The translations under genes were made by a program, and so were the position numbers. Below, one piece after another: positions 1-43,045 of a stretch of DNA of 43,045 nucleotides. Source of the stretch: Fulvivirga imtechensis AK7 (GTDB lineage: Bacteria; Bacteroidota; Bacteroidia; Cytophagales; Cyclobacteriaceae); NCBI RefSeq assembly GCF_000331535.1, contig NZ_AMZN01000031.1, positions 1 to 43,045 of the forward strand, in the 5' to 3' direction. Under the pieces are notes generated by a model. That model was given only the letters and a program-made list of their open reading frames with translations, searched no databases and had not been told where the DNA came from. Every line of letters starts with the position of its first letter. The first letter of the stretch is position 1.

Positions 1-494
1 AGCCAAACTAAAGAGTCCCGATAATTATAATAATTATCGGGATCACTACGATGAAAATACCTGCCTTATAACTTAGTAAGGTCCTTCGTTACCTACCAAT
101 GACAAGTTTTCATGCTGATAGTCAGATGATAGCATCTTATTGCTCAGTTTGTAACTTTTGTGGCTATTTTGATTTTTCATTGCATGTCTTTACTTTTTTG
201 TCTTGACACAAAAAAGTAATAAATCCCAAAGGTCCAAAGGACTCCTGTGGAGGATACCTATGTGAAAAAGTCAAGGCTGTGAGCAAATGGCTAAATTTCA
301 ATCCCTGTGATGACAGATCACAAACTCGCCCGGTTGTCATCGGTCACAAACAGTGTGATTTACAAAGTACGTGTTGCATTGAAATACTTAACGCCATTTG
401 CTCAAGGCCGTTCGGGTAACTGTCATTATCCACAAAATCAACTAAAAAGTTGTTGGCTACCTCGGGATGTTCTTTTGAGACAGCTCCAAATATT
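1..494. other. Gene-free region with three inverted repeats
   Basis: I find no convincing gene here. The only open frame (307-498) has no recognisable domain and lies inside an inverted repeat. Visible structure: a perfect palindrome with 13-bp arms at 16-42 (TCCCGATAATTAT, one central base, then its complement); a hairpin with 10-bp arms at 192-201 and 208-217 (ACTTTTTTGT / ACAAAAAAGT); and a larger inverted repeat at 280-404, listed separately. This looks like repeat-derived intergenic DNA. Confidence 0.7.
280..404. repeat. Inverted-repeat element, two-block arms
   Basis: The left arm (280-302) carries TGAGCAAATGGC, three spacer bases and ATTTCAAT. The right arm (378-404) carries the complement of both blocks, separated by seven bases. 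Both blocks pair perfectly, 12 and 8 bp. The roughly 75-bp centre is non-coding and holds smaller dyads (GTGAT...ATCAC near 308-321). This could be a small non-autonomous element or a structured RNA. No target duplication was identified. Confidence 0.55.
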
Positions 495-2417
495 CTAAAG
501 GCTGGTAATGTTTTCCTCGACCAATTCTCCGGCTTTATACACTTCTTCTCTGATCTTTATGCCCAGTTCGTTATAAAACTCCTGAACGCCATCTTTCTTG
601 CCATTGGCAAAATTAATAGAGCTTTCTAACAGACCATTTTCATAGTACCAGTACCAGATCCCACTTTGTTTGCCATTTTCATAATACCCTTCGATATTTA
701 ATGTCCCCGAAGGAAAATATCCTTTGTAAGTGCCATGAAACCTTCCGTTTTTATAGTTTGCTTCTATCAGTAATGCACTGTTGGTGTTGTAAGTATGCCA
801 TAAGCCTTGTCGGTAACCCTTGATTAGTTTGCCTTCTTGATATAAACCATTCTCAATGCCAAAATTTGTAACGTTACCTGTTCCGTTTTTAATAACAATA
901 TTACCCGTATCATCCCAATATTTATCGATGACAAAGATTTCTTCTTCGTCAAATTCTCCTTCGGCCTGCAGAGTGCCATTATCATGGAAAATTTTCCATA
1001 CACCTATTTTTTTGCCATCTTTAACGGTTCCTGTTTGGGCTATTTTATTATTAGAAAAGTAAGTATTAAAAATACCGTTGCCTTCGGCCACCAATATTTC
1101 ACCGGTTGGCGACCAGCAGTTAATGATCCGCTGTTTTTCATCGTGATATTCAAGTTCCCTTGATTTTTGACCATTGTCATAGTAGTAGGTCGTTTTTCCG
1201 GATAATACCCCTTTGTCGTAGCTTTCTTCTGAACTCCGTTTTCCGTTTTCATAGAAGTAGTCCCAGTTTCCTGTAAGCTTGTCTCTGAGAAATTTACCCC
1301 GGCCGGCAAGGCGACCACTTTCATGCCTAATGATCCACCATCCATCCTTTCTTCCATTGTTGTAGGCCCCTGAGTCAGCCACAAATCCATTGCTGTAATA
1401 ATTGATCCAGACTCCATGTGGGATTCCGGTTGAATAGTGGCCTTCTTTGGTCATAATACTGCCTTCATACCAGGTCCATTTCCCATTCTCCAGCCCATTT
1501 TCGTAGTTTCCTTTGAGGGTAATGTTTTCATTTTCATCATAATATGTCCAGGGGCCGTTGACCACACCATCTACAAGTTCTCCTTCAGACATCTTAGCCC
1601 CGCTTTCGTAGTAGTAGGTTTGCAAGCCGTTAACACCACCACGAAGACCAAAGAATAACCCAGACAGGCCCACGAAAATGACTGCTACCAATGGTGTTCG
1701 CAACTTATGGTTGGCCGGATAGGGAATGAATTCCGGTGACTTTTTCAATAGTGCCAGCTCTTCAAATGAAAGTTTTCTGAAAGCAAAATTATAACCTTCA
1801 GCAACTGCAATTCCATAAAATATCAGGTCAATAGGGCTAAAAGTCTCCTCAAAAATGGCAACCAGAAGATTGGTATTTAAAAGCTTAAAAGCATCAAATA
1901 ATCCAATGGACTGATATTCAGCTAAAAACCATACCTGAGTAAAGAGATTACCCAGGAGACACCCAAGCAGGGCGTAGATTGCACCAATTATCCCATATGT
2001 TTTGTCTATACCAGAGCCAAAGAAACGTACTCCGAAACCGACAATTAGCCCTACGCCTATGGCCATAAAGCCTATCTGGTAATTTGTAGCAACTGTAATT
2101 GTTGCCCATAAAACAGCACCCAATAATGCAGCAGCCAAACCTCCGATGAGGGCAAATAGCATATCCTGCGTTTCACGCAATCGCTCTATAGTGTCTGCGT
2201 CCAGTTGCTCTATAATTTCTATAGGTTTGGCCTCTTGTACGGGGGTGGTTTTCTGTTCTTCCTGATAAGCGGCCTCTATTTCGTCTTTAATAAAGTCATT
2301 GCAGGAGTATTCAAATGTAGCCACATCGCCTGTAAGCTTACAAACGATGCCCTTTTGCATATCCATTTGCCTGTTTTGGCAAATTTTGCAAAATTCAAGT
2401 TGTTCTTGTCGTTTCAA
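495..2417 (-). CDS. Membrane protein with N-terminal cysteine motif and MORN-type (YwqK-like) repeats
   Basis: 640 aa. The first 45 residues hold four cysteines, C10-x2-C13-x12-C26-x12-C39, which looks like a small metal-binding module. Residues about 85-215 are strongly hydrophobic (several membrane segments), and another segment lies near 243-262. From about 270 to the end there are many repeats of the type YYENGxxxGxWxWYYENG, the MORN/YwqK antitoxin-like repeat common in Bacteroidota. The start is TTG. An in-frame stop lies just upstream, and the next Met (residue 18) would delete the first cysteine pair, so TTG is preferred. The function is unknown; MORN repeats often bind membranes or proteins. 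The YwqK antitoxin name for this repeat does not by itself imply a toxin partner, and none is adjacent. It is transcribed away from the carotenoid oxygenase gene. Confidence 0.8.
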   Translation of the reverse strand: MKRQEQLEFCKICQNRQMDMQKGIVCKLTGDVATFEYSCNDFIKDEIEAAYQEEQKTTPVQEAKPIEIIEQLDADTIERLRETQDMLFALIGGLAAALLGAVLWATITVATNYQIGFMAIGVGLIVGFGVRFFGSGIDKTYGIIGAIYALLGCLLGNLFTQVWFLAEYQSIGLFDAFKLLNTNLLVAIFEETFSPIDLIFYGIAVAEGYNFAFRKLSFEELALLKKSPEFIPYPANHKLRTPLVAVIFVGLSGLFFGLRGGVNGLQTYYYESGAKMSEGELVDGVVNGPWTYYDENENITLKGNYENGLENGKWTWYEGSIMTKEGHYSTGIPHGVWINYYSNGFVADSGAYNNGRKDGWWIIRHESGRLAGRGKFLRDKLTGNWDYFYENGKRSSEESYDKGVLSGKTTYYYDNGQKSRELEYHDEKQRIINCWSPTGEILVAEGNGIFNTYFSNNKIAQTGTVKDGKKIGVWKIFHDNGTLQAEGEFDEEEIFVIDKYWDDTGNIVIKNGTGNVTNFGIENGLYQEGKLIKGYRQGLWHTYNTNSALLIEANYKNGRFHGTYKGYFPSGTLNIEGYYENGKQSGIWYWYYENGLLESSINFANGKKDGVQEFYNELGIKIREEVYKAGELVEENITSL

Positions 2418-2494
2418 AGTGAATTGAAATTATATAAAATATTATAAATAAACTTACAGTATAGTGAAGATTATTATTTTCGGCAAGTAAAAAA

Positions 2495-2506
2495 TGATTT
2501 AAATCT
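2495..2506. promoter_or_regulatory. Near-match TGAT-N4-ATCA palindrome
   Basis: Reads TGAT-TTAA-ATCT, one mismatch from the palindrome seen elsewhere in this window. It lies 46 bp before the ATG of the carotenoid oxygenase gene. The weak match and AT-rich setting make it a low-confidence operator. Confidence 0.25.
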
Positions 2507-2552
2507 TACAAAGCCTGGTGCAACATTTACAGAAAAATCTTGTTTGACTCAT

Positions 2553-3995
2553 ATGTCAAAGGCCGAATATAGCATTGGATTTCAAAGTCAGGAAAATGAA
2601 ATAGTGCATAATGAACTTCCTGTACAGGGTGCATGGCCTGAGTGGCTCAGCGGAAGCTTATTAAGAACCGCCCCTTCTAAATTTGAAGTGGGTAACAGTA
2701 GGTACCGTCATTGGTTCGATGGGCTAGCCATGCTTCATAAGTTTACCTTTAGCCGCACCAATGTAAGCTATGCCTGCAAGCTGCTGGAAAGCCGGGCGTA
2801 TAAAAAAGCTGTTGAAAAGAACCGGATCATATATGGTGAATTTGGCACTGATCCATGCCTTGATCTTTTTGGTAAGGTGTTTTCATTCTTCAGCGGGCCC
2901 GACCCTACGGATAACGGAAGCATTAATATCAATTTGTGTGGCGAGAGTCTTGTGGCAGTTACCGAAACACCAAAACCCGTGGCAATTGGTATGGATGATC
3001 TTCGAACCATAGGTCCGGTGGGCATCAAAGGTAACGTCAGAGGACATCTTACCGTTGTGCATCCCCATTATGACCGTGAGGGCACATTGTTTAGCTTTAT
3101 CACGAAATTTGGACCTGCAAGCAAGTATAAGGTGTATTCTCAGCAGCTCAACAGCAGAGAAAGACGGCTTGTTGGTACCGTTACTACTGACAAGCCTGCA
3201 TACATGCATAGTTTTGGCATGACTGAGCGATACATTATACTAACCGAATTTCCTCTGGTAACTAATGTGCTGAAGCTTCGATTTGGTGGCAGATCATTTA
3301 TCGAGAACTATAAGTGGCAAAAGGAGAGAGGTACAAGAATACATTTGATCGATAAGAAGAACGGAGCGATAAAGTCTTTTGATACAACATCTTTTTTTGC
3401 TTTTCACCATGTCAACGCATTTGAACAGGAGGATGATGTTGTGTTTGATATTGTGGCATATAAAGATGCTACTGTAATTGATGAATTGTACCTGGATCAT
3501 TTGCGATCAGGGGAGCGATTATCTGCTACAACAGAACTATGGCGGTACAGACTCAATACCGCAGAAAAGACTGTTTCCAGAACCGTGATAACGAGGGTGC
3601 CCATAGAGTTGCCAAGGATTAATTATTGGCAGGTAAGTGGCAGAGTTTACCAGTATGTTTACGGGGTAGGTACTACCGTCAGGGGTAATTTTATTGATAA
3701 CATCAGCAAAGTAAATGTATCTAACGGGCACGTGGTAATTTGGCGTGAGGCACACTGCTACCCTGGTGAGCCTGTATTTGTCGCACGTCCGAATGCAAAA
3801 AATGAAGACGATGGTATACTGCTGTCTATTGTATTAAATACCAATACAAAGACGTCATTTTTGTTGATCCTTGATGCGAAGAATCTCAGGGAGTTAGCCC
3901 GGGTGCTGGTACCGCAGCATATTACATTCGGATTTCACGGTCAGTATATTGATAGCAAAGAGCCGGAAGAGATAATAAAGACCATTCACAGTTAA
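2553..3995 (+). CDS. Carotenoid oxygenase family protein (RPE65/CCD superfamily)
   Basis: 480 aa from the ATG; a TTG nine bases upstream is also open. The protein should be a non-haem iron(II) dioxygenase that cleaves a carotenoid or apocarotenoid (or stilbenoid) double bond. The four family iron ligands are visible: H170 in VVHPHYD, H219 in MHSFGMTERY, H285/H286 in FFAFHHVNAFE, and H462 in FGFHG near the C terminus. The N-terminal PEWLSGSLLRTAP and HWFDGLAMLH motifs and a TETPKP second-shell glutamate also match. Length is normal for the family. No carotenoid synthesis or rhodopsin gene lies nearby, so the substrate cannot be inferred. It stands alone between a divergent MORN protein and a small lipoprotein. 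Confidence 0.92.
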   Translation: MSKAEYSIGFQSQENEIVHNELPVQGAWPEWLSGSLLRTAPSKFEVGNSRYRHWFDGLAMLHKFTFSRTNVSYACKLLESRAYKKAVEKNRIIYGEFGTDPCLDLFGKVFSFFSGPDPTDNGSININLCGESLVAVTETPKPVAIGMDDLRTIGPVGIKGNVRGHLTVVHPHYDREGTLFSFITKFGPASKYKVYSQQLNSRERRLVGTVTTDKPAYMHSFGMTERYIILTEFPLVTNVLKLRFGGRSFIENYKWQKERGTRIHLIDKKNGAIKSFDTTSFFAFHHVNAFEQEDDVVFDIVAYKDATVIDELYLDHLRSGERLSATTELWRYRLNTAEKTVSRTVITRVPIELPRINYWQVSGRVYQYVYGVGTTVRGNFIDNISKVNVSNGHVVIWREAHCYPGEPVFVARPNAKNEDDGILLSIVLNTNTKTSFLLILDAKNLRELARVLVPQHITFGFHGQYIDSKEPEEIIKTIHS

Positions 3996-4062
3996 TGTTG
4001 CTTCAATACTTTCCAACCAATTGGCCAGAGTTAGTGTCATATATGAAATGACAATAATGCTG

Positions 4063-4446
4063 ATGAAAAAGACATACCATTTTATAATTGTGGCTTTTGT
4101 AACTCTTGGCCTGTGGAGCTGCGAATCGGAGGCCATCGAAGTAAATAAGTCTTGCACTTACAATGCAACCATAAAAGATCTGAGTGGTCTGGATGGGTGC
4201 GGGTATCTGTTTATGCTTGAAAATGGTGATTACCTGGAGCCTGTCTGGCGCTGGGGCTTTTGTGGTACACCACCTCTGCCTGAAGGCGCTACCGAAGACC
4301 CTTTGTGGGACTTTCAGTTTGAAGATGGCAAGAAACTGAGGCTGGGATTTGAATACACTAACAACTATGGGTCTTCCTGTATGAAAGGAAAAACGGTGAT
4401 CATCACTTGCCTGGAAACGATAGATGATGATTCGCCAGAATTATAA
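4063..4446 (+). CDS. Small hypothetical lipoprotein
   Basis: 127 aa from the chosen ATG (MKKTYHF...). Other in-frame starts are ATG 4048 and 4057 and TTG 4021; none has a clear ribosome site. I chose 4063 because it gives a classic signal with two lysines, a hydrophobic core and C20 in a loose lipobox (L-W-S-C). The mature part is cysteine-containing and acidic at the end, with TYNATIKDLSGLDGCGYLF and an EPVW segment. It resembles a Bacteroidota family of small exported lipoproteins with no assigned function. It follows the carotenoid oxygenase gene by 67 bp and may share its transcript. Confidence 0.7.
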   Translation: MKKTYHFIIVAFVTLGLWSCESEAIEVNKSCTYNATIKDLSGLDGCGYLFMLENGDYLEPVWRWGFCGTPPLPEGATEDPLWDFQFEDGKKLRLGFEYTNNYGSSCMKGKTVIITCLETIDDDSPEL

Positions 4447-4629
4447 ATACGCTTTCTTAAAAACTACGAACCTAGTGTGTCCAGTGTTAATTAAACGAAC
4501 TAAAATCTTTGATTATACTTTGTTTTTTCTAGGTAAATTTTTGGGTAATTAGTATTCTACACGCCAGTGTCGGCAATGTCTCTTTATGCAACTTTCTGCA
4601 GTTGCACAGGAGACATTGACTCCATTAAT

Positions 4630-5109
4630 TTACTCAGGCCATTGGATGTTATCTTCATCGTCAAACAAAGGGCCAAACTGTATTTCCGATAGCTCCTCTT
4701 CATCGAGCCAGAAATTAACCTCAACCTCATCAGCGGATATAAGCTTGTGGTCAGGGCTTTCAGCAGATGACCAATCCTCGAAGTTAAGCGGTCCCAGTTC
4801 CAGCGTTTCCAGCCTTTTAATGAGGTCATTTCTGTTGAGGCCGATCAGGCGCTGCCCTTTTATGGTAGCTTCTGGTGAGCTCAGGGCGATAGAAACAAGC
4901 CGCCAGTTCTCTTCTTCATCAAAAGAAAGAGAAAGCTCTAAATTGTCGTAGTGCCAGGTTTCGCTCAGCTCGCCCTCCTCTGACTCATAGGCATAGGTTT
5001 CTACTTCATCCGGTTCCCCGATAATATCTTTTACCTGTGCGGTGCTCATTCCAAATTTGATCTGGCCTAATCCTCGGCCCGGCTTGATCTCGTGTACATT
5101 GGTGCTCAT
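4630..5109 (-). CDS. Acidic hypothetical protein with SmpA/OmlA-like N-terminal motif
   Basis: 159 aa, very rich in Glu and Asp. The N-terminal stretch GLGQIKFGMSTAQVKDIIG resembles the BamE/SmpA-type sequence in which a helix follows a GxxFGMS turn and precedes a G-x-P loop (GEPDE). There is no signal peptide and no lipobox, so it is probably cytoplasmic. Similar soluble proteins occur as orphan or immunity-like genes, but nothing here shows a toxin partner. Function unknown. It is convergent with the lipoprotein at 4063-4446. Confidence 0.72.
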   Translation of the reverse strand: MSTNVHEIKPGRGLGQIKFGMSTAQVKDIIGEPDEVETYAYESEEGELSETWHYDNLELSLSFDEEENWRLVSIALSSPEATIKGQRLIGLNRNDLIKRLETLELGPLNFEDWSSAESPDHKLISADEVEVNFWLDEEELSEIQFGPLFDDEDNIQWPE

Positions 5110-5259
5110 GCTGATTTTTAAGTTATAAAACGCAAAGTTTATGTAAATAAATGATAAATGCAGCGTAAATCAGGAAATTGTATGCGTTGACATTTTACAG
5201 AAAGCCTGATTACCTGAGTCGATTTTATAGAAATCAATATATTTACGATATATAAAGAA

Positions 5260-5445
5260 TTGTTAACACCTATTGTTGAGGACAAAGTGGTCGTGGAGCT
5301 AAAAGCTGTTGTCAAGTTAGAAGATGCTCACCTTGCCCAGGGAAAGAATTATACAGTAGCCTACGACTTCCCCAGAGGTTTGTTAATCAATTTTGGAGGC
5401 AGGAGCCTGGAATATAAGTTATTATTTAATCCAAAATACAATTGA
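5260..5445 (+). pseudogene. GxxExxY family protein, C-terminal remnant
   Basis: 61 codons match the C-terminal half of the GxxExxY family: VEDKVVVELKAV is followed by HLAQGKNY and ends with GLLINFGGRSLEYK. The intact family is about 120-130 aa and has its naming motif near the N terminus, which is absent here. The apparent start is only a TTG inside the domain, and I found no upstream fragment. I therefore call it a 5'-truncated relic. Family members are thought to bind or process nucleic acid, and they often sit beside repetitive hairpin DNA, as this one does. Confidence 0.7.
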
Positions 5446-5452
5446 GTTGAAA

Positions 5453-5738
5453 TTGTCTGGATCAGAAATAGAGGATTTCAGAATTTTGGGGAAGGAGCAT
5501 AGAGCTGGGTCTGTAGATTTGACTGGATACTGTCGAAGAAAGACTAGCCCAAATCCTGATCATCCTGTCATTCTAAAATTCTGTATCATATAGAGGGTGG
5601 TAAAACTGTCTGTATCAGGATTTACAGGATTGCAGAATTTGGGGAAGGAGCATTAAGCTCGGTCTGTAGATTTGATAGGTATTGTCGAAGAAAGACTGAC
5701 CTAAATCCTGGTCATCCTGTCATTCTAAAATTCTGCTC
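5453..5738. repeat. Two tandem hairpin repeats of about 135 bp downstream of the GxxExxY relic
   Basis: Copies at about 5453-5587 and 5606-5738 align over their whole length with scattered mismatches. Both contain GTCTGTAGATTTGA, TGTCGAAGAAAGACT and TCATCCTGTCATTCT. Each copy can fold: CAGAATTTT near its start pairs with AAAATTCTG near its end, and AGGATTT pairs with AAATCCT. The stretch 5446-5815 has no gene. These look like a small mobile or structured element associated with the GxxExxY gene. Confidence 0.7.
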
Positions 5739-5815
5739 CGGGACGAATAAGGAAGTATAACCATCATTCCCTCCATATTGTTCTATACCTATAACGCAAT
5801 CTCAAATTTCAGCCT

Positions 5816-7771
5816 ATGAATAATTCACTCAATGTAACTCAAAAGCTCATTTCTTCGCACTTATTATCAGGTGAAATGGTGTCTGGTAGTGAGATTGGAC
5901 TGAAAATTGACCAAACGCTCACTCAGGATGCAACCGGCACAATGGTAATGCTTGAGTTGGAAGCTATGGGCATAGAAACTGCTAAAACTGAACTATCTGT
6001 TCAATATGTAGATCACAACCTTATACAGGCAGACTACAGAAATGCCGATGACCATATTTTCCTCAAGTCTGCCGCTCAGCGGTTCGGGCTTTGGTATAGC
6101 AGACCGGGGAATGGTGTTAGTCATCCTGTACATATGGAGAGGTTTGGAGTTCCCGGGAAAACACTGGTAGGTTCCGATAGCCATACACCCGCTGCCGGTG
6201 GCATGGGTATGCTGGCCATAGGAGCCGGAGGACTTGATGTGGCTTTTGCAATAGCCGGAGAACCTTTATATATAAAAATGCCTCAAATATTAGGAGTTAA
6301 ACTGACTGGCCAGTTGCCGGACTGGGTGAGTGCCAAAGATGTTGTGTTGGAGATGTTGCGCAGGTATGATGTAAAGGGCTGCCGCGGTATGATCATTGAG
6401 TATTATGGGCCAGGACTTAAAAGCCTGAGCGCGATGGACAGACATGTGATTGCCAATATGGGTACGGAAATGGGGGCAACGACCACGGTATTCCCGTCAG
6501 ATGACGCGATTAAACGGTTCCTTCGCTCACAAGAGCGGGAAGATGATTGGAAAGAAATAGTGCCTGATCCCGAGGCTCATTATGATCTTACGGATGAGGT
6601 TGATCTATCAGACCTGGAGCCTATGATTGCCTGCCCCAGTAGCCCCGGTAATGTAGTAAGGGTTAAAGATGTAGCGGGCAAACCCATTGCACAGGCAGTA
6701 GTGGGTTCATCAGCCAACCCGGGGATCCGTGATTTTTGGGTGGTAGGAGAGATCCTTAAAGAGAAGAATGTACATCCTGATGTATCATTGGACATTAACC
6801 CTACTTCAAGGCAGGTAGTTCAAAATCTTATCGATACTTCTTCATTTCCAAGTCTTTTCAGATCAGGAGCACGCTTTCATCAGGCCGGGTGTATGGGTTG
6901 CATAGGCATGGGGCAGGCGCCTGCCTCCGGAAAGATCAGCCTGCGTACAGTGCCGCGTAATTTCCCCGGCAGATCAGGCACGCTGGATGACCAGGTGTAT
7001 CTCTGCAGCCCTGAAACGGCAGCAGCTTCGGCCCTTACAGGAAAAATTACGGACCCGAGAGACCTTCAGGAGCTTTACAATATGGAATACCCGCGCTATA
7101 AGTATCCGGAAAGGGAGATCGTTAATAAGGATATGTTATTAGCCCCACCGAAAGACGGGCGGGGTATATCGCTTGAAAAAGGAAAAAATATAAAAACCTT
7201 CCCCGAATTTTCTTCATTGGAAAACAGCAGGAGAGTTCCGGTGATCCTTAAAATGGGTGATAACATCTCCACCGATGAAATTTTAAAGGCAGGAGTTAAA
7301 GTATTGGCGCTGCGCAGCAATATTCCCGAGATCAGCAGATGGGCCTATGCTGTAATAGATGAAAACTTCTATGATCATGCGAAAGAGGCGCAGGATAAAT
7401 TCGGAGGGCATATAGTGGTAGCCGGGGAAAATTATGCTCAGGGATCAAGCCGTGAACATGCAGCCATTGCCCCGAAATACCTGGGGCAGGTGGCGGTTCT
7501 GGCTAAAAGTTACGCCCGCCTGGGGTGGCAAAACCTGATCAACTTTGGGATTATACCCTTTGAATTTGCTAATGCGGATGACTATGATCATATAGCTACC
7601 GGTGATGTCATGCGCCTGGACAACCTGGTGGATAGCTTTAAAAACAATGAAAAACACTATGCTGTTAATGAAACTAAAGGGCTTACCTGTGAATTAAAAC
7701 ACAGCCTCAGCGAGCGGCAGGTAAAAATGATCTTAGTTGGTGGCGTGATCAACCATTTTCGAAAACAATGA
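5816..7771 (+). CDS. Aconitate hydratase
   Basis: 651 aa. It should interconvert citrate and isocitrate in the TCA cycle using a [4Fe-4S] cluster. Visible landmarks are TLTQDATGT and SYVDHN-like VQYVDHN near residues 35-70, GSDSHTPAAGG at 119-129, the cluster pair C359-M-G-C362, and the C-terminal swivel motif AQGSSREHAAI. Length fits the compact bacterial aconitase branch that lies between isopropylmalate isomerase and large AcnA. At the usual first cluster-cysteine position (GSCTN) this protein reads GSSANPG (297-303), so only two canonical ligands are present; I believe this is shared by relatives but could not check. It appears to be a single-gene unit. Confidence 0.93.
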   Translation: MNNSLNVTQKLISSHLLSGEMVSGSEIGLKIDQTLTQDATGTMVMLELEAMGIETAKTELSVQYVDHNLIQADYRNADDHIFLKSAAQRFGLWYSRPGNGVSHPVHMERFGVPGKTLVGSDSHTPAAGGMGMLAIGAGGLDVAFAIAGEPLYIKMPQILGVKLTGQLPDWVSAKDVVLEMLRRYDVKGCRGMIIEYYGPGLKSLSAMDRHVIANMGTEMGATTTVFPSDDAIKRFLRSQEREDDWKEIVPDPEAHYDLTDEVDLSDLEPMIACPSSPGNVVRVKDVAGKPIAQAVVGSSANPGIRDFWVVGEILKEKNVHPDVSLDINPTSRQVVQNLIDTSSFPSLFRSGARFHQAGCMGCIGMGQAPASGKISLRTVPRNFPGRSGTLDDQVYLCSPETAAASALTGKITDPRDLQELYNMEYPRYKYPEREIVNKDMLLAPPKDGRGISLEKGKNIKTFPEFSSLENSRRVPVILKMGDNISTDEILKAGVKVLALRSNIPEISRWAYAVIDENFYDHAKEAQDKFGGHIVVAGENYAQGSSREHAAIAPKYLGQVAVLAKSYARLGWQNLINFGIIPFEFANADDYDHIATGDVMRLDNLVDSFKNNEKHYAVNETKGLTCELKHSLSERQVKMILVGGVINHFRKQ

Positions 7772-7791
7772 TTGGATGCATACCAGGGAAG

Positions 7792-7803
7792 TGATGAAAA
7801 TCA
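7792..7803. promoter_or_regulatory. TGAT-N4-ATCA palindrome (FNR/CRP-like operator)
   Basis: TGAT-GAAA-ATCA, an exact match to the window-wide palindrome, lies between aconitase and the lipoprotein gene at 7906, ending 102 bp before its ATG. Likely an activator site for the lipoprotein/CDP-alcohol transferase/flavodoxin group. Confidence 0.55.
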
Positions 7804-7905
7804 TGGAACGTAAGGATAAGCATCATACCTGTTAGATGTTTGAATAAGTAATATTGTTATCAGAACAAGGGCCGGAAATGATTCTCAGGCCAAAAACCTA
7901 CCACT

Positions 7906-8322
7906 ATGAAAAGAATACTGATAACCGCAGGCTTAACAGGGTTAATATTGATCATAGGGGGATGTGCTTCTACCGGTCTCACAACCTCTAGTCATTTGAC
8001 CAACGTTGAACTCAGAGAACCAAATTTTAAAATTGTGGCTACGAATGTTTCTGGTGAGGCCTCATCAGGAGCGGTTTTTGGGGTGAGTTATGGTCTGGGG
8101 ATGGCTACTACCCAGGTCGCGTTGATACCCTTGAGTAATAACCGGTTGCTTTACAAAACGGCTATGCAAAATTTGTGGAACAACTTTGAATCAGCGAATG
8201 GCAAACCTGTTGACCGGAAGCTGGCTTTGGTCAATGTTAGGTACGATTCCGAGTCTTTAAATTTATTCTTCTATACCAAAGTGACAACTGTGGTAGTTGC
8301 GGATGTGGTTGAATTTCAATAG
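7906..8322 (+). CDS. DUF6567-like lipoprotein
   Basis: 138 aa with a clear lipoprotein signal: MKR, a hydrophobic core, and C20 in the lipobox I-G-G-C. The mature part contains SHLTNVELREPNFKIVATNV, then a glycine-rich GVFGVSYGLG turn. This resembles the small Bacteroidota lipoprotein family I know as DUF6567; the assignment is from memory. The function is unknown. It probably heads a transcript with the CDP-alcohol transferase (8 bp gap) and the flavodoxin, downstream of an FNR-like palindrome. Confidence 0.75.
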   Translation: MKRILITAGLTGLILIIGGCASTGLTTSSHLTNVELREPNFKIVATNVSGEASSGAVFGVSYGLGMATTQVALIPLSNNRLLYKTAMQNLWNNFESANGKPVDRKLALVNVRYDSESLNLFFYTKVTTVVVADVVEFQ

Positions 8323-8329
8323 TAACGAT

Positions 8330-8926
8330 ATGAATACCCACAAGACCAGTTATTATGTCATCAACGGTATAACCATGTATCGCCTGGTTTCAGCGCCATT
8401 TTTGCTGCTGCTGGCTTATATCGGAGAGGTGGTGTGGTTTAAGTGGCTGTTGGCGCTAAGCTTTCTAACTGATGCCATTGACGGACCGTTGTCACGCAAA
8501 TTTAATGTGACCAGCGTGTTTGGATCAAGACTGGATTCTGTGGCAGACGATGCAACCGTTTTGGTATCTACAATTGCGATTTGGCTTATCCACCCCGAAT
8601 TTATCAACAGCAAATGGATGGTTATAGTTGCACTGTTGGCTTTGTTCGGTATTCAAACCGTAGCTGCTTTGGTAGCATATCAGCGGGTTACCAGCTTTCA
8701 TACTTACCTGGCCAAGACTGCGGCTGTGGTACAAGCCATTTTTTTTATAATGATATTCTTTCACCTCGGACCGGTGCAACTGATGTTTTACATAGCTGCA
8801 CTAATTACGGCAGTACAGCTTTTGGAGGAGATAATTCTTGTGATCCTCCTGCCGGAATGGAAGGCCAATGTAAAAGGGTTGTATTGGGTATTGAGATTTC
8901 AAAAACATACACTACACTCCGATTAG
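8330..8926 (+). CDS. CDP-alcohol phosphatidyltransferase family protein
   Basis: 198 aa from ATG 8330. The open frame extends upstream, overlapping the lipoprotein end, but the ATG eight bases after that stop is the natural start. It carries the family signature D-x2-D-G-x2-[A/S]-R-x8-G-x3-D-x3-D as DAIDGPLSRKFNVTSVFGSR followed by LDSVADD, with Ser in place of the usual Ala. About six hydrophobic segments surround it. The enzyme transfers a phospho-alcohol from a CDP-linked lipid precursor to another alcohol in the inner membrane, as PgsA and PssA do; the acceptor cannot be told. Being in a stress-gene neighbourhood, it may be an accessory rather than housekeeping enzyme. Confidence 0.85.
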   Translation: MNTHKTSYYVINGITMYRLVSAPFLLLLAYIGEVVWFKWLLALSFLTDAIDGPLSRKFNVTSVFGSRLDSVADDATVLVSTIAIWLIHPEFINSKWMVIVALLALFGIQTVAALVAYQRVTSFHTYLAKTAAVVQAIFFIMIFFHLGPVQLMFYIAALITAVQLLEEIILVILLPEWKANVKGLYWVLRFQKHTLHSD

Positions 8927-8945
8927 AACTGCAAACACTACACCT

Positions 8946-9485
8946 ATGAAGACTTTAATAATTTATTACTCCTTTACCAGCAACAACGAACTTTTAGCCA
9001 GGGATATACAGGAAAAACTGGATTGCGATATGGCCAGGATCGAAGAGGAGAAAAAGAGGACCGGGTTTACCATTTTTATGGATATATTTTTCAAAAGAAA
9101 GCCCAGGATCAAGCAACTGCACGTATTTCTCAATGATTATGACAATTTTATATTCATAGCACCTATCTGGGCGGGCAAAATAGCTTCTCCGCTGAGGTCA
9201 TTCCTGGTATTGGAAAAGGACAACATCAGTCGCTACTCATTTATAACAATATGTGGAGGAGTGCCAGGGCAGAAAGAAAAAATTACCGGAGAACTTACAA
9301 AGCTGGTGCGAAAATCACCACAAAATGTGACCGAACTGTGGATCAACGATCTTTTACCCAAAGAGAAAAAGGATACAGTGAAATACACCACTGCCTACAG
9401 AATAAAGCAAGCCGATCTGGACGCTTTCAATCATGAGGTATACGAATTTTTAAAGGAGAGCGAGGCGCTTGAATACCATCAGTAA
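8946..9485 (+). CDS. Flavodoxin family protein
   Basis: 179 aa. The N terminus MKTLIIYYSFTSNNELLA is a flavodoxin FMN phosphate-binding loop (S-x-T-S-x-N-x-x-L/T type). FIFIAPIWAGKIASPLRSF at about residues 68-86 is the second FMN loop with its aromatic residue, and ITICGG follows at the third. A small cytoplasmic FMN protein that likely acts as electron carrier or NAD(P)H:quinone-type reductase. It lies 19 bp after the CDP-alcohol transferase and is probably co-transcribed with it. Confidence 0.88.
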   Translation: MKTLIIYYSFTSNNELLARDIQEKLDCDMARIEEEKKRTGFTIFMDIFFKRKPRIKQLHVFLNDYDNFIFIAPIWAGKIASPLRSFLVLEKDNISRYSFITICGGVPGQKEKITGELTKLVRKSPQNVTELWINDLLPKEKKDTVKYTTAYRIKQADLDAFNHEVYEFLKESEALEYHQ

Positions 9486-9499
9486 GATCAATTAGCAAA

Positions 9500-9543
9500 C
9501 CAGAAACCAGAAACCAGAAACCAGAAACAAGACCAGTGACCAG
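9500..9543. repeat. Heptanucleotide tandem repeat (CCAGAAA)4
   Basis: Four perfect copies of CCAGAAA (9500-9527) are followed by variant units CCAGTGA and CCAG. It lies in the convergent gap between the flavodoxin and coiled-coil protein A genes. The 7-bp period recurs at three other intergenic loci in the window. Confidence 0.85.
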
Positions 9544-9547
9544 CACA

Positions 9548-9961
9548 CTACATCGCTTTTTCAATAAACTCAAAAAACTCCTCCTTGTATTGGATAAATT
9601 GCCTGCTAAATGACTCAAGTTCGTTCATTATTGCATCATGTTCCCGGAAGTATTCTATTTTTGATTCATCTTTCCTTTCCAGCATATCCGCCAGTTTTTT
9701 CTCATGAAGCCGCAGTTTGCCGGTGAGCTCATTAATTAGCTCTCCTCTATAGTAGAGGATAATATTTTGGAAATATTCAATTTTTTGTTTGTCTTCAGCA
9801 GCCGAAAATTTTTGGGCATACTGGTCTAGTAGTTTCTGAAAGAAAGCGAGTTCATGTTTCCATAAAACGGCTGAGGATAGCCACTCCAGCGTTTTTCTGT
9901 GTTTGTTGAGTAGTGTTGGCTGTACAATATACCTGTCTGTAGCCGATGTAACAGAGATCAT
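9548..9961 (-). CDS. Coiled-coil stress-locus protein A (paralogue of 38490-38903)
   Basis: 137 aa from ATG 9961. An upstream TTG at 9988 is possible, but the ATG gives exactly the length of the paralogue at 38490-38903. It is all-helical, charged, and has no signal or membrane segment. Both paralogues share EWL...WK-x-E-[L/M]-AFF-x-KLL near residues 26-46, a central L-x-G...HEK-x-LA, and a C-terminal helix ending K-x-E-x-F. I do not recognise the family. It is divergent from PEP synthase across a 220-bp gap with an FNR-like palindrome; its paralogue is divergent from a universal stress protein in the same way. This suggests a soluble accessory stress protein; the role is unknown. Confidence 0.78.
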   Translation of the reverse strand: MISVTSATDRYIVQPTLLNKHRKTLEWLSSAVLWKHELAFFQKLLDQYAQKFSAAEDKQKIEYFQNIILYYRGELINELTGKLRLHEKKLADMLERKDESKIEYFREHDAIMNELESFSRQFIQYKEEFFEFIEKAM

Positions 9962-10086
9962 AATTAGTGCTTTTAGTTTAGTAGTCAAAACTAGTCATCA
10001 TACTAGTCAACAAGGATGATGGTAATCAGGTTCTCAGGGTGATTGTTGTCATGTTTTAAGGGGGTAGGATATTACGTGACAAAACC

Positions 10087-10098
10087 TGATGTAAATCA
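10087..10098. promoter_or_regulatory. TGAT-N4-ATCA palindrome in divergent promoter
   Basis: TGAT-GTAA-ATCA ends 83 bp before the PEP synthase ATG and starts 125 bp from the coiled-coil protein A ATG. A one-mismatch copy, TGAT-TGTT-GTCA, lies at 10040-10051, 47 bp away. Likely a shared activator site for both divergent genes. Confidence 0.6.
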
Positions 10099-10181
10099 CC
10101 TGTGGTGTAAACAAATGTCATAGTCGTTGTACCAGGCGTATGGTAAGTTTGTTAGTCTAAAAGTGAAGTGAAATTGGAGCC

Positions 10182-12578
10182 ATGAAGACAACCTATATAT
10201 TATCATTCAATAAACTGACCATGCAGGACCTGGCAAAAGTAGGAGGTAAAAATGCCTCGTTGGGTGAAATGATCCAAAAGCTGACGCCACTAGGGGTTAA
10301 TGTGCCCGGGGGTTTTGCGATCACCGCAGGCGCCTATTATGATTTTCTTTCATACAACGAGCTAAACAATAAAATTCAGGTTGAGCTTGATATGTTGGAT
10401 CGTGCCACACTAGACAACCTTCCTCAAGTAGGGGCGCGGTGTCGCGATCTGATACTGAAGGCCACATTTCCTGAAAAGGTGCAGCGAGCAATAGCAGATG
10501 CTTATTACGAGTTTGTAGCAGCAGAGGGAAAGGTCGCTACTTTTGCCGTTCGTAGCAGTGCAACAGCAGAAGATTCTCCAACAGCGAGCTTTGCGGGTCA
10601 GCATGATTCCTTTCTAAATGTATCCGGCCTGGATAATTTACTGGATGCAGTACAGCGATGCTATGCGTCCCTGTTTAACGACAGGGCTATCAAATATCGC
10701 ATGGATAATGGCTTTGACGATATGCAGGTAGGGCAGTCTGTGGGGATACAACTGATGGTGAGAGCAGACAAAGGCAGTGCCGGAGTAATATTTACCATAG
10801 AACCCGAGACCGGAAATAAGAACCTGATATATGTAACAGGAGCATGGGGTTTAGGAGAAAGTGTAGTTCAGGGCGCAGTAAATACCGATGAATTCTACCT
10901 GTTCAAGCCTGCCATCGAGGCGGACAAAAGGTCATTGATCTACAGTGTACTAGGTAATAAACAGCAGATGGTGGTATATGGTGCCGGATCCGGTAAGAAC
11001 ACCACCTGGAAAGAAACTCCACCTGCCTTGAGAGATCAGTATGTGCTTACCGATGATGAGATATCGACACTGGGCAAATGGTCATTAAGTATTGAGCGGC
11101 ATTACGACCTGCCAATGGATATAGAATGGGCTAAGGATGGTCTTTCGGGAAAGTTATACATTGTACAGGCGAGGCCTGAAACTGTACATTCCACCAATAG
11201 GGAATTGGTGTTGAAAGAATATAAGTTGTCAACCAGGGAAACTCCATTGCTTACAGGAAAGGCAGTGGGACGTTCCGTTGTCAGCGGCAAGGTCAGTATT
11301 GTGAAGTCTCTGGCTGATGGAGCTAAGGTGGAGGCTGGCAATATAATAGTAGCAGACATTACCAACCCCGATTGGAATGCTTTGCTGAAAAAAGCCATAT
11401 GTATCGTAACCAACAAAGGAGGTAGGACCAGTCATGCTTCTATTATTGCGAGAGAACTGGGCATACCGGCAGTGGTGGGTACGATGGCTGCCACTGAAAA
11501 ACTGGTAGACGGGCAGGAGATCACCGTTTCCTGTGCGGGGGGCGATGAGGGATATATCTACAATGGCAAGCTGAACTGGGAGGAGAAAGAAACTACCCTT
11601 CAATCCATCGCCAGAACAAAAACAAAGCCTATGTTCATATTGGCGGATCCCCAAAAGGCGCTGCTTTATGCTTCATATCCCAACCAGGGGGTGGGATTAT
11701 TGAGAATGGAGTTCATGATCAGCAATAGCTTGCAGGTACACCCCATGGCGCTGATCAAATATAATGAGCTACCGGACGATAAGGAGAAAAAGCAGATCGA
11801 TGCGCTCACCCGGCACTATATTGATAAAAAGCAGTTTTTTGTTGATAAGCTGGCTCAGTCTATAGCCTTGGTGGCAGCCGCTTTTTATCCCAAAGAGGTA
11901 ATTGTGCGTATGAGTGATTTCAAGACGAATGAGTACGCCAAATTACTAGGAGGAAGGCTTTTTGAGCAGGAGGAGGAAAACCCGATGTTGGGATTCAGAG
12001 GGGCCAGCCGCTATTATAACGAACGATATCGCGAAGGATTTGGACTCGAATGTGCGGCTATCAGGAAAGTACGGAATGAAATGCTCCTGACCAATGTGAA
12101 GGTAATGATCCCTTTCTGCCGCACAGTTGAAGAAGGTAAAAAAGTGCTCGATGTGATGTCATCATTCGGATTGGAAAGAAAGAAAAATGACCTTGAGGTG
12201 TATGTAATGGCTGAAATTCCGAGTAATATCCTGCTTGCTGCGGAGTTTGCTACATTGTTTGACGGATTTTCGATCGGTTCCAACGACCTTACACAACTCA
12301 CACTTGGGCTTGACCGCGATTCAGCTATTGTTAGTGATCTTTTTAACGAAAATGATGCTTCTGTACTGTACCTGATAAGGCGACTGATTGAGGTAGCCCA
12401 TGAACATGGCGTGAAGGTCGGGTTGTGTGGTCAGGCTCCCAGTGACTATCCGGATTTTGCCCGCTTTCTTGTTGAGTGTGGTATTGATTCAATTTCATTT
12501 AATCCTGATGCTCTCATGCGAGGTATTGAAAATATTGCGCTTGCTGAGGCAGAAGTTAAGGTTGTTTTTAACACATAA
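10182..12578 (+). CDS. ppsA: Phosphoenolpyruvate synthase
   Basis: 798 aa, the usual length. The enzyme makes PEP from pyruvate and ATP (giving AMP and phosphate) and feeds gluconeogenesis. The N-terminal ATP-grasp domain shows GGKNASLGEM (21-30) and VRSSATAEDSPTASFAGQ (123-140). The swivelling phosphohistidine domain has GGRTSHASIIARELGIPA with catalytic H418, and the C-terminal PEP/pyruvate barrel ends with VGLCGQAPSD containing C749. The start follows GGAGCC closely. It is divergent from coiled-coil protein A, under an FNR-like palindrome, and ends at a hairpin terminator. In other bacteria such enzymes are induced in stress or low-oxygen regulons; that is an inference here. Confidence 0.95.
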   Translation: MKTTYILSFNKLTMQDLAKVGGKNASLGEMIQKLTPLGVNVPGGFAITAGAYYDFLSYNELNNKIQVELDMLDRATLDNLPQVGARCRDLILKATFPEKVQRAIADAYYEFVAAEGKVATFAVRSSATAEDSPTASFAGQHDSFLNVSGLDNLLDAVQRCYASLFNDRAIKYRMDNGFDDMQVGQSVGIQLMVRADKGSAGVIFTIEPETGNKNLIYVTGAWGLGESVVQGAVNTDEFYLFKPAIEADKRSLIYSVLGNKQQMVVYGAGSGKNTTWKETPPALRDQYVLTDDEISTLGKWSLSIERHYDLPMDIEWAKDGLSGKLYIVQARPETVHSTNRELVLKEYKLSTRETPLLTGKAVGRSVVSGKVSIVKSLADGAKVEAGNIIVADITNPDWNALLKKAICIVTNKGGRTSHASIIARELGIPAVVGTMAATEKLVDGQEITVSCAGGDEGYIYNGKLNWEEKETTLQSIARTKTKPMFILADPQKALLYASYPNQGVGLLRMEFMISNSLQVHPMALIKYNELPDDKEKKQIDALTRHYIDKKQFFVDKLAQSIALVAAAFYPKEVIVRMSDFKTNEYAKLLGGRLFEQEEENPMLGFRGASRYYNERYREGFGLECAAIRKVRNEMLLTNVKVMIPFCRTVEEGKKVLDVMSSFGLERKKNDLEVYVMAEIPSNILLAAEFATLFDGFSIGSNDLTQLTLGLDRDSAIVSDLFNENDASVLYLIRRLIEVAHEHGVKVGLCGQAPSDYPDFARFLVECGIDSISFNPDALMRGIENIALAEAEVKVVFNT

Positions 12579-12595
12579 TTTATAAATTTGGGTAC

Positions 12596-12624
12596 TCCCC
12601 GGCTACCATAACGGGGGATTTTTC
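12596..12624 (+). terminator. Rho-independent terminator after ppsA
   Basis: The stem CCCCG (12597-12601) pairs with CGGGG (12612-12616) around a 10-nt loop and is followed by GATTTTT. It lies between the ppsA stop and the AI-2E transporter ATG, so the transporter would need read-through or its own promoter. Confidence 0.6.
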
Positions 12625-12643
12625 AAAAACCCGATATTTATCT

Positions 12644-13708
12644 ATGCCAATGCAGCGGTCAGTATTTGTGTCAGGGTCATCCTATCTGAGATGGTTGCAG
12701 ATCATTGTCTACGGGTCGGTAATTTTATATTTCGGAAGGGATGTTTTCATCCCGGTGAGTTTTGCATTGCTGATCAGCTTTGTTCTATATCCTGTCTGTG
12801 CATGGCTGGAAAGGAAGGGGTTAGGTCGGCTCACAGCTATTCTTGTTGCAGTATTTATATTACTTATACTGGGTTTGCTATTACTTACCCTATTGGTCAG
12901 CCAGTTCATATCCTTTATAGATGAATGGCCCTCGCTACAGAGCAAACTGTCACAATCCATCGATGATCTGAGCCAAATGCTCATTGACGTATTCGGTATT
13001 TCAAAAGATAAGCAGAAGGAAATGATCTCCAAAATGTCAGATCAGTCTGGAGGAAATATGCTGACAGTAATTCGTAACACTATATCGGCATCAGCGTTTT
13101 CTGCTGTACTGTTTTTGCTGATCCCGGTTTACGCTGTGCTGATCCTTTATTACAGGAGTTACTGGATGAAAATCCTTTACCGGTTGTTTCCTAATGAGCG
13201 AAATGAAAGTATACTGGAGCTTATATCTCTGACCATTCAGGCGTATTATAACTTTATAAAAGGAATGGCGATAGTATATCTGGTGGTGGGCACGTTAAAC
13301 AGTGTAGGCCTCCTGCTACTGGGAGTTCCGCATGCTATCCTGTTTGGCTTTATTGCCTCTGTCCTTACCTTTATTCCTTATGTGGGCATTATTGTAGGAT
13401 CTCTGCTGCCTATCACCATGGCGTGGATCACGTATGATTCTGTTTGGTATCCGGTAGGTGTTGTAGCTATATTTACGTTTGTACAGTACCTGGAGGCTAA
13501 TGTCATATTTCCCCTTGCGGTGAGCAACCGGCTGCATGTTAACACGTTGGTAATGCTGCAGGTGATATTCGTTGGTGGTGTATTGTGGGGTGTAGCCGGG
13601 ATGATCCTCTTTGTGCCTTTTGTTGGTATTTTAAAGCTGGTGGCAGATTATAATCCCAAATGGAAAACCCTTTCCATGATCCTGGGTACTGATAACGGGA
13701 AGCTTTAA
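12644..13708 (+). CDS. AI-2E family transporter (putative permease)
   Basis: 354 aa. Two N-terminal hydrophobic hairpins (about residues 20-45 and 60-85) precede a soluble amphipathic stretch (90-140), then about five more membrane segments. This is the TqsA/PerM topology, with the family-typical YVGIIVGSLLPI and a C-terminal MILFVPFVGILK region. Members export small molecules or act as Na+/H+ antiporters; the substrate cannot be deduced. It follows ppsA by 65 bp across a probable terminator. Confidence 0.88.
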   Translation: MPMQRSVFVSGSSYLRWLQIIVYGSVILYFGRDVFIPVSFALLISFVLYPVCAWLERKGLGRLTAILVAVFILLILGLLLLTLLVSQFISFIDEWPSLQSKLSQSIDDLSQMLIDVFGISKDKQKEMISKMSDQSGGNMLTVIRNTISASAFSAVLFLLIPVYAVLILYYRSYWMKILYRLFPNERNESILELISLTIQAYYNFIKGMAIVYLVVGTLNSVGLLLLGVPHAILFGFIASVLTFIPYVGIIVGSLLPITMAWITYDSVWYPVGVVAIFTFVQYLEANVIFPLAVSNRLHVNTLVMLQVIFVGGVLWGVAGMILFVPFVGILKLVADYNPKWKTLSMILGTDNGKL

Positions 13709-13943
13709 TGGGTGAAATAGAAACTCTTAACTGGTGTCATGTGTCGTCATTTAAGCTTTCTCTTTAGTTTCAGAATATAAACCGAAGACGTCTTTCAATA
13801 ATCAGGTAAGGAAAAAAGTTGTGAAGACAGAAGCCGGTTTTGCCCACCCCTGCCTCAAACTGGTCAACGTCCCGGAGGCCTTAAAGATTTATGGCTTTCG
13901 GGATCGAAGCCAGCACACATGGTTTAAGCTCTGGCAGAGGTTT

Positions 13944-14414
13944 TTATGTCCTGCTAACTAAAGCGGCATATTCAATTATAGGCTTCATCACCACTTTTGC
14001 AGTTATTGAATTGGAAATGAGACAAGCTGTCTCTGCTTTTACCAATATCCGTATGGTACGATCAAAGTCGTCTTCATCAAAAATAGTGACCCTGGGCTCA
14101 ATATACACCTCTGACATCTGTAGTTTTCCATCCAGTTTTTCCAGCTTTCCGCTTGATTGACAACTGAATGATTTAAATGCAAGTTTTGAACTTTCGGCTA
14201 CTGCCAGAAAGGTGGTCATAAAGCAACTACTCACCGCTGCGGTAAACAAATGTTCAGGAGACCAAATACCGGGCATACCCTGAGGAAATTGAGGGGGAGT
14301 GGCTACCTCTATATGTTGATTTTTGGAAGATTCATCGTTTAGTTCAGGGGAGTGCATAACACCTTTTCTGTGGCTACTCCAGGTTACATTGACATTATAA
14401 AAATGTGGTTCCAT
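13944..14414 (-). CDS. OsmC family peroxiredoxin-like protein
   Basis: 156 aa. The OsmC/Ohr fold is shown by WSPEHLFTAAVSSCFMTTFLA (about residues 51-71), with the first reactive cysteine at C64, and AETACLISNSI (about 128-138), with the second. These two thiols reduce organic hydroperoxides in the cytoplasm. Length and motif order are normal for the general OsmC branch (CLISNSI rather than the Ohr CPYS). It is alone on the minus strand, with an FNR-like palindrome about 90 bp upstream of its ATG, consistent with stress control. Confidence 0.9.
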   Translation of the reverse strand: MEPHFYNVNVTWSSHRKGVMHSPELNDESSKNQHIEVATPPQFPQGMPGIWSPEHLFTAAVSSCFMTTFLAVAESSKLAFKSFSCQSSGKLEKLDGKLQMSEVYIEPRVTIFDEDDFDRTIRILVKAETACLISNSITAKVVMKPIIEYAALVSRT

Positions 14415-14482
14415 ACGGGTTATAATTTTTGCTAATAAAAAATAAATTCTTTAAAGCTACCTTTTACCCCCAGGCCAATGAA

Positions 14483-14516
14483 TGATCGGGCTCATGTGGC
14501 AATATGATTAATATCA
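14483..14516. promoter_or_regulatory. TGAT-N4-ATCA palindrome plus near-copy upstream of the OsmC-family gene
   Basis: TGAT-TAAT-ATCA at 14505-14516 is exact. TGAT-CGGG-CTCA at 14483-14494 has one mismatch. The pair is 22 bp apart, about two DNA turns, so both would face the same side. The exact site lies 90 bp upstream of the OsmC-family start on the minus strand. Confidence 0.55.
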
Positions 14517-14538
14517 TGGGTGGAGAGTGGAGAGCGGA

Positions 14539-14762
14539 GAGCGTGGCGCAGAGAGCTGAGGGGCGGGGTTGCTGGCTACTGGTCTGTCACTGGTCACTGG
14601 TCACTGGTTACTGGGTACTGGTTACTGGTTACTGGTTACTGGTCACTGGTTACTGGTCACTGGTTACTGGTTACTGGTCAGGTCAGGTTACCGATTACTG
14701 ATTACCGATTACTGATTACCGATTACCGATCACCGATCACCGATCACTTGTTACTGACTACA
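14539..14762. repeat. Long heptanucleotide repeat tract with conserved flank
   Basis: A 7-bp period runs from about 14573 to 14762, first as TGGTTAC/TGGTCAC units and then as CGATTAC/TGATTAC/CGATCAC units, roughly 25 in all. The flank GAGCGTGGCGCAGAG (14539-14553) recurs in reverse orientation at 42935-42949, next to another heptamer tract. The gene-free interval 14415-14987 holds this tract and the operator-like sites only. Confidence 0.85.
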
Positions 14763-14847
14763 GATTGCTGGTTTGTTTTGTGACTTGCAGCTTAGGGCTC
14801 GAGGTTTGCAGCTATGGCCAACTGAAGTATAAAATCTCTCTTATGAA

Positions 14848-14859
14848 TGATTGCAGTCA
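14848..14859. promoter_or_regulatory. Near-match TGAT-N4-GTCA palindrome
   Basis: TGAT-TGCA-GTCA, one mismatch, lies 128 bp before the chosen start of the baeRF-like gene. It overlaps an earlier possible ATG (14847), which argues that the true start is downstream. Confidence 0.35.
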
Positions 14860-14987
14860 TTGGCGCTGACATAAATAATAGCGTACTTTTCGATATAAAA
14901 AGGCATGAAAATGGAAGCTGTGGGGGTTTACCTGTTATTATCACAAATTACCTGTTTCCGACATTTTACAGGCGTCTTATTTTAAAA

Positions 14988-16097
14988 ATGAAGATGACTA
15001 GCAACCTTAAAAATAATAATACCATGCACCACCTAATGTTGGACCCGGACTTAGTTAGTAAAGTAACCAAAGACAACGGTCTGTGTGTGACTTTACAGAT
15101 ACCCACCAGGAGGGACCCCTCGGCGTGGGAAGAAAATGATCTTTCACTGCGCCTGGCAGTCAACGAGGTAACCGAGCTTATCGAAAAAGCCCGGGCTCCG
15201 GAAAAGCTAAAAAAAGACCTGTCTAACAAAGTCAATGTGCTTTACGAGAGTGTTGACCCCAAGCAGGCGCTGGACGGAATGGGAATGTACGTTTCTGCGG
15301 AACTGTCGGCTCTCTTGCGCTTTCCTTTTACCGTGAAAAAGGAGGTGGAGGTGGGCAAATACTTTAAATTCCGAAATGTTTTTTACCTGCAACAGTACAC
15401 GGAACCATACAAAATATTACTGCTAAGCAAGAAGATGATCCGTCTTTTTTCCGCAGTGGGCAATGTATTAGTAGAAGAGAAAAATGAAGATTTTCCCCTG
15501 CTGTACAATGAAGAATACGAATACTCCAGACCGGCTCTTGGCAACTCCTATGGATATACGATGAAGTCTTTTGAAAAAGATAAGTCTTTGATGCAAAGCC
15601 AGCGAATGAATGCATTTATCCGGTCCGCAGATGCTCAGGTACAGAAGTACATCAGTGGTACCGGCCAAAAAGCCATTTTGGCGGGGTCTGCTGAACTACT
15701 ACACGAATTTCAGCCCTCGAACCCTGAACTGATAATGGGTAGCGTAACCGGCAGCTTCACAGATAGAAATATGCATGTACTCGCTGAAAATGCCTGGTAT
15801 GCAGTTAAGGAACATAAAGACGCCAATATAAACGCTCTGATCGGCACGATAAGGGAGCTCAGAAACAGAGCGCTTGTGATATCCGGAGCGGATGATAGCT
15901 ATGCTGTGGCTAAAGAGGGACGAGCACAGTTCCTGCTGGTCGATAAGAACTACCACTACTATGTGAGCAACGATGAGAAACATGACTTGGTGGATAACAT
16001 CATCACCACAGTGTTAGAGAAAAACGGGGAGGTGATGTTTGCCGAGCCTGGCGCGCTGAAGGAGTATGACCATCTGGTGATGAAGTTAAGATATTAG
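14988..16097 (+). CDS. baeRF-like (bacterial archaeo-eukaryotic release factor-like) protein
   Basis: 369 aa from ATG 14988. The frame is open from 14847, but the first 47 codons look non-coding and cover a near-operator; 14994 and 15024 are also possible. The N terminus (MLDPDLVSKVTKDNGLCVTL then IPTRRDPSAWEEND) resembles the baeRF family, whose members start by binding a ribosome or tRNA-like partner and share the eRF1/Pelota-like fold. The C-terminal part (ALVISGADDSYAVAKEGRAQ and an E-x-G-x-V...DHLVMKLRY end) fits the Rossmann-like final domain. Such proteins sit with stress genes in many bacteria and may rescue or release ribosomes; none is well characterised. The subgroup (possibly baeRF3) is a recollection. 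Confidence 0.72.
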   Translation: MKMTSNLKNNNTMHHLMLDPDLVSKVTKDNGLCVTLQIPTRRDPSAWEENDLSLRLAVNEVTELIEKARAPEKLKKDLSNKVNVLYESVDPKQALDGMGMYVSAELSALLRFPFTVKKEVEVGKYFKFRNVFYLQQYTEPYKILLLSKKMIRLFSAVGNVLVEEKNEDFPLLYNEEYEYSRPALGNSYGYTMKSFEKDKSLMQSQRMNAFIRSADAQVQKYISGTGQKAILAGSAELLHEFQPSNPELIMGSVTGSFTDRNMHVLAENAWYAVKEHKDANINALIGTIRELRNRALVISGADDSYAVAKEGRAQFLLVDKNYHYYVSNDEKHDLVDNIITTVLEKNGEVMFAEPGALKEYDHLVMKLRY

Positions 16098-16248
16098 TGT
16101 ACTAATAAAAACGAACGGAGCAACTCTGGTGCAGGACATTACCAGTTTTGCTTTTTTCATACTCCAGGTTAAATTATGTATTAAAATTACATCAATCCAG
16201 ATAAATAGCTCCTTTGATTTAATTTAGAATGAAACCAACTTTTGTTTC

Positions 16249-16623
16249 ATGAATCCATTCATAGGTTGTGAGTTTGATCCTCAAACCAGGATCTTCTATA
16301 AGTATTACTCGGGGGCAATTTACATGGAGGATCTCATTGCCAGTTGGGAAGATATTATTGAGAAAGGTTTGATACCTCCTAACACAAGAAAGTTTATACT
16401 GGAATACAGCAATGGATTTTTAGTGGCCGGGCCAGAGGCTTCAACGGAAATTGCCGCGTTTTACCAGAAGCATCATGCAATATTTGGAGGTAGTAAAGTG
16501 GCGTTGATCATGCAAAATCCGGATCAGGTTATCTTCCCTATTTTAGTCAATCAGGAGCAGTCTCATGTACAGTTTAAGCCTTTCTACACACTCGAAGGAG
16601 CGTTGGAGTGGGTAAATGCATAA
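16249..16623 (+). CDS. SpoIIAA/STAS-SEC14-like hypothetical protein
   Basis: 124 aa, no signal peptide, soluble. The pattern FDPQTRIFYKYYSGAIYMED, a central KFILEYSNGF strand and a closing FKPFYTLEGALEWV helix match small Bacteroidota proteins of the SpoIIAA-like/STAS group. These proteins begin with an old reaction-to-effort strand and end in a helix AxxWL/V. No catalytic residues are recognised. It follows the baeRF-like gene by 151 bp and precedes the PAS kinase. The role is unknown. Confidence 0.65.
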   Translation: MNPFIGCEFDPQTRIFYKYYSGAIYMEDLIASWEDIIEKGLIPPNTRKFILEYSNGFLVAGPEASTEIAAFYQKHHAIFGGSKVALIMQNPDQVIFPILVNQEQSHVQFKPFYTLEGALEWVNA

Positions 16624-16961
16624 AATATTACCTGCCACAAAAATAAAAATGGAACCTTTTAAACTGTTTTTAATTGCGGTCTGTTCTACAATCAAAGCCC
16701 TGGTACATCCCGAATCTTAGCATGTTGTCCGTAGGTTAGGCTGCTTCGTACGTAGCTCCTATCAATTTAATGCCAATTTTTTGGGTTATACTTGGTAAAT
16801 AATGTATATTTTATTAATTTGATTATGCCGCCTCTGTGTTATAATTCAATTTTGAATCAATCTTATAAATAAACTTACATGTGGGTAAAAAGAGTTTTAA
16901 GGCTCCCTAAAAAGTATTAAATTTATTATTACCCTTATATAACACTAATGACTGTTGCGAA
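16624..16961. other. Gene-free AT-rich region before the PAS kinase
   Basis: No gene seen. It contains the palindrome ATTCAA-TT-TTGAAT at 16844-16857 and the 17-mer TTATAAATAAACTTACA at 16863-16879. The same 17-mer also occurs at 2442-2458, between the MORN and carotenoid oxygenase genes. Either may be part of the kinase promoter. Confidence 0.45.
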
Positions 16962-18509
16962 ATGACAGTACAAAAACCAACTGCACTAGAGGGCGAAGCC
17001 GGATTCAGGGTATTATTTAATTGCGCCACGGTCAGTATCATCGTTGTTAATGAAAGAGGGTGTATTGAGTTGGCTAATCCGTATACAGAAGAGTCTTTTG
17101 GGTATTCTGTGGAGGAGTTAACGGGCGAACCTGTCGAGATATTGATCCCAGAGGAACTCCGTGAAAAACACAGTCTCATAAGGGAAGAATATTTTAAAGA
17201 TCCGGAGGATCGCCCGATGGGTCTGGGTATGGAGTTATACGCTCGCAGGAAGAATGGAGAAGTCTTTCCTGTAGAGGTTGGCCTCGGACACTATGAACTG
17301 GACAATGAAAAACTGGCAGTAGCTTTCATAACCGATATATCAGAGCAAGTTCAGGCCAGGAAAATTCTGGCCGATCGTGAGCAATGGCTTCGAAGTATGG
17401 CTGATAATGCTCCGGTAATGATCTGGGTAACCGATTCGAATGGGAAATGGACCTATTTCAACAAAACATGGCTTCAGTTTACGGGGCGTTTACTGGAAGA
17501 TGGTCTGGGCACTGGCTGGACAGAAAATGTCCACCCTAACGACCTGCCCCGAACGGTTACTAATTATAACAATGCTTTAGAGAACCATCAGTCTTTTTCA
17601 ATCGAATACCGGCTGAGGCGCCACGATGGCAAATATCGCTGGATCCGGGATACAGGCAACCCAGCATATACCCCGGAAGGTGAATTTACCGGGTATGTCG
17701 GGTGTTGTCATGATATACATGATCAGCGATTGACCCAGGAAAAGCTGGAGGATCTGGTTTGGCATCGTACAAAGAGGTTGCATAAGGTGCTCAGTCGTGA
17801 AAAAGAGATGAACGCCCTGAAGTCGAGATTTGTTTCTATGGCTTCTCATGAACTGCGCACCCCCCTGAGTATTGCCCTTTCGAGCCTCATGTTGGTAGAG
17901 CAATATGGTACATGGGAAAAGGATGAAAGGGTGGGTAAGCACCTTCAGAGGATCAGAACATCCATCAATAGTATCAGCACGATACTGGGCGACTTTCTAT
18001 CACTGGATAAGCTGGAACAGGGCAAGGTAGTGTTAGAGTTAGAGATGTTCGATCTGTTGAAATTTATGTACGAAGTGATCGAAGACGTTAAGGCGCTGAA
18101 GAAGAAAGGGCAGCATATCTACTTAAGCCATAAGGGAGACAGGACCGTTATCCTGGACAGGAAAAAGCTTCACTATATCATGAAAAACCTGGTTTCAAAT
18201 GCCATAAAATACTCTCCGGAATATACTGACATCGAGCTAAATTTTGAGAATAACGAAAAGAGCATCTCTATGATGGTCAGAGATCATGGTATTGGTATAC
18301 CCGAAGATGAGCAGCAATATATGTTTAATAAGTTTTTCCGGGCCAAAAACACAGAGGGTATTTCTGGCACCGGCCTTGGTATGACTATTGTAAATCAATA
18401 TGTCGAACTAATGAAAGGAACTATACACTTCACCAGTAAAGAAGGAGAGGGCACTACATTTACTATGGAAATGCCACAGCATAACCATGAAAACCATACT
18501 CATCATTGA
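16962..18509 (+). CDS. PAS-domain sensor histidine kinase
   Basis: 515 aa, cytoplasmic (no membrane segment). PAS1 spans about 12-128 and PAS2 about 140-258, the latter with the PAS/PAC signature YRLRRHDGKYRWIRD. A coiled coil links to HisKA with FVSMASHELRTPL (phospho-acceptor H296). HATPase follows: N box NLVSNAIKYSP near 410, G1 DHGIGIP near 445, G2 GTGLGM near 468. It ends overlapping the response regulator by 23 bp, so the two are translationally coupled. The layout resembles the kinase at 39078, which has an extra membrane anchor. The signal is unknown; no haem or flavin site was recognised. Confidence 0.93.
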   Translation: MTVQKPTALEGEAGFRVLFNCATVSIIVVNERGCIELANPYTEESFGYSVEELTGEPVEILIPEELREKHSLIREEYFKDPEDRPMGLGMELYARRKNGEVFPVEVGLGHYELDNEKLAVAFITDISEQVQARKILADREQWLRSMADNAPVMIWVTDSNGKWTYFNKTWLQFTGRLLEDGLGTGWTENVHPNDLPRTVTNYNNALENHQSFSIEYRLRRHDGKYRWIRDTGNPAYTPEGEFTGYVGCCHDIHDQRLTQEKLEDLVWHRTKRLHKVLSREKEMNALKSRFVSMASHELRTPLSIALSSLMLVEQYGTWEKDERVGKHLQRIRTSINSISTILGDFLSLDKLEQGKVVLELEMFDLLKFMYEVIEDVKALKKKGQHIYLSHKGDRTVILDRKKLHYIMKNLVSNAIKYSPEYTDIELNFENNEKSISMMVRDHGIGIPEDEQQYMFNKFFRAKNTEGISGTGLGMTIVNQYVELMKGTIHFTSKEGEGTTFTMEMPQHNHENHTHH

Positions 18510-18864
18510 GGATAATTACGATATCAGGGATAATACCGCTGAAATACTGGAGCTGGCAGATTATGAAATAATGGTTGCTGAAGATGGTGTGCAGGGACTA
18601 TATAAGATCAAAGAACGAAGGCCTGATCTGGTACTCTGCGATATACTCATGCCTAAAATGAACGGTTTCGAGGTCCTCAGGCAGTTGAAAAATAACCCTT
18701 CAACGGTTGATATCCCCTTTATATATGTTGCCGCCAGTGTAGAAAAAGATGAAGTTTTGATGGCAATGGACATGGGGGCTGATGGCTATATTGGCAAACC
18801 CTTTGAAGTCGAAGATCTTATTGAAAAGGTACGGGAAAAAATGGCATTGCTAAACCGGGAATGA
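18487..18864 (+). CDS. Single-domain response regulator
   Basis: 125 aa, receiver only (CheY-like). Acidic pocket E8/D9, phospho-acceptor D52 in LVLCDILMP, and K104 in IGKPFE are present. At the conserved Thr/Ser switch (position 82, where the paralogue at 19742 has T in FIYLTA) this protein has Ala (FIYVAA), so its activation may be altered or it may act as a phosphate relay or sink. It overlaps the upstream kinase by 23 bp and is its natural partner. No DNA-binding output is attached. Confidence 0.92.
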   Translation: MKTILIIEDNYDIRDNTAEILELADYEIMVAEDGVQGLYKIKERRPDLVLCDILMPKMNGFEVLRQLKNNPSTVDIPFIYVAASVEKDEVLMAMDMGADGYIGKPFEVEDLIEKVREKMALLNRE

Positions 18865-18925
18865 TGCTTTAATCTGGAATCCCTGCGGGAGGTGTAATTG
18901 TGGCAGTTTTTACGTTATCAATTAC

Positions 18926-19576
18926 TTAGTGTCTCTAATAAAACTCTTGTCGTTATCGGTAGTGTTGGTTTTCAGTTTATTGAAAAACCTGGTATTGGTA
19001 CGAGAGGAAGGGCCTTCCCAGGTTTTTAATTGTACCCTTGAACTTAGTGAGATCTTTCATTCCAGTAGGGCCTTATACAGAGGGTTTTGGGTCGGTCTTC
19101 CTGGTTTGCATACCTTTAATCGGTTTTGCTATGTCGAGCTCACGTTAATTTAGTGGCTTTAAACGTTCCCGCCAAAGGGCCATAGCCGCTAACTTAACAG
19201 TAAATATAGTCCCAGAGGCCATACGCGGTAACTTAAAGAAATTATGACTTTTAGAAAATACATGTTTCACACCTCACCCATCAAAAGCCTGTGCTTTTAC
19301 TGCAGTCTGTACACCCCTCTCCTCAAGGAGAGGGCGGTTCTTCTGTGCTTATATTTCAGCCTGTGATAACTCAGTGCGAGGAATAAAAATGATTGGGTTT
19401 AGAGTTTTTCCATCATTTTACGAGGTCTACAGGCATTGAGTTCCCAGCGGAGTGCTTAAGTTAACGGATATGGCCAAAGGGCGGGACGAAGTGCCAAAAA
19501 GCAGAGCGTACGGAGGTACGTGAGCATTTTTGGGGCGAACGTAACGCAGATATTGGCGTTTTCTTAGAGACACTAA
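18926..19576. mobile_element. 651-bp MITE-like element with 13-bp perfect terminal inverted repeats
   Basis: Left end TTAGTGTCTCTAA (18926-18938) and right end TTAGAGACACTAA (19564-19576) are exact complements, extending to 18 of 19 bases with AAAAC inside. Both outer flanks hold ATTA (CAATTAC left, ATTAAC right), a possible 4-bp duplication. There is no transposase gene inside; the frame at 18929-19153 is not convincing. It contains a nested element at 19181-19472 and separates two paralogous response regulators. The interval 18865-19741 has no gene. Confidence 0.65.
19181..19472. mobile_element. 292-bp MITE-like element, copy 1, with 10-bp target duplication
   Basis: The left end CATAGCCGCTAACTTAA pairs with the right end TTAAGTTAACGGATATG (15 of 17). 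The immediate flanks are the perfect direct repeat GCCAAAGGGC at 19171-19180 and 19473-19482. It shares ends with the element at 23971-24278. A second end-like motif (CATACGCGGTAACTTAA) lies at 19220-19236. There is no coding capacity. The interior holds a hairpin, CTCTCCTcaAGGAGAG. Confidence 0.72.
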
Positions 19577-19741
19577 ATTAACTTCTTTGTAATCAATATA
19601 TAACGAAAGAAACCCGCATTTAGTAGAGTGATGTTAGAGGATTAGAAAGATATTTATTAAATTTTCAAAATTATTTGTGTGCTTATAAAAAGCAGGTTTT
19701 TTAAACTAATGATGTTGCTGGAGCGGAGCCAGTCTACATTT

Positions 19742-20104
19742 ATGAAAACAGTATTGATCATTGAAGATAATCAGGATATCAGGGAAAATACCATTGAAAT
19801 TCTTGAGATGGCTAATTTTAAGGTGTTGATAGCCGAAAATGGCAGAGATGGGTTGGAGATAGCGTTCAACGATGCTCCAGACGTTATCATATGTGATATT
19901 ATGATGCCTCAAATGGATGGTTATGATGTACTCCAACAACTTAAAGGTCATTCATCAACGGAGAATATCCCGTTTATATATCTTACCGCAAGGACCGAGA
20001 AGGCAGAAATTGAACGCGCCATGGCTATGGGCGCCGATGCCTACATTTGTAAGCCCTTTGAGATCAACGAGCTCCTCGATGAGGTCAACAGATTTTTTGA
20101 TTAG
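19742..20104 (+). CDS. Single-domain response regulator, orphan paralogue
   Basis: 120 aa from ATG 19742 (MKTVLIIEDN); an upstream in-frame extension to 19679 is not conserved. Receiver only, with D52 in VIICDIMMP, T82 in FIYLTA and K104 in ICKPFE all intact. It is closely similar to the regulator at 18487 and to the receiver of the hybrid regulator at 40982, starting with the same IIEDNxDIRxNTxEILE pattern. No kinase is adjacent; it probably arose by duplication of the regulator upstream, later separated by the inserted elements, and may be served by either PAS kinase in the window. Confidence 0.9.
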   Translation: MKTVLIIEDNQDIRENTIEILEMANFKVLIAENGRDGLEIAFNDAPDVIICDIMMPQMDGYDVLQQLKGHSSTENIPFIYLTARTEKAEIERAMAMGADAYICKPFEINELLDEVNRFFD

Positions 20105-20242
20105 AAACCACTCAAGCGCCTCAATCCCCATAGGAAGTTGAGGAAAGAGATGTGCGGGGAAATTTTTCTATACCCTCAGCCGGACCTTCCAAACTTATCA
20201 TGATTACCCCCTTCCAAAGCTGATGAAAGTCTAATGCGCAAC

Positions 20243-20254
20243 TGATCTCCATCA
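20243..20254. promoter_or_regulatory. TGAT-N4-ATCA palindrome upstream of hsp20
   Basis: TGAT-CTCC-ATCA is exact and ends 59 bp before the Hsp20 ATG. A weaker TGAT-GAAA-GTCT lies 22 bp upstream at 20221-20232, again two turns away. Confidence 0.6.
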
Positions 20255-20313
20255 TAGTGAACTCCGGTATACCAGCGTAGATTTACTTATATAACTAAAA
20301 ACAGGAGGTAACT

Positions 20314-20772
20314 ATGAACTTAACCGTTAAAAAGAAAGAAGGATTTCCTTCACTGTTCTCCGACTTTTTCAGCCCCGCTTCATCGCTGCTGGGACGCGAT
20401 TGGTTTGATTTCGACACTGATCTGCCTGCACGTCTGGGCGTGAACATACCTAGCGTCAACATTAAGGAGGGACCGAAAGAATTTACCCTCGAACTAGCCG
20501 CTCCGGGCATGGAACGAAAAGACTTTAATATTGAAGTGGAAAGCAATATGCTGAGCATAAGCGCTGAGAAAAAAGAGGAGAAGAAAGAAGGAGATGGCGA
20601 ATATTCCAGGAGGGAATATTCCTTTAACTCTTTCAGCAGGACATTTACCCTGCCCGAAAACATTAAGGAAGACAACATTAAGGCCAAGTATGACAACGGC
20701 ATTCTTAAGGTTACTATTCCTAAGATGAAAGAAAGCCCTGTAAAGCCGACTCATAAAATTAATGTTTCATAA
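20314..20772 (+). CDS. Hsp20/alpha-crystallin family small heat-shock protein
   Basis: 152 aa. A short N-terminal region (about 1-45) precedes an alpha-crystallin domain starting at VNIPSVNIKEGPKEFTLELA. The family motif A-x-x-x-x-G-(I/V)-L-x-(I/V)-x-(I/V)-P appears as AKYDNGILKVTIPK. An ATP-independent holdase that binds unfolding proteins in the cytoplasm. Its ribosome site AGGAGGT is unusually strong for this window and sits 7 bases before the ATG, which points to high expression. It has an FNR-like palindrome upstream and a perfect hairpin terminator downstream. Confidence 0.95.
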   Translation: MNLTVKKKEGFPSLFSDFFSPASSLLGRDWFDFDTDLPARLGVNIPSVNIKEGPKEFTLELAAPGMERKDFNIEVESNMLSISAEKKEEKKEGDGEYSRREYSFNSFSRTFTLPENIKEDNIKAKYDNGILKVTIPKMKESPVKPTHKINVS

Positions 20773-20844
20773 GGTTGTTGAGTCGGTGCCGTTAAAAAAC
20801 GGGTATGCCCAACGGACTTAGAGAAGCTATTGTTTAAGGGGTAA

Positions 20845-20886
20845 AAAACGGAAGGTGGGAGTCCTTTTCACCTTCCGTTGTATTTT
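20845..20886 (+). terminator. Hairpin terminator after hsp20
   Basis: Perfect 10-bp stem ACGGAAGGTG (20848-20857) with CACCTTCCGT (20869-20878) and an 11-nt loop, followed by TGTATTTTG. It should end hsp20 transcription before the BON gene. Confidence 0.75.
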
Positions 20887-20966
20887 GTAAGAAAACGCAA
20901 TGAGCTGGCGCAATAAAGACAGTGGCGTCTTCTTAAGGACAAAATTTAACACTAAAAAGATAAGAC

Positions 20967-21650
20967 ATGAGAACTGATGATGAAATTCGTAATGATGTAA
21001 TAGAAGAGGTTCGCCTGGAGCCTCAGTTGGCAGACATTGCCCCTCGCATTGGTGTTACCGTTAAAGATGAAGTAGTTACACTGTCTGGTGTGGTAGACCA
21101 CTATACCCAAAAACTGGCGGCTGAAAAAGCTGCCCAGCGGGTGAAGGGGGTAAAAGTAGTGGCTGTGGATATTGAAGTAAAAGGCGATGCTGTTTCCATA
21201 GAGCCAACTGATGCTGAAATTGGTGAGGCTATACGCAATGCATTGGCCTGGCATAGCGCCGTCAATCAGGATCAGATAGAAATTGTAGTAGACAACGGAT
21301 GGGTGGAGCTGGAAGGCGCTGTAAACTGGGACTATGAACGCAAGGCTGCGGAAAAAGCCATCCAAAATATCCGAGGTGTGAAAGGGGTGGTAAATAAAGT
21401 CAGAATCAAAGCCAAAGAAGTAGATGCCAGTGAGATCAAAAGTAAGATCGGTAAGGCTTTTTATCGCCATGCCTCAGTTGATGCTGATAATATTTCCGTA
21501 GAGGTGCATCAAAACATGGTTACCCTCAAAGGAAAAGTAAGTTCCTGGGTTGAAAGAGAGGAGGCAGAAGACGTAGCCTGGTCTATGCCCGGAGTAACGC
21601 AGGTGGTCAACAACCTGGTGATAGATACACAGATCTATGCCGGGCAGTGA
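20967..21650 (+). CDS. Triple BON-domain protein
   Basis: 227 aa with three BON domains in tandem: about 1-72 (IGVTVKDEVVTLSGVVDHYT), 76-145 (IEIVVDNGWVELEGAVNWDY) and 150-222 (ISVEVHQNMVTLKGKVSSW). Each follows the pattern of strand V-x-V, glycine G-x-V and a final V-x-x-V-x-N/D-x-(L/I). No signal peptide is visible, so it is probably cytoplasmic, unlike OsmY. BON domains bind phospholipids or other ligands and are osmotic/stationary-phase markers. It follows hsp20, with which similar proteins are often grouped in stress clusters. Confidence 0.9.
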   Translation: MRTDDEIRNDVIEEVRLEPQLADIAPRIGVTVKDEVVTLSGVVDHYTQKLAAEKAAQRVKGVKVVAVDIEVKGDAVSIEPTDAEIGEAIRNALAWHSAVNQDQIEIVVDNGWVELEGAVNWDYERKAAEKAIQNIRGVKGVVNKVRIKAKEVDASEIKSKIGKAFYRHASVDADNISVEVHQNMVTLKGKVSSWVEREEAEDVAWSMPGVTQVVNNLVIDTQIYAGQ

Positions 21651-21763
21651 TAAAAATCTTGATAACATAAAACCTGTGTCATCGTAGCCCGGCAGGTGTT
21701 GGGTTATCTTTGCTTTAATCAATGAGGAAACAAGCCTGTTAGTTGTGAAGTAAGGAGGTGTGC

Positions 21764-21820
21764 ATGTGTCAATGGTCGCCTCTATCAGCAGTACAAGCGT
21801 TCTTTCTCCTGATCAGGTGA
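21764..21820 (+). CDS. Possible 18-aa peptide with strong ribosome site
   Basis: ATG at 21764 opens 18 codons (MCQWSPLSAVQAFFLLIR) and stops at TGA 21818-21820. It is preceded by AAGGAGGTG at 21752-21760, three bases before the ATG, as strong as the hsp20 site. A hairpin terminator follows at 21878. Could be a small membrane-active peptide, a leader peptide or chance; the short length keeps confidence low. Confidence 0.3.
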   Translation: MCQWSPLSAVQAFFLLIR

Positions 21821-21877
21821 GTTTCAACAATGATAGTCATGTCTGAGAGAACAATCCAGGCATGCCGGAGGTGATAG

Positions 21878-21911
21878 GAAGGCGGAGTAGATCCGCCTTC
21901 TGTTTTTTTTT
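21878..21911 (+). terminator. Strong Rho-independent terminator in a gene-free region
   Basis: GAAGGCGGA (21878-21886) pairs with TCCGCCTTC (21892-21900) over a 5-nt loop, followed by TG and a run of nine or more Ts. The nearest upstream gene ends 228 bp earlier, so it may close a small RNA or the tiny frame at 21764, or end the BON transcript with a long tail. Confidence 0.8.
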
Positions 21912-21989
21912 CTATTATAGAGAGGATGCTGGTTTCACACCATCACCAAGTTTAAAGTAGACTCACAGGTTTTCAAAATGCCAGCAACA

Positions 21990-22038
21990 ACTCACCCATC
22001 AAATTACTACTGTACGTACATCCTTCTCCTTGAGGAGA
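21990..22038. repeat. Degraded fragment of the repeat interior found at 19271-19333
   Basis: CTCACCCATCAAA, ACTGTAC and CTCCTTGAGGAG in order match a segment inside the element at 19181-19472. This suggests a decayed repeat copy. The gene-free stretch 21651-22242 holds this, the terminator, the tiny frame and a near-operator. Confidence 0.45.
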
Positions 22039-22147
22039 TCGTTGGCCAGTAAACACCTCATGAGCAGGCACGAAGAAAGCTTCCTTTCTCTTGTGAAATG
22101 ACCGATCTCTAAGCGTTTTACATCGAACTCGGGGTCAAGTATTGTGA

Positions 22148-22159
22148 TGACAAAAATCA
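22148..22159. promoter_or_regulatory. Near-match TGAC-N4-ATCA palindrome
   Basis: TGAC-AAAA-ATCA ends 83 bp before the PfkB-family ATG, the same distance as the exact site before ppsA. A neighbouring dyad ACGAAC-AAC-GTTCGT (22165-22179) may be a second operator. Confidence 0.4.
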
Positions 22160-22242
22160 GCGTCAACGAACAACGTTCGTCATACCATGAGTAATCTACT
22201 GCCTTTACCTTTGAACCGAATTAAATACCAAACCAGCAACGA

Positions 22243-23412
22243 ATGGACAAATCAACAAATTTGCTTTCCGAACTGCGCCAGCAATTAGGAACTGTGGAGA
22301 AGCTATCGTCAGGAAAACAGGTGTTTGTAGGTTTTGATGGCTTTGTAGATCAGATCAGGAAGGCAGTAAAGCAAAAAGATAAAGACAAAACAGTTTATTT
22401 TAAAACACTGCACGAATTTGCAGAACGAATCCAGGCGGCTTCAGGGAAAAGTGGTCAGGTGGAGATGGTTACCCAAAAGGTGAAGCTGGGAGGTAATGCA
22501 CCGATACTGGCCAATACACTTGGGCGACTTGGAATTGACAGCGTCTGCCTGGGCACGCTGGGATACCCTGAGCGACATGAGGTTTTTCGCGAAATGAGCG
22601 ATAAGTGCCAGCTCATCAGTGTGCTGGACCCCGGAAGGAGCGATGCTATAGAGTTCGAGGATGGCAAAATGATCTTTTCGGAACTGAGTGTGTTTGACCA
22701 CTATGACTGGCTCCATATTAAAAAGACGGTAGACCTGGATAAAATGAGGGAGGTGATCGGGAAAAGCGATCTGCTGGCGTTTGTCAACTGGGTGAACCTG
22801 CCTCATGCCAATGACATCTGGACGGGCCTGCTGGATGACGTGATCAAGCCATCCGGCAAAAGAGATTTCCTTTTTTTATTTGATCTTTCGGACCCGACCA
22901 AAAGAACTCCAGACCAAATAGATGAGGTGCTCGATATCATGAGCTCTTTCTTCCCTTATGGTAAGGTAACGTTGGGATTAAATGAAAATGAAACCCTGAA
23001 ATTATGGGCGGCTATCAACAACCTGGATATCAGCCAGCCTGATGTAATAGACCGGATACCTCCGGTGAAGCAGGCCGGAGCGGATGTCTACAAAGCCATG
23101 AATATCGACTGTTTGCTTGTGCATCCTGTCGACCGCACCATTTTGTATCACCAGAATGAAGTGCTGGAGCTGAAAGGCCGGTTAGTAACTGAGCCAAAGG
23201 TACTTACCGGAGGTGGTGACAACCTCAATGCCGGCTACTGCCTCGGGCTTCTTTGCGGATTTTCACTTTCGCATTGTATGCTGCTGGGCATGGCTGCTTC
23301 AGGTGCTTACATTCAAAATGGATCAGGGGCAGATATCGATACAATTATTAATTACATCGACACCTGGATGGGGGAGTTGGCCACAGAAGCAGAACAGGTG
23401 CTTCAGGAATAG
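22243..23412 (+). CDS. PfkB-family carbohydrate kinase
   Basis: 389 aa. The ribokinase/PfkB fold is indicated by KLGGNAPILANTLGRLG at 81-97 (substrate-binding glycine pair and Asn) and the anion-hole motif TGGGDNLNAG at 322-331, with D326 as catalytic base (usual form TGAGDxFxxG). N-terminal GFDGFVDQI and LNENE at 246-250 also fit. It phosphorylates a sugar or other hydroxyl compound with ATP; the substrate cannot be assigned, and this long variant is not ribokinase or fructokinase proper. A 48-bp gap to the hibernation factor gene suggests one operon. Confidence 0.85.
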   Translation: MDKSTNLLSELRQQLGTVEKLSSGKQVFVGFDGFVDQIRKAVKQKDKDKTVYFKTLHEFAERIQAASGKSGQVEMVTQKVKLGGNAPILANTLGRLGIDSVCLGTLGYPERHEVFREMSDKCQLISVLDPGRSDAIEFEDGKMIFSELSVFDHYDWLHIKKTVDLDKMREVIGKSDLLAFVNWVNLPHANDIWTGLLDDVIKPSGKRDFLFLFDLSDPTKRTPDQIDEVLDIMSSFFPYGKVTLGLNENETLKLWAAINNLDISQPDVIDRIPPVKQAGADVYKAMNIDCLLVHPVDRTILYHQNEVLELKGRLVTEPKVLTGGGDNLNAGYCLGLLCGFSLSHCMLLGMAASGAYIQNGSGADIDTIINYIDTWMGELATEAEQVLQE

Positions 23413-23460
23413 AAACACCGGGAGTATTAAACGTAAAACTTACTTAAAACAATTATAGAG

Positions 23461-23790
23461 ATGAAGATGATCATTGAAACTCCGAATATTAAAGCACGCA
23501 AAAGCTTGCTGGATTTTGTACATGAGAAGGTAGGGAAACTCGAGCACCTTAGCGACAGGATCATTGAAGCCAGGGTATATTTAAAAGTGGACAAATCAGA
23601 TGTTACAAAGAATAAGGTTTGTGAAGTAAAAATCGTCATTCCTGGTGATGATCTGTTTGCTTCCACACAGAGTAACTCTTTTGAAGATGCTGTGCAGCAG
23701 ACTGTTGCAGCGCTTAAACATCGTATCGAACGCTGGAAGAACTCCAACAATAAAAAGCTCCATGAGACTATAACACCACCTCAACTATGA
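23461..23790 (+). CDS. hpf: Ribosome hibernation promoting factor, short HPF/RaiA type
   Basis: 109 aa. It fits the beta-alpha-beta-beta-beta-alpha HPF/YfiA fold: an N-terminal strand (MIIETPNIKARKSLLDFV), a basic strand (IIEARVYLKVDKSD), an acidic-capped GDDLFASTQSNSFEDAVQ, and a final basic helix HRIERWK. It binds the 30S A/P-site cleft and inactivates or dimerises ribosomes in starvation. It lacks the long-form C-terminal dimerisation domain. Being downstream of a sugar kinase and an operator-like site, it ties this block to dormancy. Confidence 0.93.
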   Translation: MKMIIETPNIKARKSLLDFVHEKVGKLEHLSDRIIEARVYLKVDKSDVTKNKVCEVKIVIPGDDLFASTQSNSFEDAVQQTVAALKHRIERWKNSNNKKLHETITPPQL

Positions 23791-23794
23791 ATTC

Positions 23795-23858
23795 CGGAAG
23801 CTACTCAGCCCATTGCAGGTCCGTAAACCTGTAGTTTATTCCCGGGCGGTAGCTTCCG
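23795..23858. terminator. Large hairpin after hpf
   Basis: CGGAAGCTAC (23795-23804) pairs perfectly with GTAGCTTCCG (23849-23858). Between them is a smaller CAGGT/ACCTG stem. No T-run follows, so it may protect the mRNA end rather than terminate. Confidence 0.45.
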
Positions 23859-23970
23859 TTGTCAGATGAGTTTGTGGAATAGTGGCACGCGAGCCATTCT
23901 GCCAAAAAAAGCAGATGGTTTGTGTGCCTTTTTTTGTTGCTTATACACAGGCAGTTCCCGGACCTGTTCC

Positions 23971-24278
23971 CATAGCCGTTAACTTAAGCATCCCGGGATT
24001 CAATATTGGTATCCCGGGGTGAAGCCCCGGGATAGGATTAGATTTTTTATGCGCCATATTCAAGCTTAGGAAGATGTGAAGGCTATTTTGGCGCATCCAT
24101 GCTTACCAAGGCAAATGCTTCGAACTCATTCCTGCCATGTGTGCCAAGGAAGCCTGTGTTCCATGGTTGGGCCTTCCTGTGGCACATCAACTTCCTTTTT
24201 TACACCCGGGGCTTCACCCCGGGCTACAAAGATTTTGCCCCTCTGGGGCTACATTTACTCTGAAGTTAACGGCTATAG
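23971..24278. mobile_element. 308-bp MITE-like element, copy 2, with 10-bp target duplication
   Basis: The left end CATAGCCGTTAACTTAA and right end TGAAGTTAACGGCTATA pair with two mismatches. The flanks GACCTGTTCC at 23961-23970 and 24279-24288 are perfect direct repeats, and including the preceding G they are 11 bp. The interior differs from copy 1: it has two 19-bp segments, 24013-24031 and 24205-24223, that are exact complements of each other and each nearly self-palindromic (CCCCGGG ends). There is no transposase. Confidence 0.75.
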
Positions 24279-24283
24279 GACCT

Positions 24284-24680
24284 GTTCCGGGACCCTTTCC
24301 GCAAAAGCACTTCTTGAGAAGTAACTCTACACACCCAGGCAATGGAATGGCTCAGAAAAAAAAGCCATTTTCTCAGATTTCATCGATTTTAACGAAGTAT
24401 CACTTCGGATATCGCTCTTCTCCCATGGCCCCCTGAACTTGGTCCGGGATTAGTAGTTGGAGTTTTTTGAGGAGGGGCATAGGATCTAATCGCTCCGAAT
24501 GAACTTTAAAATAGCACAAACCCTCCCAAGCACCAGTTCCGGGACCCTTTCCGCAAAAGCACTTCTTGAGAAGTAACACTACACATCCAGGCAATGGAAT
24601 GGCTCAGAAAAAAAAATTTTTTTCGAATTTTCATTGGTTTTGATGGAGTATTACTTCGGATTATCGCTCTTCTCCCATGG
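24284..24680. repeat. Direct repeat of about 145 bp, two copies
   Basis: Copies at 24284-24428 and 24536-24680 share GTTCCGGGACCCTTTCCGC, AAAAGCACTTCTTGAGAAGT, GGCAATGGAATGGCTCAG and CGCTCTTCTCCCATGG with a diverged middle. Each contains the ACTTCTTGAGAAGT palindrome. The gap between copies (107 bp) is unrelated. There is no gene in 23791-24730. Confidence 0.8.
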
Positions 24681-24730
24681 AGCTCAGGTTGCAGCCTGTA
24701 TCAACCAGGAACGAATGCCTTAGCTTTCCA

Positions 24731-26221
24731 CTACTGCCAGTGAGGCATCTCAGCATCCTCCATGAGCAATTGCCTCTCCGAGCCATTTTTGTTCATTATC
24801 CATACCGATTTCTTGCCACTTCCATCATTGGAAGCATTCACAAAGATGATTTTAGCGCCATCAGGAGAAAACCTGGGCTGAAGGTCATTCGTGCCATTGG
24901 GTTTACCACCCGATACTTCGGTAACGTCAAGTGTTTCAATATCTTTGATGAAAATACGGGTATCGAGCTGGCGACCGGTTGCTGATTCATATCCGGACAC
25001 ATCGCGGGTGTACATGACCTCCTTTCCATCAATAGAGAAGGACGGAGACTGGATGATGCCTGGCAGGTTGTCCACCAGCCTGACAGTATCTTTTCCGCTG
25101 GCATTCATCAGGTAAATTTCGGAATCGTAAATGACCGGGCCGACCGTCTCTACTACGATCTTGTTGCCCACTGCGGTCCAGTCGCATGCACGGAAATTTC
25201 TGTTTTTTGGCGCTGTTGCTATGGTGGTGAGGTTTACACCGGTCCTGTCGATCCGGTAGAGTTTGTCGTAATGACTGTAGATAAACTTACCATTGTCGGG
25301 CGACCAGCTAAAGCCCACACCCTGGTTATGGAAGCCCGCTATTGGTATTGTGGTGACCTGTTGTATGGCAGAGCCGTTGTAGTTCATGGTGTAGATGTGG
25401 TAATCTACATTTTTGTTAGATGAAAAGGCGATCAGATCCCTCTTGTTGCTGAACAGGGGCCTTAACTCATAATGATCGGAGTAGGTGAGCTGTACTGTGG
25501 AAGTGGCTCCCGGACCTGAAGAATAGATCTCATAGTTTCCGGATTTGGCAGAAGTATACACAATCCTGTTATTGGGAAACGGAATAGTTTGAAACAGCCA
25601 TGTGGGGCCGGAAGTAATATAGCCGGTGCTGCTGACGACATCTACATGCCAATAATATGTGGTATTATACCTTAAGTTTTCGACAGTAAGTGTAGTGTCT
25701 GCCAACTGCTCTCTTTCTACAAGCGGAGTGATGTTGTTGGACTCGAAAAGTCTGACTGTGTAAGTAAGTTTGTCATCAGTATTGTTGTCGGTATCCCATT
25801 TTAGTTGCACTGTGAGTGGAATATTGGTTTCCCCGTTTTTCGGATTCGGATCAAAAGGTGCAGGGGCCAGCAGGCTGGAGGACCTCAGTTTAATTCCCAG
25901 CTCTGTAGATGCGTTTCTGATCACCTTTACTTTAACGCTTTCCCTCGAGTATCCATCGGCCTTGGTGACAACCGTATATTCACCTTCCGGAATTTTATTG
26001 ATAATAAATCTGCCTTTATTGTCAGTAAGTACCACACTTGTTACCGGTACTGTCGTTATTTCTACTTGCTCAATAGCTTCCAGAGACGATTTTGACAGTA
26101 CTGATCCATGAATAGAGCCCAGGTAGAGAGGATCTACCTTATCTTCTGTGCATGAATGGAATAAAAGTGAGCTAATAAGGAGGACAACTGCCCTGAAAAC
26201 GGAGTGATTACGTGTGTTCAT
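24731..26221 (-). CDS. Curli-linked lipoprotein: CarboxypepD_reg-like, Fn3-like and TolB/PD40-like regions
   Basis: 496 aa. A lipoprotein signal ends at C24 (loose lipobox F-H-S-C). Residues about 33-115 form a carboxypeptidase-regulatory-like beta sandwich (GSIHGSVLSKSSLEAIEQVE, IPEGEYTVV). Residues 118-215 look like fibronectin type III (YNTTYYWHVDVV). Residues 220-496 carry TolB/PD40 propeller blades: IVYTSAKSGNYEIY, FSWSPDNGKFIYS, PRFSPDGAKIIFV. It is the last gene after the curli csgB-like gene (13 bp gap), so it is likely co-transcribed and exported to the outer membrane, perhaps as a fibre anchor or chaperone; that role is inferred. Confidence 0.85.
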   Translation of the reverse strand: MNTRNHSVFRAVVLLISSLLFHSCTEDKVDPLYLGSIHGSVLSKSSLEAIEQVEITTVPVTSVVLTDNKGRFIINKIPEGEYTVVTKADGYSRESVKVKVIRNASTELGIKLRSSSLLAPAPFDPNPKNGETNIPLTVQLKWDTDNNTDDKLTYTVRLFESNNITPLVEREQLADTTLTVENLRYNTTYYWHVDVVSSTGYITSGPTWLFQTIPFPNNRIVYTSAKSGNYEIYSSGPGATSTVQLTYSDHYELRPLFSNKRDLIAFSSNKNVDYHIYTMNYNGSAIQQVTTIPIAGFHNQGVGFSWSPDNGKFIYSHYDKLYRIDRTGVNLTTIATAPKNRNFRACDWTAVGNKIVVETVGPVIYDSEIYLMNASGKDTVRLVDNLPGIIQSPSFSIDGKEVMYTRDVSGYESATGRQLDTRIFIKDIETLDVTEVSGGKPNGTNDLQPRFSPDGAKIIFVNASNDGSGKKSVWIMNKNGSERQLLMEDAEMPHWQ

Positions 26222-26234
26222 AGATGCGTTTTTT

Positions 26235-26765
26235 CTAATTTCTTGATCTGATGATCAATCTCATATCATTACCTCTCTGTTGTATTCTCAGTGGTGCGGA
26301 CCAGTGATCTCCCGAATGTTGGATATCGTTGAAGTTGCCTTCCTGGATCACTTCGAACATCATCTGATCGCCTGATAGGTTTTGCATTATACTGTTATAG
26401 CCTCCATGTTGGAGTATCGACAGCTCTATTTCCTCTCCTGCAGTTATTCCGTGATAATGATTAGCGGTACCACGTTGTCGTATCTGTACCTTTCCTCCTG
26501 GTGACACCTGCGTGCTGTAGGCCTCATTGTAGAGACCACTTTGAAGTACCATCGCTTTTGTACCGTACTGGTCGATATACAACAAATTCTCAGTGCCCTG
26601 CTGGTGGACCAGCAACTGGCTTTCCTGAGCTGGAAAGGGGCCAAATAGCCATTCTTCCAAAACAAGGCGTTTTTGAAGGGGAGTGTTTTCTTCTGTTTGA
26701 CAAATAGCAACAGAGGCGAGGGCTATGGCCAGAATGTTCAAAAAAAATCTAATAACCTTTTTCAT
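26235..26765 (-). CDS. Curli minor subunit / nucleator-like protein (CsgB-like)
   Basis: 176 aa with a signal peptide (MKKVIRFFLNILAIALASVAIC). After about residue 45 there are degenerate curlin units with the x-Q-x-G-x-x-N pattern (VHQQGTENLLY, IRQRGTANHY, ILQHGGYNSI, VIQEGNFNDI, IQQRGNDMRL). The units are more irregular and more charged than in the CsgA-like protein, as expected of a nucleator. The C-terminal IRSRN is basic, like the CsgB tail that holds it to the cell surface. Located directly downstream of the csgA-like gene. Exported to the surface by CsgG. Confidence 0.82.
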   Translation of the reverse strand: MKKVIRFFLNILAIALASVAICQTEENTPLQKRLVLEEWLFGPFPAQESQLLVHQQGTENLLYIDQYGTKAMVLQSGLYNEAYSTQVSPGGKVQIRQRGTANHYHGITAGEEIELSILQHGGYNSIMQNLSGDQMMFEVIQEGNFNDIQHSGDHWSAPLRIQQRGNDMRLIIRSRN

Positions 26766-27013
26766 GCGTATATTTTAGTATTAAGATATTAGTATTGAGG
26801 CTGGAAATGGCAGTTTGATCTTTAGAGTTTAAAGTTCAGTTTGCTTACACGCTGTTTTGTTTATAGCTCAAAGCTCAAAGCCTACGACTAACCGGTTGCC
26901 TATTGCTTGTGCCAACTGCTGACTATTCATCATGGCATGTCCCGATTCCTATATCCCTATCGGGGCCTGCCGTCATTTCATAGCAGTATTTTTTCAAATG
27001 GTACAAAAGCACA

Positions 27014-27042
27014 AGGGGTAATGCCCCGGAAGCATTACCCCT
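27014..27042 (-). terminator. Hairpin after the csgA-like gene (attenuator)
   Basis: AGGGGTAATGC (27014-27024) pairs perfectly with GCATTACCCCT (27032-27042), lying just 7 bp past the csgA-like stop on the minus strand. The following T-run is weak (TGTGCTTTTG). It may attenuate so that csgB-like transcript is less than csgA-like, as expected for subunit ratios. Confidence 0.55.
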
Positions 27043-27048
27043 CATATT

Positions 27049-28038
27049 TTAGTTTTGGATCACAGTTGTGGAGTTGCCGATACCAATCTGGTTTACATGA
27101 GACATGTGGCCCGCATTGAACTGGGTTACTTCGGCAAAGTTGCCTGCACCAAATTGCTCTACGGTTGACATGTTCGCTGTTCCATACTGGAATTGGAACG
27201 ATTCGTTGTCAGCGCCTATTTGTACTGCCACTGCCAGGTTGGACCCACCAAACTGAACCTGCTCAGCAAAGTTGTCGTAGCCGAATTGGTTAATGGAAGC
27301 CATATTGTAGGCTGCGAAAGAAGCTCCATCTTCTTCACCACCTCCTCCTCCCTGAGTCTGAACAGCGTGGTTGCCACCGCCAGACTGAAGGGCTGAAGCA
27401 AAGTTGCTCTCTCCAAACTGATATTGGGAAGAAAGGTTCGCATCGCCAAACTGTGTACTTGTTGCTACATTGCTGTACAAATACTGAGTTTGGTAAGCCT
27501 GGTTGCTTACACCGATCTGCTGTACGAGAGCGTTGTTGTACTTGGCTTCATAATCTCCACCTTGCAGTTGATCAGAGTAGTTGCCCGCACCTGCCTGGAT
27601 GGCCATGGCATTGTTGCCCTTGTCGTATTGGGTCTGAACAGCCTGGTTGGCTTCACCCAATTGCACTACTGAAGCAACATTCCACTTACCGTCCTGATAC
27701 TGTTGTGACCAGTTTCCCAAACCAGACTGTGTGGAGATGGCCATGTTGGATACTCCTTCTTGCTCTTTATAAGCGGCATTGGCTTCTCCTGATTGATTAG
27801 TCACTGCCTGATTGAACCAGCCCAACTGATCACTTTCTGAGTAGTTGTTCAGGCCGGTTTGACCCACGGTCGCATTGTTGGCTATTCCTGATTGTGTTAT
27901 ATCAGAAGTGTTGCCATCACCTGATTGAACTACCGCAGCATTATTGGCGAATCCCCCTTGCAAAACATTGCTTACGTTTTGCGCGTACGAAGCAACTGCA
28001 ATCCCTGCAGCCACTAACATTGTTAAGAATTTTTTCAT
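27049..28038 (-). CDS. Curlin major subunit-like amyloid protein (CsgA-like)
   Basis: 329 aa from ATG 28038 (MKKFLTMLVAAG...); the upstream open stretch is not part of the signal. The signal is cleaved near ASYA-Q. The mature part holds about 25 half-units of 11 residues of the form x-Q-x-G-x-x-N-x-A-x-x, i.e. about 12 curlin hairpin repeats against five in Escherichia coli CsgA. A linker (GGGGGEEDGASFAA, about residue 230) interrupts the array. Many N, Q, G and few charges mark an amyloid strand stack. It is secreted through CsgG and polymerises on CsgB. It follows csgG by 102 bp with a palindrome in the gap. Confidence 0.92.
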   Translation of the reverse strand: MKKFLTMLVAAGIAVASYAQNVSNVLQGGFANNAAVVQSGDGNTSDITQSGIANNATVGQTGLNNYSESDQLGWFNQAVTNQSGEANAAYKEQEGVSNMAISTQSGLGNWSQQYQDGKWNVASVVQLGEANQAVQTQYDKGNNAMAIQAGAGNYSDQLQGGDYEAKYNNALVQQIGVSNQAYQTQYLYSNVATSTQFGDANLSSQYQFGESNFASALQSGGGNHAVQTQGGGGGEEDGASFAAYNMASINQFGYDNFAEQVQFGGSNLAVAVQIGADNESFQFQYGTANMSTVEQFGAGNFAEVTQFNAGHMSHVNQIGIGNSTTVIQN

Positions 28039-28068
28039 GGTAAAATTTGAAATTAAAAGTGAAACAAA

Positions 28069-28080
28069 ATGGATATCCAT
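28069..28080. promoter_or_regulatory. 12-bp palindrome upstream of the csgA-like gene
   Basis: ATGGATATCCAT is a perfect palindrome 30 bp before the csgA-like ATG, in the short gap after csgG. Could be an operator or an mRNA hairpin near the start; function unknown. Confidence 0.3.
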
Positions 28081-28140
28081 ATATACAAGCTTGTTTTTTT
28101 ATATAAATGCCGCTGTTTGTCACAGCAGTTTTATAGTCTG

Positions 28141-29517
28141 TTATTTTAAATAATATGTGATCCCCACATCCGCTGCCCACAAGAAATCATTGTATTTGCC
28201 CTGGTCTAAGCGGTCGATGTTGTCGCTGAGATAGAGGTGATAATTTACAGCACCGCTTATTCCAAGATTTTTCTTTAGCAAAAACTCCAGCCCCAGTGAG
28301 GAAGTCACCTCCGGGTAGGTGTTTTTAGTCAGTGACGGCCTGCCATCGAGGCTATTTTCAACTTCGGTAACTACTCCTGCTCCAACCCTCACGTAGGGTG
28401 TCGTTCTTAATAAATTGAAGAATCTGTATTTCACGCCTAAAGTGGCATAGCTGATGGTAGCATTAAATTCATCGCCTATACCCATCCGGCCGATTCCTGT
28501 GTTGATGTCCAGAGATATTGGCCTATGGGCAAATAATTCAACATTGATCTCTCCTCCGGGAAAAACCTGGCTTCCCCGGTAGTCACCCTGATAAAGCAAC
28601 CCGCCTCCGCGAATTCCCAGTCCGAAAGTTGCCCTTCGTGGAGCTACTCTGTTGCCAAAAGCATCGATTTCGCTGTTGATATCCTTTTCTGCCATATACT
28701 GACGTATTGATTCATTTTCCATCTCCTGCTTACTTTTTACCTGCCACAGATTTTCGACAATTCCTTCTATTACCAGGGCATACACCGCTTTCTCAATGGC
28801 CTCTTTCACGGCCATCTCACCGGGTTCGTTATAGGTAAACCCTGTTTCTGCTTCCAGTAACCTGCGAGTACTTACAAACCGGAACACCCCAACATCAATT
28901 TGCTGCGAGAGGATCGTTTTTGACGTGTATATTGTCTTCAAAATGCGTCCGTTGCTTGTGGAGACCGCTCGTAGATAAATAGTGACCCGGTCTTCGCGAT
29001 ATTTGGTAGAGGCCCCCGCTCCAAAGTACCTGGCTCCTGCACCTCCCGTCATAATATTGGAATCAAAGGAAATGATGCCACCTTCCAATATGATACCCGC
29101 AAATACCAGCGGAGGCAATAATTTATTATGGTCTTCTTCAGTATAATTCGACATACTCGAGCGGATGATCTTTCGCTCGTTCAGCAAGTTTGATAATCCT
29201 TCGCGTTCGATAGGAACAAACCATCCTGACTCTTCCATTGCCCGCAGCAGTATAGAGGTGGCTCCCTGTGTCACGGCTGTAGACCAGCTTGTGCCAGCCT
29301 GAGTGTTTTTATATTGTCCCGTTTGATCACGGAATTTATACACTGCAGCCACAATCTTATCTTTTGGGGCAGGAAGGGCGTCAAACTGCCGGAACTGCGG
29401 TGTTTCAGCACCCAACCGTGCTTCAGATATCCTGAGAGGCTGGTGAAAATATTGTGCGCATGACGACAACAGTATCACAAATACACACATTAGGGTATAG
29501 AAGAGCGTGGTTTTCAT
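28141..29517 (-). CDS. csgG: Curli secretion channel CsgG with C-terminal barrel extension
   Basis: 458 aa, far longer than the 277-residue E. coli CsgG. The lipoprotein signal ends at C20 (LLSSC). Residues about 20-275 are CsgG: KIVAAVYKFRDQTGQYK near the start, WFVPIEREGLSNLLNERKII, and VTIYLRAVSTSNGRILKTIYTSKTI, the channel hairpin region. From about 295 the protein continues with alternating strands (GLGIRGGGLLYQGDYRGSQ, GVKYRFFNLLRTTPYVRVGAG) and ends in ITYYLK, like an OmpA-type or outer-membrane beta-barrel domain. CsgG forms the outer-membrane pore that exports CsgA/CsgB. The extra domain is unusual; its partner could be CsgF, CsgE or peptidoglycan. Confidence 0.93.
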   Translation of the reverse strand: MKTTLFYTLMCVFVILLSSCAQYFHQPLRISEARLGAETPQFRQFDALPAPKDKIVAAVYKFRDQTGQYKNTQAGTSWSTAVTQGATSILLRAMEESGWFVPIEREGLSNLLNERKIIRSSMSNYTEEDHNKLLPPLVFAGIILEGGIISFDSNIMTGGAGARYFGAGASTKYREDRVTIYLRAVSTSNGRILKTIYTSKTILSQQIDVGVFRFVSTRRLLEAETGFTYNEPGEMAVKEAIEKAVYALVIEGIVENLWQVKSKQEMENESIRQYMAEKDINSEIDAFGNRVAPRRATFGLGIRGGGLLYQGDYRGSQVFPGGEINVELFAHRPISLDINTGIGRMGIGDEFNATISYATLGVKYRFFNLLRTTPYVRVGAGVVTEVENSLDGRPSLTKNTYPEVTSSLGLEFLLKKNLGISGAVNYHLYLSDNIDRLDQGKYNDFLWAADVGITYYLK

Positions 29518-29529
29518 GTGAAGGAGCCG

Positions 29530-29946
29530 TTAGAAGTAAGGCACAATAATGGATGTTTCATTTCCATTGCTGGAGTCGAGAATATCGATGTGGATACCAT
29601 CACCACGACTGTTGATCTCGATCTGAAAGCCGCCAATTTCAAAGGTTCCGTCTTTTAAGCCCTCCTCTCCGAAGACATCAGTTACAAGTCTCCTGGATAT
29701 CTGGCTAAGGATCTGCCTGTTCAGGTCTTGTTCAAACTGTTTAAGCGGATCCTGATTCAGAAAGTTGAGGTTGGTTTTTTCCTTAAAGTCATTTTGCTCC
29801 TGGGCAGAACTTAATAACCACTGGTAGTTGAAAGAATCTCCACCGAAGGCGGGATTAACGGGTTTGTAAACAAGGTCCTGACTATAGACATTTTGCAGAA
29901 AAATGGTTAATAGAATGGTTAGGGTAACACTGATGTTAAGTTTCAT
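29530..29946 (-). CDS. csgF: Curli assembly protein CsgF
   Basis: 138 aa from ATG 29946 (MKLNISVTL). Signal peptide ends near VYSQ. Mature start DLVYKPVNPAFGGDSFN matches the conserved CsgF segment that inserts into the CsgG pore (PxNPxFGG). A central glutamine-rich helix (NDFKEKTNLNFLNQDP then LKQFEQDLNRQILSQI) and a beta end follow. It couples the CsgG pore to CsgB nucleation at the cell surface. Lies 12 bp before csgG in the operon. Confidence 0.92.
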   Translation of the reverse strand: MKLNISVTLTILLTIFLQNVYSQDLVYKPVNPAFGGDSFNYQWLLSSAQEQNDFKEKTNLNFLNQDPLKQFEQDLNRQILSQISRRLVTDVFGEEGLKDGTFEIGGFQIEINSRGDGIHIDILDSSNGNETSIIVPYF

Positions 29947-29969
29947 AGTTGAGGTTTGGTTTAATATGG

Positions 29970-30467
29970 TCAATAAATTCCTGTGCCCTGCATATCCTTC
30001 CCCTCTAATTGCTTCATTATATTATCATAGTTCATTAAATAGCTATAAGTTTGTTCTGCTGCCATTTGGGCCAGCGACTCCAGAACATCGTACCGTGTTT
30101 GTAGAAAACTCTCAAATACGGTCAGGTCATTGATCGTTATAGTTATAGTGGTTGATATCCCCCGGAAAGGTCGTTCTTTGATCATCATCATAAAAGATCC
30201 GTTGGATACTTGTGGCCAGCTCCACAGCGAAAAGAAGATCTCCATAAATTCATGTCCCGCTTTACTGATCGTTTCGTCTACTATTAGCTTATCTATCTCT
30301 ATCAGGTCAGCTTTTAAAGTGCCATTGTCTATGGTATCTGCTGCTGGCAGGTAGGGTTTCTGAAAGTACTGCGGTTCGATAGTAGTATGTGCCATGGGCA
30401 ACTGAACTGTTTGAACCGCAGGTATTTCGAAAGGATAAAATAATATTAGGCCTATAACTATAGACAT
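29970..30467 (-). CDS. csgE: Curli assembly protein CsgE
   Basis: 165 aa with an N-terminal hydrophobic export signal (MSIVIGLILFYPFEIPAVQT). The body LIVDETISKAGHEFMEIFFS followed by LWSWP, then ITITINDLTVFE and ESLAQMAAEQTYSYLMNYDN, matches the CsgE family. CsgE is a periplasmic factor that caps the CsgG pore from below and selects curlin subunits. It heads the operon csgE-csgF-csgG-csgA-csgB in this organism; no csgD-type regulator and no csgC are present nearby. Confidence 0.88.
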   Translation of the reverse strand: MSIVIGLILFYPFEIPAVQTVQLPMAHTTIEPQYFQKPYLPAADTIDNGTLKADLIEIDKLIVDETISKAGHEFMEIFFSLWSWPQVSNGSFMMMIKERPFRGISTTITITINDLTVFESFLQTRYDVLESLAQMAAEQTYSYLMNYDNIMKQLEGKDMQGTGIY

Positions 30468-30669
30468 TTTTATATTGGTTTATTGTTTTAGGAATATAAA
30501 AAAGAACAATTACTCAAAATTAACCGGAGAGTTCACTAAAAGAGATGATATTCGTTATCTAAAGCGGAGATTAAAATCCTGATTTGGGTAGATTGTGGTC
30601 ATCGAAGGGATATGGATTTATTCCATATAAAAAGAACAAGTCCACGGTTTCGGAGCAACAATGGTACGA

Positions 30670-31824
30670 TTAAAAGCTCCATTTTATTCGTATAAATATA
30701 CGATGGGCCATGTCATCAAATCCCGTATCTTGTTTGTTGAAAAAGGATTGCCACACCAGGTTGAAATCCAGGTTTTCCGAAAGATTGTAGCTAAGTGTTG
30801 GAAGAAGCATGACGAGATGGCTACCCGGGCTGTAGATAATAGTAGTATTACCCGTAAACAACGGAGTGATCTCTTTGGTGAAACCAACGATCGAATTCCA
30901 TTTGGTAGGCATCAGATTTTTTGGAGAAAATTCTAATGTGGCGATAGTGGACAGGTCAGCCGGTTCTTTGATGCCTCGGCTGTTAAAGAATCCTCCGATG
31001 TTTACATACCACCCGTTTTCAAAAACATGATCTATTTCGGCGGATACATTAATCAACTCCTGAAAGTCTTTGCGAGGGAAGTAGTACTGTACTTCACCTT
31101 TAAAACCTGATTCTCTGATAATCCCCGACCAACCCACACCCATAGTGGGCTGCCGCTGAAACCAGCCACCAATGAGCTGTAAGTCATAGTTAGCAAAGTT
31201 TATAAAATATTTTGCTGCGCTAATCATTTCATGACTTTCATCGCCAACAGAAATGGCCAGTTCGATATGGTTCATTAACCCGGTAAAATATTGCAGCCTT
31301 AATGCGTCCACACCGGGCCTTTCTTCATAGTCAAAATCCAGGAAATTGAATGTGTTGAACAGATCGTTTGGGTTCCAGATGGTGCCAATACCCCAGTTGA
31401 TGCGCTGCCTTCCCACTCTTACATTCCACCTGACCTTGTCATATAGTAGGTACAACCTGTCGATAGTGGTGTTCAGCACCATTTGTTCTTCGTTTATCCA
31501 GTTCAGTGACAAGTCTGCCGCTTCATTGGCATTTCTTAGTTGAGAGGCGAAACCCGGTGTTAAGGCTACCTCTTCGCCCCAGAACAGGCGATTCCGAAAT
31601 TCCATAACAGCGATAATGGACCCTGAAGGCTGCCATTTGAGATTGGCCCGGTTGTGGATCAGGTTGCCTGTAGTCAGGTGGGTGAAATTTTCCGCATAAT
31701 TCAGCGATTGTAGATTTTTGATGTACCCTGAATACTTTAGACGTTGTACCGTTGTATCCTGGGCATATGTTGCTGTTGTATAGGTCAGGGTCAATAACAC
31801 CTTTATGAGCAACATCCAGTTCAT
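30670..31824 (-). CDS. Outer-membrane beta-barrel protein of a LolCDE-type ABC operon
   Basis: 384 aa. A signal peptide (ends near TYAQ) is followed by alternating aromatic strands throughout, VGRQRINWGIGTIWNPNDLF as the most distinctive segment, and a C-terminal IRIKWSF ending in Phe as required for barrel assembly. The R-Q-R-x-N-W-G pattern resembles DUF1302/alginate-export-type porins. It overlaps the ATPase gene by 4 bp (ATGA), so it belongs to the envelope ABC system upstream and could be its outer-membrane exit or acceptor. Substrate unknown. Confidence 0.8.
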   Translation of the reverse strand: MNWMLLIKVLLTLTYTTATYAQDTTVQRLKYSGYIKNLQSLNYAENFTHLTTGNLIHNRANLKWQPSGSIIAVMEFRNRLFWGEEVALTPGFASQLRNANEAADLSLNWINEEQMVLNTTIDRLYLLYDKVRWNVRVGRQRINWGIGTIWNPNDLFNTFNFLDFDYEERPGVDALRLQYFTGLMNHIELAISVGDESHEMISAAKYFINFANYDLQLIGGWFQRQPTMGVGWSGIIRESGFKGEVQYYFPRKDFQELINVSAEIDHVFENGWYVNIGGFFNSRGIKEPADLSTIATLEFSPKNLMPTKWNSIVGFTKEITPLFTGNTTIIYSPGSHLVMLLPTLSYNLSENLDFNLVWQSFFNKQDTGFDDMAHRIFIRIKWSF

Positions 31825-32540
31825 GCTGTTACCGGATAATCTGCATGAACACTTACAGGTGAAGAATCCGTATGTATTTGTCCGTCCACCAAAGTGACCA
31901 CTCTTCGTGCCCTTTCGATTACACGTTGATCATGGGTAGAAAATATAAAGGTCATATTTTCTTCCTTGTTCAGCTTGGCCATGATGTCAAGTAGATTGTC
32001 TGCTGATTTGGTATCCAGGTTAGCCGTGGGCTCATCGGCAAGGATAAATTGCGGACGCGAAGCCAGCGCCCGGGCTACTGCTATACGCTGCTGCTGTCCA
32101 CCTGAAAGTTGAGCTGGCCGGACATCCATTTTGTCTTCCAAACCTATCTGCCGGAAAAGGCTCGTAACGCGAACATTGATCTCAGCCTTCTTCACATGTT
32201 GAAGTTGCATGATCAGCTCTACATTTTCACGGGCAGACAGCACAGGTATCAGGTTAAATGACTGGAAGACAAACCCGATGTTATGGAGTCTGAAGTCAAT
32301 TAACTTATTGGCCGAAAGCCTGGTAATATCCACACCATTGATAATGACACTGCCGTTATCCGGTTTATCAAGCCCCCCGATGAGATTGAGAAGGGTGGTC
32401 TTGCCTGAACCGGAAGGACCCACCAACGCGGTAAATTCGCCCCTTTCCAGGTGGAGGTGTACGTTGTTCACGGCCACTACAGGTACGGTTTCAGGGTTGT
32501 AAATCTTCTTGATATTATGAGCATCAATAACCGTTTTCAT
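31821..32540 (-). CDS. ABC transporter ATP-binding protein, LolD/MacB type
   Basis: 239 aa. Walker A GPSGSGKTTLLNLIGG (about 41-56), signature LSGGQQQR (about 145), Walker B FILADEPTANLD with catalytic Glu (about 166-177), and H-loop FIFSTHDQ. This is the LolD/FtsE/MacB subfamily that drives FtsX-type permeases in extracting lipoproteins or mechanotransmission rather than classic pore transport. It is 11 bp downstream of the permease and overlaps the barrel gene by 4 bp. Confidence 0.95.
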   Translation of the reverse strand: MKTVIDAHNIKKIYNPETVPVVAVNNVHLHLERGEFTALVGPSGSGKTTLLNLIGGLDKPDNGSVIINGVDITRLSANKLIDFRLHNIGFVFQSFNLIPVLSARENVELIMQLQHVKKAEINVRVTSLFRQIGLEDKMDVRPAQLSGGQQQRIAVARALASRPQFILADEPTANLDTKSADNLLDIMAKLNKEENMTFIFSTHDQRVIERARRVVTLVDGQIHTDSSPVSVHADYPVTA

Positions 32541-32551
32541 TGTTCATATAT

Positions 32552-33778
32552 TCATTTTTGTAGCGCTTCTACGGGGCGCAATCCGATTGCTTTAATTGCA
32601 GGAATGAGTGATGATAGCAAAGCTGCCATCAGTACGATCAGCATCTGGCTCAATATCTTTTCCCAGGGAAATGCCGGGTAGATCATTGAGCTGAAGCCAA
32701 ATTCTGACATGGCTTGCCCACCGAGAGCTGAAATATCCAAGCCATGACGATGGTATATCTTTACAATAACCCAGGTGGCAAACACACCTGTTGGAACTCC
32801 CGTTATTGTTAAAAAAACCGTTTCGGTTAGTATCATGGAAAAGATCTTCACGCGGTTCATGCCCAGGGCTAGCAGCATGCCTATTTCACGCGAACGCTCC
32901 AGTACAGCCATGAGCATGGTATTCACAATGCCAAATGATAATGCAAGCATGATGATAATAATAAAAATAAGGGAGTACTGGTCTGTGGTTTCTATCATTA
33001 ATTTAGTTTCAGGTGAGATCTCTTTCCAGGACTCAATTTTCAGTTCGGGATATTTACTTTTCAGTGCCGCCTGCACATCTTCCACGTCACCATCTTTTTG
33101 GAGCAGTATAGCTATTTCATGGACTTCTCCATCCAGAGAGAGATATAGCCTCAGATCGTCTTGTTTTACAAAAGCTATCCTTTCATCCATTGGAGTATTG
33201 TCCGTTTGGTAAATTCCGGCAACCCGAAACGCACCCGAAACAATATTGCTTTCTTTGTCAATGAACGTCAAAATGGCTTTAGAGCCTACCTTCAGGTGCA
33301 TTTTATCAGCCAGTTTTTTACCTATGAGCAACTGGTTCTTTTTACCATTAGAAAAGCCTTTTCCATCTTTCAGTTTAGCATTCAGTCCGCTCACTTGATT
33401 TTCTTGTTCCGGATCAACTCCTACAAGCTGGATAGCTGAGGATCCGGTTCCTGTTGCCAGCATACCCTGTGCGACAGTGCGGGAGGTAAATACCTTAACA
33501 GTTGGCAGGTGGTGTAGATGCTCGATGAGTTCATCTTTCCCGGGGATCACATATTTGGGGTCGAAATCTTCTTTAAAGCGGACATGATGGACCTGGAGAT
33601 GAGACACTTCCCTGTCAATCACCGTTCTTACCCTGTCTTCAAGAATTCCTTTATACAGGCTGAGTACGAATAGCCCCGCTACCAAACCAATAGCTACTGA
33701 ACTGATGATGATCAGGCTCCTGACCTTGTTTCGCCAGATGTTACGCCAGGCCATTTGTATGATGATGATCACATTCAT
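32552..33778 (-). CDS. ABC transporter permease, LolC/LolE/FtsX type (second subunit)
   Basis: 408 aa. TM1 (about 15-40) with the WRNIWRNKVRSLIII amphipathic elbow, a large periplasmic MacB-core domain (50-265), then three TMs ending near 395. The GIVNTMLMAVLERSREIGMLLALG motif is the FtsX core. It forms a heterodimer with the permease at 33775-34992, whose 3' end it overlaps by 4 bp (ATGA). The pair likely extracts lipid-linked cargo from the inner membrane for the LolA-like protein. Confidence 0.92.
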   Translation of the reverse strand: MNVIIIIQMAWRNIWRNKVRSLIIISSVAIGLVAGLFVLSLYKGILEDRVRTVIDREVSHLQVHHVRFKEDFDPKYVIPGKDELIEHLHHLPTVKVFTSRTVAQGMLATGTGSSAIQLVGVDPEQENQVSGLNAKLKDGKGFSNGKKNQLLIGKKLADKMHLKVGSKAILTFIDKESNIVSGAFRVAGIYQTDNTPMDERIAFVKQDDLRLYLSLDGEVHEIAILLQKDGDVEDVQAALKSKYPELKIESWKEISPETKLMIETTDQYSLIFIIIIMLALSFGIVNTMLMAVLERSREIGMLLALGMNRVKIFSMILTETVFLTITGVPTGVFATWVIVKIYHRHGLDISALGGQAMSEFGFSSMIYPAFPWEKILSQMLIVLMAALLSSLIPAIKAIGLRPVEALQK

Positions 33779-34992
33779 TTTTTCATTGCTTTGACAGGGT
33801 CTATTTTAAAAACAGTAATTACCGGATACAGGGAGAGTACCAGACCAATACCAAGCACTATCAATCCCTGGGTAATGAAAATAGAAGGGTCGGTAGAAGC
33901 CGGGAAAACAGGTTCGAAGTTGAAGCGCTTGTAAGTTTCGGCCATTTCTCCACCTATGCGTATCGGGTGCTCTTTCAGGTAGTAAACCAGGGGAATACTG
34001 CACAATAATCCTGTGACAGAGCCTATGATGACGGTGAATATCGACTCAGTAAGGAAAAGCATGGCCAATATTCCTTTTTTCATACCAATCGCCACGAGCA
34101 TTCCTACTTCATACCTGCGCTCTACCATCATCATCAGCATGGTACCGAATATGCCGAAGCAAATGAGCAGGTACAATATGCCGAGAATGATATACATGCT
34201 ACCTTTGTCCATTTTTATATGCTGGTCTACATCAGGAAGAAGTTCTTTCCAGCTCATCACCTCGTACGTATCACCGGATATCTGTCTGAGGTTTGAAACC
34301 GTAGATTCGAGGGTTTTGTCAAACTTCAGACCCAATACATAGGAGGTTACGAGATCAGGGGCAGCGTAGAACTCCTGAGCAGTTTTTAACGGCATGAACA
34401 GCAACTGGTCGTTAAGTTCCGGTGAACCGAAGCTGACGAAACCTCTGATCAGGTACTTGCCGGCAGCAAGCGCGCCATGATAGCCCTGGCTGATAAGATA
34501 TATTGTATCTTTTACCTGGAGACTAAATCTTTCCGCCAGCCCCTCAGATAAGATCACGGTATTGCCGCCATTGTGATCAAAATAGTCCCCGGCGATCACC
34601 TTCTTTTGGAGCCCTGTGATCTTGTTTTCCTCTTCAGGGTGTATCCCTACCACCATACATCCTTTGGTGAGGTCTTTAAATGATGCTAATGCATATGATT
34701 CAATACGGGGAGCCATAGCGGTAATATTCTTTTGACCCCTGATCCTGGTTTCGTATTGCTCGTTTCGGAGCATTCCGTTATCCAGCACCTGGTGGTCCCA
34801 ATACCCTTGTTGGTGAATTTGGATGTAACCGGTGTAGTAGCTCACCATGTTTTTAATAAAATTGTCAAACACACCATCCTGAAGACTGCTGGCAGCAATG
34901 GACAATATCACGGCAAAAAAAATAGCCGCAGTAGTAATGCTGGTGCGATGCTTATTTCGCCATAAATTTTTCCATGCAAGTCTGAACCACAT
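33775..34992 (-). CDS. ABC transporter permease, LolC/LolE/FtsX type (first subunit)
   Basis: 405 aa. The same topology and elbow (WKNLWRNKHRTSITT) as its neighbour, with the FtsX core GIFGTMLMMMVERRYEVGMLVAIG. A large extracytoplasmic domain covers about 50-260. The two permeases are homologous but clearly diverged, so a heterodimer is expected. It begins 1 bp after the LolA-like gene stop. Confidence 0.92.
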   Translation of the reverse strand: MWFRLAWKNLWRNKHRTSITTAAIFFAVILSIAASSLQDGVFDNFIKNMVSYYTGYIQIHQQGYWDHQVLDNGMLRNEQYETRIRGQKNITAMAPRIESYALASFKDLTKGCMVVGIHPEEENKITGLQKKVIAGDYFDHNGGNTVILSEGLAERFSLQVKDTIYLISQGYHGALAAGKYLIRGFVSFGSPELNDQLLFMPLKTAQEFYAAPDLVTSYVLGLKFDKTLESTVSNLRQISGDTYEVMSWKELLPDVDQHIKMDKGSMYIILGILYLLICFGIFGTMLMMMVERRYEVGMLVAIGMKKGILAMLFLTESIFTVIIGSVTGLLCSIPLVYYLKEHPIRIGGEMAETYKRFNFEPVFPASTDPSIFITQGLIVLGIGLVLSLYPVITVFKIDPVKAMKK

Positions 34993-34993
34993 T

Positions 34994-35731
34994 TTAATTG
35001 AGTTTTTTCATTTGTTGCAGCGTGAAAAAAGTATCGGGTATCGGTTCGTTGTATGTTACGCTTGAGTAGATCAATACTGTTTTCTGGTTTGGCTTATCCG
35101 CAGGGATCATTTCTATATGTGTGGGAATGAGCCTGCCACCCATCGTTTTTATTTCATAGGCATTCATGATATTAATCAATTCCCCATCTTCATCATAAAA
35201 CTTCGTATGTAGCTCCAGGAAGTCTTTTTTGTCAATATTTAGGGTCAGTTTGCCCCAAACAATGGCCGCTTCCGGTTTGGGTACCATATTAATAGTGTAA
35301 CACTCGCGACCGTTGATGGTAGTATCCCCGGCAAAACTGTGGATATAGTCCTCCACGATCGATGACTCTTTCACCAGGTCATCATTGGTAAAATCAGTCC
35401 CCATCCACGACTGGGTCATCATAGACGGGGGTAGTTTAATAGATCTTTCCAGGGCTGGCACCCAATTCCACACTTCCTTTTCACGCTTTAAAAAGACCAC
35501 TCCTTTCTCTTTAGCAGGACTTTTGATCAATACTATAGCATATTTTTCACCCTTCATCCAGGTTTTGACGGTCATTTCCCGCTGCCAGGTAGGACGAACC
35601 GTTCGGATGATCAATTCTGATTGGGAGGTTTCGCCTCGCATATTGTCGTTGGCCCTTTGCACTACCTCTGTTGCAGTAAGTGCAAGGTGTTGATGCCAAT
35701 TAGTAAGGAGTATGAAAAAAATCGTAGTCAC
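34994..35731 (-). CDS. LolA-like outer-membrane lipoprotein-sorting protein
   Basis: 245 aa. GTG start: an in-frame stop lies a little upstream and no ATG is available. The N terminus (MTTIFFILLTNWHQHLALTA) is a short hydrophobic signal. The pattern EVVQRANDNMRGETSQSELI, then MKGEKYAIVLIKSPAKEKG and WNWVPALERSIKLPPSMM followed by TQSWMGTDFTNDDL, is the LolA-like family (pfam-type outer membrane lipoprotein-sorting protein). It would carry a lipid or lipoprotein in the periplasm. It heads a five-gene unit with two permeases, an ATPase and a barrel; no LolB is present. Confidence 0.88.
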   Translation of the reverse strand: MTTIFFILLTNWHQHLALTATEVVQRANDNMRGETSQSELIIRTVRPTWQREMTVKTWMKGEKYAIVLIKSPAKEKGVVFLKREKEVWNWVPALERSIKLPPSMMTQSWMGTDFTNDDLVKESSIVEDYIHSFAGDTTINGRECYTINMVPKPEAAIVWGKLTLNIDKKDFLELHTKFYDEDGELINIMNAYEIKTMGGRLIPTHIEMIPADKPNQKTVLIYSSVTYNEPIPDTFFTLQQMKKLN

Positions 35732-35790
35732 GGTATGCTGATTTATTCGTTTTATACTGTAAGATTACTCATAGCTATGCGCAGTTGTAA

Positions 35791-35871
35791 TGATTCCTGT
35801 CAACCATTGTCATGACATTTGTCACGCGCTGTATTCACAACCCAAATCTCCTTTATCCATGATTGCCATCA
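35791..35871. promoter_or_regulatory. Operator-like cluster between LolA-like operon and bactofilin-like gene
   Basis: Exact TGAT-TGCC-ATCA at 35860-35871 is 106 bp before the ATG at 35978. One-mismatch TGAT-TCCT-GTCA at 35791-35802 is 59 bp from the LolA-like start. Between them lies a perfect 10-bp palindrome, TGTCATGACA (35808-35817). All are in the divergent gap. Confidence 0.55.
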
Positions 35872-35977
35872 TTGACCAACCCCTTGCTTATATATAAATT
35901 ATTGGCAGTAAGTTAACATAGGGCAGATTCCCGGAAAGGCAAGGTGAGGGGAGCCTGAAAACATAAAATCGTTGAGT

Positions 35978-37189
35978 ATGAAAACTAACCTATTGCCTGC
36001 TTTGATGATCGTACTGGCTTCAACCACCCTGGTATTTGGGCAAGTGGAGTCGGGAGAGACTGTTGTGATCAGTGAAAGAGTGATGAATGATCTTTACGTT
36101 GCCGGTGGCACCGTTACTGTTAATACACCTATAGAAGGTGATCTTGTTGTGGCAGGAGGAACTATCATTGTAAATGATTCTGTGAAACAGGATATTTTGG
36201 TTGGCGGAGGGAACATCACCCTAAACGGGTATGTCGGAGATGATGTGCGTTGTGCCGGTGGGTCGGTCAACATAATGAAGGGAGTGGGCGGAGACCTGGT
36301 GGTCACTGGTGGTAGTATAAGTATTGGCCCGGGTGTAGTAGTTAGTGACAATCTCTTTGTTTCCGGTGGTAAAATTATTTTCAGTGGGGAAGTGAGGGGC
36401 ATGGTAAAAAGTGCGGCTGGTGCATTTACCATGAATGGCCGGGTGCTGGGTGATATGGATTGCCGCGGTGGGGAGCTCACCATCAACGGTGCAGTAGATG
36501 GACAGTCGACATTAGCTGCTGAGGAGATAATCATCGGGCCTCAAGCCAGGTTCAGAAACGATGTGCGCTATTGGAGCCGGCAGGGTACTGTGGACTTTGG
36601 TAATGCATTACAGGAAAGCCAGGCAATATTCGATCCATCGCTGAAAATTGAGAGTGGCAGGTGGGAATTCTTCGGTTTTAGTTCGTTTATCCTGCTTTTA
36701 TGGTATCTGGGTACAGCGCTGCTGATGATCTTTATTATACAATACCTCTTTAGTAAAACGATGAAACGAGCTGCATCCACCGTGAAGGACAGCGCTGCCA
36801 AATCTCTTGGATGGGGAGTTTTATTTTTAATAGGGGTGCCTATAGCCATCGTGGTGGCCGTGTTCACAGTTATAGGTCTGCCGGTAGCTGCGCTCCTGTT
36901 TATAGGGTACATCACGATACTGTTGTTTGCCACGGTGATAGTTTCTCTAGTGGCAGGCCATTGGATCAATGATACTTACTACCACTCTTCCTGGAGTAAC
37001 AGGAAGCTGGTATTTATGGCCTTTGCTATTTTTATCATCCTAAAACTGGCTACTCTGACACCTGTTATAGGTCCGCTGATCATGCTGCTGCTGGCGTGTA
37101 TGGTGTTTGGAGGTATACTGCATAATATCAAAAGAACACGCAAAGGACCGGAAACGCCAGTTCAGCGAGAGGTGAGCATGGCAGAGTAA
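35978..37189 (+). CDS. Polymer-forming (bactofilin-like) protein with membrane tail
   Basis: 403 aa from ATG 35978; a TTG two codons earlier is less likely. A signal peptide (ends near VFGQ) is followed by a repetitive parallel-beta region (about 30-215) with repeats of the type V-x-G-G-x-(I/V)-x-(I/V)-N-x-x-(I/V)-x-x-D, like bactofilin/polymer-forming cytoskeletal repeats but exported. From about 225 to 375 there are about four membrane segments. Its role may be envelope reinforcement under stress. It is divergent from the LolA-like operon and shares its operator cluster. Confidence 0.82.
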   Translation: MKTNLLPALMIVLASTTLVFGQVESGETVVISERVMNDLYVAGGTVTVNTPIEGDLVVAGGTIIVNDSVKQDILVGGGNITLNGYVGDDVRCAGGSVNIMKGVGGDLVVTGGSISIGPGVVVSDNLFVSGGKIIFSGEVRGMVKSAAGAFTMNGRVLGDMDCRGGELTINGAVDGQSTLAAEEIIIGPQARFRNDVRYWSRQGTVDFGNALQESQAIFDPSLKIESGRWEFFGFSSFILLLWYLGTALLMIFIIQYLFSKTMKRAASTVKDSAAKSLGWGVLFLIGVPIAIVVAVFTVIGLPVAALLFIGYITILLFATVIVSLVAGHWINDTYYHSSWSNRKLVFMAFAIFIILKLATLTPVIGPLIMLLLACMVFGGILHNIKRTRKGPETPVQREVSMAE

Positions 37190-37310
37190 AAAGAGATTCA
37201 TCCGGTTGCCCGAAAAATTTAAGGTTTACCGAGCTGTTTAGCGGAGACTTTCTCTACGAGAACTTCGATTACGGTCTTTTTGCTACATTTGAAAACATAT
37301 TTGTTCATCT

Positions 37311-38150
37311 CTAAATTTTATTATACGTCCATACGGGGGCGGAGATGTGGTTTACAACATCCTCGGTAATACTGCCGGTAAATAGTCTTGCCAGCCCCTT
37401 TCGGGCGTGAGTAGCCATGGCAATGAGGTCAATACCTTCTTTGTAGGTAAAATCTATGATGCCGTCCTCTTCATTATCATAGCTTTTGAAGTGGAGCGTG
37501 TGATTTTTGAGGTGGTAATGCTTTGCAAATTCCTCAAGAGCTGCAACGGCATCTTTATCTGTCCTGAAGTGGGAAGCGGTATTCACAAGCAATACATGCA
37601 GTGTGGCGCCAAAAAACTCCTGTAGTTCTTTTACTTTATTCATAAAGTCGGTTTGATCTAGCCGTAGAGTAGTGGGTAGCAGTATCTTTTTAATTGAGGA
37701 AACAGGTGGCGCTTTATGTACAGCCAGTACAGGCGCCTGGGCAAAACGCACTATTTTTTCAGTATTTGAGCCAATGAATACTTCGCGTATCCCCGAAGCG
37801 CCCGATGTTCCCATTATGATCAGGTCTGTCTGCTTCCTGTCAACATGATGCTGAATGGCTGAAATAAGATTATCATGAACAATGTCAAGACTAACAGAGA
37901 CCCCCCGGACGCCTGATTCGTTCTTCATTTTTTCATAGCCTCTTTTAGTGTCCTCTTCAATCCTGTTTAAAAAAGAGATATCATATGCCAAAGGAGTGCC
38001 ACCGGCATAGCCGGGATCATATAGCACAGGTACATAGGCGGCATGAAGCACGACAACCTCAGCCTTGGCCCGGGCGACCATCTCCATAGCAAACGTAAAG
38101 GCTTCCCTTGAGGGGGCGCTGAAATCGCAGGGAACAAGTATCCGTTTCAT
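37311..38150 (-). CDS. Tandem universal stress protein (two UspA domains)
   Basis: 279 aa with two Usp folds: 1-148 (MKRILVPCDFSAPSREAF start) and 149-279. The ATP-binding signature G-x2-G-x9-G-S is present in domain 1 as GTSGASGIREVFIGSNTEKI and in degraded form in domain 2 (THARKGLARLFTGSITE). Cytoplasmic; binds ATP and acts in dormancy, oxygen or nutrient stress. It is convergent with the bactofilin-like gene and divergent from coiled-coil protein B, across a cluster of FNR-like palindromes. Confidence 0.93.
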   Translation of the reverse strand: MKRILVPCDFSAPSREAFTFAMEMVARAKAEVVVLHAAYVPVLYDPGYAGGTPLAYDISFLNRIEEDTKRGYEKMKNESGVRGVSVSLDIVHDNLISAIQHHVDRKQTDLIIMGTSGASGIREVFIGSNTEKIVRFAQAPVLAVHKAPPVSSIKKILLPTTLRLDQTDFMNKVKELQEFFGATLHVLLVNTASHFRTDKDAVAALEEFAKHYHLKNHTLHFKSYDNEEDGIIDFTYKEGIDLIAMATHARKGLARLFTGSITEDVVNHISAPVWTYNKI

Positions 38151-38230
38151 GTCTGTTTAATTAGTATTGAGTATTAAATCTTGAGTAAAAGACATGCAAA
38201 GCCAATGGTGGCATAGCCCGGTCGCAATAC

Positions 38231-38265
38231 TCATATCTCATATCTCACGACTCACGACCCACGAC
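38231..38265. repeat. Heptanucleotide tandem repeat
   Basis: Units TCATATC x2, TCACGAC x2 and CCACGAC. The same 7-bp period as at 9500, 14573 and 42865. It lies in the 339-bp divergent gap 38151-38489, upstream of the operator cluster. Confidence 0.75.
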
Positions 38266-38330
38266 TCAATTTTTATTAAAAGTATACAGTACTACTCCAA
38301 TATATAATGATAACCGTTTGGAAGCCGGAA

Positions 38331-38390
38331 TGATTTTTATCACAACCGTTTTTTTAGATAAAAATCATGGCAGCAACATGATGTACATCA
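38331..38390. promoter_or_regulatory. Three TGAT-N4-ATCA sites in the usp / coiled-coil B gap
   Basis: Exact copies TGAT-TTTT-ATCA (38331-38342) and TGAT-GTAC-ATCA (38379-38390), with a one-mismatch AGAT-AAAA-ATCA between them (38356-38367). Spacing is 25 and 23 bp, about two turns. The last site is itself a fully palindromic 12-mer and ends 99 bp before the coiled-coil B ATG; the first is 180 bp from the usp start. Confidence 0.65.
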
Positions 38391-38489
38391 TACTGTAAGC
38401 TTTACACTCTGCATAAATTAGCATTGTATAAATTCCCGGGTATGCATCCGGGGTTGAGGAAAATAGTCATAATAAAAAAATATTAAGTC

Positions 38490-38903
38490 ATGGAATTGAT
38501 AACACGCCCTAGAGAAGAGTACCTGCTTAATGCGAGCCTCGAATCTTTACATGAGGAAAGCAGAGAATGGCTTCAGGAGATAGGTTTTTGGAAGGATGAA
38601 ATGGCCTTCTTTTATAAACTACTGCAGCAAAAGAAAAATGATCCCGATTTTCCGGCAGGTGAAATTGCAGCGCTCGAAAAAGAGCAATTACGCATTGATA
38701 ATGTAAAGATCGATGCCATTAAAGGAGAGGTGAAAAGCCACGAAAAAGCATTGGCTTCACTGTTTAAGGTCAATTCGCTACAGGAAGAAGAAGGATACAG
38801 GCAAATGCATAAGAGGCTTCTTAAAGATATGTATGATGTACATATTCTGGTCAGGAATCTGAAAAAGGAAATATTCTCTATGGTCCAAAAATATGAACGA
38901 TAG
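38490..38903 (+). CDS. Coiled-coil stress-locus protein B (paralogue of 9548-9961)
   Basis: 137 aa, the same length as the paralogue. Highly charged and helical throughout, no signal. Shares REWLxxIGFWKDEMAFFYKLL (residues 26-46 region), KGEVKSHEKALASL in the middle, a YRQMHKRL segment and K-x-E-I-F near the end. I do not recognise a named family. It is divergent from the universal stress protein and downstream of three FNR-like sites, and it is followed 174 bp later by the PAS kinase of the hybrid two-component system. Likely a stress-induced soluble helical-bundle protein; the mechanism is unknown. Confidence 0.8.
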   Translation: MELITRPREEYLLNASLESLHEESREWLQEIGFWKDEMAFFYKLLQQKKNDPDFPAGEIAALEKEQLRIDNVKIDAIKGEVKSHEKALASLFKVNSLQEEEGYRQMHKRLLKDMYDVHILVRNLKKEIFSMVQKYER

Positions 38904-38965
38904 CAGAGGCAAAGTTACTGCTGCATTGTATACAGGACCTTTTGCCTGGCCAGAACATCCAATGA

Positions 38966-38999
38966 TGATAAATATCATCTCTATACTTGACAAACGTCA
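38966..38999. promoter_or_regulatory. TGAT-N4-ATCA site pair upstream of the hybrid two-component operon
   Basis: Exact TGAT-AAAT-ATCA at 38966-38977 is 100 bp before the kinase start, and TGAC-AAAC-GTCA at 38988-38999 is 22 bp downstream, a perfect palindrome of the same shape (TGA-N6-TCA). A further dyad GTCAT-GCCA-ATGAC overlaps the second. They suggest feedback control by the regulator encoded in this operon. Confidence 0.6.
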
Positions 39000-39077
39000 T
39001 GCCAATGACATGATGCTTCGGTTAATTTAGTCCTCAATTTACGTAGGAGAAATATGATTTTATTAATGTAAACTGCC

Positions 39078-40985
39078 GTGAAACCCTCTTTCGAACATTC
39101 CAGACGTTTGTTGATGGGTACACTCATGATGACCCTCATTTTCATTATTGAAGTTTATGTGGGTTCTTTATCAGGTACCGCAGGGTATATATTGATTGTT
39201 TTTTGTCTGCTTTGGTATGCGCGTACGCGCCTGTCGTTGATTATCGTGGGAGCTATCTCCACGGTATTTTTAATCTCCGCCCTTTTATTGCATTTTGCTG
39301 CCATTGAGGAGGTTGCTGTTGTTATCAACCGGATTTTGTCTGTTGTTGCCATTTGGATGGCCATAACCTTCACCTTTCGTTTCAACCGGTTATATGAGCA
39401 ACAGCGAACAAAAAGCGGTCAGCTTCATGCTTTGTTTGACAATGCTAACGAAGGGATACTGTTTGCTGATAATAGTGGGAAAATTATCCTGACCAACCCT
39501 TTCCTGGAAAGGATGTTCGGTTATCAACGTGGGGAACTTGCAGGCCACGATATTCAGGCACTCACGCCTGAAAAATACCAACGACAAAATGCCCGTTACC
39601 TTCAAAAATATATAAGAAAGCCCTTGAACAGACCTGTGACACAGGAGTTTTGGGCCATTCATGCGGATGGACATGAGTTTCCTGCAGAGATCAGCCTTAG
39701 CCACTTTTATGATAAGGGCGAACTGTTCATAATCGCTTTTATACTTGATATTACTGAAAAGAAAAAGCATCAACAGATGATTGAGGCAAATTTTAGCAGG
39801 ATACGGAACTATAACATTGAACTTGAGGATAAAGTAAAGCAGAGGACGCTGGAATTAGAGCATACCAACCAGGCGTTGCAAAAGAGCCAGCACCTCTATA
39901 AATCGATGGCGCACTATTTTCCTGATGGTATTATGGGGGTATTGGACAAGGAGGTACGTTACCTATTGGTTGATGGCCAGGACTTAAAGACGACCAGATC
40001 AGGTGATGGTGTTGCGATTGATAACGAGTTACTGGGGCACATACGTTCGGCCATAATGAATTATGCAGCAGGCGCTGTAGGCCGTGTATTTAAGGGAGAA
40101 AATCTGTCGTTTGATACCGCGGTAAATGATAAGATCTATAACATTACCGTTGTTCCAATCCCCGGCAACAACCAGGTGAATGAGGTATTTTTTGTAGCTA
40201 AAAATATTACCAGCCAGAAGCAACTGGAGCAGGATCTGATCAAAAACCTGGAAAGGGAAAAGGAGCTGAGTCTGTTAAAATCCAGGTTTGTGACCATGGC
40301 ATCACACGAGTTCCGTACACCACTAACCACCATCTTGTCTTCGGCTTTCCTAATGGAACATTATACAGGGAAACAACTCGATACGGAAAAAACAAAGCAT
40401 TTGGGGCGTATCAAAAGGGCGGTACAGGGGCTGACTGACCTGCTCAACGATTTTCTATCCCTTGGTAAGCTGGAAGAGGGGAAGGTGCATGCCGTATATA
40501 GTGAGATCAATTTGCAGCAATTTTTTGAGGACCTGCTGCAAGAAATCGACCTCTTAAAGAAAGATGGCCAAAACTTCAGATTTGAATTTTTAGGTGAAAT
40601 AAAAGAGCTAATGACGGACAGGTATTTGCTCAGGAATATCGTGGTCAACCTGTTGTCTAATGCCATAAAATATTCTCCTGCTTCATCAGATATTGAAGTG
40701 ATTGCTGCGGTTACCGGCAAGCAGATAACTATTCAGGTCACAGACCATGGCATAGGGATACCCGAAGACGAGCACAGGCACATATTTACACGCTTCTTCA
40801 GGGCCCAAAATGTAAATGAGATCCAGGGCACAGGCCTCGGATTAAATATTGTAAAAAAGCACGTGAAGCTCCTAAACGGCAATATAGACTTTATAAGCAG
40901 ACTAAATGAAGGCACTACTTTTACAGTTAACCTTCCTTTGGTAACCAATGAAACCAACTTAACTAAAACGAAAGTATTAACATGA
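39078..40985 (+). CDS. Membrane-anchored PAS sensor histidine kinase
   Basis: 635 aa, GTG start. Four N-terminal membrane segments (about 11-30, 33-49, 53-75, 84-102), a PAS domain (about 113-230; LFDNANEGILFADNSGK), a coiled coil, a second divergent PAS-like sensor (280-385), HisKA with TMASHEFRTPL (H410), and HATPase (NLLSNAIKYSP, DHGIGIP, GTGLGL). It overlaps the hybrid regulator by 4 bp (ATGA), so it is its cognate kinase. No haem pocket was recognised, so oxygen sensing is possible but not shown. Confidence 0.92.
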   Translation: MKPSFEHSRRLLMGTLMMTLIFIIEVYVGSLSGTAGYILIVFCLLWYARTRLSLIIVGAISTVFLISALLLHFAAIEEVAVVINRILSVVAIWMAITFTFRFNRLYEQQRTKSGQLHALFDNANEGILFADNSGKIILTNPFLERMFGYQRGELAGHDIQALTPEKYQRQNARYLQKYIRKPLNRPVTQEFWAIHADGHEFPAEISLSHFYDKGELFIIAFILDITEKKKHQQMIEANFSRIRNYNIELEDKVKQRTLELEHTNQALQKSQHLYKSMAHYFPDGIMGVLDKEVRYLLVDGQDLKTTRSGDGVAIDNELLGHIRSAIMNYAAGAVGRVFKGENLSFDTAVNDKIYNITVVPIPGNNQVNEVFFVAKNITSQKQLEQDLIKNLEREKELSLLKSRFVTMASHEFRTPLTTILSSAFLMEHYTGKQLDTEKTKHLGRIKRAVQGLTDLLNDFLSLGKLEEGKVHAVYSEINLQQFFEDLLQEIDLLKKDGQNFRFEFLGEIKELMTDRYLLRNIVVNLLSNAIKYSPASSDIEVIAAVTGKQITIQVTDHGIGIPEDEHRHIFTRFFRAQNVNEIQGTGLGLNIVKKHVKLLNGNIDFISRLNEGTTFTVNLPLVTNETNLTKTKVLT

Positions 40986-42040
40986 GCTACAACATTTTGT
41001 TAATTGAGGACAATGCTGAAATGGCGGAGAACATTATGAGCATACTGGAGCTGGCGCACTACAATGTGACGCACGCTCCTAACGGAAAGAAGGGTGTTGA
41101 AATTGCGCAACGGAATCCACCGGACCTGATACTGTGCGATATTATGATGCCCGAGCTGGATGGCTATGGTGTAGTGCATATTCTGAATAAGGATCCTGAA
41201 ACAGCCAGTATCCCGTTCATTTTTTTAACGGCCAAAACTGATAAAAGTGATTTCAGAACGGGCATGAATCTTGGAGCCGATGATTACATAACCAAGCCTT
41301 TTGATGGGGTGGATCTACTAAAAGTAGTCGAGATACGGCTTAAAAAGAACGAATTGCTGAAATCCAGCTACAGTAACCATCCCAAAGATGTAAGTTCCTT
41401 TTTCAGTAAAGCCAGAGAGATCAAGGAATTTCAGAAACTTTCTGATAACAGGCCCACGCGCAGTTTTAAAAAGAAGGACCTGATCTTTATGGAGGGTCAG
41501 ACGCCCAATGACCTTTATCATATTGAGGAAGGAAGGGTAAAAACCTATAAAATTAACTACGATGGCAAGGAGCTGATTACCGGGATCCACAGCGCGGGTG
41601 ATTTCTTGGGCTATGTGCCGTTGCTGGAAGAAAGACCATACAATGAAAATGCCGAGGCGCTGGAAGATGTGCGCATATCCATCATCCCCAAATCTGACTT
41701 CCTGACGCTGATCTATTCCAGCAAAGATGTGGCCAGAACATTCATTAAGATGCTGTCTAACAACCTTGAAGAAATGGAAAACCGGCTGTTGGATATTGCT
41801 TATCAATCCGTCAGACAGCGTGTGGCAAGCGCGTTGCTGAAGATCAATTCCAGGTTTGCGGGTGAGGATGAAGATGTGATCATCACCATAGCCCGAAAGG
41901 ATATCTCCAATATAGTGGGTACGGCTACCGAATCGCTAAACCGTACCCTGGCTGATTTCCGTGATGAAGGATTGATCGAGATCAGCGGAGAAGGATTGAA
42001 GGTAGTGAACAAAGCCAAGTTGGAGAAACTGCTGAGATAG
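40982..42040 (+). CDS. Hybrid response regulator: receiver plus Crp/Fnr-type DNA-binding output
   Basis: 352 aa. Receiver 1-125 with D53 in LILCDIMMP, T83 and K105 (TKPFD). Cyclic-nucleotide-binding fold 150-265 (LIFMEGQTPNDLYHIEEGRV), lacking the phosphate-binding cassette of CRP (GDFLGYVPLLEERPYNENAE has no GELAL...RAA), so cAMP binding is doubtful. The C-terminal Crp-type winged helix at 270-345 has the recognition helix TATESLNRTLADF, with E317 and R321 in the E-x-x-x-R pattern that reads TGA in FNR and CRP (FNR E-x-x-S-R; here E-x-x-N-R). Phosphorylated by the upstream kinase, it should bind FNR-like palindromes such as those in this window. Confidence 0.93.
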   Translation: MSYNILLIEDNAEMAENIMSILELAHYNVTHAPNGKKGVEIAQRNPPDLILCDIMMPELDGYGVVHILNKDPETASIPFIFLTAKTDKSDFRTGMNLGADDYITKPFDGVDLLKVVEIRLKKNELLKSSYSNHPKDVSSFFSKAREIKEFQKLSDNRPTRSFKKKDLIFMEGQTPNDLYHIEEGRVKTYKINYDGKELITGIHSAGDFLGYVPLLEERPYNENAEALEDVRISIIPKSDFLTLIYSSKDVARTFIKMLSNNLEEMENRLLDIAYQSVRQRVASALLKINSRFAGEDEDVIITIARKDISNIVGTATESLNRTLADFRDEGLIEISGEGLKVVNKAKLEKLLR

Positions 42041-42123
42041 GGGCTGTTGTGATGGGTTCAGGATCCATTTCTGTAGTCTATTGAATTTTTACGACTGTAC
42101 CGACCCCTCAATAGATCTCTTCT

Positions 42124-42744
42124 TCACAGCATATCTTTCTTTTTAGCCCGTACTACTACAAAGGCCCCCTCACCATACCCGGGCTGAGGAGATTCTACAG
42201 TGGTGATCTGGTCGGGAAGATGAAAGAGGGTTTGACAAAAGCTAAATTCATTAAACCAGGCACGACTCAGCTCGAATACCACTTTTTCCACAGCATATAT
42301 GTTTATTTGCCGGTAAAAAGGGATAAGTGGCAGGTGTGTGGCGTATTGTTGGCCCATGCTATGTTGGCGATCGATAAAGCCTAACACCAGCACTCCGTTG
42401 GGTTTTAGCACCCGGTGAGCTTCTTCAAAGGTGACATGCAGGTCGTTAAAATTATTGATGCAGCAGACATTAACAATGAAGTCAAATTGATTTTCAGTAA
42501 AAGGCAGTGGTTTCACCGTTCTTATTTTCCGGTTCATTTTGGATGCCTTTTTGCCAGATTTTGGAATATTTAAGGCGTTAATAAACACATTATATCCTAA
42601 AGGTAGCTCTAACCCTTCAAGGCCCCTTCCCTTGACAACCGGCAACATCTGTCTGAGCGCTTTTATTTTTGACTGGAATATCATTGGATAGGTACTTCCA
42701 CCATTCTCCTCTCCACTGGTCGCTTCACTTTGAGAAATAATCAT
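42124..42744 (-). CDS. Class I SAM-dependent methyltransferase-like protein, degenerate
   Basis: 206 aa. The post-I and motif IV/V region is recognisable: PLPFTENQFDFIVNVCCINN and EEAHRVLKPNGVLVLGFIDR, as in UbiE-type methyltransferases. The glycine-rich SAM motif I (usual E/D-x-G-x-G-x-G) is missing: the region reads GLEGLELPLGYNVFINAL, so activity is uncertain. The N terminus is Ser/Gly-rich. It may methylate a quinone, lipid or small molecule, or be a paralogue that lost catalysis. Convergent with the hybrid regulator. Confidence 0.78.
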   Translation of the reverse strand: MIISQSEATSGEENGGSTYPMIFQSKIKALRQMLPVVKGRGLEGLELPLGYNVFINALNIPKSGKKASKMNRKIRTVKPLPFTENQFDFIVNVCCINNFNDLHVTFEEAHRVLKPNGVLVLGFIDRQHSMGQQYATHLPLIPFYRQINIYAVEKVVFELSRAWFNEFSFCQTLFHLPDQITTVESPQPGYGEGAFVVVRAKKKDML

Positions 42745-42864
42745 ACCTGAGTTTTTACAAAAATAATGCCGCGCCGTTCCGAAGAAAATGACATTTGACA
42801 GGACGATGAGAGACAGAAATCAGCCGGGAAGCTGTGAGCGGTGAGCAGCAAGCCACAATCCACA

Positions 42865-42949
42865 ACCAGTAGCCAGTAATCGGTAATCGGTGATAGGTAA
42901 TCGGTAAGCGGTAATCGGTGATCGTCCCTCGGCCCTCTGCGCCACGCTC
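42865..42949. repeat. Heptanucleotide repeat tract with the same flank as 14539, inverted
   Basis: Eight units (ACCAGTA, GCCAGTA, ATCGGTA, ATCGGTG and variants) at 42865-42920, then CTCTGCGCCACGCTC at 42935-42949, the reverse complement of the 15-mer flanking the tract at 14.5 kb. It lies in the 301-bp gene-free end of the window. Confidence 0.8.
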
Positions 42950-42961
42950 CCCGCCCGTTAA

Positions 42962-42993
42962 GGTGTCAGACGGTTTTGAACCGTTCAGACACC
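42962..42993. repeat. Nested inverted repeat near the window end
   Basis: GGTGTC pairs with GACACC, and inside it CGGTT pairs with AACCG around TTG. Could act as a terminator or a repeat unit; no T-run follows. Confidence 0.5.
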
Positions 42994-43045
42994 GGGCTTA
43001 ATGAAGTAATAAAAAGCCTGCTTTACTAAGCCTGTAAGGACTAGT

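Follow-up and report, generated by a model that had tools for sequence, protein, structure and literature searches.

Palindromic sites of the refined consensus TGAY-N4-RTCA, with A or T favoured outside, stand mostly at one fixed distance before stress and low-oxygen genes, both in Fulvivirga imtechensis and in many of its relatives. Often two copies lie exactly 22 bp apart, and the Bacteroidota -7 element TAnnTTTG follows 23 nt past the proximal copy. The sites are probably the landing points of a regulator in which a phosphorylation switch is fused to a Crp/Fnr protein; the likely reader is the 352-aa receiver-Crp/Fnr protein (REC-Crp) of the window (the whole stretch of 43,045 nt analysed here), whose gene shares with that of a PAS kinase an operon preceded by a tandem site, and a stand-alone FNR-like protein may share the predicted sites. 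We consider it quite probable that the sites are Crp/Fnr activator operators, read in the gene island of the window most likely by REC-Crp, and that this and related islands constitute one stress/low-oxygen network. How Bacteroidota, a major phylum that inhabits soil, sea and gut, regulate genes under low oxygen seems little charted, and a full-text literature search, covering few subscription journals, returned no evident description of such an FNR-type operator or REC-Crp regulator in this phylum. The sites provide a precise promoter code open to testing (a pair of 12-bp operators spaced by 22 bp, 23 nt to TAnnTTTG) with predicted start sites, and REC-Crp emerges as a widespread candidate regulator family.

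Sites and promoters of the window

The window holds 14 exact copies of TGAT-N4-ATCA; 100 dinucleotide shuffles gave a mean of 1.3 and a largest count of 5, none reaching 14, so the preliminary description had estimated the chance level (about one copy) well. The eight exact copies it listed (7792, 10087, 14505, 20243, 35860, 38331, 38379, 38966) and its six one-mismatch copies (10040, 14483, 14848, 22148, 35791, 38356) are all present, but it overlooked an intergenic exact copy at 10017 and four coding ones (30179, 33703, 33760, 35167), which together with 41973, the one coding copy it had met in a non-exhaustive reading, bring the coding total to five. Nine copies thus fall in 10.4 kb of intergenic and five in 32.6 kb of coding DNA, and of the 256 possible half-sites of a 4+4+4 palindrome, TGAT has the highest count in the intergenic DNA of the window (9, runner-up 6). 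The distance of 60-110 bp to a start codon holds for seven of the eight listed copies, which end 59-102 nt upstream of an ORF start; it does not for 38331, whose distances to coilB and Usp are 147 and 180 nt. The reported pairing at 22-25 bp is borne out, with 22 bp at 7792/7814, 14483/14505, 35791/35813 and 38966/38988, 23 bp at 10017/10040 and 38356/38379, and 25 bp at 38331/38356. The promoters and genes concerned are as follows.

7792..7825, +: tandem pair of an exact copy (7792) and a one-mismatch copy (7814) before the DUF6567 lipoprotein, CDP-alcohol transferase and flavodoxin-like genes
7849-7856, +: -7 element TAATATTG of the DUF6567 lipoprotein promoter
9548..9961, -: coilA, 137-aa three-helix protein, paralogue of coilB, without Pfam family
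9986..9993, -: -7 element TAGTTTTG of coilA, 6/6
10017..10028, -: proximal site of the coilA promoter, exact copy read leftwards
10040..10051, -: distal site TGATTGTTGTCA of coilA, one mismatch, 23 bp from the proximal site
10087..10098, +: site before PEP synthase (10182-12578)
14452-14459, -: -7 element TAGCTTTA of the OsmC promoter
14483..14516, -: tandem pair of a one-mismatch copy (14483) and an exact copy (14505) upstream of OsmC (13944-14414)
14848..14859, +: site TGATTGCAGTCA, one mismatch, before the baeRF_family3 gene
16962..18509, +: second PAS kinase; PAS1 matches FixL, His at the heme-ligand position
18487-18864, +: single-domain receiver after the second PAS kinase
20243..20254, +: site before Hsp20 (20314-20772), exact copy
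20278-20285, +: -7 element TAGATTTA of the Hsp20 promoter
22148..22159, +: site TGACAAAAATCA upstream of the genes for sugar kinase (Khk, 22243-23412) and HPF (23461-23790), weak -7 element
35760-35767, -: -7 element TAATCTTA of the LolA-like/ABC operon, 4/6
35791..35824, -: tandem pair before the LolA-like/ABC operon (34994-35731 and leftwards, then curli genes)
35860..35871, +: exact copy upstream of the 'bactofilin-like' gene (35972-37189; 405 aa, without Pfam family)
35895-35902, +: -7 element TAAATTAT of the 'bactofilin-like' gene, 4/6
38331..38390, +: three copies (exact at 38331 and 38379, one mismatch at 38356) lying between Usp (37311-38150, -) and coilB (38490-38903, +)
38414-38421, +: -7 element TAAATTAG of coilB
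38966..38977, +: distal site TGATAAATATCA of the kinase/REC-Crp promoter, about -63.5
38988..38999, +: proximal site TGACAAACGTCA of the same promoter, about -41.5, 22 bp from the distal site
39023..39030, +: -7 element TAATTTAG of the same promoter, 23 nt past the proximal site, 5/6
near 39035, +: predicted +1 of the kinase/REC-Crp promoter
39078..40985, +: PAS histidine kinase, overlapping the REC-Crp gene by 4 nt
40982..42040, +: REC-Crp/Fnr response regulator, 352 aa, assigned by Pfam

The flavodoxin-like assignment rests on a Pfam match below cut-off, the ATG that opens the baeRF_family3 ORF (14847) probably lies upstream of the true start, and a fold search of the PDB with coilA found nothing at E <= 0.001. 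When the window was scanned over 85 offsets, with directions assigned from gene positions after some -7 matches had already been viewed, offset 23 ranked first with a mean -7 match of 4.0/6 (mean of all offsets 1.72, sd 0.42). Only the coilA promoter is a perfect composite, and the PEP synthase, sugar kinase and Usp sites are without a good -7 element at 23 nt. Among orthologues, PEP synthase has site and -7 element in genomes G008 and G047 (6/6 and 5/6), OsmC a perfect composite in G001 and G008, and the LolA-like/ABC promoter of G008 an identical -7 element at the same offset; G001 carries a site between OsmC and baeRF, and sugar kinase has a site upstream in 3/3 orthologues, again with a weak -7 element. 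According to the accessible part of PMC9723704, the -7 element was mapped at -12 to -5 in Flavobacterium psychrophilum, so that an offset of 23 centres the copies at -41.5 and -63.5. With these coordinates and the starts predicted here, both would be activator positions, the one at -41.5 in class II geometry.

The bare 12-mer behaves differently in the rest of the genome. We fetched 51 further pieces and dropped five under 3 kb; the remaining 46 (864 kb), a non-random sample in which seven were chosen for carrying Crp/Fnr genes (contigs C29 and C21), hold 17 copies in 162 kb of intergenic and 43 in 702 kb of coding DNA. Genes outside the Pfam-checked set were called by our own codon-score caller instead of standard annotation. 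In the 39 pieces other than the Crp/Fnr-selected ones (9 copies in 134 kb intergenic, 41 in 595 kb coding) there is no intergenic excess, so that outside the islands the 12-mer does not pass the upstream-versus-coding comparison advised earlier; it therefore forms a local cluster, about 13 times denser in intergenic DNA of the window than in that of these pieces, and is no genome-wide marker. Its whole-genome counts likewise do not distinguish genomes that have REC-Crp from those that lack it. The offset peak in the 39 pieces is also small (3 matches each at 23 and 24; elsewhere mean 0.27, maximum 2), and 7 of the 10 offset-23 matches in the full sample come from contigs C29 and C21. Of the perfect composites in F. 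imtechensis, 8 of 11 lie on the contigs of the two REC-Crp proteins (A and B) and the FNR-like protein, which make up 2.7% of the DNA.

Spacing, targets and conservation in relatives

A reversed-pattern control for the bare 12-mer (50 vs 381) proved biased and too lenient and was replaced by other spacings, one alternative each for pairs and composites. In 98 genomes, 159 tandem pairs occur at 22 bp (51/98 genomes) versus 8 at 27 bp (6/98), and 331 composites of site, 23 nt and -7 element (83/98) versus 35 with 18 nt (26/98). From the fetched loci we collected 98 distinct pairs (not all 159; duplicates and pairs less than 60 bp from a locus end were dropped): none is coding, in 96 the nearest gene reads away, one lies between converging genes and one at a locus end, and the gap to the start is most commonly 45-60 bp. 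TAnnTTT(G/C) behind their 116 pair-gene sides matches 38 times, 22 of these at offset exactly 23. The core TGAY-N4-RTCA is present in these pairs by selection; the position flanking the first copy on the outside has A at 0.52, C at 0.21, T at 0.16 and G at 0.10 (both directions).

Orthologues of window targets have a site in 18/26 cases and other genes of the same regions in 78/407; this group, like one with 4/39, was sorted after inspecting the results, leaves out the mutually overlapping kinase (1/1), REC-Crp (4/9) and REC2 (4/12), and includes CDP-alcohol transferase (1/1), even though it is not the first but the second gene of its operon in the window. By gene, Usp has 3/5, Hsp20 1/3, coilB 1/3 and the bactofilin-like gene 0/2. 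Elsewhere, sites of this kind precede Usp, Hsp20, cbb3 oxidase (CcoN), HemN and metal P-ATPase genes, as well as genes that look by eye like quinol NO reductase and HemN. The Pfam target set comprises 107 of 113 entries after removal of 4 repeats and 2 short sequences, its control 100 of 113 genes (13 long proteins left out) drawn from all 46 pieces, the Crp-bearing ones included, and class tallies are hand sums from a table.

Among 63 readable kinase/REC-Crp operons of relatives, 34 carry the site at the kinase start and 29 do not; it ranks first of 384 palindrome patterns at this position (the next has 17), and other genes of the same loci have it in 64/224 cases. In raw counts that ignore phylogeny and genome size, tandem sites occur in 39/54 genomes with a full-length REC-Crp and in 12/44 without, or in 24/39 versus 12/44 when the genus of the window is excluded. 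Since those 12 genomes hold 34 tandem pairs, REC-Crp is not the sole reader. Nor does the close REC-Crp clade (A) alone read the sites: tandem sites are frequent, too, in genomes whose only REC-Crp belongs to clade B (approximately 50% identical) and in those lacking a full-length one.

The candidate regulators and their rivals

What had been described as a hybrid kinase-regulator is in fact two overlapping genes, a PAS kinase and REC-Crp. The latter contains a receiver (residues 5-116, PF00072, 7.1e-27), cNMP_binding (160-244, PF00027, 2.4e-21) and HTH_Crp_2 (279-350, PF13545, 2.6e-14), the domain order of the Crp/Fnr superfamily, and the acceptor Asp, Thr and Lys of response regulators lie in the stretches LCDIMMP, LTAKT and TKPF. 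FNR has the recognition-helix pattern E..SR; here the helix is GTATESLNRTLADF, in which E and R occupy the positions that read bases (ESLNR). The residue before R in 80 REC-Crp loci is I in 67, N in 9, T in 2, V in 1 and unread in 1; a link between this N/I change and a preference for C or T at the fourth base of the site was not upheld, as the by-eye comparison was inconsistent between islands. Window REC-Crp and its C29 paralogue have a single cysteine each (C52 and C51) and thus not the Fe-S cysteines of FNR, so that for the window protein switching by phosphorylation from a PAS kinase would be expected.

The PAS of the window kinase resembles the heme-PAS of FixL and DosP, but has Asn at the heme-ligand position; the C29 kinase beside the second REC-Crp has a FixL-type PAS with the ligand His. 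In 70 loci REC-Crp is accompanied by a kinase ORF; 41 of these kinases match FixL, all 41 with His, and 29 do not match; among six H-box kinases in the 46 pieces, the one FixL match is the C29 partner. This His is no proof of oxygen sensing, being present also in 7/7 other fetched kinases with a FixL match.

In the mechanism we propose, the palindromes would act as operator dimers of Crp/Fnr-superfamily activators, one dimer per promoter at -41.5, replacing the -33 element and able to touch RNA polymerase, and often a second at -63.5, two helical turns upstream. REC-Crp (40982-42040), switched by PAS-kinase phosphorylation, would most likely be the main reader in this island and activate its own operon. 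Related islands of the same genome are headed by the second REC-Crp with its kinase (C29) and by the cysteine-rich FNR-like protein (C21), and all would form one network that induces genes for stress survival (Usp, Hsp20, OsmC, HPF, PEP synthase, curli export) as well as for respiration at low oxygen. Domains, site geometry, conservation and gene content are here matters of observation. From them we infer binding, phosphorylation, activation and oxygen as the signal.

The strongest competitor, though unlikely in our judgement, is that the C21 FNR-like protein or another Crp/Fnr paralogue reads the window sites and REC-Crp is a minor or different player. This protein has the same E..R helix pattern, its N-terminal CxxC and further cysteines resemble Fe-S FNR proteins and keep it an Fe-S FNR candidate, its own gene stands behind a 23-bp pair with a perfect -7 element, and tandem sites do occur in the 12 genomes without full-length REC-Crp; yet they are commoner where REC-Crp is present, its operon bears its own site in more than half of the readable cases, and islands with window genes carry a close REC-Crp orthologue, an association that is partly by construction, since the islands were fetched around that orthologue.

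Improbable is a strict DosR-like dormancy regulon, in which a single two-component system for hypoxia would serve non-replicating persistence exclusively. The DosR regulon of mycobacteria contains Usp, Hsp20, HPF-type and kinase genes under two-component control, and the window resembles it in Usp, Hsp20, HPF and a ribokinase-fold kinase as well as in having its kinase/regulator pair inside the island. DosR and the output domain of FixJ, however, are NarL-type, whereas the output of REC-Crp is cNMP_binding plus HTH_Crp; the site differs from that of DosR as well, and sites before cbb3 oxidase, HemN, metal P-ATPase and, by eye, NO reductase point to respiratory adaptation and not to dormancy alone. 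FixK/FNR-like low-oxygen control therefore fits the targets better, and the proposed DosR-like dormancy is reduced to a functional analogy; Crp/Fnr-type control of the stress-gene cluster, also put forward in the preliminary description, is well supported by spacing, fixed -7 distance, orthologue conservation and an in-cluster regulator with its own site.

Background-level 12-mer counts genome-wide and the biased reversed-pattern control could suggest an artefact of chance or composition, which the spacing controls on the same 98 genomes, the absence of coding pairs and the offset-23 peak within the window make hardly conceivable.

Comparison with known systems

FNR reads TTGAT-N4-ATCAA, as the preliminary description noted; the sites here differ from it in being TGAY-N4-RTCA with A/T outside and in the second copy often exactly 22 bp upstream, and REC-Crp with its one cysteine would not sense through an Fe-S cluster. 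The accessible text of PMC5398030 describes, for the FNR and Dnr/FnrL regulons, an Fnr site at -41.5 before hemA3, a dyad with a 4-bp spacer, several Crp/Fnr paralogues in one network, and cbb3 oxidase, denitrification, heme synthesis and Usp genes as targets; the spacer, the predicted -41.5 position, overlapping targets and several paralogues recur here. PM2 of Bacteroides thetaiotaomicron, compared by description and not by letters, is likewise a near-palindromic element before (oxidative-)stress genes in Bacteroidota, but in the available part of PMC7366714 its elements are at -10/-30 and suggested to be a sigma-factor motif, unlike the predicted -41.5/-63.5.

Also close is FixL-FixJ-FixK of Alphaproteobacteria, which, as far as the accessible part of PMC4999443 goes, combines a heme-PAS kinase, a receiver and a Crp/Fnr protein without Fe-S cysteines, the FixK-type protein acting on cco, cyd, hemN and fixLJ and on the gene that encodes it. 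The system described here likewise has a PAS resembling that of FixL, a receiver and a Crp/Fnr domain, and its targets include cbb3 (CcoN) and HemN; in contrast, the sites are often tandem and paired with the Bacteroidota -7 element, and receiver and Crp/Fnr domain are fused in one protein that lacks a FixJ-type output. We tentatively suggest, as a possibility falling somewhat short of even likelihood, that FixJ and FixK are merged throughout Bacteroidia: a (heme-)PAS kinase would phosphorylate REC-Crp/Fnr, and the phosphorylated dimers would bind cooperatively in tandem at -63.5/-41.5 in place of the -33 element, and Fe-S FNR paralogues would read the same sites, so that oxygen would enter twice and be integrated at one promoter architecture class-wide. 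If the fusion works as proposed, the two-component signal would act directly on FNR-type sites in one step, as opposed to the alphaproteobacterial cascade.

From a bare palindrome to a probable tandem operator

The palindrome TGAT-N4-ATCA, taken in the preliminary description as a window-wide mark of a candidate dormancy regulon, is real, every copy named there being present, and its arrangement is more precise than was stated, but it does not hold as a bare 12-mer throughout the genome. Exact copies number 14 in the 43 kb of the window (mean 1.3 and maximum 5 in 100 shuffles), with 9 in 10.4 kb of intergenic and 5 in 32.6 kb of coding DNA according to our own gene calls. The window is one entire contig (C31) of a draft genome of 6.74 Mb in 225 contigs; 46 other pieces of this genome (864 kb; 51 pieces minus 5 under 3 kb), seven of them chosen since two further contigs, C29 and C21, bear Crp/Fnr genes, contain 17 copies in 162 kb of intergenic and 43 in 702 kb of coding DNA. 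As its refutation test the preliminary description had set a genome-wide comparison with coding DNA; run on the 39 pieces without C29 and C21 (729 kb), this gave 9 copies in 134 kb intergenic versus 41 in 595 kb coding. These pieces lack any intergenic excess, so that the bare 12-mer fails this test genome-wide and the window represents a local cluster, about 13-fold over ordinary intergenic DNA. When 13 spacer lengths (0-12) were tried, intergenic copies were most numerous with a spacer of 4, both inside the window and among the 46 pieces.

From the neighbouring sequence, the site reads TGAY-N4-RTCA and frequently occurs as two copies 22 bp apart, the first preferably flanked by A (T on the opposite side). 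Searching 98 genomes of relatives, the window's own included, we observed the exact tandem with 10 nt between copies 159 times in 51 genomes, and a spacing control of 27-bp period, its copies separated by 15 nt, 8 times in 6. None of 98 distinct collected tandem pairs lies in coding DNA by our own gene calls; in 96 the nearest gene reads away from the pair, one lies between converging genes and one at a locus end. Start codons most commonly follow after 45-60 bp, the distances tailing off up to 1,167.

A second fixed distance separates the operator from TAnnTTT(G/C), which is the Bacteroidota -7 element. Downstream of 116 pair-gene sides (48 short-gap and 68 longer-gap), TAnnTTT(G/C) was matched 38 times, 22 of these at exactly 23 nt, one at 22, one at 24 and 14 scattered. 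With the looser TAnnTTT(G/A/C), relatives' islands, i.e. operator-bearing gene clusters around Crp/Fnr regulator genes, gave 25 matches at offset 23 and a mean of 0.66 at other offsets, though 8 at one of them. The 46-piece sample gave 10 at offset 23 versus 0.35, with 7 of the 10 coming from C29 and C21; the 39 remaining pieces gave 3 at offset 23 and 3 at 24 (otherwise mean 0.27, maximum 2). Restricted to the window, the mean match of 13 single or proximal sites to the -7 consensus is 4.0 of 6 at offset 23, which ranks first (mean over 85 offsets 1.72, sd 0.42). Across the 98 genomes we counted 331 copies of the composite site-N23-TAnnTTTG, spread over 83 of them, and 35 copies in 26 genomes of a control with 18 nt instead of 23. 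Crp/Fnr proteins activate from positions -41.5 and -63.5. With the -7 box of Flavobacterium psychrophilum mapped to -12 to -5 (PMC9723704), the offset of 23 predicts that the proximal operator covers -47 to -36 (centre -41.5) and that the distal one has its centre at -63.5; PMC5398030 describes an Fnr site at -41.5 upstream of hemA3.

One operator overlaps an ORF start, the true start of which is therefore probably downstream:

14847-16097, +: baeRF_family3 protein (PF18845), within the stress-gene cluster

Intergenic low-complexity runs with TTACTGG/GGTAATCG-like units lie at 14540-14740 and 42870-42930. Two intergenic stretches similar by eye, at about 24285-24430 and 24530-24680, both begin near gttccgggaccctttccgc and are possibly a repeat element.

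The putative REC-Crp regulator and the PAS kinases

39078-40985, +: PAS kinase
40982-42040, +: REC-Crp A, a receiver-Crp/Fnr fusion of 352 aa
16962-18509, +: second PAS kinase

In REC-Crp A a receiver is joined to a sensor fold of cNMP type and to a Crp HTH; the protein contains a single cysteine and has its phosphorylation residues in place. Overlapping the REC-Crp A gene by 4 nt, the kinase gene carries a tandem site of its own. Relatives are widespread: the best 80 places from a scan of named genomes all match most of the protein (the first seven at 64-85% identity, the others at 48-59%) and, going by record titles, include Fulvivirga, Chryseolinea, Cyclobacterium, Echinicola, Pontibacter, Reichenbachiella, Saprospiraceae and Flavobacteriales, among others. 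Where kinase start and upstream DNA were readable, the operator precedes the kinase in 34 of 63 of these loci, being the commonest of 384 palindrome patterns (the next reaching 17); other genes there also often have a site (64/224). Tandem sites occur in 39 of 54 genomes with a full-length REC-Crp versus 12 of 44 without (Fisher p ~1e-5) and, leaving out the window's genus, in 24/39 versus 12/44 (p 0.002), both uncorrected for phylogeny and genome size. A hand tally over a sample of 296 genomes of the phylum found them in 32/73 of the window's class and 6/223 of other classes.

FixL is the best match among solved structures for the PAS domains of three kinases; of these, the one on C29 and the second one of the window have His at the heme-ligand position, and the one adjoining REC-Crp A has Asn. 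Of the kinase ORFs present in 70 REC-Crp loci, 41 match FixL, all with His, and 29 do not match. This His was rejected as proof of oxygen sensing, since 7/7 other collected kinases matching FixL share it; it marks a PAS subfamily.

Conservation, islands and target genes

In islands of F. kasyanovii JCM 16186 (G001, of the window's genus), G008, G014, G029, G038 and G047, these islands being chosen around the close REC-Crp orthologue, many window genes recur with the motif in between. Sorted by hand, 18 of 26 orthologues (at least 45% identity) of site-bearing window genes have their own upstream site, compared with 4 of 39 orthologues of site-less ones; other genes there have it in 78 of 407 cases. 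The site is kept in every orthologue seen of OsmC (2/2), PEP synthase (2/2), LolA (2/2), coilA (3/3) and the sugar kinase (3/3), less often for Usp (3/5), Hsp20 (1/3) and coilB (1/3), and in neither of two for the bactofilin-like gene. The -7 element of LolA in G008, TAATCTTA, is identical to the window's at equal offset; the sugar-kinase sites lack a good -7 at offset 23 in all species examined.

G008 contains two close REC-Crp A copies (contigs C54 and C62), each 84% identical to the window protein, one inside a stress-gene island and one adjoining the LolA/curli operon; the window unites both gene sets on one contig. In the region 24731-35731 (-), a LolA-like/ABC operon with a conserved tandem operator in its promoter is followed downstream by the curli export genes (CsgE, CsgF, CsgG and curlin repeats), which may share this control.

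Small proteins of about 137 aa form a coil family:

9548-9961, -: coilA
38490-38903, +: coilB
C29:29593-30042: coil-family member

The two window members have no Pfam match; the predicted model has three long helices (mean pLDDT 87) and matched no fold in the PDB at E <= 0.001. An operator lies at most 300 bp upstream of 8 of the 17 members found, some of which are one place counted twice.

Six Crp-HTH matches above the family cut-off were found in the genome (two on C29, one each on C21, C122, C31 and C6), as well as 11 perfect composites, 8 of which fall within three contigs that together account for 2.7% of the DNA.

Regulators and perfect composites on the three contigs
C31 (the window): REC-Crp A; 1
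C29: REC-Crp B and a FixL-like kinase; 4
C21: FNR-like protein of 243 aa, with a CxxC and additional cysteines; 3

Genes behind sites on C29 and C21 were judged by eye to encode HemN, a truncated globin, a coil-family protein, a quinol NO reductase and YceI.

We regard the TGAY-N4-RTCA arrangement as a widespread promoter architecture of Bacteroidia, at which a bound regulator would act as activator. Its window version would control stress survival, most probably via a REC-Crp/Fnr two-component regulator. The odds of this reading derive from the spacing controls together with the islands; we infer the binding and the phosphorylation, and likewise that oxygen is the signal. FNR-like paralogues would use the same operator code. 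The 107 proteins encoded behind tandem sites include the typical FNR/FixK targets Usp (17), Hsp20 (6), CcoN (3) and HemN (2); for a control set of 100 promoters drawn from the sampled pieces of the window's genome, the counts were Usp 3 and COX1 1, Hsp20 not being among the 25 families listed. The FNR site, TTGAT, differs from the window-type operator, whose outer base favours A.
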